Of a stretch of DNA of 64,000 nucleotides, positions 1 to 64,000 are shown one piece after another (within the stretch, counting starts at the first letter, position 1; the number at the start of each line of letters is the position of its first letter). Both the position numbers and the translations under genes were made by a program. This DNA is from Dermacentor variabilis (Eukaryota > Arthropoda > Arachnida > Ixodida > Ixodidae), in the NCBI RefSeq assembly GCF_050947875.1, contig NW_027460291.1:26805868-26869867 (forward strand), read 5' to 3'. Under the pieces are notes generated by a model that worked only from the letters and a program-made list of their open reading frames with translations, was not told where the DNA came from and did no database searches.

Positions 1-403
1 TAACCTAGCACAAAACTGGGCTCGATTCGCGGTAACGCGTGAGGTTCGCAAGCTAGGACAAGTGACTGCGGTTATCGCTTTCTCTCAACTAGCGTGTGTT
101 ATGAAGATTGACTCATTAGACGCCGCTGATTTTGAATTCGATTGTGGATTTTATGGTTCGTAGGCCTAACACGGCTAAGCTTGGCTGGTGAAGGCTAGTA
201 AAGTTGGTTTGCTCAAAACTAAGTGCAACTAATTGTTTGCTGCTTACAGAATAACCTCTAAATTGTAATTAAACGCGAATACACGCAAGTCAAGATTATT
301 ATGCCTATCATAAAATGGTATATTTAATTTAATTATTTCTAATAGCTTTTCTTTGACGCCGTAGTGGCGCTGTCAGCGCAAGACGCTATCCGCAACCGTA
401 AAA
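1..403. other. No gene recognised
   Basis: AT-rich sequence without an open frame of useful length. I see no splice-bounded exon, RNA gene or recognisable repeat boundary here. Confidence 0.5.
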
Positions 404-500
404 CCCTATTCTAAAGCTCTTCACTCCTACGTGCCCCAACGCTAACACCCGCAAAGCTCTTTGGGGCCCCAAACTATTGGGGCCCCTATTCTAAAACTCC
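404..500. repeat. Short direct repeat enclosing GGGGCCCC palindromes
   Basis: The string CCCTATTCTAAA followed by A/G-CTC occurs at 404-420 and again at 484-500. Between them TTGGGGCCCCAA and TTGGGGCCCC are arranged as a near-palindrome. The flanking repeats could be a target-site duplication around a tiny palindromic insertion, or chance. The segment abuts the 3' end of the protease remnant. Confidence 0.35.
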
Positions 501-838
501 CTAATAAGAGCAGAATGCGCGAAGAGAAAATCGAGGCCGAGAATTAGGTTGTGGGGGCCATGAGCAATCACGGTAAAGAGCACAGGAGTGTGGCGGCCGG
601 CGATGCTGACACCTGCCGTATACATTCCGATGATAGGCACAGTACCGCCATCCGCAACGCGGACGACGCCTGCCGACGCTGGGGTGAGGAGCTTGTTCAG
701 TCGTCGTCGGAAGGCAACACTCATAATAGAAAGATGTGCTCCTGTATCGATGAGTGCCCTGACAGGATAGACGTCAACATCAAGAAGGTTTTGGTTCGTA
801 GGTAACGTGAGCAGAGGATTTGAGGGCAGGGTCGACAA
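491..838 (-). pseudogene. Retropepsin (aspartic protease) fragment of an LTR retrotransposon
   Basis: The 115-codon open frame reads as one lobe of a retroviral-type aspartic protease. The catalytic motif ALIDTGAHLSIMS lies near residues 28-40, and the C-terminal flap/core motif NLILGLDFLFAHSALI lies near residues 97-112. In intact elements this enzyme processes the Gag-Pol polyprotein, usually as a dimer. Length matches one protease domain, but no gag zinc knuckle precedes it and no reverse transcriptase follows on the minus strand; the frame stops just before a GGGGCCCC palindrome. I read it as an isolated piece of a Ty3/gypsy-like pol gene. A domesticated retropepsin is possible but unsupported by context. 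Confidence 0.65.
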
Positions 839-1099
839 CGCAGCTTCACCTTCAGAAGCTGCGATGCCTAGTTCTCCGGCTGGACCCGGGAGGCGATAGG
901 CGGTGAAGAGAAGCGACTAGGTTGGGACGAACGAGACTGATGGCGGCTATGAAAGCGGCTGTAGCGAAGGTTCCGAGCAGGAGCATCAGCGATACTGCGT
1001 TCATGGCGGGTAGTATAGGGAACAGAAGGTTCAAAGGTGCGGGAATAAGCTCCGGCGTATGTCAGAGGAGATGGTGGCCATCGGTTGCGGCAGTGACGA
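839..1099. other. No gene recognised
   Basis: Short open frames on both strands, none with a recognisable domain. It separates the minus-strand protease remnant from the plus-strand LINE. Confidence 0.4.
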
Positions 1100-1417
1100 G
1101 TGACGTGGCCGATTCGGGTTCAGCGTAGTTTCCCCACGGAACGACACCGCACTCATACTTTCGACGCCCTCTTTAGCGAAGCGATGTCTAAGGCCGCCTC
1201 CAATCCCTTATTGATATGTGGAGACTTCAACGCGCCGCAGACGCAATGGGGATACGGAGCCGACTCGCCGAGAGGGAAGAGGCTGGCCGGACTGATGGAC
1301 GAGCTCGGTCTGACTGCACTCAAGAAACCGGCTTCGCACACCAGGATCGGACAGGGAGTGTGCCCCGACACATTCCCCGACCTCTCCGTCTTGTCGAGCG
1401 CGGGCGTAGACGCTTAG
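1100..1417 (+). pseudogene. LINE AP-endonuclease, C-terminal part
   Basis: The frame contains LLICGDFNAPQTQWGY, the GDFN motif of AP-like endonucleases that nick target DNA for target-primed reverse transcription, followed by a region ending in a stop at about 1415. The expected N-terminal QET motif is absent, and the C-terminal SDH motif is not clear because the frame breaks. It is directly followed by the linker and RT of the same element. Confidence 0.65.
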
Positions 1418-1635
1418 TCGAACTCCTTCTAGGACTTGGAGAGTGACTACAGGATCCTGTGTGTGACCATGGGAGGGAATGAAAGCGAGGAGGACGTCTG
1501 CCGAAAGGCCAGATTTGTGGACGGGGACCGATTCCGGAAAAATAGAGAACGATACAAGAAGGGCCCGATCGAAAGCGCCAGCGAATGGTGCAGAGAACTA
1601 CTCGCGGACGTAGAGAAAGCCACCGATGAGTTCGA

Positions 1636-3063
1636 ATGGACGAACTGGCGACAAGAACCCCTCACAGAGAAGGAGGAGACAGATCCCGCGTAGCCGGGGA
1701 CGACGACATTCAGCAACCTTCCAGAGTGGACAGCAGACGGGCACATCTCGTTGTAGCGAAGAAATCCATGAAGTGGAGAGCCAGTAAGCAAAATCTCAAC
1801 AGGAAAATACGCAAGAAGATCGCCGAAATCAATCGGGAGATCGAGACGCATTGCGTCCGCCTGTGCGAGGAAGAATGGCAGGAGCTGTGCGACACGATGA
1901 ACGGGAACATGAGCGCGGGACGCGCCTGGAAGATTCTCAGGCACCTGCTCGACCCGGCAAGCACCAAAACGGCGACCTGTACAGAGATGGCCAAGCTGCG
2001 GCAGAAGTACAAGGACGACCCGGAGGCCTTCGCGGAAGAGATCGTGCAGACGCACCTCGCTCGACCGGAAGGGCAGAGTCTCCCAGAGTACCGCGGGGCT
2101 CCAAACGAGGAGCTGGACACGGACTTTCCCGTGCAGGAATTTAGAACGGTCCTCCAGCTATTGAAAACCAAATCAGCACCCAGTCCTGACAGGATCACCA
2201 ACAAAATCCTGAGGAACCTGAACGACGACGCAATTGAGAAGCTCTGCGAGTACATCAGCGCGTGCTAGAAGGAGGGCCGAATTCCGCAAAAGTGGAAGAC
2301 CGCGGACATTATACTGATACCAAAGCGAGGCAGACCGCTAGATGTCCGAAACATGGGGACGATCTCTCTCACGTCCTGCGTCGGTAAAGTGAAGGAGCAT
2401 GCCTGCCTCAACAGGGTGACGATGCTGCTCGAGAAGCAGGACGCTTTCGGCACCCACATCATCGGTTTCCGGAATGGACTTTCCACGCAGGACGCCATGC
2501 TGCACATCAAGGAATAGGTCGTGAACGCTCAGAGCATGCACGTGCGCACCCTACTCGGACAAGACCATAAGAGCACGTTCGACACTGTGAAGCACATGGC
2601 CATACTGGAGAAGTTCAGCCGACTTGATCTCGGCGCGAGGTTCCACCGATATGTCAGCAGCTTGCTGAATGGGCGCAAGGCGACAGTCAAGATCGACGGG
2701 GCCTTGCCGCGAACAGTCCGAATGGGTGGTGTGGGAACGCCACAGGGCGCCGTACTCTCCCCCGTGGTTTTCAACCTCATTATGGTCAGCCTGCTGGAGC
2801 GTCTCGACGCGATAGAGGGCACCAATCATACGATCTACGCAGATGACGTGACAGTGTCGACCACGGAGAACACGAGCGTCGGCGAAATGCAAGACCGGCT
2901 GCAGCGGGCCGTCCGGGATGTGGAGCGGCACTTCGAAGGCACAAGACTCGTCTGCTCTCGCGACAAGTTGTTTATCCTGCTACACAGACCGTCAAAAAAA
3001 GGACCCCTCCCGCAGGGTGTGCTAGATGACCGTAGTTTGGGCGTCCGAGTCACGATGAGGTAG
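1636..3063 (+). pseudogene. LINE reverse transcriptase domain, interrupted
   Basis: Fragments read in order as RT blocks: KSAPSPDRITNKIL (the GPDGI-type block), IPQKWKTADIILIPKRG, then GTPQGAVLSPVVFNLIM, and the catalytic loop TIYADDVTV near 2830. The YADD aspartates are present. Stops at about 2267 and 2516 and the final stop at 3061 interrupt the reading. In an intact element this domain copies the element RNA onto the nicked target. Expected length for the domain is reached, so mainly point decay rather than deletion has inactivated it. Confidence 0.75.
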
Positions 3064-3345
3064 AGGACCCAAATACCGACGGTGTCCAAGTAGTGAGTGC
3101 TCGGCCAGTGGCTGGAAGAGAACAGTGCCAACCGCTAGCTGGTGCGGCGGGTCACGTGGGCCAACCTAGTGCGGCGGGTCACGAAAAAAGAGGAAAGGAA
3201 TAAAGGAAGACAACGTTACGAGGCTGATACAGGCGAACTCGCTGAGCCACATAGCGTACGTCGCCGCGTACGCCGACTGGAACAGGAGCGAAACCGACAA
3301 GCTTAACGTGGCGATCCACAGGGCGTTTAAGGCCGCCCTGGCAGT

Positions 3346-4110
3346 ATGTATCCCAGTACACGCCAACCCACAGGCTCCTTGAGCTGGGCGTACACAGCGC
3401 TCGAGGAGATCGCTGAGGCGCCGAGAATCTCGCAGTTGGAGTGGCTGTCGAGCACCAGAACGGGAAGACGAATCCTACACCTGCTCGGGATTCAATATCA
3501 CGAGGCGCGGGGACTGAAGGAAACACTGCTACCCGAAGCCAGGGACGCCATGCAGAAGGAAAACATGCCGAAGAACATGCACCCGGTGCATGGCGTGCAA
3601 CGACGTAAACGCAGGGCGGTAGCAATCCTCGAAGAACACGGAAGACGAGAACGCGTCCTCTTCGTCGATGCAGCCAGGTACCCGCGGTAAGACAGTGACC
3701 GTCATGGCGATGAGGGACGACGACCATCACCGCCGCTACAACGGAATGTGCGAGACGAACCGGACACCACCATCACTACTAATACTACGACAAAAACGGC
3801 AGCAGCAACAGCGGCAAGATCGACCCGGCCGGCCGGCCGGCGGCGGCGGCCCCGCCTTCTTCATCGCAGTCGTAGATACGAAGGAAAGGATCTGAGTCAC
3901 GGCCTCAGCGAGGGTGCCGTTGGCCCAAGCAGCGGAGGAGATGGCCATAGCCCTCGCGGTACTCCACGGAGGTGCGGAGGATAGCCTGATCATTAGCGAC
4001 TCCAAATCAGCGATTCGGAACTACACGAAACGTTGGGTGTCTGCGGATGTGGCGCGCATGCTCAACGCCAGAGCCGGGGACTTCGGGTCCAGCACGAATC
4101 AATTTCGAGT
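3346..4110 (+). pseudogene. LINE C-terminal region with RNase H remnant
   Basis: After the RT a linker segment (SLSWAYTALEEIAEAP, about 3385-3430) leads to an RNase H-like region. VLFVDAARY at about 3655-3685 would carry the first acidic residue, AAEEMAIALAVLHGG at about 3923-3970 the glutamate, and SLIISDSKSAIRNY at about 3980-4030 the next aspartate. A GC-rich stretch with CCGG repeats near 3826-3856 and frame changes separate the first from the other two. The three-acidic-residue spacing is what suggests RNase H; activity is not expected. Confidence 0.6.
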
Positions 4111-4135
4111 ACGATTTCGAGTACGATCACGTAGT
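4088..4135. repeat. Short tandem duplication TTTCGAGTACGA
   Basis: The unit ATTTCGAGTACG occurs twice back-to-back at the 3' edge of the RNase H remnant. It may mark the junction between the two adjacent LINE remnants. Confidence 0.4.
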
Positions 4136-4143
4136 CGAAATTT

Positions 4144-5060
4144 ATGCTAAACAAACAATCATTTCTTGAAGCCGTGTCCAATTTTCCTGGTCCCGCATGT
4201 TATCTACAAAATATTCACAAAGGGCATTCTCACTCTTTATCTCTACGCCTAAATCTTGTTTCGATTGTCGTTCCAATCAAGTTGCATGCAAAAAAAATTT
4301 TGTCGCCTCAGAATCCATGGATAACTAATAAGCTGCTAACTCATGCACAAAAAGGGTCATCTTTAGGAAAAACAAAACGGCAAACATTCAATGAGAATTT
4401 GGCCATTCGGTACGAGAAGCTTTCTAACCAGCTTTCTGCCACGTTGAATAAAGCTAAAAACCCGCCGTGGTTGCTCAGTGGCTATGGTGTTGGGCTGCTG
4501 AGCACAAGGTCGCGGGATCAAATCCCGGCCACGGCGGCCGCATTTCGATGGGGGCGAAATGCGAAAACACCCGTGTGCTTAGATTTAAGTGCACGTTAAA
4601 GAACTCCAGGTGGTCGAAATTTCCGGAGTCGTCCACTACGGCATGCCTCATAATCAGAAAGTGGTTTTGATTCGTAAAACCCCATAAGTTAAAAAAGCTA
4701 AAGAAGCGTGGAACGAAAGGAAAGTTTTGTAATGCGATAAAGACGTTAGAAAGAAATGGCAAATTGTCAAAGCTTTCTTAAACAGGACAAGCAATTGCGA
4801 AAAATAACAGCATCATAGCATGGTGTTCAAAACCTCCAAAGAAATAGTTGATGCGTTGGCCGATTCGTTCTTCAGCAACGAGCTACAAACAGCTCCGCAT
4901 GGTAATCCCGTGCGTCACCGCCTGCCACAGTATTTTTTTTATTTGCAGCTACATCCCAGGAAGTTCTAAACGTTATCAATAGCATAAAGATAACCGGCGC
5001 TGAGAGTGATAAGGCACAGCCTTCTCATATAAAATTATTTGCATCTTAATAACTTGATAT
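4144..5060 (+). mobile_element. Second LINE remnant (CR1/L2/Jockey-like), split by a SINE
   Basis: NPWITNKLL near 4315, followed by a basic stretch, is typical of the linker between endonuclease and RT in CR1/L2/Jockey-like ORF2. After the SINE the reading resumes with KEAWNERK, then KEIVDALADSFFSNEL (about 4840-4885) and VINSIKITGAESDKA (about 4970-5020), the usual entrance to the RT domain. No RT core follows. Frames change at several points. The clade is not certain; what is clear is that it is a different element from the upstream RNase H-bearing one. Confidence 0.5.
4461..4693 (+). mobile_element. Ruka-type tRNA-derived SINE, full length
   Basis: Starts CCCGCCGTGGTTGCTCAGTGG, with an A-box-like TGGCTATGGTGTTGG and a B-box-like GGGATCAAATCCC, then a body with TTCGATGGGGGCGAAATGCG and an end with GGTTTTGATTCGTAAAACCCC. 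It interrupts the LINE remnant and is flanked by AAAGCTAAAAA at 4450-4460 and AAAGCTAAAGA at 4694-4704, a convincing target-site duplication. I recognise the sequence as the tick Ruka SINE family. Pol III transcription from the internal boxes is the expected mode for such SINEs. Confidence 0.85.
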
Positions 5061-5062
5061 CC

Positions 5063-7149
5063 TTGCAGGCATGAATACCGTCATGTTTAGATCGGCCGGC
5101 TTTCCACAGTAACTTACACAACAAGATCACTCCAATTTTTACGAAAGGTGACCACTCTTTCTTCTAGAATTATCACCCCATCTAAGTACTACATTTCTTT
5201 TTAGGTAATTGAAAAGCTAATTGATCAACGCCAAACACATTACCTTACAAAATTACATCAAATTTTCTCACGATTCAACTACGACTTTTGCCAAGTTTAC
5301 TCGACCGAACACTTCTTGAACTAACCGGTCAACTAAAGCTCGCTATCGACGAGCGTAATAACGCAGCTGATGTATATGTCTACTTAACAAAGGCCTGAGA
5401 TCGAGGAATCGAACGCTGGGCCACTGCGTAGCAGGCAGAGACGTTACCTCAAAGCCACTATTGAATATTTTTTAGATCGCAGCTCTTAGGAGCCCGTTCC
5501 TACGTTAAGCGTCGGCATGCCTCAACGTCGGCGTCGTCGGCGTAACCGAGCAAACGAGCAGACCGAAGGATGGAAGAGCGAACATGGAGCTCGGGCGAGG
5601 GAAGAAAGGCTAATAAAGCGCGAGGAGCAGGCTGCAGTGAAACTGTGCGGTGGAAAGTGGAGGAAGAGGGTATGGTAATAGCGTGAGGAGAAAAGCGTAA
5701 TGCCGCTCTGCAGCGACGATTGCTACGAGATGTCGCCAGAGTAGCGCGTGTCGTCGTTCACCGATTATATATGCGGCGAGCGCGTCCAACAATAGTATAT
5801 ATGAAAACAAAGCGTTGCATTAGCGGGTGTTTGTTTGCGGCAGGTGCTGTGAATCGGGTCCCGCGCCACTCACGCGCTGTCTCTCGGAATCTCCCAATAG
5901 CACGGCAATCGCGCCACAGAGCGCTCCGTTTGCGACGTAGCGCGTGAGACAGATTGTCCACACTAGCATCGCGAAATGAAAACACGTATAGAGCTTCGCT
6001 CAAATTTAGCATTAGGGAGTATCGTAATCGTCCGTGAATTTTTTTTGTTTGTTGCCTTACTTGTCACAAAAATCTCATAATTTTGTCACAAAAGACAAAA
6101 TTGGTCAGACTAAGTGTGACAGCAACTCTGAAGTAGACCGTAATTTAGAATTTTTCATACCAAACGCCATATAGAGTACATTGATCCCCTCAGGAAGTTC
6201 AGACAGTGCCCCGTATATCTCTCTTACGTCTGTGATACTCTTGATAAAGTACCATTCGGTGCTACGTCTGTAGTGACCAGAGGATAAAAGACATCCGACG
6301 AACAGAGACAAATGATCACTTTTTTACGTAATATCCATTATTGGTTATAAAAAAGAACTGCTAACAACTTTGGTTTCATTGCAAACACTCTTTCAAACAA
6401 AGAGCGGCTACTGTGTGACCAGCTTTCCAAAGGCGTAAGCTAAATTGCTGCCGCAGGTCATAACTTGGGGGGGAGGATAATGTTGCTGAAAGACTGTGTA
6501 CCGGACACACCTTCTAATAGTCATGTGGCTCGGAAAGCTGCACAGGCCGTTGCGAATCAGATAAGCGGGCTACATGAGAAGGCGTCCAAAACCACTGAAT
6601 GACCGATCAAAGCAAAAATTACTGGTTGTCACGTAGGAAGGACCACAGTTCTTGCTTTACGCATTTTGCTCCTGCATTGCTTCTAAAACCTTTGTCCGTA
6701 AGCACTTCTGATTACATGTAGATTACAAAAAGAAAAACATTGCATTCCAAAGTCTTCCCATTCTTTAGAGAAACACATTCGCATATGACACTCGTAATCC
6801 GAAACTATGCCATGTAACAAGTCGTACAAACTATGCGAAATAATTTATTCGAAACAGGTTCCCTTCTCTGCTCAATAACTTGCGACAAAAAAAATGAAGC
6901 TCACCTTTCAAACGTCATTGCAAGAAGTTCCTGACATGTTATTGTAACAATTTTTTTAATTTTTCTTGGTTTGATTGAACGTTTCGATTGCTTTTCATAC
7001 GTCAATTTAATTGTTAAAATGCTTGATGTGGTTAACATATTACATTGTCGCCTTATCTCTTTATCTATTTGGTAGAATTCGTTCCATTCGGCTGAAATTG
7101 CTGGTTAGGCATGAAGGTTGCCTCCCAATTCTGAGCTAAAAGCAGATTA
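5063..7149. other. No gene recognised; repeat-like sequence
   Basis: No open frame with recognisable homology. About 5500-5970 is GC-rich and dense in CGTCGGCG and GCGCGT strings, unlike its AT-rich surroundings, and may be part of an unidentified repeat. The remainder is AT-rich. Confidence 0.4.
5398..5462 (-). repeat. tRNA-like SINE head
   Basis: The minus strand reads TAGTGGCTTTGAGGTAACG (A-box-like) and about 35 nt later GCGTTCGATTCCTCG (B-box-like). The spacing fits an internal Pol III promoter, but acceptor stems do not pair, so this is a tRNA-derived repeat head rather than a tRNA gene. It differs from Ruka and from the tRNA-iMet array further on. Confidence 0.45.
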
Positions 7150-7352
7150 TATTAGGGGGTTTCGCGTGCCAGAACCACGACATGATTATGATGCGCGCCG
7201 TAGAGGGGGACGTGAGAATATTTTGAACAACCTGGGTTTCTTTAACGTGCGCACACTACACTGTGCACGAGTGTTTTTGCATTCCAGCCCCATCTAAATG
7301 CAGCTCGCATCACCAAAACCACTACGCCACCATTGCGGGTCAGTTCTGTGTT
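7150..7352 (-). mobile_element. Degenerate Ruka-type SINE
   Basis: Reverse complement follows the Ruka body with many changes: GGGGGTTTCGCGTGCCAGAACC, GATTATGATGCGCGCCGTAG, TTTCTTTAACGTGCGCAC and ATTGCGGGT correspond in order to segments of the copies at 4461 and 11660. It is the oldest-looking copy in the window. No target duplication is obvious. Confidence 0.7.
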
Positions 7353-7829
7353 GAAGAAATTTGAGCTCTCTTTGTAACATCTTGCCAATACAACGTTACA
7401 TAAAAACAGTACATATATGTACTGTTTATTTTTGCGAGGTGCCCTTTCCTGCATCTGGAGGGGGCAGCCACCTGGTCAAACTACTCGCTCACGTACTTTA
7501 TTGCTACTCGCTCAGGTACTTTTATGTGACTGCTCCTTTGTTTCATAAAAGGATAAATAAAGCATTGAACTCAATTCAATTATTTGCGATTGTTTGTTTA
7601 GGTCGCCGACGACAGCAAGCAGACTTTTAACACTCGTATGTTGTCGAATGTTTTGTATCGCTTCGAATACTCCAACATACCCCAAAGTTGCTTTTCCAAT
7701 ACTAATGGTTGGTGTGTAGCATTCGATTCATATTCAAAACTTCGAATATTCAGCCACATCTATGCATGATGTGATTAAACATCTGCACACAAACGGGCAA
7801 ATGACGCTACTCGGACTTTAAAATACTAT
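7353..7829. other. No gene recognised
   Basis: AT-rich sequence with no recognisable domain, RNA or repeat boundary. Confidence 0.4.
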
Positions 7830-8150
7830 CTGCACTTTTGGGCAGCTTCCATCCACATGGAAAGAAGCTGTTGTTGCTTCGGTTTTGAAATAGGTTGAAG
7901 ACCTCTCCTCAGTGCTAAGTTACACTCGGTAGTGCTTAGAAGTTACCTTTGCAAGCTGTTAGGGAAAATTATAAATTCTCATTGTAATCAGTATTCTCTT
8001 GAAGCCAACAAAATGCTTCATCCACACCAAGATGGTTTGAGAGAAGGCCGGTTGACAAAGAACCATCTCGCTGCCTATGCAGTGCAACATTCTTCACGAT
8101 ATTGTCCAGAAGCAGTATTTTTGCTTTGTGTTCCTCCACATGAAAAATAG
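7830..8150 (+). pseudogene. Decayed LINE reverse transcriptase fragment
   Basis: Pieces in changing plus-strand frames read LPSTWKEAVVASVLK (about 7842-7890), SYT, then GKIINSHCNQYSLEANKMLHPHQDGLREGRLTKNHLAAYAVQ (about 7955-8085). This is the order of RT blocks in LINEs: the WK-A-v-P-K block, the YRP block, then the Q-GF-GR-T block. Several stops and frameshifts are present and there is no YADD region. It is an ancient fragment. Confidence 0.55.
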
Positions 8151-8151
8151 A

Positions 8152-8848
8152 ACATGGCGTGACTCTATGGATTTCTGGGGGACCTCTCTGAAATGGGTAA
8201 CCAAGGAAACATGTTTAATGTTACGAATGGTACTTATTGATGCTAACATTCCACGTTACAGCTGGTAATGCTTTGACTCGGCCATATATACAAGGAATTT
8301 GCGTGCCTCATGGAGACGTGCATAACTGCACGCTTTTTGTGATGCAAATTACCTTGTTTCGTGCATCAGTACCTCCGACATTTTTATTCTAAATAGAATT
8401 ATTCTAATTGTAATTAAAATAAGTAGTCTTGTAACCTTGCAGTGTGCGAGCGACAAGTTCAAGTAAGCCTATACAAAGTGGTTAAATGAACCAATGAAAA
8501 CGAATCTAAATTAAAAAATATCAGAGCTCACGTGTACTTGCCAGATGTACATACTGTAAGAGCCAGCTGATTTTTATCAATGAAACTCGCATACCAACAG
8601 AGTTATCCCGGAATCTAAGAAGCTCGCTTTAGCGTTCTCCATCTGCAAAAAGATGTGCTTTAAAATGAGCAGAATTACATTTTTAACTTTCCGAGCAGAA
8701 AGTAAGGATGGACTCGGCCTTTTAAGCACTTTATAAGCCTATACATATATGTGTTGATTTAATGTTGAACAGTTTTATGGCAACTTAAGAACTATGCGCC
8801 GCTGCCCCGGGAAATGTACTAAAGTTTGTGTGCTTGTGCGATTCGCAG
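8152..8848. other. No gene recognised; possible intron
   Basis: AT-rich, no recognisable ORF. If the downstream exon is real this stretch is its preceding intron; the last 22 bases before 8849 are T/G/C-rich and end in CAG. Confidence 0.4.
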
Positions 8849-8925
8849 GAGCCAAGCTACGGGAGGACATCTACAAGGCGTTCGAAAACATCTACCCCAT
8901 CCTAAAGAAATACCAGTCAATGTGA
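8849..8925 (+). CDS. Candidate terminal coding exon of an unidentified gene
   Basis: TGCTTGTGCGATTCGCAG immediately upstream resembles a 3' splice site. The exon, entered two bases into a codon, reads AKLREDIYKAFENIYPILKK then YQSM and a stop at 8923-8925. The peptide has the composition and helix-like periodicity of a conserved protein C-terminus, unlike the neighbouring decayed repeats, and a poly(A) signal follows 28 bases later. I do not recognise the protein. No upstream exon could be identified, so this could also be a fragment. It is plus strand and outside the tandem duplication. Confidence 0.42.
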
Positions 8926-8953
8926 AATGATTCTGCCAATTCATTTGCCTTGA

Positions 8954-8959
8954 AATAAA
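8954..8959 (+). terminator. Poly(A) signal AATAAA
   Basis: A canonical AATAAA lies just downstream of the stop of the candidate terminal exon, at a distance normal for a short 3' UTR. Confidence 0.45.
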
Positions 8960-9339
8960 ACCTAAGAAACTAAATTTGCCCGGGTGCCAAGTTGTGAGCT
9001 CACTTACACGTCCCTTGAGCTTCGTCATGTCTCAGTAAGTCCAAGAATAGGTTGGTGGCGGGCTGCGCAAGTAGCTGAGTGGCGGCATTTCCTCCATTAA
9101 TTGGGATAGGAATCATAAGGATGCTCCAAGCGAATTCTTGCGATCGGCTAAGCCGTCATTGTGATGTTCTGCTTAATGTCCAAGTGTGATATTATCCTAT
9201 CACTTCTTGGGCGCAGTAAACTGTAGGTGCGAGGGTGACGCGAGAATGCTGGCTTGATGCGCGCAGTCGCCTCGCACGGCCAATCGCAAAGGTCACGTGA
9301 TCCAAGTGTTCTTTATTGGGGGAGGGGGGCAGGTGAGCG
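8960..9339. other. No gene recognised
   Basis: No domain-bearing ORF or RNA recognised. A small G-run and the left flank of the hairpin begin near 9325. Confidence 0.4.
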
Positions 9340-9463
9340 TACGTCTCCTCCTCTAACCCCACTGTGGCTGAGCGTGGATGTCCCCGGGGGTACGGGCATA
9401 CGTGGCCCGTGCTCCCACGGACAGCCATGCTCAGCCACAGCCGGATTAGAGCAGGAGATGTGG
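9340..9463. repeat. Long imperfect inverted repeat (hairpin)
   Basis: The left arm at about 9340-9383 and right arm at about 9419-9463 pair over about 45 nt with roughly ten mismatches, including a perfect 12-bp core CTGTGGCTGAGC / GCTCAGCCACAG. The loop is about 35 nt and GC-rich. It could be the core of a fold-back element or a structured RNA locus. Nothing in the sequence indicates transcription. Confidence 0.7.
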
Positions 9464-11659
9464 CCGTGCTCCCATGGCGTATTTTGGGGCTAATCTGCGG
9501 CGAATTCACAGGCTGCGAGAGCCGAGTTGGCTGCTGGGTTCGTGTGCACTCTCTTGCAAGAGGTGGCGTAATGTCGATTTCGAGATGCGTTCAAGCGAAA
9601 GGCCCCGCTAACTATTTCCTCCCCTCTGCACTCTTCATCACGCCAGCGTTGCGTAAGCGAGCGTTTGCGGTTATCCAGTGATTCTAGTCATTTTTGCCTG
9701 TGCGCGTTTGACATCTTGCTCGACAATATAATTAGTGAGCGAATGTTTACTGCAAATTATAAAGCCGATAAAGCTACAAACGTCACTTCACGTAGTTCGC
9801 AAATTTGCTATCAATTTTTTTTTGCCTTTCGGGCGACACTGCGACTTTTGGAAAATAAGTAACTTGCCCTAACAATCATCTGCTGAACTTTTTATTGAGA
9901 ATAGCATAGGGACAAGAGCCGAATGTTTAACCTTTAAATGAAAAAAAAGGAAAAAAAATCTGGAACTATGTTTTATGCAAATAAGGTCAGAGAAAGCAAT
10001 TAGATTAGACAGCTAAGGCGACCATCGTGTGCTGAGAGTCTACACGCAAACCGTTGCATGGCGCATGACTATGTTAAGGTCCCGCACCAGCGTACTGTTC
10101 AAGCAATAATTCTTTTATTTTCTCATTTGCACCCATTACGTCTCTCGTTGGAAGAAAAAAGAAATTGGTAGCGATAACTGTGAGGGTGGGGATGGTACGT
10201 AGAAATGACGACCGAGCACTGACTCGGGTCCCGGTAGTCTTCGCGCTGCGGCAGCTCACGTGGTTGAAATGGACACGGTCACTGATGGTAACAGGGATTG
10301 TTGTATACCTAGTAATTCTGTCTTAATCATTGGTAGTTCAGTGTCACCTAAAGGTGCAAATGGTCTTATTGCGCTTGGGCTAAACTATCAGATTACTCGC
10401 TCAATTCATGCATAGTCAAATGTCTCATCGTGCGGTGCCTTTACTTTAGACTTCTTCGAGAACACTTTATTTTCTGTGTATGATGCAACTACAGCGTCGA
10501 AGAACATGGTACGTGGTCATGCAGCATGTTTTAGTGTGAACTGCAGTAGTGAATCAGATATTCAGTGAAAAAGACGCGCAGTAAACTCCACACGAATAAT
10601 CATACACCAGGATAAGCCAGCTATAATTGTTCCCGGAATATACATTCACAAAACAAAAAAGCATTTAGGTGGGAATAACCTAAAACTCACCTTGAATTTG
10701 GAAAAATAAAGCCCAAAAATGGTAACGGTGTTAATGAGGAACAAAAGGGGCAATCCATATCTTTGTTCTTTTATTCTTTCGCACAGATCAGTTTTCGATG
10801 CCGTACTCCTGACGCCCCAACTCGTCATAGGAGCGACGTCTCCCAATGGTTGCTTTGTGCTGCTCCATCGCTGCATCAAGTCAAGCTATGCAGTGACGAC
10901 GTTTAGAGATTATTCATAATTCATGCTTTCCAGAAAAAGTTTCCAGAAAAAGCTCTGGATAACTGCAAACTTACTTTTATTTACGCAACTTATCTGTTTC
11001 TTTTACCATCGTTATGCAAGAGACTTGACTAGAACAAAAGTTTGATTGAAATAAACGTTTCCTGGGACGGGCGAGGTTTTGCGCTTGACAGTCAGGCAAA
11101 ATTATGCATGACAAGCATGGGTAGAGAACTTTTCATTACGTCGCATTTACTAAGTTTATTGAGTTTGCTTTTACTTCTTTCGCCGAAGTTGGCGTTTTAT
11201 TTGCAATCAAGACACAGTGTCACGACATCGCACCGTGGTCAACGCCAGAGTACGTAAGCACCAGCTGAGCCCGCATGAAGAACCGTTGGTATTTTTCAGT
11301 GGTTAGAAATCTGCAAAGGATCGCTAGAATATCAAGAAGTTATGTCTAGCCAGCCGCCGATGTGCGCTGTCCGCAACCTCATGCATTGCCGAGTGCGACG
11401 TGAAAGACATGGCCAGATGGCGAGCTGTTTACGAAAATCCTTTTACTTAGTTCACGATTGCTCGTGGCACTTTCTTTTTTTTTTGCGCATATACGCCACG
11501 AAGCAGCAGATGTGGACGACAAAACGTGCGACGGCATGTGGTCGCTAGTCGAATAAACAAACAGATCACTGATATGCAATTGCGCCGTCGTTGCAGATAC
11601 CGGGCCTCGAATAATACTGTCGCATATGTGCCGAAGATGAATTGGACTGAAAGCCGTTA
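9464..11659. other. No gene recognised
   Basis: Several short open frames occur on both strands, the longest about 77 codons (10,646-10,879, minus), none with recognisable motifs or splice bounds. Composition is AT-rich and intergenic or intronic in appearance. Confidence 0.4.
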
Positions 11660-11880
11660 CCCGCCGTGGTTGCTCAGTGGCTATGGTGTTGGGCTGCTGA
11701 GCACGAGGTCGCGGGATCGGATCCCGGCCACGGCGGCCGCATTTCGATGGGGGCGAAATGCGAAAACACCCGTGTGCTTAGATTTAGGTGCACGTTAAAG
11801 AACCCCAGGTGGTCAAAATTTTCGGAGTCCTCCACTACGGCGTGCCTCATAATCAGAAAGGGGTTTTGGCACGTAAAACC
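11660..11880 (+). mobile_element. Ruka-type tRNA-derived SINE
   Basis: Nearly identical to the copy at 4461 from CCCGCCGTGGTTGCTCAGTGG to GGCACGTAAAACC, with a B-box-like GGGATCGGATCCC. It is the best-preserved copy for the body. CCGTT flanks both ends, too short to be sure it is a target duplication. Confidence 0.85.
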
Positions 11881-11883
11881 GTT

Positions 11884-12321
11884 GTTATGTAGCACCTAAT
11901 ACAACTTGCTCTCCCCTATCGTCCTACCTACTAAAGCGGTCGTCACCTAGTGGTTAAACCTCTGAGAGAGATAGGCAAATGGTTGGTTCTCATCCAGTAC
12001 GCACCTGCTTAGAAGCTACCGCTCTGATGGGTTGTTGTGGCAGACACAACGAATTGGGCTTTAAAACAAGAACTGAACCAAAAGAGAGGGGGGAGCACGT
12101 TTTTGCTTGTACGGGAACGGACCCAATAGGATTTCGCTGAACGTGGCAAGCGTCTTAAGTTGCCGCGTAGCATCTGTTCTCGTGAACGGTATAGGCTCCC
12201 GCAGATATTGTTGATGAACTGAGTGCTCAGCTTCATCTGCGCTGATCCACGATTATGCAGTGGCTCGGCGACTATTTAAAACAGAATGTCGTTTCCCTTC
12301 TAGTGCTTGGTGGTGAGCGTC
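11884..12321. other. No gene recognised; weak tRNA-like string
   Basis: About 11,938-12,010 on the plus strand contains CCTAGTGGTTAAACC and later GGTTGGTTCTCATCCAG, a loose A-box/B-box pair that may be another decayed SINE head. The rest shows nothing I can name. Confidence 0.3.
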
Positions 12322-12332
12322 CCCTATTTTGT

Positions 12333-13155
12333 AAAAAAAATGAAATTATGGGGTTGTACGTGCCAAAACAACTTTCTGATTATGAGGCACGCCGTAGTGG
12401 ACGACTCCGAAAATTTCGACCACCTGGGGATCTTTAACGTGGGCCTTAATCTATGTACACGGGTGTTCGCATTTCGCCCTCACCGGAATTCGGCCGCCGA
12501 GGCCGGGATTCGATCCCGCGACCTCATGCTCTGCAGCCCAACACCATAGCATAATATATTGACCGCAAATAAAGACAGGGACAGCGGAAGCGAACGAAAA
12601 AAAAAACACGGGCGGTAACTTGCAACTGGTTTATTCACGAAAGCCCGTGGGAATATATAGACAAATAGAACATGTGCGGAACGCAGAAAACAAGAACACT
12701 AATCAGCCTAACGTCGCGACCAATTATCAAAAAAATCTATTTCTGATTGAAACAACCTAATGGAAGTGTAACTAACACAGTCTTGGCCTTTCTTATTTAA
12801 GCGATTTGCCTCCATCAGTTCGGGTGCAGTCTAACATAAATAAGGAAGGCCAAGACTGTGTTTGTGACACTTCCGTTAGCTTGTTTTAATCGGAAATAGA
12901 TTTTTTTGATAATTGGTTACCCCACTAGGCTGATGAGTGTTCTTGTTTGCTGTGTTCTGCGCATGTTCTATTTGTCTATATATGCCCACGGGCTGCCGTG
13001 AATAAACCATTTCAAAGTTACCGCCCGTGTTGTTTTTCTGTTCTCTTCCGCTGTGCCTGTCTTTATTTGCGGTCAATGTGATGTGCAGTAAACACCAACT
13101 AGGCCAAACTGAGGTCCTTCTGCAACATCATAGCTACTGAGCCACCACGGCGGGT
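12333..13155 (-). mobile_element. Ruka-type SINE interrupted by a 572-bp insertion
   Basis: The SINE 3' part lies at 12,333-12,550 (reverse complement) and its 5' tRNA-like head at 13,135-13,155. The whole composite is bracketed by CCCTATTTTGT at 12,322-12,332 and 13,156-13,166, the SINE's own target duplication. Inside it, CAACACCATAGC (12,539-12,550) and CAACATCATAGC (13,123-13,134) bracket a 572-bp insertion, which suggests a 12-bp target duplication with one mismatch. The left end of the 13.9-kb duplicated unit (12,372) falls within this SINE. Confidence 0.8.
12558..13077. mobile_element. Fold-back (long inverted repeat) element
   Basis: Begins ATTGACCGCAAATAAAGACA and ends with its reverse complement TGTCTTTATTTGCGGTCAAT apart from one base. 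The two arms, about 240 nt each, pair through ACACGGGCGGTAACTT, ATATATAGACAAATAGAACATG, CCAATTATCAAAAAAATC and ACACAGTCTTGGCC, leaving a loop of about 40 nt. There is no coding capacity. It lies within the 572-bp insertion in the SINE. It resembles a fold-back MITE; the transposase family is unknown. Confidence 0.8.
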
Positions 13156-13166
13156 CCCTATTTTGT

Positions 13167-13475
13167 TCACTCTAAAAACAGAGTGCCGGTAACTCTCTTC
13201 GGGAGAGTATCTGCTTTTCCCATATTTCACTCCCTTTTCGAGAGTAAATTGACCCCCTGTAAGAGAGTAGAATAACTCACCCGAACAGAGTTACCTTACT
13301 TCACCGCAAGCGAGTGCCAGTAGTCTACCGCTGAGGGCTAATACTCTCCCCACAACGGTAATAGTACTCTCCCAGACGGAGCGGTTCTAATCCTCCAAAT
13401 CAAGTATGTCCACTCCTTCAGAACAGTGCTAGTACTCTTCCCAATGGTGTGAAGAAAATGCTCACGATGTAGAGC
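13167..13475. mobile_element. ACTCTC/GAGAGTA-rich repeat, one terminus visible
   Basis: Starts TTCACTCTAAAAACAGAGTG and is filled with ACTCTC, GAGAGTA, CACTCC and related strings at irregular spacing. A related segment in the opposite orientation ends TTTTTAGAGTG at about 43,586. The shared CACTCTAAAAA terminus suggests a non-autonomous DNA element with that terminal repeat. The second terminus is not found here, so it is truncated or diverged. Confidence 0.55.
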
Positions 13476-13616
13476 TGTGGTCACGTTAGAAGGGTTTCTC
13501 AATACTTACATTTGGGGAATATTTCACTCCTTCATTAGCAGCACTTTGTCATGAGCCAATAAAGGAAGAAACAAAGATGAAAACAAGAAGAAACGAGGAG
13601 TCGGTGGCAGAAATAA

Positions 13617-14009
13617 AGAAAAGAGAAGGTAGAAAATAAGAGCGTACGAATAAAAAGAATACAATATGAAAGCAGAAGAAGTGCAAAAGTACACGCAAAG
13701 CTACGTGGCCAATGGGAGAAGGCACATGTAGCCCTAGAGAGTGGCCCAGCTACGCTCTGGGACGAAGGCGGGGAGAAGGGCCTGGAGGCCGAACAGGACG
13801 GGTGGACCGCGGAGAATGCAGCAACCCAGTGGAAGCAATTCTTCAGCTGCCGCGGCCACGACCCACGAGCTGAGTGGACCTCCCACCGGAAGCCGCAGCT
13901 GCAGGCTGACGGCGCCACTTCCCGGATTCCTGGCGTCTACGATCCGCAGCTTGCGGAGCTGACCGGAAGATCCAGGCGCCTAGCTCACTGCAGCCTCCTG
14001 ACCCCCTGA
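13617..14009 (+). CDS. Coding-like open frame without ATG, unidentified
   Basis: A 130-codon frame is open from the TAA at 13,614 to TGA at 14,007, with no usable ATG. The second half reads like protein: WEKAHVALESGPATLWDEGG, then DGWTAENAATQWKQFF and SRIPGVYDPQLAELTGRSRR. It is GC-rich, then followed by AT-rich sequence with CATAAAGG near 14,292, which could be a 3' UTR or LTR. It may be a terminal exon or the end of an LTR-element gene. I do not recognise the protein, and the first third is low-complexity lysine/arginine-rich, so it may be non-coding. Confidence 0.3.
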   Translation, partial: RKEKVENKSVRIKRIQYESRRSAKVHAKLRGQWEKAHVALESGPATLWDEGGEKGLEAEQDGWTAENAATQWKQFFSCRGHDPRAEWTSHRKPQLQADGATSRIPGVYDPQLAELTGRSRRLAHCSLLTP

Positions 14010-16549
14010 CCAGGCCAACCATGGACCGAACTTCGGACAGAGCGACTTCGAGTCTACGACGCTTCGGCGGGCGCAACGACGTGTCGTCGGAAGCAGCGAT
14101 GACGAGGTGACGTGTCCATGCCGATAGACTTTATGTATATATTTTCAACATCATAATACGTTGTGTGCGAGGACTTAAGACAATATTTTCAATTAACTAG
14201 CTTTGTATATAGTTTGTCGTTTGTTAGGGTTTTGCCATTGGGTTGGCAACTCGTATTATCTGGATATATGTATTTTTCTTATGCTCATGCCCCATAAAGG
14301 CTTTTCCTAACTCAAACGTTCCTTGCGTCGTGTTTACCACGCTGAAATCATGACACTCTTGCGCTTATGCTTCGTGAATCGATTGTAATCTGTAGTGCCC
14401 GAGTTACTCAAGAGAAACTTTTCTCTTAAAAGGCCAAAATCTTTATTGATCAGCCACAACACAAACTGAACACTAATTTGGGAAACATACTGACACACGC
14501 ATAATATCAGATTACAATGATGTCCATGAACTTCACAACACATCTTGTAATCATAAGTATATTCTCTAAAGTTTCATGCGTATTACAGAGTATAAATAAC
14601 CTTCATTTTCAATAATAATGTACACAATGGAAAGCTAAACATAGAACAAACGTACACAAGCTCGCAAAGTGTTGAAACTATGATAGAAGCGAGAAATATG
14701 CGCCAGATTACTGGCCAGCAAGCGCATTTCTAGCACAAAACGCACGCACTTATATGGCAGAGTTTACCAGATGAGCTTCTAAGCATGGGACTGGTAACGT
14801 AGGTAAATTTTACAAGAAACTTTTTAGTGCTATATTCTAAGACAGCTGCTCATTTGATAATGTCCTGTACAGCGTATGGATGTTCCTGACTGAGAGTACT
14901 GCGCATTTAGAAGTGTGTCCTATATTCTCATTTGCGACCGCAGTTCTAGCTTTGGTTATAAATCTTTCACACAAAGTTATTCATGCATGGGCTGCACCCC
15001 ATTGTTTCTAAGCGTATCTTATCGTGGTTCTGCAGCAGTATACCACCCAGTCTCAAAGCGGTAGTGAGGCGTGTCGTATTTGTTATTCGGTGGGCGTCCT
15101 CACGAAAGTAGTTTCCTGGTGCTGTTGGGATTGATCCGTTACACTTTCTAACAAATAGAAAAAATGAAATTTACAATATTTTCTAGTGTGTAGCAAATTA
15201 GTATAAAACTGCAAGGAGCATTGGCACTGAAATCTTGCGCATCAAATTTCTTGTCATATATGGTAGCTTTTCATTCTGCATTACGTTATGAACGCTATAC
15301 TTCTGAAGAGCAGCTTGCATAATTACATGATCAATTATTGCGACTAGTTGAAAATGTAATCTAACTATAGTATAGCGTGGCTTCAGATGTGAATAAAAAA
15401 TGAGATGAAATGAATATGATGCATTAAAGGCGACATGAGCATAAGTACTGGCACGCAGTGAACGAAAAATGCAAAGAAAAAACAAATCATAGATTGAAAA
15501 AGGCACCATCCTTTCTTTTTCATATCCCTTCCATGCCCGTGAATTTTCCATGCGGCTATGCATATATTTGCACAATGAACCTACGACCTGAAACCAAAGA
15601 TTTTTTTCCTACTGAAGTGGTTAAGGTACGCTAAAGTAAGAAAGATTATCGCGCTTCACAGAATCTTAACTTCGTTTACAAATAAGTACATATGTGTCTG
15701 CGAAGGCTAATACAGCACCTCACTGTGCACTCTATCTTAAGTCCAGAAGTTTACTACGCGCAAAACTGCTTCAATTTTAGTTTGCCTTATAAAATTACAT
15801 TTCCAGAAGCCATCAAACTAAGGGGTTTTTGATTGATTAACACTCTATAGTCATATCCATATACCTGGATTGGGAAGAATTGAGGATAAGAGTTAACGGA
15901 TAATACCTTATTAACTTGCGATTCGCTGATGATATTGCCTGGCTTAGTAACTCAGGGGACCAATCGCAATGCATGCTCATTGACCTGGACAGGTGACGTA
16001 GAAGGGTCGGTCTAAGTGTGTGTCTATCGCTATGGTTACCAAATATGACCCGCGGTATGATATACCACTCAAGCCTTTCTGGCGACCTGAGCAACTGTAG
16101 TGGCAGGCTCTCATCTACCAGCGTCGACGTTCAATATGGCTATCCTCAAGTACTTTTCGCGGGCATCCCTCACCGCCTTCTCTGCAGTGTCATCACTTAC
16201 ACTACTAGCTCATGCCAGAGACAACACAAACACGTAACGATTTTAATAAAGTACCAATTACACGCTAGCTGACATGCTGTTGATATACCTTTCAGCTGAA
16301 CACCGGGATTGGAGCGTGGTCCTGTCTATGATGACATTATCAGCCTACAGCCTCGCTCAACAACACCGATTTTACTCATAACTTTTTTTTGTCAAGAGAA
16401 GCATACTGTATTTCCTCCGAATATATTTTCGGCTTTAGGTATGACCTTGCACCCCTGCTTATTCTGTTACTTTGACGGCGACTGTTGTTGTCAGGCTGCC
16501 GCCTCTTTCTGAGCTTCTTCGTCACCAGAGAGCACCGAAAGCTGCTTTC
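14010..16549. other. No gene recognised
   Basis: AT-rich sequence. Open frames such as 15,198-15,575 (minus, 125 codons) lack recognisable domains or splice context and I regard them as chance. CATAAAGG at about 14,292 could be a poly(A)-type signal. Confidence 0.4.
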
Positions 16550-16637
16550 GCAAACCACTGGGATTCGAGCCCACGTATTCGCAGCATCCTCTATTTGGGA
16601 GCTAGGCGCGCTAACCATTACGCTACCGCCTCCCTCC
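16550..16637 (-). repeat. tRNA-like SINE head
   Basis: The minus strand contains a perfect A-box form TAGCGTAATGG followed by TTAGCGCGCC, and about 45 nt later GTGGGCTCGAATCCCAGTGG, a good B-box. The 5' and 3' ends do not pair as an acceptor stem (GGGAGGC against GGTTTGC), so it is tRNA-derived rather than a tRNA gene. Downstream on the minus strand runs a body of undetermined extent. Confidence 0.6.
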
Positions 16638-16639
16638 AC

Positions 16640-17772
16640 CATTTTTGGTTTATCTGCCTTCCAATTTCTCGTTTTCGTCGCAGACGCAGGCTGAACGGAC
16701 ACAAAAACGAAAAAAGAAGCAAAAGATTGCTTGAGCCGCCAGCTGACACATGACCTTAATTTTGGCAGGTTACTGTCATTGCAGTGCATGCGTTTGCGGC
16801 TAAGTGCAGATCGTGGTCGCCTTAGCTTTATTGTAAATTTGCTTTCACCAACTCTTTTCGAATAAAATTGAAACGCCGGACAAAAATGAGACCTACCATT
16901 GTATTTTTTCTTGTTTTCTAAGTTTATTCCAAAAGCACTCATTCGCACAAATAGCGATTTTTTAAGAAATGGCATAAGGATGATATATTTCGAGGCCGTG
17001 TCGCTGCCAGTACGGGCCAGCACCACCTATCGACGAAAGGGCGTCACACTGCCGATACATACGGCAGGTGACTGAATGATGAAAACATGAAATACGACTG
17101 TTTTTTTTTTCAGTTCTCGCTACCTATTATACACAGAACCCGAGGCGCCCACCCCCATGACATTTTTTTACAACAGCGACACACAACGGCGGACTGATAT
17201 ACTTCTTAAAGGCGTTTAGATTTAGTTTTCCTCGAAGAACCGCTAGCACAAGGAGTGCCGCACCGTATACCGTGGCCACGTACTCTAGCCGCCCTCCTTT
17301 TCCTCTAAGAATATGGCCGCCGGCGGCTTCACACGCTCCCGTAAGCGGCGGATTGGACTGCCACTACAGAAGTTTAAATGTATAACCACTTTGCATAGAC
17401 ACGACATCATGATTGCTAATATATTATTGGCTTGGATATGTTTGGCACGAGGCCCAAGACGGCACCCTGTCTTCTAACGCGTTCTTATGTTTGCGTTAGC
17501 GTCTGTGTGCTGAAGGGACGCGCACCGTAACATGCTGCAATGGTGCTTGCGTTGAGCGTATGTAAGGCGAGAAACGCTGTCCTAAAATGTCTGTTCTCTA
17601 ACTTGTGCAGTAAACCCATGTTTGTAGTATTGCCGCAATAGTGCGAGTCGCGAGTATAGCAACAGTAACCGCAAGCTTCAAATTATAGTCGTAACTTGTC
17701 GCGACAGCGTAGTTGTAATCCACACACCCTACCAGAAAGGAATGCGTAACGAGGCATGGCTGATGAAAAAGG
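16640..17772. other. No gene recognised
   Basis: Mixed composition with a GC-rich block near 17,260-17,360 (GCCGCCGGCGGC). No coding or RNA feature is supported. Confidence 0.4.
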
Positions 17773-17964
17773 TGTAACGAAGAAGAAGCGCCGGTTTGCC
17801 CGGCGCATCTGCAGCATATGAAATGTAACGAAGAAGTGCCGGTCAGTGAGGCGCATCACCAGCGCTTTATGCACGGCTCCGGTTCTGACTGCTTGCGGGG
17901 TTTGATTACCGCACCGAGTTCGACCTCTCACTCCTTGCGTACCCTGTCAATAAATACCTTGACA
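17773..17964 (+). mobile_element. Probable gypsy-type LTR remnant
   Basis: A candidate LTR runs from TGTAACGAAGAAG (17,773) to AATAAATACCTTGACA (17,964), giving TG...CA ends, followed directly by TTTGGTGGAGAGTGCGGGG, which fits a primer-binding region. A 51-bp internal repeat (TGTAACGAAGAAG at 17,773 and 17,824) makes the exact 5' end ambiguous. The gag remnant begins about 110 bp downstream, the usual arrangement. Confidence 0.5.
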
Positions 17965-18071
17965 TTTGGTGGAGAGTGCGGGGTACGACTCCATCAAGGC
18001 CAGAACTTCGAAGCCGAACCCTTCAACCATATCGGCAAATACCGGACGATTCTGCTCAGCCTTCTCGAACC

Positions 18072-18620
18072 ATGCCTGCCGATCCAGCTTAACAAGCTAC
18101 AGTCACGGCAGCAGCTGTCATCTGTCCTGGCGTGCAGCGTCAGCGAGATCCTGCTATTTTTGCGGGTACCAGTGATCAGGAAGTCGAGCACTGGCTCACC
18201 TGGTACGACAGAGACAGCGCTCACAACCACTGGGACGATACGGCAAACCTCAACAACGTAATTTTCTACTGGAGCAATGTTGCACATTTGTGGTATTGTA
18301 ACGACGAATCTGATATGCCGACATGGTCGGCGTTCAAGACCAACTTTACGGAAGTCTTTGGTCGTCCTGCTGTCCCCAAACTCCAGGCCGAACAACGCCT
18401 GCGCGGACGCGCCCAGCAACCAGGTGAGAATTTCACCAGCTACATCAAAGACGTCGTTATTCTGTGCAACAGAGTTGACGCAATGATGCCAGAAGCCGAC
18501 AAGATCGAGCATATCCTCAACGGAATTGAGGACGACGCATTTCAAATGTTGTTCCCCCGAAACACCAGGCGTCCTTTATATCAAGTCAAGCATGAGCTTT
18601 GTATTAAGATGCGTTTCTGA
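18072..18620 (+). pseudogene. Ty3/gypsy-type gag remnant
   Basis: The reading starts MPADPA, is stopped by TAA at 18,090-18,092, then runs to 18,620. It contains a capsid-like retrotransposon gag domain: FAGTSDQEVEHWLTWYDR, LNNVIFYWSNVAHLWYCND, TWSAFKTNFTEVFGRP, RGRAQQPGENFTSYIKDVV and EADKIEHILNGIEDDAFQML in the expected order. The protein would package element RNA into particles. The C-terminal zinc knuckle and all of pol are missing; the frame ends abruptly in KHELCIKMRF. This is a truncated insertion, not a domesticated gene as far as I can see, though the long open stretch after the first stop is notable. Confidence 0.8.
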
Positions 18621-20174
18621 ATACGGGGGTTAGTCATCTGCTTCTCACAGAAAATGTCGAAGAAACGCCCACCAAAACCAGGCATATTCGTAATCTTAAC
18701 TAGGCAATGCGAAGCTCCATAGAAAAAACGAAGAGTGGTATTAAAAGCTTTCAGTATTTTTCTTTACTCCAAAATGATTGCGCCCTCGTGGCTTCAATGT
18801 ACATATATAGTGCAGCGTTAGCTAAAAAGCATGAATTTCCGAACTCCATGCCAAAATAAGCTTGTAAAATTATTTAGGTGCTAGAATCCAGGGTTTGTAG
18901 CGATCCTTAAAAACCCTTTATTTCTATAATGCCAATTTCAAGGCATTGAAAACCCTTGAATTTTTAGAAGTACTGGAAAGTCCTTAAACTTATACACTTG
19001 GCTAGACTTAGCAGACGTTGCCAAGCGTTTATTGTTTCCTTCTGTGACATCCTTAAAGTTGAAATTACAAAGGAGCTGCAGATACCAGTTTTATGCACAT
19101 GGAACCGGCGACAAATGTACTTGGAGGAGCAGAAGCAGGATGCTCAACAGTTGAGGCATTCGAAGAGAAGCCGTGAAAAGTAAATCGAGAGCTACAGACA
19201 CAATAAAAAGAAATTAGAAATGACTATTGCTTATTTGATGGTGAAAAGGTGAGGCAACAGATGGCATCACATACACTGTCAAACCAAACAGTATTCAAAA
19301 ACTGCAAATCTTGCAGGTCCAAGTAATTAATTGTGCTATTGCAGAAAAACTTTGAGCGCTTTCTTGAAATGCTTCCTTGTGTGCGTTTAGTATGGGCGGT
19401 GAAAGGCAAATTAGCAGTCTTTCAAATGTTTGAAATCAGTGAAATGCAATTTGTTTTGTTTTCCTTTGTTTGCATTAAAGTTAACAATGTTGTTGAAGAA
19501 ATTCTTGCCTGTCCAGACTACTAAACACCTCGCACGAGGTCCTTGAAGTTACTGTGTCGGGGCCTTGAAAGTCCTTGAAAACCATTGAATTTTTTTCAAT
19601 ATTGCTACGAACACAGTAGAACAACTGTCATGGAGTAAAAACCTTGGCTGAACAGGGGCTTATACGCAGAGCACAAGATGACTAGAAATGCAGTAGTAGG
19701 CATAGAGGGCCCTGACAAAAATGTGCCACATCTGCTCGTCTGCCTTATGTTTCTGCTCAGACTGTCACATTTTTAATAGAAGTGCACTTTCTATTCTACT
19801 CCAATAAACGCAACATTACCAACTCCAGTGTGGGGCAGTCCTTCAGCCATTGCAGAACTCTATCTGTACATCCCAGTCAGCTCTGTCATTTTTCCAGCAT
19901 TGCAGTGCAAGATTTGTTAAACTCGTTTAGCAGAATATGAGCAGTATACTCTTAAATTAGCTGTTTATTTGTATGCACAAGTTCAGGTCCTCAGTTTGGT
20001 TGCATGGCAAATTGCCATACCTCAATAGATACAAGAAACAATTTTATTACAGTTTAATAAAATCGAAACAGTAATAATCACAACAATATAATGACATAAA
20101 TTTCCTTTGGTACGTATGCAGCCCATGTCTTGGCACTGTATAAATTCAACTATACATCGCAAGTACTGTGTCCT
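18621..20174. other. No gene recognised
   Basis: Similar strings built from CCTTGAAA, AACCCTTGAATTTTT and AAGTCCTT occur at about 18,900-18,990 and 19,540-19,600, which might bound a repeat. No coding domain is recognised between them. Confidence 0.35.
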
Positions 20175-20900
20175 GACCACTATTATTCACATGTGTAAAA
20201 CCATCACAGCAATTCTTCAACAAATATCACAGTGATTAGTGACATACACTTTGTAACTGCTTTACATGAGCATAATGTATACAAATGGTCCCTGGGCCAC
20301 TATTTTGTAGCGATACCTTATGCCTTATTCAATGCTATTCTAATCATCAAGCACACAGGGACGCCTGATCCCGTTGATAATGTGGGCAGACCGTCGCTCT
20401 GACCACTGGCCAAGCGCGAAAAGCCGGAAAAAGCATACAATGGGAAAAGGCATCGCTACAAAATACCAGCCCTGTTTACCTACACATGACTAGTGCCACC
20501 CGAGTACTATTACTGACAGGTGTAAAACCAAGAAAGCAGTTCTTTAAAAAAATCACAGCGATTAGTGACGTACATGCTGTAACTTCCTTGTAAAAGCTTA
20601 ATACAAACACGTGAGGACGCAGAAAGCTGGGAATACCACCGCCTCAATGCTAATTCACAAGTGTAAAACCAACCAAGCAGTTCTTTAGAGAATATCGCAA
20701 TGCTTAGTGACATACATTTTGTTACTAGCATATATAAGCTTTATACAAACATGAGAACATACACAAAGCTAGCGGTGCACCTACATAGAAGTGGGGCCAT
20801 CTGAACATTATTATTTGCAAGTGCAAGCTCAACAGAACAGTTCGTTATACTGACGCACATTTTGTAACTGCCTTATACAAGCTTAGTGCAAGCACAAGAA
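20175..20900. repeat. Degenerate tandem repeat, at least four units
   Basis: Segments at about 20,193, 20,517, 20,660 and 20,817 share the pattern GTGTAAAACCA, then CAG-TTCTT, then ATCACAG-GATTAGTGACATACA, TTTGTAACT and ATACAAAC. Spacing is about 145-160 bp for the last three and about twice that for the first pair. Divergence between units is substantial. No coding potential. Confidence 0.65.
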
Positions 20901-21586
20901 TGTGGAAAAAAATAAATTAAAAACTAGCTCTATGCATACACAAACAGATCAACACAAATGGTAAACACCGCTTTAAGGCCCATGTGACTAAGGCAAAGAG
21001 CAGTGCTGTGCCGGTTGAAACTGCCATCCACAAAAGTATTGAGCTATGCTTAAACCACAGGCAATAAACTGCTGAAAGAGTGCGTCTCTAACGTACCTAT
21101 TTTAATTCAAATTTCTTGAATATAGGACTCTCTTGCAGATAAGGCATCTGCTGCATCTGCATGCATACAATGCACTCAGATATAATTGGTAATAGTAATT
21201 ATAAAAGGCATTAAAACTTTATAGTATGATGAAGATGCATGACTAGAAAAGTTGTCGCCCTCGTACTTGTTAAATAGGTGTAAGTACGACACGTTCTTTT
21301 TTTCCTCAATTTTTGCAATAATGGGCACCCGCGAACCTCGAACCCACACAAAAAAAGATACTGCTATGTTAATAGTATTATGAATAATTCTTTGTGAAAG
21401 CTTTTTACAGACAAGTTGCAGTGTCGTTTCTGGAGGTTGGAGCTGTATCATGCAAAATAACATGGAAAGTGGTCACATGGGAGGATGACACGGTGTCATA
21501 ATGTTCGTTTCAGTTGACTCTCTTGCCCTACAAGTCGCTGCTCACTGTGCAACAGCAGTGTCTGTGATTTTGATCACACTTCTGTC
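20901..21586. other. No gene recognised; possible 3' UTR of the minus-strand candidate gene
   Basis: Lies directly downstream (minus strand) of the candidate exon ending at 21,587. The 95-codon minus frame at 21,176-21,463 shows no domain. Confidence 0.35.
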
Positions 21587-21810
21587 CTATGCCATCCTTA
21601 CCAGAGTTGGCGGCACATAGATACCCAAATTTCGATAGTGTTGCTTTCTCAGGTGGTTGCTTTCGATTTGCTCAATATCACTTGGCACTTCAGCTGCATC
21701 AAACTTCTTTTTTACCTCTTCAACAACAACGTCAACAATCTTACGACACCTGCGTTGTTCTTCTAGCTGCCTACAAAGATTAGTCAATCTAGCTACAACA
21801 CTGACAGTCT
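21587..21810 (-). CDS. Candidate coding exon, charged helical segment
   Basis: The minus-strand frame reads KIVETVSVVARLTNLCRQLE, then EQRRCRKIVDVVVEEVKKKF, then QIESNHLRKQHYRNLGIYVP and stops. It is preceded by CCTCTCCTCGATTAG, a usable 3' splice site. The segment is rich in charged residues and could form a coiled coil. It lies 3' of the zinc-finger frame on the same strand but in a different frame, so the two may be spliced together, be alternative ends, or be separated by a frameshift. Function unknown. The copy-2 base difference at 35,725 is silent in this frame. Confidence 0.4.
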
Positions 21811-21813
21811 CTA

Positions 21814-22310
21814 CTATCTTCTAATCGAGGAGAGGTGTGTCCCACCATGGTGTTCCACATTGTTGTCGCTATGTGGGCTGGCTGGGGAGGCAACAACTGT
21901 AATATGTTTGCATTTGCAAATCTTCAAGTGATGCTTGTACTGCATTATAACACCTAACCTAGTCTTGCACTTGCTGCACAAGAACACTGGCTCACAGTCG
22001 TGGCGAAAAGCTTTTGTATGTTGAGCAAATGAGTTGTATGCACTACAAATAAAGGCACAGTGATAGCACACATGTTGCTCTACCAGGCCTGGTGCGGTTC
22101 CTTCTGACACTGCTACTGATGCTGACGTGCTGCTGCGTGCCTCATACACTGTTGCAGCTGCAGTAGACATGGCAGTCTCTGAATCTATTGCTGCCGTGTC
22201 ATCTGTCATGGTAACTTCAGATGGTATCGCGCTCACTTCTGCAACAGAGATGTCGTTTGCCCCTTGAGGGCTCTCGTCATCAGGGCCAATAATTTCGTAG
22301 GCATGGTCTC
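21814..22310 (-). CDS. Candidate exon of a C2H2-like zinc-finger protein
   Basis: Entered after TTCTTACTGGTTCTTCGATGCAG, a plausible 3' splice site at 22,311. The N-terminal part is acidic, Ser/Thr/Ala-rich and disordered-looking (from EIIGPDDESPQGANDIS). It is followed by CYHCAFICSAYNSFAQHTKA and H, then VFLCSKCKTRLGVIMQYKHH and C. These are two Cys-x2-Cys fingers with His ligands spaced as in C2H2 fingers (C-x2-C-x12-H). Nucleic-acid or protein binding is the usual role. The frame ends at HLSSIRR, or is spliced before that. No obvious donor was identified. It is duplicated intact in copy 2. Confidence 0.5.
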
Positions 22311-22629
22311 CTGCATCGAAGAACCAGTAAGAACAGCCTGAATTAATAAACATAGCTCTAAAAAGTACGGACATCAAGACTTAACCACACGCTTTGCACA
22401 TCAGTGACCAGGCTTAATGAATAATACTTGCAGGAGGAGTTACACAATTGTGTGTGTGTACATTACAGCTAAGCCTCATTAGAAGAGATACTCAAGAGGC
22501 ACGGGAAACATGTCTCTCGAAACCAAAAATTTTAAAACACTGAGGAGCCTGACTTGATCACCTTATTATGCATCATCACTAAAGTATGTTTAGATATACC
22601 TGAAGGAATAATTGCTCAGGGTGGCTTAA

Positions 22630-23353
22630 AGTGCCCCTAAACCACTTCTCGACATTTTTTGAACATTTCAAGCAAACACCCGCATCGAAATCAGAATGCC
22701 ATCACAATTGACGATGCCAAACGCCACAGTGCGTAGCACTGCGGGAGCACCACGACATGAAGGAAACGACATCGTGCGCCTCTCTGGACCTATCCTGTAC
22801 CCCCCAATTTTTCCTGACGTCACCAGGCTGTTTCTGATGATGTCACCAGTTTCCGGTGCTGTCGATTGGTCGAACGAAAGTGTACAACTGCCGGCAAGGC
22901 CTGCAAGCAAATGCACACACTCCTTCCTCGTCGTGTTGCTCGCGATGCCATTGTGGGCAGCTAAAGGGGGCAAAGAACAGAAACGCCAACAGAAGGGTCT
23001 CCTTATGAGGCTCTTCAGCACGAGTCACCATACAGTTCCATTGTATTGGCGAGGTCATTAGCGCCACCTCTCGCAGGACGACAGGCCAGCGCGGCAGCAA
23101 CGGAGCTCGTTGGTGATGGCCTGTCCCGTAACATTTGGAGGTGTAGTAGGCGAGGAAAAGACGATACTGTCCAGATGGCGTGTACCAGATAAAAGAGTAA
23201 AATGAGCCGGGACTACTTTTCGACAATCAAACTCACGTAGCTCCACTATTACTGCACCGTTTCGAAAAATTCTCTTGGTTACGTGTTCGTTGCCTTATCG
23301 CGTACAACTGCAACACCAGAACTAAATTTCCACCTCGGTGGTTTAGGGGCCGT
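22630..23353. mobile_element. TTAA-flanked MITE
   Basis: Ends are AGTGCCCCTAAACCAC on the left and GTGGTTTAGGGGCCGT on the right, inverted repeats of about 16 bp with two mismatches, each directly next to TTAA (22,626-22,629 and 23,354-23,357). TTAA target duplication is the hallmark of piggyBac-type transposition. The 724-bp interior contains open frames on both strands but no transposase motif, so it is non-autonomous. It lies between the two minus-strand candidate exon regions, so probably in an intron. Confidence 0.75.
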
Positions 23354-23376
23354 TTAAAGAAGACATTCACGGCTTT

Positions 23377-23679
23377 TTAGTGACTGTAGATTGTGTTAGC
23401 TTCCTCCCAACTTCTGGAAGTTAAACACTTCACTTTGCAAGCCTTGTTGCTGGCGGTACCTTGAGGTGCTCCTAGATGCTCGTCAGCTTCAACTGCCGAC
23501 ACTTTCTGCCCTGCACTGTCCTCGTTGCCCTCCTTTTCTAGTTCATGCTTAAAGAGACATGCGCAATTGACTTGTGTGAGGATTGCTTGACCTTTACGCC
23601 CTTCGGAGCACACAAGGTGCATGAAGTGAATGTGTCTGGGTTGTGTCCCTTCGAAGTAGTGAATACTTAAAAAGTCATC
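23377..23679 (-). CDS. Candidate coding exon, unidentified
   Basis: After ACCTTTGTTACTAAG (possible 3' splice site) the frame reads DDFLSIHYFEGTQPRHIHFM, then HLVCSEGRKGQAILTQ, CACLFKHELEKEGNEDSAGQ, and stops at 23,377. CTCAAG-GTACCG at about 23,454 could be a donor, giving a shorter exon. The composition is protein-like with several cysteines, but no family is recognised. The upstream part of the same frame contains ACAGTAGAATCTCATTACA, a string like a pogo/mariner end, so it is probably not coding. Confidence 0.35.
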   Translation of the reverse strand, partial: DDFLSIHYFEGTQPRHIHFMHLVCSEGRKGQAILTQVNCACLFKHELEKEGNEDSAGQKVSAVEADEHLGAPQGTASNKACKVKCLTSRSWEEANTIYSH

Positions 23680-23829
23680 CTTAGTAACAAAGGTGTCTCT
23701 TGTATACAGTATTGTTAACGTGGCAAACAAACATAGGAAAACCAACCAAACCATTTTCAGATGTCTCTTACAACCAAGTGCATCTTGTAATGAGATTCTA
23801 CTGTACTGAATATTTTTCATCTACGGATC

Positions 23830-24368
23830 ATCTGCATGTGCATATAGTCACAAAGACATGTTGTGTGGAATGGTGAATCAGGAAACTGCTCGTACTCTTA
23901 CTTTTTGTCCTTAACATAAGCAGCTGATAACAATATGATAAAAAAGCAGGCAATGAGGCCAGGATGAAACATAATCCTTCAGCTCTAACCACTTTTTTGG
24001 GCCCACATCATTCCCTCATATGACATAGGAAACAACTTGATTGCAGTAATGGCTGCATGTGATCTGAGTTGATTGAAACAAAAAATATGTAAGGTTGTCC
24101 TGCATGTAATTTTATCCTGCTGGCGATCCTGGCTGCACAATGCTTCTCATGCTTTTTGGCATAATTCCTTTCTTTTCCACTCCACTCTTTTTTCTCCCCT
24201 TTTCCTTCCCCCTTGTGTAAAATAGCACACCTGAAGTATCAAATCTGTTGAATTAATGTCTGTATCAAACCTGTTAACATGTGGGCTTCTCTGTGGTCTG
24301 TGTTGTAATTTTGCGCTGTACAAGTCAATTCAATATGAAAGAAGGAACGTCCATGCCTTTAGTTTAAT

Positions 24369-24371
<3 letters not shown>
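23830..24371. other. No gene recognised
   Basis: AT-rich sequence leading into the (TA)n tract. Nothing supported. Confidence 0.4.

Positions 24372-24433
<62 letters not shown>
24372..24433. repeat. (TA)n microsatellite, 62 bp
   Basis: Uninterrupted alternating A/T. It is 6 bp shorter than its counterpart in copy 2, the largest difference found between the copies. Open frames translating it are artefacts. Confidence 0.98.
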
Positions 24434-24436
<3 letters not shown>

Positions 24437-25771
24437 TCTCTCATATTTTGTAATATATGTACATTTAGGAGTGCGTGCATGCTCTTCTCCCCTGCTCCAG
24501 TGACGAAAAGGAGAGCCTTTTTATGTACCATAGTAAAATATGCAAAGGTTTTCGCTGTGCCCATTACATCACTTATATGGATCTGTCACAATACAGAGTA
24601 GCAGTGGTTCATCCCACCATAACTATAAATTAGCACATAACGACGTGCTGTGAAACAGCTGTTGCAAAGCCGCTGGTGCTGGCAATTTCCGCAGCACTGC
24701 AGTGGTACAGCCGAGTGCCACCTGTATAGTGACAAATGCATATGCATGTTAGCAACTCAGTAGCTGCTGATGGTTTCACTAGCTTTACGCTACACAATAA
24801 CGTAATCTAGTCAACTTTGTTGGAACAAATGCACATAATTAGGACATCATTTAAACACTAACACCAATAATTGCCTCCACTCTCTCACTCATTAAGGGAT
24901 AATACTACTGAAACATCGGTGGAGAGCTCAGATTAACACAGCCCATAAAGGACAAGCTTTCTTTGAGGAAAACAGCTATAACAGCGGTTAGTTTTCTTGA
25001 TCATGTTATGTGCTAGCTTCGATTTAAATGTCATGCAGTACTATAAAATATGAAGTGCCGCATTTCTAGCAGCAGAAGGCGTCGTCAGCCTCATGGTACA
25101 ACTCATTTTTGCACTGTTTGTGTCAGTGAGCCGACACATACACAGAAAACCGAATTCACACATACATATACAGTGCCAAATGCACTTCTGAAAACGCAGC
25201 CACCAGTTCCAATGCTGCTGAAAGGAAAGGTTATATAGAGTGCGAGACTGCATGGAACTACCACTTATGACTGTAAGTGTATGATCTGCTGATTGGAGAG
25301 GTAGCCACATGCTATTTCTAGTCTCTTTTAGATGCATTACTAAAGGATGAATTAAAATCTATTCATAAGTCACGAATTCAGGCATCCACAGTTTGGCTAA
25401 ATAACTTGTGAGAAAAACACAGGTTGACCTGGAATAGCAAACTTTTTTCCTGCTGCAAAACTTTCCTTCGAATTAATGAACTAACTTTACAGCGTCATAT
25501 ATATTGCGTTTCTCGCAACTACTTGCCGGCCGTGGCAGGTTAGTGTTTATATCTGACTCATTGGGCGACAATACTGCCAAACACAAATGCTTCACGAACA
25601 CGAAAACACGTCCCTCGCAGAGAATAGCAACCATATATGCCTCTGTGAGACATGATCGCACCTTTGTGGTCAAAATGTACATTAGAACGACATCACCATC
25701 TCATTAAAAAAGCCTCAGTACAAGGCAGCAGCCAACTGCATAATGTGAAATTGCAACTGCTGTCCACTTAC
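24434..25771. other. No gene recognised; probable intron
   Basis: Lies between minus-strand candidate exons. CTTTCCTTTCAG on the minus strand near 25,224 is a good-looking acceptor, but the sequence after it gives no convincing coding exon. Confidence 0.35.
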
Positions 25772-25839
25772 TGGTGGCCTTGTTTGAGTCACTTCTGGCA
25801 CTTGACTGGGTGCTGAGAAATGCACGTCCTGGATGGTCC
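25772..25839 (-). CDS. Candidate 68-bp internal exon
   Basis: On the minus strand AACCCTGTATGTTTTGTAG precedes it and a consensus donor GTAAGT follows it (25,766-25,771). In one frame it reads TIQDVHFSAPSQVPEVTQTR then PP, a Ser/Pro-rich peptide; a second frame is also open. Paired splice signals at this size are the evidence. It is 5' of the zinc-finger region on the same strand, so it may be an upstream exon of that gene. Copy 2 carries the same exon. Confidence 0.45.
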
Positions 25840-26302
25840 CTACAAAACATACAGGGTTATATCAAATGTTGAAAATATATATACGACGGCGTTTCATAAG
25901 TGGCAAAACAAATGAGTAAACTAATAAACAACTGTAATGTAAACAGAGTACACATCATTGATAGGCTGTGAACTGGTAATGCATTACGCGAAAAACCTAA
26001 TGCATAGGAAAGACTATATGTATACACACGAAGTTGACACACAATTTAATTCGCTCTAGGTTTTCCGTGCAATTTAATATATTCAAATTATTATGTCTCG
26101 TGGTTAGAGCGAAATTATTGTAAGTTACGCACCAAGTTATGTAGCCTGGAAAAATTTTTTTAAGATGCACTTGTGCGTGCTTCGAATGAGTAGCGTTGTA
26201 AAATTTACGTACACGGCATTTAACATAGTTGCTGAACACGGATTTCCTTTGCCCTGTGTCATGTACAGTGAGCTACATACATCCCCCCCCTTATTGTACC
26301 AG
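25840..26302. other. No gene recognised; end of duplicated unit
   Basis: AT-rich; ends in a C8 run and TTATTGTACCAG, the right boundary of the duplicated unit. Confidence 0.5.
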
Positions 26303-27086
26303 CTTTCTGATTATGAGGCACGCCGTAGTGGACGACTCCGAAAATTTCGACCACCTGGGGATCTTTAACGTGGGCCTTAATCTATGTACACGGGTGTTCG
26401 CATTTCGCCCTCACCGGAATTCGGCCGCCGAGGCCGGGATTCGATCCCGCGACCTCATGCTCTGCAGCCCAACACCATAGCATAATATATTGACCGCAAA
26501 TAAAGACAGGGACAGCGGAAGCGAACGAAAAAAAAAACACGGGCGGTAACTTGCAACTGGTTTATTCACGAAAGCCCGTGGGAATATATAGACAAATAGA
26601 ACATGTGCGGAACGCAGAAAACAAGAACACTAATCAGCCTAACGTCGCGACCAATTATCAAAAAAATCTATTTCTGATTGAAACAACCTAATGGAAGTGT
26701 AACTAACACAGTCTTGGCCTTTCTTATTTAAGCGATTTGCCTCCATCAGTTCGGGTGCAGTCTAACATAAATAAGGAAGGCCAAGACTGTGTTTGTGACA
26801 CTTCCGTTAGCTTGTTTTAATCGGAAATAGATTTTTTTGATAATTGGTTACCCCACTAGGCTGATGAGTGTTCTTGTTTGCTGTGTTCTGCGCATGTTCT
26901 ATTTGTCTATATATGCCCACGGGCTGCCGTGAATAAACCATTTCAAAGTTACCGCCCGTGTTGTTTTTCTGTTCTCTTCCGCTGTGCCTGTCTTTATTTG
27001 CGGTCAATGTGATGTGCAGTAAACACCAACTAGGCCAAACTGAGGTCCTTCTGCAACATCATAGCTACTGAGCCACCACGGCGGGT
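26303..27086 (-). mobile_element. Truncated Ruka SINE at the duplication junction, with nested insertion
   Basis: Same SINE and 572-bp insertion as in copy 1, but the SINE's 3' terminal 39 bases and its left target duplication are missing. The SINE sequence begins exactly at the junction with copy 1. This asymmetry shows which breakpoint is derived. Confidence 0.85.
26489..27008. mobile_element. Fold-back element, copy 2
   Basis: Identical counterpart of the 520-bp inverted-repeat element in copy 1, with ATTGACCGCAAATAAAGACA at one end and its near-complement at the other. Confidence 0.8.
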
Positions 27087-27097
27087 CCCTATTTTGT

Positions 27098-27406
27098 TCA
27101 CTCTAAAAACAGAGTGCCGGTAACTCTCTTCGGGAGAGTATCTGCTTTTCCCATATTTCACTCCCTTTTCGAGAGTAAATTGACCCCCTGTAAGAGAGTA
27201 GAATAACTCACCCGAACAGAGTTACCTTACTTCACCGCAAGCGAGTGCCAGTAGTCTACCGCTGAGGGCTAATACTCTCCCCACAACGGTAATAGTACTC
27301 TCCCAGACGGAGCGGTTCTAATCCTCCAAATCAAGTATGTCCACTCCTTCAGAACAGTGCTAGTACTCTTCCCAATGGTGTGAAGAAAATGCTCACGATG
27401 TAGAGC
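27098..27406. mobile_element. ACTCTC/GAGAGTA-rich repeat, copy 2
   Basis: Counterpart of the copy-1 element, starting TTCACTCTAAAAACAGAGTG. Confidence 0.55.
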
Positions 27407-27547
27407 TGTGGTCACGTTAGAAGGGTTTCTCAATACTTACATTTGGGGAATATTTCACTCCTTCATTAGCAGCACTTTGTCATGAGCCAATAAAGGAAGA
27501 AACAAAGATGAAAACAAGAAGAAACGAGGAGTCGGTGGCAGAAATAA

Positions 27548-27940
27548 AGAAAAGAGAAGGTAGAAAATAAGAGCGTACGAATAAAAAGAATACAATATGA
27601 AAGCAGAAGAAGTGCAAAAGTACACGCAAAGCTACGTGGCCAATGGGAGAAGGCACATGTAGCCCTAGAGAGTGGCCCAGCTACGCTCTGGGACGAAGGC
27701 GGGGAGAAGGGCCTGGAGGCCGAACAGGACGGGTGGACCGCGGAGAATGCAGCAACCCAGTGGAAGCAATTCTTCAGCTGCCGCGGCCACGACCCACGAG
27801 CTGAGTGGACCTCCCACCGGAAGCCGCAGCTGCAGGCTGACGGCGCCACTTCCCGGATTCCTGGCGTCTACGATCCGCAGCTTGCGGAGCTGACCGGAAG
27901 ATCCAGGCGCCTAGCTCACTGCAGCCTCCTGACCCCCTGA
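27548..27940 (+). CDS. Coding-like open frame without ATG, copy 2
   Basis: Same 130-codon frame as in copy 1, with no difference noticed. Retention of the frame is uninformative because the duplication is so recent. Confidence 0.28.
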   Translation, partial: RKEKVENKSVRIKRIQYESRRSAKVHAKLRGQWEKAHVALESGPATLWDEGGEKGLEAEQDGWTAENAATQWKQFFSCRGHDPRAEWTSHRKPQLQADGATSRIPGVYDPQLAELTGRSRRLAHCSLLTP

Positions 27941-30480
27941 CCAGGCCAACCATGGACCGAACTTCGGACAGAGCGACTTCGAGTCTACGACGCTTCGGCG
28001 GGCGCAACGACGTGTCGTCGGAAGCAGCGATGACGAGGTGACGTGTCCATGCCGATAGACTTTATGTATATATTTTCAACATCATAATACGTTGTGTGCG
28101 AGGACTTAAGACAATATTTTCAATTAACTAGCTTTGTATATAGTTTGTCGTTTGTTAGGGTTTTGCCATTGGGTTGGCAACTCGTATTATCTGGATATAT
28201 GTATTTTTCTTATGCTCATGCCCCATAAAGGCTTTTCCTAACTCAAACGTTCCTTGCGTCGTGTTTACCACGCTGAAATCATGACACTCTTGCGCTTATG
28301 CTTCGTGAATCGATTGTAATCTGTAGTGCCCGAGTTACTCAAGAGAAACTTTTCTCTTAAAAGGCCAAAATCTTTATTGATCAGCCACAACACAAACTGA
28401 ACACTAATTTGGGAAACATACTGACACACGCATAATATCAGATTACAATGATGTCCATGAACTTCACAACACATCTTGTAATCATAAGTATATTCTCTAA
28501 AGTTTCATGCGTATTACAGAGTATAAATAACCTTCATTTTCAATAATAATGTACACAATGGAAAGCTAAACATAGAACAAACGTACACAAGCTCGCAAAG
28601 TGTTGAAACTATGATAGAAGCGAGAAATATGCGCCAGATTACTGGCCAGCAAGCGCATTTCTAGCACAAAACGCACGCACTTATATGGCAGAGTTTACCA
28701 GATGAGCTTCTAAGCATGGGACTGGTAACGTAGGTAAATTTTACAAGAAACTTTTTAGTGCTATATTCTAAGACAGCTGCTCATTTGATAATGTCCTGTA
28801 CAGCGTATGGATGTTCCTGACTGAGAGTACTGCGCATTTAGAAGTGTGTCCTATATTCTCATTTGCGACCGCAGTTCTAGCTTTGGTTATAAATCTTTCA
28901 CACAAAGTTATTCATGCATGGGCTGCACCCCATTGTTTCTAAGCGTATCTTATCGTGGTTCTGCAGCAGTATACCACCCAGTCTCAAAGCGGTAGTGAGG
29001 CGTGTCGTATTTGTTATTCGGTGGGCGTCCTCACGAAAGTAGTTTCCTGGTGCTGTTGGGATTGATCCGTTACACTTTCTAACAAATAGAAAAAATGAAA
29101 TTTACAATATTTTCTAGTGTGTAGCAAATTAGTATAAAACTGCAAGGAGCATTGGCACTGAAATCTTGCGCATCAAATTTCTTGTCATATATGGTAGCTT
29201 TTCATTCTGCATTACGTTATGAACGCTATACTTCTGAAGAGCAGCTTGCATAATTACATGATCAATTATTGCGACTAGTTGAAAATGTAATCTAACTATA
29301 GTATAGCGTGGCTTCAGATGTGAATAAAAAATGAGATGAAATGAATATGATGCATTAAAGGCGACATGAGCATAAGTACTGGCACGCAGTGAACGAAAAA
29401 TGCAAAGAAAAAACAAATCATAGATTGAAAAAGGCACCATCCTTTCTTTTTCATATCCCTTCCATGCCCGTGAATTTTCCATGCGGCTATGCATATATTT
29501 GCACAATGAACCTACGACCTGAAACCAAAGATTTTTTTCCTACTGAAGTGGTTAAGGTATGCTAAAGTAAGAAAGATTATCGCGCTTCACAGAATCTTAA
29601 CTTCGTTTACAAATAAGTACATATGTGTCTGCGAAGGCTAATACAGCACCTCACTGTGCACTCTATCTTAAGTCCAGAAGTTTACTACGCGCAAAACTGC
29701 TTCAATTTTAGTTTGCCTTATAAAATTACATTTCCAGAAGCCATCAAACTAAGGGGTTTTTGATTGATTAACACTCTATAGTCATATCCATATACCTGGA
29801 TTGGGAAGAATTGAGGATAAGAGTTAACGGATAATACCTTATTAACTTGCGATTCGCTGATGATATTGCCTGGCTTAGTAACTCAGGGGACCAATCGCAA
29901 TGCATGCTCATTGACCTGGACAGGTGACGTAGAAGGGTCGGTCTAAGTGTGTGTCTATCGCTATGGTTACCAAATATGACCCGCGGTATGATATACCACT
30001 CAAGCCTTTCTGGCGACCTGAGCAACTGTAGTGGCAGGCTCTCATCTACCAGCGTCGACGTTCAATATGGCTATCCTCAAGTACTTTTCGCGGGCATCCC
30101 TCACCGCCTTCTCTGCAGTGTCATCACTTACACTACTAGCTCATGCCAGAGACAACACAAACACGTAACGATTTTAATAAAGTACCAATTACACGCTAGC
30201 TGACATGCTGTTGATATACCTTTCAGCTGAACACCGGGATTGGAGCGTGGTCCTGTCTATGATGACATTATCAGCCTACAGCCTCGCTCAACAACACCGA
30301 TTTTACTCATAACTTTTTTTTGTCAAGAGAAGCATACTGTATTTCCTCCGAATATATTTTCGGCTTTAGGTATGACCTTGCACCCCTGCTTATTCTGTTA
30401 CTTTGACGGCGACTGTTGTTGTCAGGCTGCCGCCTCTTTCTGAGCTTCTTCGTCACCAGAGAGCACCGAAAGCTGCTTTC

Positions 30481-30568
30481 GCAAACCACTGGGATTCGAG
30501 CCCACGTATTCGCAGCATCCTCTATTTGGGAGCTAGGCGCGCTAACCATTACGCTACCGCCTCCCTCC
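30481..30568 (-). repeat. tRNA-like SINE head, copy 2
   Basis: Same A-box TAGCGTAATGG and B-box GGCTCGAATCC arrangement as in copy 1. Confidence 0.6.
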
Positions 30569-31703
30569 ACCATTTTTGGTTTATCTGCCTTCCAATTTCT
30601 CGTTTTCGTCGCAGACGCAGGCTGAACGGACACAAAAACGAAAAAAGAAGCAAAAGATTGCTTGAGCCGCCAGCTGACACATGACCTTAATTTTGGCAGG
30701 TTACTGTCATTGCAGTGCATGCGTTTGCGGCTAAGTGCAGATCGTGGTCGCCTTAGCTTTATTGTAAATTTGCTTTCACCAACTCTTTTCGAATAAAATT
30801 GAAACGCCGGACAAAAATGAGACCTACCATTGTATTTTTTCTTGTTTTCTAAGTTTATTCCAAAAGCACTCATTCGCACAAATAGCGATTTTTTAAGAAA
30901 TGGCATAAGGATGATATATTTCGAGGCCGTGTCGCTGCCAGTACGGGCCAGCACCACCTATCGACGAAAGGGCGTCACACTGCCGATACATACGGCAGGT
31001 GACTGAATGATGAAAACATGAAATACGACTGTTTTTTTTTTCAGTTCTCGCTACCTATTATACACAGAACCCGAGACGCCCACCCCCATGACATTTTTTT
31101 ACAACAGCGACACACAACGGCGGACTGATATACTTCTTAAAGGCGTTTAGATTTAGTTTTCCTCGAAGAACCGCTAGCACAAGGAGTGCCGCACCGTATA
31201 CCGTGGCCACGTACTCTAGCCGCCCTCCTTTTCCTCTAAGAATATGGCCGCCGGCGGCTTCACACGCTCCCGTAAGCGGCGGATTGGACTGCCACTACAG
31301 AAGTTTAAATGTATAACCACTTTGCATAGACACGACATCATGATTGCTAATATATTATTGGCTTGGATATGTTTGGCACGAGGCCCAAGACGGCACCCTG
31401 TCTTCTAACGCGTTCTTATGTTTGCGTTAGCGTCTGTGTGCTGAAGGGACGCGCACCGTAACATGCTGCAATGGTGCTTGCGTTGAGCGTATGTAAGGCG
31501 AGAAACGCTGTCCTAAAATGTCTGTTCTCTAACTTGTGCAGTAAACCCATGTTTGTAGTATTGCCGCAATAGTGCGAGTCGCGAGTATAGCAACAGTAAC
31601 CGCAAGCTTCAAATTATAGTCGTAACTTGTCGCGACAGCGTAGTTGTAATCCACACACCCTACCAGAAAGGAATGCGTAACGAGGCATGGCTGATGAAAA
31701 AGG

Positions 31704-31895
31704 TGTAACGAAGAAGAAGCGCCGGTTTGCCCGGCGCATCTGCAGCATATGAAATGTAACGAAGAAGTGCCGGTCAGTGAGGCGCATCACCAGCGCTTTA
31801 TGCACGGCTCCGGTTCTGACTGCTTGCGGGGTTTGATTACCGCACCGAGTTCGACCTCTCACTCCTTGCGTACCCTGTCAATAAATACCTTGACA
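31704..31895 (+). mobile_element. Probable gypsy-type LTR remnant, copy 2
   Basis: Counterpart of the copy-1 LTR remnant, with the same 51-bp internal repeat and TTGACA end. Confidence 0.5.
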
Positions 31896-32002
31896 TTTGG
31901 TGGAGAGTGCGGGGTACGACTCCATCAAGGCCAGAACTTCGAAGCCGAACCCTTCAACCATATCGGCAAATACCGGACGATTCTGCTCAGCCTTCTCGAA
32001 CC

Positions 32003-32551
32003 ATGCCTGCCGATCCAGCTTAACAAGCTACAGTCACGGCAGCAGCTGTCATCTGTCCTGGCGTGCAGCGTCAGCGAGATCCTGCTATTTTTGCGGGTAC
32101 CAGTGATCAGGAAGTCGAGCACTGGCTCACCTGGTACGACAGAGACAGCGCTCACAACCACTGGGACGATACGGCAAACCTCAACAACGTAATTTTCTAC
32201 TGGAGCAATGTTGCACATTTGTGGTATTGTAACGACGAATCTGATATGCCGACATGGTCGGCGTTCAAGACCAACTTTACGGAAGTCTTTGGTCGTCCTG
32301 CTGTCCCCAAACTCCAGGCCGAACAACGCCTGCGCGGACGCGCCCAGCAACCAGGTGAGAATTTCACCAGCTACATCAAAGACGTCGTTATTCTGTGCAA
32401 CAGAGTTGACGCAATGATGCCAGAAGCCGACAAGATCGAGCATATCCTCAACGGAATTGAGGACGACGCATTTCAAATGTTGTTCCCCCGAAACACCAGG
32501 CGTCCTTTATATCAAGTCAAGCATGAGCTTTGTATTAAGATGCGTTTCTGA
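32003..32551 (+). pseudogene. Ty3/gypsy-type gag remnant, copy 2
   Basis: Identical to the copy-1 gag remnant, including the early in-frame TAA (32,021-32,023) and the loss of zinc knuckle and pol. It was carried by the segmental duplication, not by a second retrotransposition, since both flanks match as well. Confidence 0.8.
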
Positions 32552-34105
32552 ATACGGGGGTTAGTCATCTGCTTCTCACAGAAAATGTCGAAGAAACGCC
32601 CACCAAAACCAGGCATATTCGTAATCTTAACTAGGCAATGCGAAGCTCCATAGAAAAAACGAAGAGTGGTATTAAAAGCTTTCAGTATTTTTCTTTACTC
32701 CAAAATGATTGCGCCCTCGTGGCTTCAATGTACATATATAGTGCAGCGTTAGCTAAAAAGCATGAATTTCCGAACTCCATGCCAAAATAAGCTTGTAAAA
32801 TTATTTAGGTGCTAGAATCCAGGGTTTGTAGCGATCCTTAAAAACCCTTTATTTCTATAATGCCAATTTCAAGGCATTGAAAACCCTTGAATTTTTAGAA
32901 GTACTGGAAAGTCCTTAAACTTATACACTTGGCTAGACTTAGCAGACGTTGCCAAGCGTTTATTGTTTCCTTCTGTGACATCCTTAAAGTTGAAATTACA
33001 AAGGAGCTGCAGATACCAGTTTTATGCACATGGAACCGGCGACAAATGTACTTGGAGGAGCAGAAGCAGGATGCTCAACAGTTGAGGCATTCGAAGAGAA
33101 GCCGTGAAAAGTAAATCGAGAGCTACAGACACAATAAAAAGAAATTAGAAATGACTATTGCTTATTTGATGGTGAAAAGGTGAGGCAACAGATGGCATCA
33201 CATACACTGTCAAACCAAACAGTATTCAAAAACTGCAAATCTTGCAGGTCCAAGTAATTAATTGTGCTATTGCAGAAAAACTTTGAGCGCTTTCTTGAAA
33301 TGCTTCCTTGTGTGCGTTTAGTATGGGCGGTGAAAGGCAAATTAGCAGTCTTTCAAATGTTTGAAATCAGTGAAATGCAATTTGTTTTGTTTTCCTTTGT
33401 TTGCATTAAAGTTAACAATGTTGTTGAAGAAATTCTTGCCTGTCCAGACTACTAAACACCTCGCACGAGGTCCTTGAAGTTACTGTGTCGGGGCCTTGAA
33501 AGTCCTTGAAAACCATTGAATTTTTTTCAATATTGCTACGAACACAGTAGAACAACTGTCATGGAGTAAAAACCTTGGCTGAACAGGGGCTTATACGCAG
33601 AGCACAAGATGACTAGAAATGCAGTAGTAGGCATAGAGGGCCCTGACAAAAATGTGCCACATCTGCTCGTCTGCCTTATGTTTCTGCTCAGACTGTCACA
33701 TTTTTAATAGAAGTGCACTTTCTATTCTACTCCAATAAACGCAACATTACCAACTCCAGTGTGGGGCAGTCCTTCAGCCATTGCAGAACTCTATCTGTAC
33801 ATCCCAGTCAGCTCTGTCATTTTTCCAGCATTGCAGTGCAAGATTTGTTAAACTCGTTTAGCAGAATATGAGCAGTATACTCTTAAATTAGCTGTTTATT
33901 TGTATGCACAAGTTCAGGTCCTCAGTTTGGTTGCATGGCAAATTGCCATACCTCAATAGATACAAGAAACAATTTTATTACAGTTTAATAAAATCGAAAC
34001 AGTAATAATCACAACAATATAATGACATAAATTTCCTTTGGTACGTATGCAGCCCATGTCTTGGCACTGTATAAATTCAACTATACATCGCAAGTACTGT
34101 GTCCT

Positions 34106-34831
34106 GACCACTATTATTCACATGTGTAAAACCATCACAGCAATTCTTCAACAAATATCACAGTGATTAGTGACATACACTTTGTAACTGCTTTACATGA
34201 GCATAATGTATACAAATGGTCCCTGGGCCACTATTTTGTAGCGATACCTTATGCCTTATTCAATGCTATTCTAATCATCAAGCACACAGGGACGCCTGAT
34301 CCCGTTGATAATGTGGGCAGACCGTCGCTCTGACCACTGGCCAAGCGCGAAAAGCCGGAAAAAGCATACAATGGGAAAAGGCATCGCTACAAAATACCAG
34401 CCCTGTTTACCTACACATGACTAGTGCCACCCGAGTACTATTACTGACAGGTGTAAAACCAAGAAAGCAGTTCTTTAAAAAAATCACAGCGATTAGTGAC
34501 GTACATGCTGTAACTTCCTTGTAAAAGCTTAATACAAACACGTGAGGACGCAGAAAGCTGGGAATACCACCGCCTCAATGCTAATTCACAAGTGTAAAAC
34601 CAACCAAGCAGTTCTTTAGAGAATATCGCAATGCTTAGTGACATACATTTTGTTACTAGCATATATAAGCTTTATACAAACATGAGAACATACACAAAGC
34701 TAGCGGTGCACCTACATAGAAGTGGGGCCATCTGAACATTATTATTTGCAAGTGCAAGCTCAACAGAACAGTTCGTTATACTGACGCACATTTTGTAACT
34801 GCCTTATACAAGCTTAGTGCAAGCACAAGAA
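34106..34831. repeat. Degenerate tandem repeat, copy 2
   Basis: Counterpart of the copy-1 array of GTGTAAAACC / GATTAGTGACATACA units. Confidence 0.65.
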
Positions 34832-35517
34832 TGTGGAAAAAAATAAATTAAAAACTAGCTCTATGCATACACAAACAGATCAACACAAATGGTAAACACC
34901 GCTTTAAGGCCCATGTGACTAAGGCAAAGAGCAGTGCTGTGCCGGTTGAAACTGCCATCCACAAAAGTATTGAGCTATGCTTAAACCACAGGCAATAAAC
35001 TGCTGAAAGAGTGCGTCTCTAACGTACCTATTTTAATTCAAATTTCTTGAATATAGGACTCTCTTGCAGATAAGGCATCTGCTGCATCTGCATGCATACA
35101 ATGCACTCAGATATAATTGGTAATAGTAATTATAAAAGGCATTAAAACTTTATAGTATGATGAAGATGCATGACTAGAAAAGTTGTCGCCCTCGTACTTG
35201 TTAAATAGGTGTAAGTACGACACGTTCTTTTTTTCCTCAATTTTTGCAATAATGGGCACCCGCGAACCTCGAACCCACACAAAAAAAGATACTGCTATGT
35301 TAATAGTATTATGAATAATTCTTTGTGAAAGCTTTTTACAGACAAGTTGCAGTGTCGTTTCTGGAGGTTGGAGCTGTATCATGCAAAATAACATGGAAAG
35401 TGGTCACATGGGAGGATGACACGGTGTCATAATGTTCGTTTCAGTTGACTCTCTTGCCCTACAAGTCGCTGCTCACTGTGCAACAGCAGTGTCTGTGATT
35501 TTGATCACACTTCTGTC

Positions 35518-35741
35518 CTATGCCATCCTTACCAGAGTTGGCGGCACATAGATACCCAAATTTCGATAGTGTTGCTTTCTCAGGTGGTTGCTTTCGATTT
35601 GCTCAATATCACTTGGCACTTCAGCTGCATCAAACTTCTTTTTTACCTCTTCAACAACAACGTCAACAATCTTACGACACCTGCGTTGTTCTTCTAGCTG
35701 CCTACAAAGATTAGTCAATCTAGCAACAACACTGACAGTCT
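35518..35741 (-). CDS. Candidate charged helical exon, copy 2
   Basis: Same as the copy-1 exon. One base differs at 35,725, changing GTA to GTT in the minus-strand frame (valine to valine). Confidence 0.4.
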
Positions 35742-35744
35742 CTA

Positions 35745-36241
35745 CTATCTTCTAATCGAGGAGAGGTGTGTCCCACCATGGTGTTCCACATTGTTGTCGC
35801 TATGTGGGCTGGCTGGGGAGGCAACAACTGTAATATGTTTGCATTTGCAAATCTTCAAGTGATGCTTGTACTGCATTATAACACCTAACCTAGTCTTGCA
35901 CTTGCTGCACAAGAACACTGGCTCACAGTCGTGGCGAAAAGCTTTTGTATGTTGAGCAAATGAGTTGTATGCACTACAAATAAAGGCACAGTGATAGCAC
36001 ACATGTTGCTCTACCAGGCCTGGTGCGGTTCCTTCTGACACTGCTACTGATGCTGACGTGCTGCTGCGTGCCTCATACACTGTTGCAGCTGCAGTAGACA
36101 TGGCAGTCTCTGAATCTATTGCTGCCGTGTCATCTGTCATGGTAACTTCAGATGGTATCGCGCTCACTTCTGCAACAGAGATGTCGTTTGCCCCTTGAGG
36201 GCTCTCGTCATCAGGGCCAATAATTTCGTAGGCATGGTCTC
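35745..36241 (-). CDS. Candidate zinc-finger exon, copy 2
   Basis: Same zinc-finger frame and splice context as copy 1, with no difference noticed. If the duplication is real the organism carries a second intact copy of this exon. Confidence 0.5.
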
Positions 36242-36560
36242 CTGCATCGAAGAACCAGTAAGAACAGCCTGAATTAATAAACATAGCTCTAAAAAGTACG
36301 GACATCAAGACTTAACCACACGCTTTGCACATCAGTGACCAGGCTTAATGAATAATACTTGCAGGAGGAGTTACACAATTGTGTGTGTGTACATTACAGC
36401 TAAGCCTCATTAGAAGAGATACTCAAGAGGCACGGGAAACATGTCTCTCGAAACCAAAAATTTTAAAACACTGAGGAGCCTGACTTGATCACCTTATTAT
36501 GCATCATCACTAAAGTATGTTTAGATATACCTGAAGGAATAATTGCTCAGGGTGGCTTAA

Positions 36561-37284
36561 AGTGCCCCTAAACCACTTCTCGACATTTTTTGAACATTTC
36601 AAGCAAACACCCGCATCGAAATCAGAATGCCATCACAATTGACGATGCCAAACGCCACAGTGCGTAGCACTGCGGGAGCACCACGACATGAAGGAAACGA
36701 CATCGTGCGCCTCTCTGGACCTATCCTGTACCCCCCAATTTTTCCTGACGTCACCAGGCTGTTTCTGATGATGTCACCAGTTTCCGGTGCTGTCGATTGG
36801 TCGAACGAAAGTGTACAACTGCCGGCAAGGCCTGCAAGCAAATGCACACACTCCTTCCTCGTCGTGTTGCTCGCGATGCCATTGTGGGCAGCTAAAGGGG
36901 GCAAAGAACAGAAACGCCAACAGAAGGGTCTCCTTATGAGGCTCTTCAGCACGAGTCACCATACAGTTCCATTGTATTGGCGAGGTCATTAGCGCCACCT
37001 CTCGCAGGACGACAGGCCAGCGCGGCAGCAACGGAGCTCGTTGGTGATGGCCTGTCCCGTAACATTTGGAGGTGTAGTAGGCGAGGAAAAGACGATACTG
37101 TCCAGATGGCGTGTACCAGATAAAAGAGTAAAATGAGCCGGGACTACTTTTCGACAATCAAACTCACGTAGCTCCACTATTACTGCACCGTTTCGAAAAA
37201 TTCTCTTGGTTACGTGTTCGTTGCCTTATCGCGTACAACTGCAACACCAGAACTAAATTTCCACCTCGGTGGTTTAGGGGCCGT
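36561..37284. mobile_element. TTAA-flanked MITE, copy 2
   Basis: Flanking TTAA at 36,557-36,560 and 37,285-37,288, with the same CCCCTAAACCAC inverted repeats as copy 1. Confidence 0.75.
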
Positions 37285-37307
37285 TTAAAGAAGACATTCA
37301 CGGCTTT

Positions 37308-37610
37308 TTAGTGACTGTAGATTGTGTTAGCTTCCTCCCAACTTCTGGAAGTTAAACACTTCACTTTGCAAGCCTTGTTGCTGGCGGTACCTTGAGGTGC
37401 TCCTAGATGCTCGTCAGCTTCAACTGCCGACACTTTCTGCCCTGCACTGTCCTCGTTGCCCTCCTTTTCTAGTTCATGCTTAAAGAGACATGCGCAATTG
37501 ACTTGTGTGAGGATTGCTTGACCTTTACGCCCTTCGGAGCACACAAGGTGCATGAAGTGAATGTGTCTGGGTTGTGTCCCTTCGAAGTAGTGAATACTTA
37601 AAAAGTCATC
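37308..37610 (-). CDS. Candidate coding exon, unidentified, copy 2
   Basis: Counterpart of the copy-1 frame ending at 23,377; no change noticed. Confidence 0.35.
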   Translation of the reverse strand, partial: DDFLSIHYFEGTQPRHIHFMHLVCSEGRKGQAILTQVNCACLFKHELEKEGNEDSAGQKVSAVEADEHLGAPQGTASNKACKVKCLTSRSWEEANTIYSH

Positions 37611-38299
37611 CTTAGTAACAAAGGTGTCTCTTGTATACAGTATTGTTAACGTGGCAAACAAACATAGGAAAACCAACCAAACCATTTTCAGATGTCTCTT
37701 ACAACCAAGTGCATCTTGTAATGAGATTCTACTGTACTGAATATTTTTCATCTACGGATCATCTGCATGTGCATATAGTCACAAAGACATGTTGTGTGGA
37801 ATGGTGAATCAGGAAACTGCTCGTACTCTTACTTTTTGTCCTTAACATAAGCAGCTGATAACAATATGATAAAAAAGCAGGCAATGAGGCCAGGATGAAA
37901 CATAATCCTTCAGCTCTAACCACTTTTTTGGGCCCACATCATTCCCTCATATGACATAGGAAACAACTTGATTGCAGTAATGGCTGCATGTGATCTGAGT
38001 TGATTGAAACAAAAAATATGTAAGGTTGTCCTGCATGTAATTTTATCCTGCTGGCGATCCTGGCTGCACAATGCTTCTCATGCTTTTTGGCATAATTCCT
38101 TTCTTTTCCACTCCACTCTTTTTTCTCCCCTTTTCCTTCCCCCTTGTGTAAAATAGCACACCTGAAGTATCAAATCTGTTGAATTAATGTCTGTATCAAA
38201 CCTGTTAACATGTGGGCTTCTCTGTGGTCTGTGTTGTAATTTTGCGCTGTACAAGTCAATTCAATATGAAAGAAGGAACGTCCATGCCTTTAGTTTAAT

Positions 38300-38302
<3 letters not shown>

Positions 38303-38370
<68 letters not shown>
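38303..38370. repeat. (TA)n microsatellite, 68 bp
   Basis: Three TA units longer than the copy-1 tract. It is the point where the copy offset changes from 13,931 to 13,937. Confidence 0.98.
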
Positions 38371-38373
<3 letters not shown>

Positions 38374-39708
38374 TCTCTCATATTTTGTAATATATGTACA
38401 TTTAGGAGTGCGTGCATGCTCTTCTCCCCTGCTCCAGTGACGAAAAGGAGAGCCTTTTTATGTACCATAGTAAAATATGCAAAGGTTTTCGCTGTGCCCA
38501 TTACATCACTTATATGGATCTGTCACAATACAGAGTAGCAGTGGTTCATCCCACCATAACTATAAATTAGCACATAACGACGTGCTGTGAAACAGCTGTT
38601 GCAAAGCCGCTGGTGCTGGCAATTTCCGCAGCACTGCAGTGGTACAGCCGAGTGCCACCTGTATAGTGACAAATGCATATGCATGTTAGCAACTCAGTAG
38701 CTGCTGATGGTTTCACTAGCTTTACGCTACACAATAACGTAATCTAGTCAACTTTGTTGGAACAAATGCACATAATTAGGACATCATTTAAACACTAACA
38801 CCAATAATTGCCTCCACTCTCTCACTCATTAAGGGATAATACTACTGAAACATCGGTGGAGAGCTCAGATTAACACAGCCCATAAAGGACAAGCTTTCTT
38901 TGAGGAAAACAGCTATAACAGCGGTTAGTTTTCTTGATCATGTTATGTGCTAGCTTCGATTTAAATGTCATGCAGTACTATAAAATATGAAGTGCCGCAT
39001 TTCTAGCAGCAGAAGGCGTCGTCAGCCTCATGGTACAACTCATTTTTGCACTGTTTGTGTCAGTGAGCCGACACATACACAGAAAACCGAATTCACACAT
39101 ACATATACAGTGCCAAATGCACTTCTGAAAACGCAGCCACCAGTTCCAATGCTGCTGAAAGGAAAGGTTATATAGAGTGCGAGACTGCATGGAACTACCA
39201 CTTATGACTGTAAGTGTATGATCTGCTGATTGGAGAGGTAGCCACATGCTATTTCTAGTCTCTTTTAGATGCATTACTAAAGGATGAATTAAAATCTATT
39301 CATAAGTCACGAATTCAGGCATCCACAGTTTGGCTAAATAACTTGTGAGAAAAACACAGGTTGACCTGGAATAGCAAACTTTTTTCCTGCTGCAAAACTT
39401 TCCTTCGAATTAATGAACTAACTTTACAGCGTCATATATATTGCGTTTCTCGCAACTACTTGCCGGCCGTGGCAGGTTAGTGTTTATATCTGACTCATTG
39501 GGCGACAATACTGCCAAACACAAATGCTTCACGAACACGAAAACACGTCCCTCGCAGAGAATAGCAACCATATATGCCTCTGTGAGACATGATCGCACCT
39601 TTGTGGTCAAAATGTACATTAGAACGACATCACCATCTCATTAAAAAAGCCTCAGTACAAGGCAGCAGCCAACTGCATAATGTGAAATTGCAACTGCTGT
39701 CCACTTAC

Positions 39709-39776
39709 TGGTGGCCTTGTTTGAGTCACTTCTGGCACTTGACTGGGTGCTGAGAAATGCACGTCCTGGATGGTCC
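39709..39776 (-). CDS. Candidate 68-bp internal exon, copy 2
   Basis: Same acceptor TTTTGTAG and donor GTAAGT as in copy 1. Confidence 0.45.
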
Positions 39777-40239
39777 CTACAAAACATACAGGGTTATATC
39801 AAATGTTGAAAATATATATACGACGGCGTTTCATAAGTGGCAAAACAAATGAGTAAACTAATAAACAACTGTAATGTAAACAGAGTACACATCATTGATA
39901 GGCTGTGAACTGGTAATGCATTACGCGAAAAACCTAATGCATAGGAAAGACTATATGTATACACACGAAGTTGACACACAATTTAATTCGCTCTAGGTTT
40001 TCCGTGCAATTTAATATATTCAAATTATTATGTCTCGTGGTTAGAGCGAAATTATTGTAAGTTACGCACCAAGTTATGTAGCCTGGAAAAATTTTTTTAA
40101 GATGCACTTGTGCGTGCTTCGAATGAGTAGCGTTGTAAAATTTACGTACACGGCATTTAACATAGTTGCTGAACACGGATTTCCTTTGCCCTGTGTCATG
40201 TACAGTGAGCTACATACATCCCCCCCCTTATTGTACCAG

Positions 40240-41956
40240 CCATACTGCGTGCCACTGCACCTATACGCACGTCAGTAAACCTCACGACACAGAAATAAAA
40301 AAGAAGCGCCAATCTCCCATGCCTGCATGTTGTACTGGGCCTAACCTAACAAGCGTGGGCTGTTGCTTTTTATAGTAAACACAGGTACAGTGCTCATTGC
40401 AAGTATGTATCATGTCACTAAGCAAATATGCAATTTCATTGCACCACTATTTTTTTATCACATGGATGTATCTGTTGAGAGGCAAGAAAAAAAGCAGTCA
40501 CTTCTCAGAACTAATCAGCTTTCTAAAACACATCTCTAACTTTTCAATGACACTTGCTGCTATGTGTTTGTATCCAGAGAGCATACTTGATTTGACTTTC
40601 CAATCAGAGACATTACATAAATATACCATGTTAAGATGACTGCCTAGAGCACGTGAGAATTTTTACCTTGGTGTAACATACTGTATCTTGATTTGGTTGA
40701 CATTTGGTCAAATGGTACACCCAATATACCCACATACTAGTTTTTGTGTCCAAATTGAATGCCATTGTATTTAGATTTTTCTGGCAGTCGCTCCTCTGCA
40801 CTACGTGAAGTCGCGCTGCACTGGCTCTTTCACATACTCGTGCCCTTGCAGCTGCCTTCTTGCGTTATATAAAGCGGGTGCCTGAAAAATATTGGGTGCA
40901 AACGTCAACACAAGGGCATGGTGCAAAACAACATCAATACAGTCAAGGCCATGACAATAAAAGAAAGTTCATCCTTTTTTGTCACCAATGTTAGAATACT
41001 CCTGCTAATAAATAGAATATTGGTCATTTTCAGGCGTCATAGGTCTGGCATAAATCTGGTGTATCGCAAACACCACTTTGACACATCCTAAGCACGTGCC
41101 CAGTGTGCCCCCCGCACCATCCCTGGTTGTGCCACTGCTGAAGCCATAATTTGAGGATCATAGCTGCAAACATGATGCTCAGTAGGGATCCAAATATTGT
41201 CCTTCAGTTGAATGGATATATGGATGTGCCTATATAAAAGAGCAACAAGGCTTGTTATGGCAAGCTTACCCACATTTCAATACTAACAGGAAAGTACACT
41301 GCGGCCTGCATCTAAGCTTACTAAAAGGCATGAACTTATTTTCATTTATGAGGTGCGCAATGGAGTTCATTTTTGACAGACTCGACAACTGCTGCAGTTT
41401 GAAATCTAGCATTTTAGATTCTTCAAGGCATGTAAAAGTTGCAGTTAAACCGCAGTTATTAGTTTATTAGACCAACTTATTGTTCTGTGTACGACAGATG
41501 ACTGGTAACACGGAATTAAAGCAACATTTTATTCTGATATTTTATTTCTCTACTAAAAATATTCAAGCGATAAAAACATATTGATCTGCCATGCAGTAGC
41601 AAAATGCACACATTACGCTTGTTACCCCCAGAGGAGGGCTGATTTAGCTGTTCACATGACATAACTCTGACACGCCAACCCATATTAGTACCCGAGCAAA
41701 TGCACAGGCATGTCCAAAACAATAAGCGTATGCAAAGCGAACCTGCAATTGTAATTCCACACAGCAGCCGTTATATTCGATGCCGATGCATAACTAGCTG
41801 CTCGACAATTCACCGAGTTCGTAGACATAAGCATCCTTTGAGTTTTGCACCGTGCTCGAAAACCGCAACAGGAGACAAAACCAGACCTATAAGCACACCA
41901 TTTGAATACATGAGCAAAAACAGTTCAGTCTTACGGATAAACACTGTGAGAGCGAC
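40240..41956. other. No gene recognised
   Basis: Single-copy-looking AT-rich flank to the right of the duplication. Open frames of 60-86 codons show no domain or splice support. Confidence 0.45.
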
Positions 41957-42415
41957 TTAGTGCACGGCGGCGACGAGCGACGGCTTCGAGCGACAAAACA
42001 GGCCGTCGCTTGAACAGATGGCTCGGTTCTGGAAATCTAGAAATCGTCGCTCGTCGCCCGGAAGTGCTATGAGCGACGAGCCAATAGCGCGAAACCGGAA
42101 CTGGATGTAGTACATGGCTCAAGTACTACCGATTGTCTCGCGGAACGAGCAAATGATCAAATTTTTATACGTGTCAGGATGAGAACCTACTGCAAGACCT
42201 CCGGAAATATTTTATGCTACTTTTTATAGTAAAATACATCAACGTAAATTACTCAAGCAAGCATCACACGTGATTGCAGCCCTCATACCGGCAACACCGG
42301 GGAGGCATCGCTCAAAATCGTCGCTCGCACGGAGTACGACTTGTAGGCGACGAGCGAACGCGACAGCCATCTCCATCGCGTCGCTTGTAGCTACCGCGCG
42401 CAAGATCGCTTATAT
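41957..42415. repeat. Repeat dense in CGACGAGCGAC in both orientations
   Basis: GCGACGAGCGAC or its complement GTCGCTCGTCGC occurs near 41,970, 42,046, 42,076, 42,318 and 42,348, and a related TCGCGTCGCTTG near 42,377. Two blocks (41,957-42,095 and 42,300-42,415) share TCGCTCGTCGCC followed 15-20 nt later by GAGCGACG, with the second block inverted. The layout suggests a non-autonomous DNA element, but I could not fix termini or a target duplication. Confidence 0.5.
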
Positions 42416-43389
42416 GGTATTTATACTTTTTTCGGCTAAAAACATGGATTCCTCATGCGTTTTCAGTAAGTTCAAGATAACGCGCCCAATTGAACTCTTG
42501 CAGCATGCAGCTGAAAGCCTGCGGCAAAGTTTCTAACTAGCACTGGTGCTGCACGTAACTTCAGTGGTCGCAGATTCCGCCTGGGCGAGGCACCGTCAAG
42601 CGCGCGGCTTATTTGTAACAAAAACATCCTGCCAGCAAAATGACGCCTTCTGTTATGTGATTCCTTATTTCATCAGCGTTCCGTATTAGTAGACTGCCAA
42701 ACTGAATGAATTCAAACACACAAAACGCACGCTATCCCTCTCCGCATAGGCTCGGAATCACGGGCTGGTGAACAAACCATTTTAAGCGTCCTCTCGCCTG
42801 CGTCTTATTGAACATACCATAGTTCTGGCAGCGTTTGCGATTTTCAAAGCTCTTACGGATAACGGCAAAGTGATAAAATCACATGCAGTTATCGCGGCGA
42901 CTGGCTTTTTCGATTGACATCGACAGACACAGCGCGTATGCGTAGTCCGTTGTCAATCGCGTCGGCTAAGCGCAGCGACGACTTCCTGGCGATAGCATGT
43001 CATATACGGAGAATGTGCACCTAAGTTAGAAATCACCTACCGCGGAGGATTTGTTCTTATATCCAAGGCATGACGAACGACTGTCGTGTTTTCGGGGCGA
43101 CGCGAGATGGCTGACACACGATCTCCCTTGGAAGGCCTTCGTTGCTGCTCGCTGGACGGATCATGTTTTTCCGGTGCTGAGTTGTTCCGCGAACTTGAGT
43201 GCGCGCGCGCGCTGGAGCAACTCCGAGTGAAAAAAGTAGAGCGCTCGTTACGCGTCCCTTTGAACTGCGGCGGCCTGTTCTCTTAGAAGCAAAACGATGC
43301 GTTATTTGCTGAGCGTGCATGAGTGATACATTGCCATGTTCGGGGCCAGCCACCTACAGTGGAAGCAGACGATTACGCTACGTTTTGTT
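42416..43389. other. No gene recognised
   Basis: No domain-bearing ORF, RNA or clear repeat boundary; composition is mixed, with a short (CG)n near 43,201-43,210. Confidence 0.4.
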
Positions 43390-43586
43390 CTGCATTGCCG
43401 CAAGAGTAGAACGGGTATTCTACTCTCTCTGAAGGGAAGATTGAAAAGCACATTTCACCCTCTCGTTGGTGACAGAGCGAACAATGCATTTCACTCTTCT
43501 CGACATTTTGCGAGAGTAAAACAACGATTTGAAGAGTAAATCGGCCGCTTCACTCCTCCGGTACCCTTCCTAGTTTTTAGAGTGTA
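43390..43586. mobile_element. ACTCTC/GAGAGTA-rich repeat abutting the tRNA array
   Basis: Contains TTCTACTCTCTCTGAAGGG, TTTCACTCTTCTCG, GCGAGAGTAAAAC and ends CTAGTTTTTAGAGTG. In reverse complement this matches the style and terminus (CACTCTAAAAA) of the elements at 13,167 and 27,098. The tRNA-unit array starts at the next bases, so this element truncates or borders it. Confidence 0.5.
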
Positions 43587-43631
43587 TGCTCTTTCTGTTA
43601 AATGGGACCAAAATAAAATGAAGGAAACATG

Positions 43632-43703
43632 TAGCAGAGCGTGGTTTCAATCCACAGGCCTCTAGGATATGGTCTCAGCACGCTCCCGCTGTGCCACTCT
43701 GCT
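43632..43703 (-). pseudogene. Initiator tRNA-Met-like sequence, unit 1
   Basis: The 72-nt minus-strand sequence follows eukaryotic initiator tRNA-Met from AGCAGAGTGGCACAGCGGGA to CCACGCTCTGCTA, with anticodon CAT in loop ACCATAT. The acceptor stem is perfect; one anticodon-stem pair is lost. Probably not functional. Confidence 0.75.
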
Positions 43704-43890
43704 GCTCCTGCATGCTATGTATATTTGCTTATATTTGTAATAAACGAGAGTTTTTTTTTAGGGCGAGAAACATGAGCGTGTAGCGCAAGAGACCATTCCT
43801 CGGAGGGCAATTAGGCCTATAAGACACCAAATTACTGCGCTGATAAGCTCTTTCTCTTAAAGTGGACTAAAATAAAATGAAGGCAACATG

Positions 43891-43962
43891 TAGCAGAGCG
43901 TGGTTTCCATTCACAGGCCTCTGGGTTATGGGCCCAGCACGCTCACGCTGTGCCACTCTGCT
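43891..43962 (-). pseudogene. Initiator tRNA-Met-like sequence, unit 2
   Basis: Acceptor and anticodon arms are intact (CTGGGCCCATAACCCAG), but the T arm reads TGTGAATGGAAACCACG, losing a pair and the invariant C of the B box. Probably a pseudogene. Confidence 0.75.
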
Positions 43963-44151
43963 GTTCCTGCATGCTATGTAAATTTGCTTATATTTGTAAT
44001 AAACGAGAGTAATTTTTTTTAGGGCGAGAAACACGGGCGTGTAGCGCAAGAGATCATTCCTCGGAGGGCAATTAGGACTATAAGACACCAAATTACTGCG
44101 CTGATAAGCCCTTTCCGTTAAATTGGACAAAAATAAAATAAAGGAAACATG

Positions 44152-44223
44152 TAGCAGAGCGTGGTTTTGATCCACGGACCTCTGGGTTATGGGCCCAGCA
44201 CGCTCCCGCAGCGCCACCCTGCT
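44152..44223 (-). tRNA. Initiator tRNA-Met-like sequence downstream of LINE 1
   Basis: All four stems can form (one G-U in the acceptor) and the anticodon is CAT, but the T loop has ATCAAAA in place of ATCGAAA. It directly follows the A-rich 3' end of LINE 1, so its first 14 nt are the 3' copy of the target duplication. It begins AGCAGGGTGGCGCT, two differences from the 5' copy AGCAGAGTGGCGCA. Confidence 0.55.
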
Positions 44224-44338
44224 TTTTTTTTCTTCATTACCTTCTTGGTACATGACACAATGAGAGACATACAGAACACTAATATCGCTTTACAAGTAGA
44301 AGATGCGAGCGGTGCACTGGCCAGCTCACACCAAAGGA

Positions 44339-47300
44339 TTAAAAGCGTTTCAGTTTGGCGAGGTCATCCATTAATGGGAGCCATGCCGGCTGTTCTTTTA
44401 GAGCCTTAAACACATCTCTTACATTAGACACATTTTCAATAATATACTCTCGTACAGGGAGGATAGTTTCATCTGCATGCCTAAACGCCATTCGATTTTT
44501 CCCATATACTGTGTAAGCTGATAAGCATAAACATGTCCCACGGCACTTCGTCTCCGCTATCTACCGCTATCTACCGAGTGATATTGGAAGCTGCTTTTTT
44601 AAAGTTCGTTGCAAGACGTCCCAATAAAATACAGCGTCTGTGCAGAGAAGGAACATATGATCTATAGTCTCCGCTTTTCTACAGATTAGACAGTTTGTCG
44701 ACCATGGTGCAAATATTCCTTTCTCTTGTAGCCATGGTTTCACGGGCAGTGTGCCAGTGTGCAGCTGAAAGAAGAATCGTTTCGTTGAGGGCCACACTGA
44801 CACCTTTTTGACTCTTGAGTACATTCCCTTCAGAGCCAACACAGTATATGGAACGGTACAAAGGTATAGGCAACATAGTTTCAATAAGGTCTTTATAAAG
44901 TTGTTTCCTTCTAACATCAGCAAGATACTGTGCAGAAAAGCGAACTTTCAAACACTGAAAAGCGCGCACAACCTTCCAAAGAAAGCCCCGCACCCGTACG
45001 CGTTTCAAAGGGCTGGATGATACAACACATTCAGGCAGTGCCTCTTTCAACCAAATTTGCATTACCGTACGCAGGAAAGCATCTTTTTGGTCTCGGAGAA
45101 ACATAAATCTTGACACAAGTTGTCTAAGAAACAAATGAGCCCAACCTAGGCCACCGTTACCCGCGCACAGAAAGAGGTTTGTGCGACTTTTCCTCTCCCA
45201 AATCGACCTCCAAATGAGCAGTGCGAAACTCGGTGCAATCTCTGGACGCTGGTCCAGGACATAAACAGTGCCTGGAGAACATACCATACCTTGGCCCCCA
45301 GAAAGAGGTTACATACTGTGGCCCGAGCAAATATTGAAAGATCGCGGCCACCCCATTTGTGCGTACATTCCCGTGTGCGCTCAGTTTCCACTTCCCAATA
45401 TTTGCAGGTTCTCGATAGTGGTCTAGCGGTACTCCCAAGTATTTGACAGGTGACGTTGCCCACTGAACGCTCTCAAACATTTCAGGCCCATAATCTCATT
45501 TTCCGTGCCAGAAACCAAAACACTTTTCCCAGTTTATCACACTTCCGGAGGCTTTGCAAAACCTAGCCGCGTCCTTCACCGCTTCAGTTAGACTTTCCCT
45601 ATCTTCGCAAAAAATGGCGATATCATCCGCATACGCAAGTACTTTAACTTCAGTGGACAACATCGTGCAGCCACGCATTTTTCGTTTGATAATATTTTCA
45701 GGCAAAAAGGTTTGAGATACAGTGCAAACAACAATGAAGACAATGGGCCCCCTTGCCTCACGGAAGAACGAACAGCGATACTTTCACTCAGTTGCTTATT
45801 AACAACTGAGATTTGCCGTACAACCTGCATATGCCATTTTGACACCTTCCAAGAGCACTCGGCCGACATTCACGTGTTCGAGGATACAAAACAGATTATG
45901 GTGGTTGACGCGGTCAAAGGCCTTTTCCATGTCCAGTTGCAACATGGCTACCCGTTCATAATAATAATAAATAATAATGATCATATTAATAATAATAATA
46001 ATAAATCTTAATAATAATAATAATAAATAATCACGTAGCATTCTAATATGCTCCATGCTACGTGATTATTTCTCCTTATCGTGCGTCCTTTAATTCCGCA
46101 GGTTTGGTGCTGGCCTACGATAGCTTTTATTACATTCTGCAACCTTCTGCCCAGAACCTCCAAGAATATCTTATAGTCCACATTCGTGAGTCTTGCGGGC
46201 CGATACCCTCTGACTGACAATCTCTTAACCGGGTCTTCACTCTTCGGAACTAGGACGATGCGACTTCGGAAGGATGGTGGCATCATCTGCTTTTCGTATG
46301 TTTCTTGAATTACGCTGTGTAGAATATGTGCCATATCAGACTTAAACGCTTTGTAAAAAGCTGCGCCCAGCCAGTCGGGACCAGGTGATTTGCCGGAGCT
46401 TAACTCGTCGATTGCGCTCTTTACTTCCGCAGCGCTAATCTATGCCTCGAGCCCCAGCTTGACTTCATCCTCTAAGATAAGCATCAGTGCCAGAAACTGC
46501 GCCGCGTGGCCTTCTTCAACACGTGACTCGTGACCCAGTAGTCCTTCGTAATAATCAACAAACGCACGTTGAATAGTGTTAGAGCCACGAGCCATTTCGC
46601 CCTTGTACTCTATCGCTTTTATCTCGTTCTTTACTGCATATCGCTTTTCGTTGCACAGCGGACCGCTTTGTCGGCGTCTCGCCAAACCACAACCATGCTG
46701 CACGTGCGCATATGACCGCTCCTTTATATTTTTCTTTATCCATGAATTCTAACTTATTTTTGTTTCTTTTATTTCTTTTTTGTACTGGCCCGGCTGAGCA
46801 CTTTCCAACCTCAGCAGCAAATCTAAGCGGCTCTGAGATTTTTTTTTCGTCTGCCTTGTCGCTTTGGCGCAGCGCACTCGCTCTTTCTATAGCGATCATT
46901 TTTATTTCTTCTTTAAAATGTTCCCATTTTCCAATAATATCCCTCTGATCACCAGTTTGCAAACAGTCCATTTTTTTCTTTTACTGTAAACACAAAACGT
47001 TCATCCTCAAGAAGCCTTACATTAAATTTCCATAGTTCCCAGTTGAACTTCGACCTTTTGGTCTTCGTACCTATTGTAAACATTACCATGGAAAGATCTC
47101 TGAACGCAACGTTTTTAATCAAGTAGTCACTGCACATTGGGACCAAGCCAGCAGACTCATAAAACCTGTCAAGTCTTGCATGACTTGCTTGTTGGAAATG
47201 TGTGAACTGCAGACGGGCACCTTCTGTCAGAGCACTCCCGACGTCTTCCAAATTGTGCTCCAGGACAATTGCATTAAAAAGTAACGAGTTCTGGTTTTGA

Positions 47301-47794
47301 ATGGTCGCGTTAGTAACCCTGTCTTCGAGCATGCATACACAGTTGAAGTCACCCATCAGAATGATGTATGTAGGACACTTCAGATAGGGCTGGACCATTT
47401 CGAAGAAAGCTTTGCGCTCATTTTCCTTATTTGGAGCAATACACACACATTACGCGCCACTGTAAATCAAGATACGAAAAATCACACATCACAACACGCC
47501 CGGTGTTGAAAACTGTAACAGATTCTTCAGTAACACCTAAAAAATTTCGAATTAATATGGCACACCCTCCCGACGTACCAACAGAATGACACACGCATAC
47601 ATTGTAACAGCTTCTAAAAGGCTGAACCATGCGGTTCGTCTCACTTCACTTTCCACCTTGGTCTCTTGCACTGCCACTGCGTCCACATCGTTTTCAAGCA
47701 GGAGGCGACTTAATTGATACTGACGCCACCTCGCTGCCAGTCCCCTTACATTAAACGGGGCAAATTTAGGTGCTGCTTCTGTTCTGCCTGCCAT
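44339..47794 (-). pseudogene. LINE 1 ORF2: endonuclease-reverse transcriptase, broken
   Basis: Starts MAGRTEAAPKFAPFNVRG at 47,794. The endonuclease reads NVRG, VQETKVES, then after frameshifts CAILIRN, LMGDFNCV-MLEDR, HARLDR. The RT shows SFRSRIVLVPKSEDP, HQTCGIKGRTI, QLDMEKAFDRV, SVRQGGPLSSLLFALYL and the catalytic VLAYADDIAIFC. The C-terminal part has KYLGVPLDHYR, ICARATVCNLF and the CX2CX7HX4C motif CLICRKAETIDHMFLLC, ending KLKRF at 44,339. An ATT microsatellite interrupts the RT at 45,957-46,028. The protein would nick the tRNA target and prime cDNA synthesis there. Frameshifts near 47.55, 47.44, 46.96, 46.4, 45.7 and 45.2 kb rule out function. Confidence 0.8.
45957..46070. repeat. (ATT)n microsatellite with adjacent 16-bp inverted repeat inside LINE 1 RT
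   Basis: ATAATAATAA-type repeats fill 45,957-46,028. AATAATCACGTAGCAT (46,026-46,041) is repeated in inverted form as ATGCTACGTGATTATT (46,055-46,070) with a 13-nt loop. The latter encodes the NNHVA part of the RT; the former is the extra, inverted copy. Confidence 0.8.
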
Positions 47795-47995
47795 GTGCGC
47801 GACAAATTAAATAGGCCGAGCGGCTTCGTGCTCACCTTCCGCCTTATTACACCGAGAAGTGAAGCTCAAGCAATTTTCCCTTCTCAAGAGTTCTCGAGCC
47901 CACACAAGAGGAGTGCTCGCTTTCTGCAGCAGGCTGGCGCAGCGTCGGCGCGCTGGTCGTCGTAGTCCCGTTGTGTGGGTCGCCTGTCGTCCCTT

Positions 47996-49204
47996 TCAAG
48001 CCAGAAGGGAGCAATGGTTGCTACGTCGGTGTAGTCTTGACCGGCTTTTGGTCCGGCGGGATGTTGGGCTTCGGGTGAAACGTCGGCCGGCGCTGCCCTC
48101 CCGATTAGGGGGTGGTTCGTCGATACTCGCAGAAGGATGTTGAACCTCTTCGACACAGGCCTTGTCGTGTGTTTTCTTTTCTGGAGCACTACTCATGCTT
48201 GGTTGGATGACGTCCATGCCTTCTCCCTCCTCTTGAGGTTTTCCGCGTACTGCTTCCGTAGGAGTACTTGTGCTTAGTTCAGCTGCATCAATCTTCGAGG
48301 CTACAACAGCCTGCTTCGACCCAGTGGTATGGTCTTCAGTCTGTGTCGCTGCCGCGCCCCCCTTGACGTCGTTAGGCGCTGCCTGCGGCGTATTCTTTTC
48401 TGCAGTTTTCGCTGCCTCCTCGGATTCGTCCGCATCCATGAGTAGTTCGGAGTCGTCTTCTCCTCTCATGTGCCCTGTCACATTTTCGTACGTTTTGACG
48501 CACTGCGATTGGTCATGGCCGAAGCGATGGCACTGACTGCAACGGGGAACTTTGCATTCACGTCGGACGTGTCGTGAGGTATGGCACGTTAGGCAACGCG
48601 GCGCTCTTCCAGGAACCACAACGAGGGTGTGCTCTTCAGCAATGCATAGCTGGTGAGGCAGGTCCTCAATTGTAACTCCAGGCTTCAACTTCAAGGACAC
48701 ACAACGCGTTGACGAACCTTTGTCCATGACTCCCTGAACGCGCCAGCTATCCTTGGCGACTTCCGTCACCGTTCCGTAAGGTGCAAAGGCTGTTCGCACA
48801 TCTTCGACTTGCACGTTGTACAAAGTCCAGTGGAACTTCATCCTCACGTCCTGGTCATCCTGATCAATGACAATGCACCGTCGTTCTTTAACAGTCACTT
48901 CACGGACTGAAAGCAGCTTCTTCATTCCTTCAACACTCTTGAACGTGATAGCCCAGATGTGATTCATTTGGCACGCCCCCAAGGCGACAACATCGGGGAG
49001 CACTGCCAAACGAACCAGTGCGTCGCAAAAGTCCTCGACCGTGTAGGGCCTTGCTCTGACGTCGGCGTGCAAAAACAGCGTATTTACAATAATTCGACGT
49101 CTTGGTAGCCGCGGCAAAATAACTTCATAATCCTGGTCACTCGAGCCAGCAAACCTGTTTCCACGGCCAAGCTGGGCCGCTGATACCGCTCCGTTGGAGC
49201 ACAT
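47996..49204 (-). CDS. LINE 1 ORF1: nucleic-acid-binding protein with CCHC knuckles
   Basis: Open from ATGTGCTCC (49,204), a start conserved in LINEs 2 and 3, for 402 residues. The first ~190 residues form a compact alpha/beta region (VNTLFLHADVRARPYTVEDF near residue 40). Two CX2CX4HX4C knuckles follow, CLTCHTSRHVRREC and CSQCHRFGHDQSQC near 205-235, then an acidic and Ser/Pro-rich tail. In Tx1/L1 elements ORF1 protein coats element RNA and acts as chaperone. The last ~25 residues (TKSRSRLHRRSNHCSLLA) differ from the KPxPN-type tails of the other copies, suggesting a late frameshift. This is the only ORF1 in the window without an early stop. Confidence 0.75.
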   Translation of the reverse strand: MCSNGAVSAAQLGRGNRFAGSSDQDYEVILPRLPRRRIIVNTLFLHADVRARPYTVEDFCDALVRLAVLPDVVALGACQMNHIWAITFKSVEGMKKLLSVREVTVKERRCIVIDQDDQDVRMKFHWTLYNVQVEDVRTAFAPYGTVTEVAKDSWRVQGVMDKGSSTRCVSLKLKPGVTIEDLPHQLCIAEEHTLVVVPGRAPRCLTCHTSRHVRRECKVPRCSQCHRFGHDQSQCVKTYENVTGHMRGEDDSELLMDADESEEAAKTAEKNTPQAAPNDVKGGAAATQTEDHTTGSKQAVVASKIDAAELSTSTPTEAVRGKPQEEGEGMDVIQPSMSSAPEKKTHDKACVEEVQHPSASIDEPPPNREGSAGRRFTRSPTSRRTKSRSRLHRRSNHCSLLA

Positions 49205-49246
49205 GATACGCACGTCCGTCACGCTCGGTGGCCAGAAGTGGAATGC

Positions 49247-49526
49247 TGCGCCACTCTGCTGCTCCTGCACGCTATGTAAATTTGTTTATATTTGTAATAA
49301 ACGAGAGTAATCTTTCTTTTTTTAGGGCGAGAAACACGAGCGTGTAGCACAAGAGAGCACTTCTCGGAGGGTAATTAGGGCTATAAGACACCAAATTACT
49401 GCGCTGATAAGCTCTTTCTCTTAAATACGACCAAAATAAATTAAAGGAAACATGTAGCAGCGCGCGGTTTCGATCCACGGACCTCTGGGTTATGGGCACA
49501 GCACGCTTCCACTGCGCCACTCTGCT
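49247..49526 (-). repeat. tRNA-iMet unit between LINEs 1 and 2
   Basis: Holds, on the minus strand, the tRNA regenerated behind LINE 2 (49,455-49,526), one spacer, and the 14-nt tRNA head TGCGCCACTCTGCT (plus-strand view, 49,247-49,260) that forms the 5' target duplication of LINE 1. Confidence 0.8.
49455..49526 (-). pseudogene. Initiator tRNA-Met-like sequence downstream of LINE 2
   Basis: Anticodon CAT retained, but one acceptor pair (A6 against G67) and one anticodon-stem pair are lost. Abuts the A-rich end of LINE 2. Confidence 0.75.
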
Positions 49527-49621
49527 TTCTTTTTCTTTATTACCTTATGATGAACATTGTACAAACATAACAGCAAACAAAAATGCATCAAATCCCTAGC
49601 CATTCGTCTGGTTCGTATGTT

Positions 49622-52600
49622 TTAAAATGGCTTAATTTTGCCCAATTCATCGAAAACAGTAATCCACTCCGGAGGATCATTTAGTGCCTTATAAACATCT
49701 CTAATATTGATGACAGCTTCTACGAAATAGTGTCTTGCCGATGGGGATACAAATGCGCATGTCTGACGTCCATTCTTGTTCGCCAGATACAGTGCATGCA
49801 CATGACCATGAGCATATCACTGGGTACTCCTTCTAGTTCAGCACAAGGTAAGTACCGAATTCCGAAAGGCTTAAAGGCAGATCTTTTTTTAAAGTCCTTT
49901 GAATACATCGCATAGGAACATCGCGTCATGGCAGTCAAGAAAAACATGTTCAAGTGTTTCCGGTTTTCTACAAATTGAGCAATTGTCAGACCAAGGAACA
50001 AAAAGGCCTTTGCTGTGTAACCGTGGCTTCACAGGTATTGTGCCGGTATGCAGTTCGAAAAAGAAAGATTTCATTGAAGGTTTCACCGGCATTCGCTTAA
50101 TACGCTTGAGGACGTCACGCTCAGGGCCCAGCTGGTACAACCCACGGTACACAGTAATCGGCAAAAAAACATCAAGCAGGTCTTTGTATAAACGCTTACG
50201 TGTCACACTCGTTAGGTATTCATAGGAGAATCTTGCCCTAAGAATCTGCACCTAACATACAAGTTCTCGTAAATAGCCAGATAAGACTGCTGGCCTCAAA
50301 CAATACGTGGATATTACGTAGTGTCGCCAGGAATCCTGTAAGCGCACTTGGATTACACTTCGAAGAAAAACGTCAGTCTGTTCACGCAAGAAAAAACAAT
50401 CTCGTCGCAATCTGTTCGAACAATAAATGCGATAGTCCCAAGCCCCCGTTTCTAACTTGATGAAAAAGGTTGCAACGGCTCATGCGCTCCCAAGTGGACC
50501 CCCAGATAAAAACTGCAAAGACCCTATGCAGATTTTGTACGGAAACTCTAGTAATTCACCTGCATCACATAATACAACTTAGCAATTAGAAACATATTAC
50601 AAAGAGCGGCTCTTGAAAACATAGAAAAATTATGTCCCCCCCATTTTTCTGTTTGTAGCTTAACTCGTCCTGCTTCTTCTGCCCAATAATCCTTGCTATC
50701 CTTATAATGTTTCAGTGGAACTTCCAAACACCTATCCGGAGTGGTGTTCCATTGTATGTTGCACAACGTGTCTGGAGCGTGTTCCCAGTTGCCATGCCAG
50801 AAGCCAAAACATTTTTACCAACTAATCAAGCTTCCTGTTGCTGTAAAAAAATCCTTAGCCTCTTGTACAACTTCACGCACGCTTCTTTCATCTTCGCAAA
50901 ATGCTGCAATATCGTCAGCGTAAGCAAGGACCTTAACTTCAGTATTGAAAAAAGTGTAGCCACGAATAATTGGATTTGCAAGTACTTTTAAACAAAAGGG
51001 AGCGAGGTAAACATCAAAAAGGAGGGATGATAAACAACAGCCTTGTTTTACAGAAGTTCCAACGCAAATACTTTCACTCAGTTTCCTATTATTCACAAGT
51101 TTCACTGTACATTTGTCATACACCATTTTCACGCCCTCTAGAACTAAAGGTCCTACATTGACGCGGTTCAGTATAAGGAACAATATTTCGCGCACGACTC
51201 TGTCAAATGCCTTATTCAAATCTAGTTGAAGCATTGCAACTCGATCGTGCATGGCATCGCAACATTCAAGAACAGTTCTTGCTACATGGAGTTTTGTAAG
51301 AATAGATGTTCCTTTAATTCCGCATGTCTGATGCGGACCTACAAGGGACTTTACAACACTTTGGAAATGGTGAGACAAAACTTTCATGAAGACCTTGTAA
51401 TCAGTATTCTTTAAACTTACCTGTCAGTATGTTTCTACTGAAAGCAGTTTGACCGGGTCATTAGTTTTCGAAATGAGTATGACGTGGTATGTTCGAAAGG
51501 ACGGTGGTGTTAGTTTCTTTTCAAAGCACTCTTCAATAACTAGGTGTAGAAATTCTGCCATTTCAATTTTGAAGAACTTATATACAGCTACCCCGAGACC
51601 ATCTGGGCCAGGTAATTTACCAGGACTGAGATCGTCTATGGCCTGCTCAACTTCTGCGACTGCTATTGGCCTTTCAAGTGACTGTTTTGTCTCGTCATCG
51701 AGACTATGCATGAGCGGCAGAAAAACACTTCGAAACCATTCAGTATCGCATGCTTTATGACTAAAAAGTTCTCTGTAATATTCAAAAAAGGCACATTCTA
51801 TCATTTCACTCTCTCGAGTAACGTTATTTTGAAAACTGATTTCACTAATTTACTTCGATACTGCATGTCTCTCCTCATCGCTGAGCGCGCGCTTTGTGGG
51901 CGTCTCACCCAACCATAGCCGCTAGCACCGCGCCCTTATCATTGCGCTGCGATACTTTTCTGTTTCTATGATCTCAAGCATCGCCTTTACTTCTTTTATT
52001 TCTCTCGAGAACAACCCGGGCTTAGCATTGTCTGCGCTGACCATGAATTCTAACGCAATATGTAGCTCCTTTTCTTGCTGTTTTTCTTTCTGCCTTAATA
52101 TACTCGCTCTTTCCAAAGCGGCGATATTGAAGTCGATCTTGAACTGTTCCCACACCGCTATAAAATTACATGTTTGGTTCAGCTGCATACTGTTTATATA
52201 TTCCTTTATCTTTGCAACAAAAATTTCATCCTTTAGTAATTTGTTGTTGAATTTCCACAACTCCCCGTTGAACCTAGACTATTTTTTCTTTGCACCTAAA
52301 GTAATCATGACTAAGCAGTGATCTCTAAAGCTCACATGCTGCGTATGGTACTGGGGACACCAAGGTACAAATTCAGCAGGCACATAAATTCGATCCAATC
52401 TAGCATGAGACACATTCTGAAAGTGAGTGTATTTTGCTTGGTCTTCATGCGTACACACTAAGCCAATATCTTCGAGTTCATTCTCGTCAATAATTACGCG
52501 TAATACTTCTGCACTTTTATCTCTCTGGTTTCTGTTACTAGATCGATCTTCAGATCGACGTACGCAGTTGAAGTCGCCAAGAAGTAATACACTCCTTTCG

Positions 52601-53016
52601 CCTTCTAGACAAGGTCGCACAGTATTAAAAAAATTTTGCCGCTCATTGATTCTATTCGGTGCATAGACACAAACAGCACGCCAGGCAATTTCAGCAAACA
52701 CAAAATCACAAAATACTAGCCGGCCATTTTCGCTACTAGACACAGAGTCAATAACCCCAATGCTTTTTCGAATAAAGATAGCACAACCACCGGACCTACC
52801 AACTGCATGACTCACGCATACATTATATCTGCTACGGAAGACTTCAGCCATTTTATCAGTAAGTTCTTCACTCTCAATTTTGGTCTCTTGGATCGCTACC
52901 AAGTCTACATCATTTTCTAAGAGAATGCGACTTAGCTGACCTTGCCGTCTTCGTGCAGAAAGGCCTCTTGAAATAAAAATTGCGATGCGCAAGGCATTTT
53001 TAAGGTTTACTGCCAT
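49622..53016 (-). pseudogene. LINE 2 ORF2: endonuclease-reverse transcriptase, broken
   Basis: Starts MAVNLKNALRIAIFISRGLS at 53,016. The endonuclease is complete in one frame: IQETKIES, GGCAIFIR, LLGDFNCVRRSEDRS, HARLDRIYVP, FRDHCLV. In-frame stops follow at about 52,276, 51,919, 51,838, 51,421 and 50,812, while the frame itself stays open to about 50,548, so most damage is point mutation. RT motifs: PGPDGLGVAVYKF, HQTCGIKGTS, QLDLNKAFDRV, SVKQGCCLSSLLFDVYL and VLAYADDIAAFC. A frameshift lies between 50.55 and 50.25 kb, then CSICRKPETLEHVFLDC gives the C-terminal CX2CX7HX4C motif. Confidence 0.8.
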
Positions 53017-53184
53017 ATCAGGTTGACATTATTGCCAATATTTTACTCACTTTTATACGTCAAACAGGGGCATGGGCTGACAAGGCTTCCATATATGTGG
53101 CTGTGCAGGGTATTAACGCGAACAAGTACTCCGCTGACAGAGCGAGGTTGTGCAATGGAAGAAAAAAGAAAGAAAAAGCTGTCG

Positions 53185-54380
53185 CTAAGAAGGCGGCAGT
53201 TTTGAATTAGTCCGTCGGGCCGGCGCAAGGTTTGGCGTTGGCTTGAAAGGCTGCCGTCTGGACGTTGCAGCCTCTGTGGGAGGGTCTCCGGAGCTTGTTA
53301 CATCACCTCTTGCAGAAGTGTCTCCAGTTTCCTCTCGGGTTCTCGTTGCAGGTCCGTTGCCAGACGCTGCCATATCGACATCTGTGGAAATTTCCTCAGT
53401 GGTTTTCTTGTTTTCCGGAAGAGAATCGCTGATGTGGTCTTGGGTGCTGTTCGCGTCTTCTTTCGATGTGTCCAGGCTCACTACGGTAGCGATAGGCCCA
53501 GGTTCTTCCTAGCTACTCGGCTCGTTGGCGTCTCCGCCTGGGGTGTACAGAAGCACTGCTGCCTCAGTCTTTCCTTCCTCGCCATGTTCTTTGGTAGCTT
53601 CTTCTGAATCAACTGCGTCCATCATGTGCTCGGAAACCAAGTCCCTCCGGGCTGGGCCTGCTACGCTGGCGTAAGAGCGCACGCACTGGGTCTCGTCGTG
53701 GCCATAGCGACGACAGAGGCCGCAACGTGGAACACGGCATTCCTGACGTATGTGGCCGATGCCGCGGCACCGGAGCCAGAGGAGAGCTCTGCCTGGAACG
53801 CGGACGAGTGCGACATCTTCAGCAACACGCAATTGATGAGGCAAATCTTCGATGGTGATGCCCACTTTCAGTTTTAGTGTTACAGAGCGCGTTGTTGATC
53901 CTTTATCAATGCATCCTTTCACCTTCCATTTCTCTCTTGTGATTTCAGTCACTTTTCCGAAGACCTCCAGAGCCGTTCGCACATCGTCGTCCGGCACACC
54001 ATGGAGTAGCCTGTAGAGCTTCAGGCGTACTCCTCTGTCGCAGGGGTCTATAACCACGCAGCCCTCATTCTTGACATTGAAGGTGTCTGCAGCCAGTATG
54101 TTCTTTCCTTCCTCGTCCTTAAACGTCACTTCCCACAGGAGATTCATTTGGTACGCCGCAAAGGCAACCACCACCGGTAGCAGTGAAAGACGGTCCAGTG
54201 CGTCGCGGATGTGCTCGCAGTGATACGGCCTTTCCTTTAGGCAACCATGCAAAAAACCGTATTCAAAACGGAATCACCTGTGGGCAGATCCGGCAAAACA
54301 ACGTGGTAATATTCAGCCTGTTTGTCAGAAGACCTAGTTCCGCGGCCATTGGCCGCTGTAACCGCTCCAAGGGAGCACAT
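53185..54380 (-). pseudogene. LINE 2 ORF1, one frameshift and one stop
   Basis: Starts MCSLGAVTAANGRG at 54,380. A frameshift near 54,250 moves the reading to the frame LHGCLKERPYHCEHIRDALD, and an in-frame TAG at about 53,506-53,508 precedes the disordered tail that ends LAPARRTNSKLPPS. The two knuckles are RCRGIGHIRQEC (first Cys replaced by Trp-Leu context, LLWLRCRGIGH) and CGLCRRYGHDETQC. Loss of the first cysteine in knuckle 1 is a further defect. Confidence 0.75.
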
Positions 54381-54422
54381 GCTTGCACGACCGTTCACTG
54401 CGGTGTCCGGAAGTGGAATCGT

Positions 54423-54701
54423 TGCGCCACTCTGCTGCTCCTGCATGCTATACAAATTTGTTTATATTTGTAATAAACGAGAGTAGTCTTTTTTCTTTAT
54501 GGCGAGAAACACGAGCGCGTAGCACAAGAGAGCACTTCTCGGAGGGCAATTAGGGCTATGAGACACCAAATTACTGCGCTTATAAGCTCTTTCTGTTACA
54601 TGGGACCAAAATAAAATGAAAGAAACATGTAGCAGATCGTGGTTTCGATCCACGGACCTCTGGGTTTTGGGTCCAGCACGCTTCCGCAGCGCCACTCTGC
54701 G
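54423..54701 (-). repeat. tRNA-iMet unit between LINEs 2 and 3
   Basis: Same layout as the unit between LINEs 1 and 2: tRNA behind LINE 3, one spacer, and the 14-nt head duplicated at the 5' end of LINE 2. Confidence 0.8.
54630..54701 (-). pseudogene. Initiator tRNA-like sequence with CAA anticodon, downstream of LINE 3
   Basis: The iMet body is kept, but the anticodon loop reads CCCAAAA, changing CAT to CAA, and the stem CTGGA/CCCAG loses a pair. The first base is C and the LINE 3 junction carries two extra bases (GC). A decayed copy rather than a real tRNA-Leu. Confidence 0.7.
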
Positions 54702-54808
54702 GCTTTTTTTTTCTTTATTGCTATTTCACAAATGAAAACAAAAAGATCAAATACACGACATGTACATATGCTAAAGACACCAGCCACAGCTCGGCCAGTG
54801 TAAGGCGT

Positions 54809-57800
54809 TTAAAAGGGCTTCACAGAAGCCAATTGGTCTAGTACCGGTAGCCATTCCGGGGGTTCACATAGTGCTCTGAACAAGTCGCGTGTGTATATTA
54901 TACTCTCAACAAAATAGTGTCTTGCTGAGTGAGCCTGTGTATGACGATGCCTGATATCCATTCTCGTCTTCCATACGCTATGCATACAAAGCAGCATTAG
55001 CATATCACTCGGCACTTCCTCTGTTTCTGCACGTGGAAGAAACTGGATTCCAAAAGGGCTTATCGGCAACTCTTCTTTAAGTGTTCTTTGTAGGACGTCC
55101 CACAGAAATACGGTGTCATGGCAGTCAAGGCAAATATGCTCTATTGTTTCCGGCTTATTACAGATTAAGCAGTTTACCGACCAAGGTACAAAATGACCTT
55201 TACTTTGTAACCATGGCTTTACAGGGAGAGTGTCGGTATGTAGTTGAAAAAAGAACGTTTTAACAGACGGTCTCACTGGCATTTTTTAACACGCTTTTGC
55301 ACATCGCACTCAGGACCTAGCCTGTAGGCAGCTTGGTAAACCAGTAATGGTAAAAATACATCAAGAATATCAGAATACAAACGCTTTTTCGTGACATCAC
55401 ACAAGTATTCATATGAAAACCTTGCCTGGAGCAGGCGTACAGAAGTAACCACTTCACGCAAATAATGATTGAGCGGTCCAGCTCCCAAAGAAACATATGA
55501 TACGACAAAGTCAGATAGATAATCCTGCAATCCAGCTTGGATCACAGTTCTCAAAAACACATCAGTTTGGTACCGCACAAAGAAGAATCTGCTCACCAGC
55601 TGCTTGAAAAATAGGTGTGAGAGCCCTAGCCCACCATTTTTCACCTTATGCAACAAATTGCACCGGCTTGTGCGTTCCCATTGCGATCCCCAATGAAAGA
55701 TCGCAAACACTCTGTGTATTTTCTGAACCGAAGTTCTTGCCATGGTCATCGCTCGCAACACGTAGAACACTTTTGCAATTAAAAAAATATTACAAACGGA
55801 AGATCTTGCAAACATGGAAATGTTATGGCGACCCCATTTATCGGTAGCACTTTTGACGCGTTTATTTTCCTCAGACCAATATTCCTCAGCATTGCGGTAG
55901 TTATTTAGTGAGACACCGAGGTACTTTCCGGGCAGACGGTCCAATTCATGTAACAGTACGCCACGGGTGTGCTCTGCCAGTTGCCATGCCAAAATCCAAG
56001 GCATTTCGGCCAACTGATTGCGCTACCAGTTTCTGTGCAGAACGCCTTAGCAACACTGAAAACTTCCTGCACGCTTCTTGCATCAGTGCAAAACACGGCT
56101 ATGTCGTCCGCGTAGGCTGAGACCTTAATTTCACTGCTCAGAAACGCGTAGCCTCGAATACATGGTGTTGCAAACAAACGTAAACAAAACGGCTCCAGGT
56201 ATATTGCAAAAAGCAGAGGGGACAACGCACATCCGTGTTTCACGCTCGACCGTACAGGAATTTACATAAATAATTCTTTGTTGATGACTAATTTGGCTGT
56301 GCAATCGTGATACAACATTTTAACACCTTCAGTAATTACAGATCAAACATTTACGTGTTCCAGCAATAAAAACAGAACTTCATGTACCACTTTGGCGAAC
56401 GCTTTATGTAAGTCTAGCTGAATCATAGCTACGCGATCATGCACTGTGTCACAACATTCCAGAATACTTCTTGCTGTGTGTATGTTTGTAAAAATTGTTC
56501 TGCCTTTAATGCCACAGGTCTGATGCAGGCCAACAATGGACTTATAACGTTTTGGAGCCTTCTAGATAACACCTTCATGTATATCTTATAATCTGTATTG
56601 GTCAAACTAATGGGATGGTGGGACTCAACTGAAAGTAATTTTGCAGGATCGTCAGTTTTGGGGATCATCACTACGTGCGCTCTCCTGAACGAGAGAGGCG
56701 GTTGCTTTTTTCATAGCATTGAGCGATCACTCGGTATAAAGCCACTGCTATTTCTACCTTAACAAATTGCATATGGCTGAACCCAGTCCATCTGGGCCAG
56801 GTGACTTTCCATGACCTAAGTCATCAATCGCTGCTTCAATTTCGGCCACCCTAATTTGAGATTCCATTGATTCTCTAACCGTGTCCTCTAACCTTTGCAT
56901 AAGCGCCAGAAAGTGGGTTTTGAACTACTCGGGGTCAAATCCTTACTTCTAGAAGGTTGGTATAATATTCAACAAAAGCAAGTTTTATCTCTTCACTTTG
57001 TCGTGTAACTTTGTTGCGATATCGAATTTCATTTATCTCCATATTTGCAGCATGTTTCTTTTCTGCACTACGCACACGCTTAGTGGGCGTTTCGCCCAGC
57101 CATAACTTTTCAGTGCGGGCCCTTATCATTGCGCCACGGTACTTATCTTCGTCGACCAACTCGAGTTTTGCTTTCACCTCTCGTATTTCTTTTTTAAACG
57201 CTCCAGGCACTTCATGTTCAACCCCTAACATGTACACCAGCAAACTGTGTAACTGTTTCTCTTGTTGCCTTTCCTTGTGACGCAATACACATGCTCTATC
57301 GATGGCAGCAATTTTAATGTCGCATTTAAACTGCTCCCACACTGATATGAAACTGTTGGTTTCCGTATCCAGGGCATCTGAAAGATACTCCTTGGATCTC
57401 GTGACAAACACTTCATCTTGCAGCAGTTTTTCATTTAACTTCCACAGGAACCAATTAAACTTTACACTCTTTGGTTTTTCGCCAATCGTAATCGAGACCA
57501 AAATATGATCGCTAAAACTGAGATATTGTGTTTCATAAGAGGAACACAGTGGTACAAACTTCGCCAGTATGTATATTCTATCAATCCTCGCATGGGAATC
57601 ACCTTGAAAGTGCGTATATCGTGCTTGGCCATCTCGCGTCATTGCATAACCAATGTCCTCAAGCGCTCTCTCAATTACTATCGCGTTCAACAGCTCAGCG
57701 CTTCTATCGCGTACTTTGGGGCTCGTCGTTTTATCTTCAGCTGCACAGACGCCTCCCCCCCCCCAATTGAAGTAACCAAGAAACACAACATGTCGTTCTG

Positions 57801-58214
57801 TTTTCAAAAACCCTTCAGCATACTTAAAAAAAAACACCTTCATGATTTTTGTTCGGTGCGTAGATGCACACAGCGCGCTACAGTAGTCCCGGAAAAATAA
57901 AATCACATGCGACAAGTCTCCCACTTTCGCAGGTGGACACTTTTTCAACAACCGATATGCTCTTGCGAATAAAAAGACGCAGCCTCCTGGCCGTCCAACA
58001 ACATGACACACACACATACACTGTATCTAGAGCGAAAAACTTGAACCACTTGTTCTGTTTGCTCCTCACTCTCAATTTTTGTTTCTTGTACAGCCAGCAG
58101 GTCAACGTCATTCTCTAAAAGCATGCGACTATTCTGGCATTGCCGCCTGGGCGAACACATTCCTCGCACATTCAATGTCGCAACGCGTAGGCTAGATTTC
58201 AAGTTAGCCGCCAT
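54809..58214 (-). pseudogene. LINE 3 ORF2: endonuclease-reverse transcriptase, broken
   Basis: Starts MAANLKSSLRVATLNVRGM at 58,214 with VQETKIES. A frameshift near 58.0 kb follows, then FLGYFNWGGGGVCAAEDK (the GDFN motif changed to GYFN, a catalytic-site loss), HARIDRIYI and FSDHILV, and the linker to about 56,940. RT pieces: KTDDPAKLLSVESHHPISLT, LFAIYLEPFCLRL and VSAYADDIAVFC. The C-terminal half is better kept, with KYLGVSLNNYRNAEEYWSE, MFARSSVCNIFLI and CLICNKPETIEHICLDC, ending DQLASVKPF. At least five frameshifts. Confidence 0.8.
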
Positions 58215-58305
58215 CTCATGGGGTTGCTTGGCCAAGCGTCCTACTCACATCGAAACTGTGGGGTTCTTGTGGTCATCGTTGAAGGCCGCTAGAACGGGTC
58301 CTCCG

Positions 58306-59496
58306 CTAGGGCGGAGGCGTTTTAGGGGCCACTCTACTGCCAGGCGGCACGTTCGGCTTTGGTTTAAGCAAAGACCGCCGCGTAGTCGATGCCTTCGGTG
58401 GAGATTCGCCGGTGCCTGACGCAGTAGTTCTTCCTGCAATGCCAGTGTCTTCGTGAGCGCGCTTTGCGGCGATGCTTCCGGCTATGAGCATCTCGACGTC
58501 CGTTGCTTCCTGGCCAACTTCTTGTGGCAGTGACGATGACGCGCTTGCTGCATTCACGCCTGCGTCACATGTTGCAGTCTCTGGCTTCGTTTCCGGGGCT
58601 GCAGCCAAGGGCACATCCCCTAGGTTCGCTTCCTGGACAGCTCCTCGGGAGGGCTGAAGGGGCTTTGCAGGAGGCTTCGCCACGTCGTTGTCCTCCCTGC
58701 TAGCTTCTTCGGCATCTGCGGCGTCCATCAGGTGTTCGGATACCACGTCCCTTTGGAGTGGGCCTGTAACGCTGGCATAAGAGCGCACACATTGGGAATT
58801 ATTGTGGCCGAAGCGACGACAGACCCCACATCGCGGAACGCGGCACTCTCGCCGGATGTGTCCGATGCCACGGCATCGGAGGCAGAGCGGCGCTCTGCCA
58901 GGATCGAAGACCAGCGCCATATCCTCAGCAACACGCAGTTGGTGTGGTAGGTCATCCACAGTAAGGCCTAGATTTAATTTCAGCGTCACCGAGCGGGTGG
59001 CTGATCCTTTGTAGATGGAGCCCTTGACCTTTCACTTGTCTCTGCTGATTTCCGTCACTTTTCCAAACGGCGCCAAAGCCACTCGCACGTCTTCGTCCGG
59101 CACGCCATGAAGCAGACAGTATAGCTTTAGTCGGACACCTCGGTCGCGCGGGTCGATGACCATGCAGCGGTGGTCTTTAACGTTGAACGCTTCAGCTTCT
59201 AATATCTTCATCTTGCTTTCCTCATCCTTAAACGTCACTGCCCACAGGTGATTGATTTGGTATGCCCCGAGGGCAACCACTTCCGGCAGCGACGAAAGAC
59301 GTGCAAGGCTATCTCGGACATGCTCCACTCGATACGGCCTGGCTTTCACATCGGCATGCAAAAAAACGGTGTTTAAAACAGAAGCACCTGTGGGCACATG
59401 AGGCAGAACAACCTGGTAATCTTCAGCCGGCTTTTCAGTACACCTGATACCACGGCCCACAGGGGCCGTTTAAACCGCCCCTACAAGGGAGCACAT
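58306..59496 (-). pseudogene. LINE 3 ORF1, two in-frame stops
   Basis: Starts at the conserved ATGTGCTCC (59,496). TAA at 59,470-59,472 and TGA at 59,029-59,031 (Trp codon in other copies) interrupt an otherwise single open frame to 58,306. The N-terminal region has VLNTVFLHADVKARPYRVEH; the knuckles CLRCRGIGHIRREC and CGVCRRFGHNNSQC are both intact. The tail is Ala/Pro/Ser-rich. Best preserved pair of knuckles in the window. Confidence 0.8.
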
Positions 59497-59740
59497 GATA
59501 GCACGTCCGCACGCTGTGAAGGCCGGAAGTAGAATGCGCCACTCTGCTGCTCCTGCATCCTATGTAAACTTGTTTATATTTCTAAAAAACGAGAGTAGCC
59601 TTTTTTTTGAGGGCGAGAAACACTAGCGCGCAGCACAAGAGAGCATTTCTCGGGGGGCAATTAGGGCTATATGACACAAAATTACTGCGCAGATGTGCGC
59701 TTTCTGGTAAATGGTACCAAAATAAAATAAACGAAACATG

Positions 59741-59812
59741 TAGCAGAGCGTGGTTTCGATCCACAGACCTCTGGGTTATGGGCCCAGCAGGCTTCCTCTG
59801 CGCCACTCTGCT
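59741..59812 (-). tRNA. Initiator tRNA-Met-like sequence, uninterrupted unit
   Basis: Acceptor stem AGCAGAG/CTCTGCT and anticodon arm CTGGGCCCATAACCCAG are perfect, T stem has one G-U, T loop ATCGAAA is canonical for initiator tRNA. The only clear defect is a D-stem mismatch (C11 against C24). Not directly behind a LINE, so it shows the uninvaded target. Confidence 0.6.
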
Positions 59813-60011
59813 GCTCCTGCATGGTATGTAAATTTGTTTATATTTGTAATAAACTAGAGTAGTCCTTTTTTTTTTTTTTGAGGGCGAGAAACACTAGCGC
59901 GCAGCACAAGAGAGCATTTCTCGGGGGGCAATCAGGGCTATAAGACACCAAATTACTGCGCTGATATGCTCTTTCTGTTAAATGGGAGCAAAATAAAATG
60001 AATAAAACATG

Positions 60012-60083
60012 TAGCAGAGCGTGGTTTCGACCCACGGACCTCTGGGTTATGGGCCCAGCACGCTTCCGCTGCACCACTCTGCT
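60012..60083 (-). tRNA. Initiator tRNA-Met-like sequence downstream of LINE 4, all stems paired
   Basis: Every stem pairs, with one U-G in the D stem. The anticodon arm CTGGGCCCATAACCCAG is intact with CAT, and the T arm CGTGG-GTCGAAA-CCACG differs from the initiator norm mainly by G for A at position 54. CGTGG/CCACG replaces the usual GATGG/CCATC with pairing maintained. Internal promoter boxes TGGTGCAGCGG and GGGTCGAAACC look usable and TTTT occurs about 20 nt downstream (TTCATTTTATTTTG). It directly follows the A-rich end of LINE 4. It is the best candidate for an expressed tRNA in the window. Confidence 0.6.
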
Positions 60084-60136
60084 GTTTTTTTTTGTTTATT
60101 ACATTTCTCAGGCTTACATACATAAGGTAATTAAAA

Positions 60137-60161
60137 ACGCTTGCCCGCTTTGGGCAAGCGT
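60137..60161. repeat. Perfect hairpin in the 3' UTR of LINE 4
   Basis: ACGCTTGCCC, a five-base loop, then GGGCAAGCGT, located between the ORF2 stop at 60,168 and the A-rich end. It is not seen in the corresponding place in LINEs 1-3. Confidence 0.85.
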
Positions 60162-60167
60162 GGGTAT

Positions 60168-63100
60168 TTAAAAACGCTTCAGGTTGACAAGAGCATCTAA
60201 TACAGGCTTCCATGCTAGTGGATCAATATGTGCTTTATACATCTCACGAATAAACGCGATACTTTCTTTGAAGTACTCTCTGGCTGGCTCGGCGTTCATA
60301 TCTGCATGATACACTGCCATTCTTGTTTTCCAGATGCTGTGAAGACATAAAGCGATAAAAATGTCATACGGCACCCCTTCATCATTATCTGTTGGGAGGA
60401 AGCGGATGCCATATGGGGTAATCGGTAACTCTTTTTTTAAAGTACGTTGCAATATGTCCCATAAGAAGGGGGCATCTACGCAATCAAGAAATATATGGTC
60501 CATAGTTTCTGGCTGCTTGCACAATAAGCAGTTTATCGTCCAAGGCACGAAGATACCCTTCTGCTCTAACCACGGCTTAACGGGCAGAGGTCCGGTGTGC
60601 AAGTAAAAGAAGAACGTTTTCACCGTGGACCGTACTGGCATCAGCTTCACCCTTTTCAGTACGTCTTTGCCTGCTCCTGTTGACAACATGGTGCGATACA
60701 GTGGTTTTGGCATACATACATCAACAACGTCTTTGTGCAGTTTCTTTCGTGTGACATTGCTTAGATACTGTAAAGAGAACCGTGCCGCGAGAAACTCGTA
60801 AGACCAGATGACTTCTTGCAGGAAGCCTCGTACTTTCGGCCAATCAACCCGATCAGACGACACAATAAACGCTGGCATAACGTCACACAATCGCATTTGA
60901 ATCACAGTACGTAGGAAAGCATTGCTTTGCTCTCGCATAAAGATAAATCTGGACACTACCTGTTTTAGAAACAAATGCGCCAAGCCCAGTCCGCCACTTT
61001 TCACTGAACGGGATAAATTTATACGGCTTGTACGTTCCCAAGTTGATCCCCATGTATACACTGCTGGCACCCTGTGGAGTGTTTGAATGCTTGCTCTCGT
61101 CGCACACAGTACTTGCAGAACGTACGAAATCTTGGCTACAAGAAAATGGTTACATACTGTTGACGTTGCAAATATAAATAAGTCTCTCCCTCTAAATTTG
61201 GTTGATTATTTTTTTATTTGTTCCGCTTCATTTCTCCAATAATCACTAGTGTCTTTGTAGGGATTTAAAGGCACCCCAAGGTATTTCGTTGGCGAAACCG
61301 TCCACTGCACGCTTTCAAAGACGTCCGGGGTATCTTTCCATTACCCATGCCAAAAGCCCAAAGATTTGCTCCAGTTGATAACGCTTCCGGTCACTTTACA
61401 AAAACTCTTCGCCACACTGATGGCATTCCTGACACTTTCTTGGTCAGAACAGAAAACTGCAATATTGTCAGCGTACGTAAGTAGCTTAAACTCGCTTGTG
61501 CTCAACCTAAAACCTTTTATTGCACTCGGTGACAAGATTTTCAAATAGAAAGGCTCCAGGTACAGCGCGAATAGTAAAGGAGACAAAGGGCATCCTTGCC
61601 TAACAGAGGACTTTATCTGAAAACAGGCAGTTAATGATTTATTAATTTTAATCCTGCTAGCAATGTCTGCGTAACAGATTTCTATACTTTCTGATACGAC
61701 CTTCCCGACATTGATGTGTTCTAGAATGTTGAAAATGACATTATGCACAACTCTGTCGAATGCCTTCTCTAAATCCATTTGTACCATAGCGACCTTCCCG
61801 CAGTACGCATCACAGCACTGCAGCACGGTTCTAGCCACGTGCATGTTTGTTACAACGGACCTTCCTTTTATGGCACAAGTCTGATGCGGCCCCACAAGCC
61901 TGGTTATAACACTTTGCAGTCTCCTACCCAAAACTTTAGCGAAGATCTCGTAGTCCGTGTTCGTTAGAGTTATCGGTCGATACGCTCGTACAGAGAGCAA
62001 GGCAGCTGGATCCTCTGTTTTTGGAAAAAGTACAACATGGCTGTGCCTGAAAGAAGGAGGCAACTTCTTTGTTCTGTATGCCTTCTTTATTACGTTATGC
62101 AGGGACGTGCTATCTCCGTTTTAAAAGCCTTGTAGAATTCTGAACCAAAACCATCGGGGCCTGGCGATTTCCCTCCACTCAATTCATCAATTGCCCCCTG
62201 AATTTATGCAACGCTGATTGGTGCTTCAAGATTCGTTTTAACTTCTGCTTCAAGTTTTGGCATGTGTCTCAAGAATTCGCTTTGAAAACCTTCCACAATC
62301 TGTGGTTCGTGGCCAAGTAAATCCCGCTAATAATCAACAAATGTGCGACGTTTCAGTTCCTCGTCTTGCACAACTTCATCTCTGTACATTATCACTTTTA
62401 TTTCGTTGCGCGACGCATAGCTTTTTTCATCTGATAGAACGCGTTTGGTAGGGGTTTCACCCATATACACTTTTTCCGCACGCGCTCGTACAACTGCGCC
62501 CCTGTACTTTTCTGTATTAATAATTTCTAGTTTGCTTTTAATTTCTTTTATTTCTCTGGTAAAGTTAGCCGGGGCTGTAGCTTCTGCATTCAAATAAAAA
62601 TCAAGCTGGCTTCGGAGTTCAGTTTCTTCTTTATTTTGCTTCCTCCGCAAAGCCCCGGCTCTTTCGATGGCTGAGAGTTTTGCGTTTTCCTTAAAATGTT
62701 CGCATGCCTGCGCATAACAATCCGGTTCATTTGCCAGTTGGTCTCCAATTTTTCCTTTTGTTTCCTTTCTATATACCTCATCAATGAGGAATTTAAAATT
62801 GCATTTCCACAGCTGCCAGTTAAATTTCGACGGTTTCCTCGGACCTAGCGCACACACAACCAAACTATGGTCGCTAAAGAAAATGTTTTTAATGTCATAC
62901 TTATTGCAGACGGGTGGCATATCTGCCGAAACATGAATACGATCTAATCTAGCGTGGCTGACCCTCTGGTATTGGGTAAACCGAAGCAATGTGCCATTTG
63001 ACAGGAAGCACCGTACATCTTCTAACAGGTGACCTTCAGTCAGCGCATTTAGTACTGACACACTCGCATCTCGTATCGGTGCATCTTTTGTCCTGTCTTC

Positions 63101-63568
63101 TACTCTGCCTACGCAATTAAAGTCCGCCATCATTATAATTGCCCTGTCACAATTCAGATAATGTTCAACACTTTCAAAAAACAATCTGCGTTCACTTGGT
63201 GCATCTGGGCCATGTAAACAAACTATTCGGAACTTCTGGGCTTGCAACGTTTTGTCACGTACAATAAATCGTCCAGTGTCAGACGCGTACACACTATCAA
63301 CAGATATGCCTGTGGAGTGCTTCAAGAACAGCGTACAACCACCGGCTATACCTAGTGCATGCGCAACGCATACATTGTAGTACGCCATAAAAGGTTCAAC
63401 CATGCGGTTTGTTCCTTCCTGACTTTCGATCTTCGTTTCCTGTATGGCAATTACGTCCAATTCATTTTCCATAAAAAGTCGACTCAGCTGGTATTGTTTT
63501 CTCTGTGTCGACAGGCCCCGCACGTCAAGAGTGCCTACATAAAGAGGCGTTTGGAGAGAAACAGCCAT
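60168..63568 (-). pseudogene. LINE 4 ORF2: endonuclease-reverse transcriptase with YADN active site
   Basis: Starts MAVSLQTPLYVGTLDVRGLS at 63,568. The endonuclease is open in one frame: IQETKIES, GGCTLFLK, MMADFNCVGRVEDRT, HARLDRIHVS, FSDHSLV. A TAG at about 62,324 and a TAA near 62,201 then interrupt it, and a frameshift near 62.1 kb precedes the RT: HQTCAIKGRSV, QMDLEKAFDRVV, SVRQGCPLSPLLFALYLEPF. The catalytic loop is LLTYADNIAVFC, with Asn for the second Asp. Stops at about 61,338 and 61,214 follow, then an open C-terminal 300 residues with CLLCKQPETMDHIFLDC, ending DALVNLKRF. Confidence 0.85.
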
Positions 63569-63766
63569 TTTTTTATGAACACAAACCGCATAGTATCCCT
63601 TGCTTATCACAAGACGGCAAAACACTCACACTTTTATAGAAAAACCCAGTCGTTCCAGCCATTTTGATTAGAATTTAGACTTCGCCCTGACGACGTCAAC
63701 GCACTGTCTTTCCGGTCCCTTCCGCTGATAGTGGCCGGTTGGAAAAAAGGAAGGCTCGACACCTTT

Positions 63767-64000
63767 TCACGTCGCCGGCGGGGCCGGCGGTTTTTGCTCG
63801 GGCCGTGGCTCGAGCAGTATTTTCGGTGCGGGTTTAAATGTGGTCCTTCGATGGGGTGTCGTTTTCACAGGCGGCCCATCCGTTGTATTCTCGTCGGTCT
63901 TGTGCCCTTCTTTGCCGTCCTCATAGAGTCGTTTTGGTGCAGGGCAGCTGCTACATGCCATAACAACGTCTGCAGTCTCAGGGCTTTGCTCGACACTCGC
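63767..64000 (-). pseudogene. LINE 4 ORF1, C-terminal tail only (partial)
   Basis: The frame is open to the window edge and ends in a basic, Pro-rich tail (RRTTFKPAPKILLEPRPEQK and PPAPPAT), the same type of ending as ORF1 of LINEs 2 and 3. The zinc knuckles would lie beyond 64,000. About 200 bp separate it from the ORF2 start, as in the other copies. Confidence 0.6.

Follow-up and report, generated by a model that had tools for sequence, protein, structure and literature searches.

In the tick Dermacentor variabilis, a lineage of APE/L1-type LINEs probably takes tRNA-type Pol III genes, as a class, for its targets and likely finds them by docking on their promoter complex; we put the probability of this reading at about 0.8. 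The initiator-tRNA (iMet) array of the window (the whole 64,000-nt stretch analysed here) is one among several tRNA loci used by the lineage, and the placement of copies at the starts of tRNA genes is likely the result of active targeting.

LINEs in the initiator-tRNA array

Four LINE bodies lie on the minus strand within a tandem array of iMet units, pointing the same way as the iMet tRNAs themselves, as the earlier note had described and as positions, ARAGORN, Rfam and 14-mer counts confirm. LINE 1 (44224..49246, minus strand, as are all features below) is full length, with an open ORF1 (402 aa, 47996-49204) and interrupted ORF2 frames; LINE 2 (49527..54422) and LINE 3 (54702..59534) are full length with broken ORFs; and LINE 4 (60084..64000), whose 5' end lies past the window, has a broken ORF2 in which the endonuclease part is open. 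Downstream of LINEs 1, 2 and 4 stand iMet tRNAs (44152..44223, 49455..49526 and 60012..60083) that are called by both ARAGORN and Rfam, as is the next array unit (59741..59812), while the iMet-like tRNA downstream of LINE 3 (54630..54701) is called by Rfam (32.9 bits) and not by ARAGORN, so that tRNA-Met(CAT) is called by ARAGORN in four window units and Rfam calls five. The last two iMet units, diverged and under the Rfam threshold, form the end of the array (43588..43962). Upstream of LINEs 1, 2 and 3, 14-mer matches mark stubs comprising bases 1-14 of the tRNA (49247..49260, 54423..54436 and 59535..59548), the first of them readable to base 16; the stub of LINE 4, at contig position 26,870,881 and hence past the window, is readable to base 19, although 3 of its first 14 bases are mismatched. 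Allowing up to 2 mismatches, the 14-mer AGCAGAGTGGCGCA occurs 11 times in the window against an expectation of 0.48, and none of 100 shuffles reached 11.

The same arrangement extends along the contig. A survey of 264 kb, up to contig position 27,069,867, found 151 iMet units and 33 interruptions longer than 400 bp, of which 32 are LINEs of the same lineage, all in tRNA orientation, and the remaining one is a run of N (among the 32 we count the interruption at 26962484, where 7,500 of 7,854 bases are N, with a 154-bit ORF2 match). The iMet 14-mer adjoins 27 of 28 ORF1 starts in the array, while the 28th is the back portion of an ORF1 that has been split, and follows 31 of 32 ORF2 ends within 420 nt, the other end being interrupted by foreign sequence.

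The junctions are regular without being exact. In 31 hand-picked 5' junctions (insertion 26928216, whose stub has 4 mismatches, and the N-filled interruption were left out) the stub ends between base 13 and base 21, with base 14 in 11 of them. The earlier claim that 5' ends follow base 14 therefore holds as a description of the typical case and not as an exact rule. It was likewise claimed that 3' ends meet the first base of the tRNA: such a class is present (/AGCAG, the slash marking the junction), but by eye the 31 LINE-downstream units also include GC/AGCAG, C/AGCAG and AAAAGAG classes, so that the 3' junction wobbles. Because only 18 of these 31 units still read as tRNA-Met, compared with 105 of the 120 other array units, the tRNA downstream of a LINE is often not preserved.

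Might such an array have grown from a single LINE-bearing tRNA unit, or from very few, through unequal crossing-over and gene conversion? Duplication has occurred: LINE copies are regularly spaced on contig C11, and seven pairs of array LINEs are 93.6-99.8% identical, among them those between the window's four-LINE block and its copy ~79 kb away on the contig, whose LINEs are 93.6-95.5% identical one by one to those of the window, from which we conclude that the block was duplicated as a unit and that its LINEs are mutually independent. Yet the four window LINEs are only 54-64% identical to each other while their tRNA units are 85-92% identical, and they must therefore be separate insertions rather than, as the earlier note had offered as a refutation, offspring of one duplicated insertion. 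Furthermore, copies ~98% identical carry stubs of 16, 18 and 21 bases, 5'-truncated copies have the same junction, and the same family occupies tRNA genes that are unrelated to one another and spread over several contigs. As the sole cause, duplication is rejected by the divergence of LINEs relative to units and by the differing stub lengths, and we give it almost no credence; as an additional process alongside insertion it is supported. The LINE-filled array is also a chronicle of insertion and homogenisation through time.

Targets across the genome

The genome (2.48 Gb) yielded ~190,000 first-look candidates, among which 82 copies were scored. From 80 listed copies outside the array (three listed copies inside it were deliberately left out) we took 40 and read their 3' flanks, following 20 of 42 matches in one search and 20 of 41 in a second; all copy counts below refer to best-scoring copies. 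The flank is a tRNA gene in 23 of the 40 (Asn, Asp, Val, Ser, His, Gly, Pro, Leu, Phe, Thr-like and elongator-Met-like), a tRNA-like repeat with A and B boxes in 14 and weaker tRNA-like sequence in one, and two flanks are without tRNA (L098 and L099, 2 of the 20 P0065-like copies, a set in which the tRNA check covered 18 of 20 flanks and the stretches beyond the other two). At none of the 40 is the target iMet, and all eight dispersed iMet genes on contigs C2 and C6 are empty.

These counts bear directly on the proposal of the earlier note, a lineage with initiator tRNA-Met as its specific target. All lineage LINEs in the 264 kb do sit within iMet units, as such specificity would predict. However, with none of the 40 copies elsewhere at iMet, and with the LINE 3 family (3' UTR 90-92% identical) found at no fewer than four target types (iMet, tRNA-Asn, tRNA-Asp and tRNA-like repeats), the iMet-only claim is too narrow, and we regard it as virtually untenable. 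The contradiction applies at the level of the lineage, within which individual young subfamilies may still be restricted to iMet. The note had also named, as grounds for refutation, that most other copies might lie at unrelated sites; in the strict sense this is not the case, 38 of 40 being at tRNA or tRNA-like sequence. Its broader proposal is supported: these LINEs form an animal lineage that encodes an APE-type endonuclease, genuinely prefers certain targets and inserted independently. We also considered whether the tRNA-like sequence is the LINE's own 3' end, and rejected this since the 3' UTR of one family precedes different tRNAs.

For the 22 of 40 flanks with an Rfam tRNA, LINE and tRNA share a strand without exception, and in 20 the first base past the tail falls between tRNA positions -8 and +10. 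Among all copies read, two junctions lie deeper in the gene, at bases 26 and 31 of tRNA-Phe, and another copy ends 34 bp before a tRNA begins. With at least 10 isotypes over 40 copies at a position set relative to the tRNA gene, the pattern resembles that of the amoeba TRE elements. Among P0001-like copies, 14 of 20 repeat the 5' part of the target at their own 5' end, and 14 of 20 occupy the same place of a tRNA-like repeat.

Imagine that insertion were random and that selection allowed only copies beside tRNA genes to survive. The copies that we can read are survivors by nature, which suits this scenario, but it would not readily confine 20 of 22 measured junctions to ~20 bp, nor place 14 of 20 P0001-like copies at one point of a repeat where selection is unlikely; in a genome of this size, moreover, most DNA would tolerate insertions. 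We consider it very improbable.

How the target may be found

The feature common to the targets is the A-box region, which raises the question of whether the endonuclease itself reads A-box DNA (the core GTGGCNCA and its relatives) without any Pol III factor. The motif GTGGC[GT]CA lies just inside the junction in iMet, Asn and repeat targets alike, each of the three has a nearly constant junction, and direct reading is the published view for other site-specific LINEs (PMC3706591). On the other hand, His, Gly, Pro, Phe and Asp targets have little junction sequence in common, the offset from tRNA base 1 varies between -34 and +31, and the eight empty iMet genes have an identical 5' end. Direct reading is accordingly possible but doubtful. 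A junction that is nearly fixed per target and shifts between isotypes favours docking combined with a local nick preference.

Under the docking model, the element would bind Pol III factors rather than read the A box directly, nick the DNA next to tRNA base 1 and start target-primed reverse transcription at the nick. Duplicated first bases would put a tRNA gene, internal promoter included, back in place downstream of the insert, a putative benefit by which the tRNA gene would often stay usable after insertion. Weighed against class-wide targeting with docking were the empty dispersed iMet genes, the two tRNA-less flanks, the outlying junctions at tRNA-Phe and upstream of a tRNA, the frequent loss of the downstream tRNA and the sampling of best-scoring copies alone.

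Taken together, we rate as slightly better than an even bet the fuller picture of an old, still productive tick L1-type lineage whose landing site is all tRNA-type Pol III promoters (tRNA genes and tRNA-like repeats). In this picture the element attaches to the Pol III initiation complex and cuts one strand beside tRNA base 1, and many insertions leave on their downstream side a rebuilt tRNA gene together with its internal promoter; animals would then have their first LINE lineage with class-wide tRNA-gene targeting, evolved in parallel to amoeba TREs and yeast Ty3.

Classification and known systems

The ORF2 of LINE 4 matches the Pfam domains Exo_endo_phos and zf-RVT, and RVT_1 is annotated (precomputed) on most listed homologues. 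Endonuclease and reverse transcriptase motifs are conserved, with catalytic columns kept in 30 proteins; lineage copies have poly(A)-rich 3' ends and, in some cases, open reading frames. In structure comparison the fold resembles human L1 ORF2p, which a sequence search of the PDB also matches far better (3.7e-74) than R2 (1.6e-29), with no R1, jockey or Tx1 reverse transcriptase among the PDB matches. An ORF2 with APE-type endonuclease and reverse transcriptase places the lineage with APE-type LINEs and the L1 group, the wider type that it fits, while the Tx1 clade name is a candidate only; the protein tree holds tick-type proteins and near relatives, six short array copies being left out. Public sets contain many tick "uncharacterized proteins" that resemble the lineage ORF1, and most of 120 ORF1 proteins inspected for tRNA-coded N-terminal residues begin at a native Met. 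Among genome contigs a search for related loci turned up eight bacterial loci, all weak matches that are 22-30% identical to the endonuclease part; in viral contigs neither this search nor one for a junction pattern found a match.

Tx1-clade LINEs (Tx1L, Keno, Mutsu) share with the tick lineage an APE-type endonuclease, ORF1 plus ORF2 and multicopy RNA gene targets, U2 genes for Keno and 5S rRNA genes for Mutsu. To our knowledge each described Tx1-clade family has one target, whereas the tick's LINE 3 family, with at least four target types, is not confined in this way. PMC4640811, which also mentions the Tx1 clade, places NeSL-clade LINEs at tRNA genes: NeSL-1_TV (tRNA-Pro), LIN15_SM (tRNA-Arg) and LIN25_SM (tRNA-Glu). 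The last two, from a planarian and hence an animal, are like the tick lineage LINEs inserted at tRNA genes, but NeSL elements have a restriction-like endonuclease and one tRNA per family, in contrast to the APE-type endonuclease and several tRNAs within one family seen here. Dada DNA transposons also target tRNA genes in animals, along with snRNA genes (PMC3706591, PMC8869645); unlike the tick LINEs they have a DDE transposase and 6-7 bp duplications, and each family has its own target gene.

PMC5006619 and PMC5391098 describe dictyostelid non-LTR retrotransposons that target many tRNA isotypes as a class: TRE5 ~50 bp upstream and TRE3 ~100 bp downstream of tRNA genes, and Dp_NLTR-A 2-6 bp upstream; TRE5-A depends on the B box, and in vitro a TFIIIB subunit is bound by the ORF1 of this element. 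The tick lineage likewise uses many isotypes as a class, but does so in a large animal genome rather than the compact genomes of amoebae and with an L1-like ORF2, its junction usually at the tRNA 5' end, the 5' part duplicated and tRNA-like repeats also used; Dp_NLTR-A, moreover, has an RNase H domain, and none is among the Pfam matches listed for the lineage ORF2. Yeast Ty3 likewise uses tRNA genes as a class, TFIIIB directing it to sites immediately upstream of them (PMC5006619), but is an LTR retrotransposon that uses an integrase and not target-primed reverse transcription.

PMC5006619 ties class-wide tRNA-gene targeting, which in the literature that we found concerns amoebae and yeasts, to compact genomes, an explanation that the same pattern in a 2.5 Gb animal genome and an L1-type element calls into question. 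The tick lineage is, at the same time, a natural example of L1-like machinery directed to specific sites.

Initiator tRNA units and LINEs on contig C43

On the minus strand of the window, between 43.6 and 64.0 kb, four LINEs (LINE 1, 44224-49246; LINE 2, 49527-54422; LINE 3, 54702-59534; LINE 4, 60084-64000, its 5' end lying beyond the window) are interspersed among seven initiator tRNA-Met (iMet) units of ~260-280 bp, the last of which is incomplete. Every visible LINE is preceded by a stub of ~14 first tRNA bases and has a poly(A)-like tail at its 3' end. This tail abuts base 1 of a full tRNA, with two extra bases in the case of LINE 3, a junction that the earlier note had described. The tRNA 5' end is therefore present on both sides of each LINE, an arrangement that resembles a target-site duplication. 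Might all four junctions derive from a single duplicated insertion? The LINEs are just 53.9-63.8% identical to one another, compared to 84.9-91.5% for the tRNA units, so that, judged by pairwise identity, they are separate insertions and not copies of a single one. The units that follow LINE 1 and LINE 3 share a substitution at base 14, the final base of a typical stub, where T stands in place of A (window positions 44210 and 54688).

C43, the contig of the window, belongs to a 2.48-Gb genome in 605 contigs. The window plus the adjoining 200 kb, joined to 264 kb, holds 151 iMet units, 37 of them exact matches to the consensus; the tandem array (L017-L036, C43 26.85-27.07 Mb) runs on past this stretch. 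There are 33 interruptions longer than 400 bp: 32 match proteins of the LINE lineage in tRNA orientation (one of these is mostly N) and the 33rd is a run of N. Across the 31 readable 5' junctions, which were picked by hand, the stub ends at tRNA base 13 (2 junctions), 14 (11), 15 (6), 16 (3), 17 (1), 18 (3), 19 (4) or 21 (1). Base 14, which the earlier note gave for the three 5' ends visible in the window, is thus the commonest value (11/31) within a range of 13 to 21. A test independent of these junctions finds an iMet 14-mer (0-4 mismatches) adjoining 27 of 28 ORF1 starts, the 28th being the rear piece of an ORF1 divided by another element. Likewise, the 14-mer lies no more than 420 nt past the end of ORF2 in 31 of 32 cases, the exception being interrupted by foreign sequence. 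Two 5'-truncated copies (1.4 and 2.1 kb) have the same junction as the others, as expected under target-primed reverse transcription.

Some array elements are close relatives. Seven LINE pairs are 93.6-99.8% identical, including those that the four window LINEs form with the duplicate of their block at 26.93-26.95 Mb, and merging the seven pairs leaves 25 elements. In one family, copies 97.8-98.4% identical carry stubs of 16, 18 and 21 bases, which separate insertions would explain best. Both ORFs are open in two array copies (407+1131 and 401+1133 aa).

Elsewhere in the window, 12369-26303 and 26300-40240 are a 13.9-kb tandem pair (99.93% identity), which either was duplicated recently or reflects misassembly; within each copy, a 0.5-kb piece (12558-13077 and 26489-27008) aligns with its own reverse complement at 85%. 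At 1951-2886, the plus strand carries the RT remnant of a different type of LINE (21.6% identity to protein P0056, 57.8 bits).

Targets of related copies elsewhere in the genome

The earlier note had regarded the lineage as specific for iMet. This does not hold: flanks elsewhere show Asn, Asp, Val, Ser, His, Gly, Pro, Leu and Phe tRNAs as well as tRNA-like repeats. Two protein queries were searched against the whole genome, and the copies sampled are the best-scoring, mostly intact ones.

P0001, close to LINE 3 of the window, gave 97,569 first-look candidates, 41 scored copies and 42 listed matches, none of the latter on C43. Among the 20 matches whose 3' flanks were read, ARAGORN and Rfam identify tRNA-Asn(GTT) four times and tRNA-Asp(GTC) once; another 14 flanks consist of a tRNA-like repeat, which has A- and B-box motifs but receives no tRNA call from either program, and the flank of L049 is tRNA-like by eye alone. 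The 5' part of the target is repeated at the LINE 5' end in 14 of the 20 copies and is absent from the stretch read in five; the 5' stretch of L060 is the end of an adjacent LINE in a tandem. The LINE 3 3' UTR shares 90-92% identity with the 3' UTRs of L042-L050 and 65-78% with those of the eight other copies compared. Because L042-L050 sit at the tRNA-like repeat, tRNA-Asn, tRNA-Asp and the L049 sequence, closely similar 3' UTRs occur at differing targets; on this sequence evidence, the family of LINE 3 is one that uses several targets. The tRNA-like target repeat (L042-L044, L050-L060) has a longer common body in several flanks, ending near TTAACGCTATCGCGTTAA. On contig C11 (103.737-103.770 Mb; L060, L080) LINE copies are spaced at multiples of ~4.92 kb, that is, LINE plus target in tandem.

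P0065, close to young array copies, gave 92,891 candidates and 41 scored copies, of which 20 had their flanks read, three copies inside the iMet array being deliberately left out. Sixteen of the 20 3' flanks contain a tRNA at or above the Rfam gathering score. ARAGORN names 12 of these (Asn, Val, Ser, His, Gly, Pro, Leu; one, whose anticodon loop is CAT-like, has no assigned isotype), and the rest read by eye as Leu, Thr-like and Asp. Two copies join inner tRNA-Phe at bases 26 and 31 (positions along a tRNA-Phe sequence), with the L088 flank scoring 27.2 bits, under Rfam gathering, and two (L098, L099) have no tRNA at the junction. L087 and L088, whose ends join inner tRNA-Phe, belong to a second dense LINE cluster (C43 38.20-38.39 Mb).

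Taking the 22 copies from both sets with an Rfam tRNA, we find the tRNA on the LINE strand in 22/22, and the first base after the tail at tRNA position -8 to +10 in 20, the others being at -34 and +25. Identical sequence alone, though, is no guarantee of insertion, as all eight dispersed iMet genes on contigs C2 and C6 lack a LINE.

Proteins and age of the lineage

In LINE 4, Pfam detects Exo_endo_phos, an endonuclease domain of the APE type, and zf-RVT, a zinc-binding tail of the RT; two other ORFs have no Pfam match. With LINE 2 ORF2 as query we obtained 550 relatives (E <=0.001), the top one 61% identical; among the 120 listed, the majority are unnamed, and names are attached just to Ixodes proteins and to a single Anaplasma sp. 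MAG entry (P0114), probably tick DNA contaminating a bacterial bin. ORF1 has 159 relatives, those named among the 120 listed coming from Dermacentor, Rhipicephalus, Amblyomma, Haemaphysalis and Ixodes; numerous "uncharacterized proteins" of tick genomes (P0121-P0240) resemble it. A distant member as query adds further Ixodes proteins and a soft-tick relative (P0260, Ornithodoros), the remaining matches falling to ~32% identity and including two mammalian proteins.

Across 30 ORF2 proteins, the catalytic columns of endonuclease and RT show little or no variation, and the predicted ORF2 model (mean pLDDT 85.7) matches human L1 ORF2p over its whole length. The first half of ORF1, in a model of modest quality (pLDDT 62.9), resembles paired RRM domains and is followed by cysteine-histidine knuckles, in which the C and H columns do not vary. 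When 129 RT sequences are placed in one tree, the 26 array copies are spread over both large subclades, mixed with proteins of other sources, Ixodes scapularis P0027 among their neighbours. From this distribution we infer that tRNA targeting likely predates the two subclades.

A possible mechanism and known systems

How might such insertions arise? A first nick by the endonuclease would fall on the antisense strand, close to tRNA base 1. In iMet this nick would wobble across ~six bases, yielding the four 3' junction classes read by eye (GC|AGCAG, C|AGCAG, |AGCAG and AAAAGAG). Reverse transcription of the LINE poly(A) RNA would start at this nick, and a second nick 13-21 bases inside the gene would duplicate its 5' part. 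The LINE might find its target purely by reading DNA, but the junction is almost fixed per target and shifts between isotypes; we therefore lean towards a model in which the LINE would dock on the promoter complex of Pol III and would have, in addition, a local nick preference. Promoters of tRNA genes are internal to the gene, so the rebuilt downstream tRNA could remain transcribable. Its preservation is a tendency and not a rule, given that 18/31 LINE-downstream units are still called tRNA-Met versus 105/120 other array units.

In searches of an open-access library we found no animal LINE described as targeting tRNA genes in general. Class-wide targeting of tRNA genes is known from the TRE and NLTR elements of amoebae and from yeast Ty3 (PMC5006619, PMC5391098). 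NeSL-clade families use one tRNA per family (PMC4640811), whereas the tick lineage uses many tRNA isotypes, with one family at several targets.
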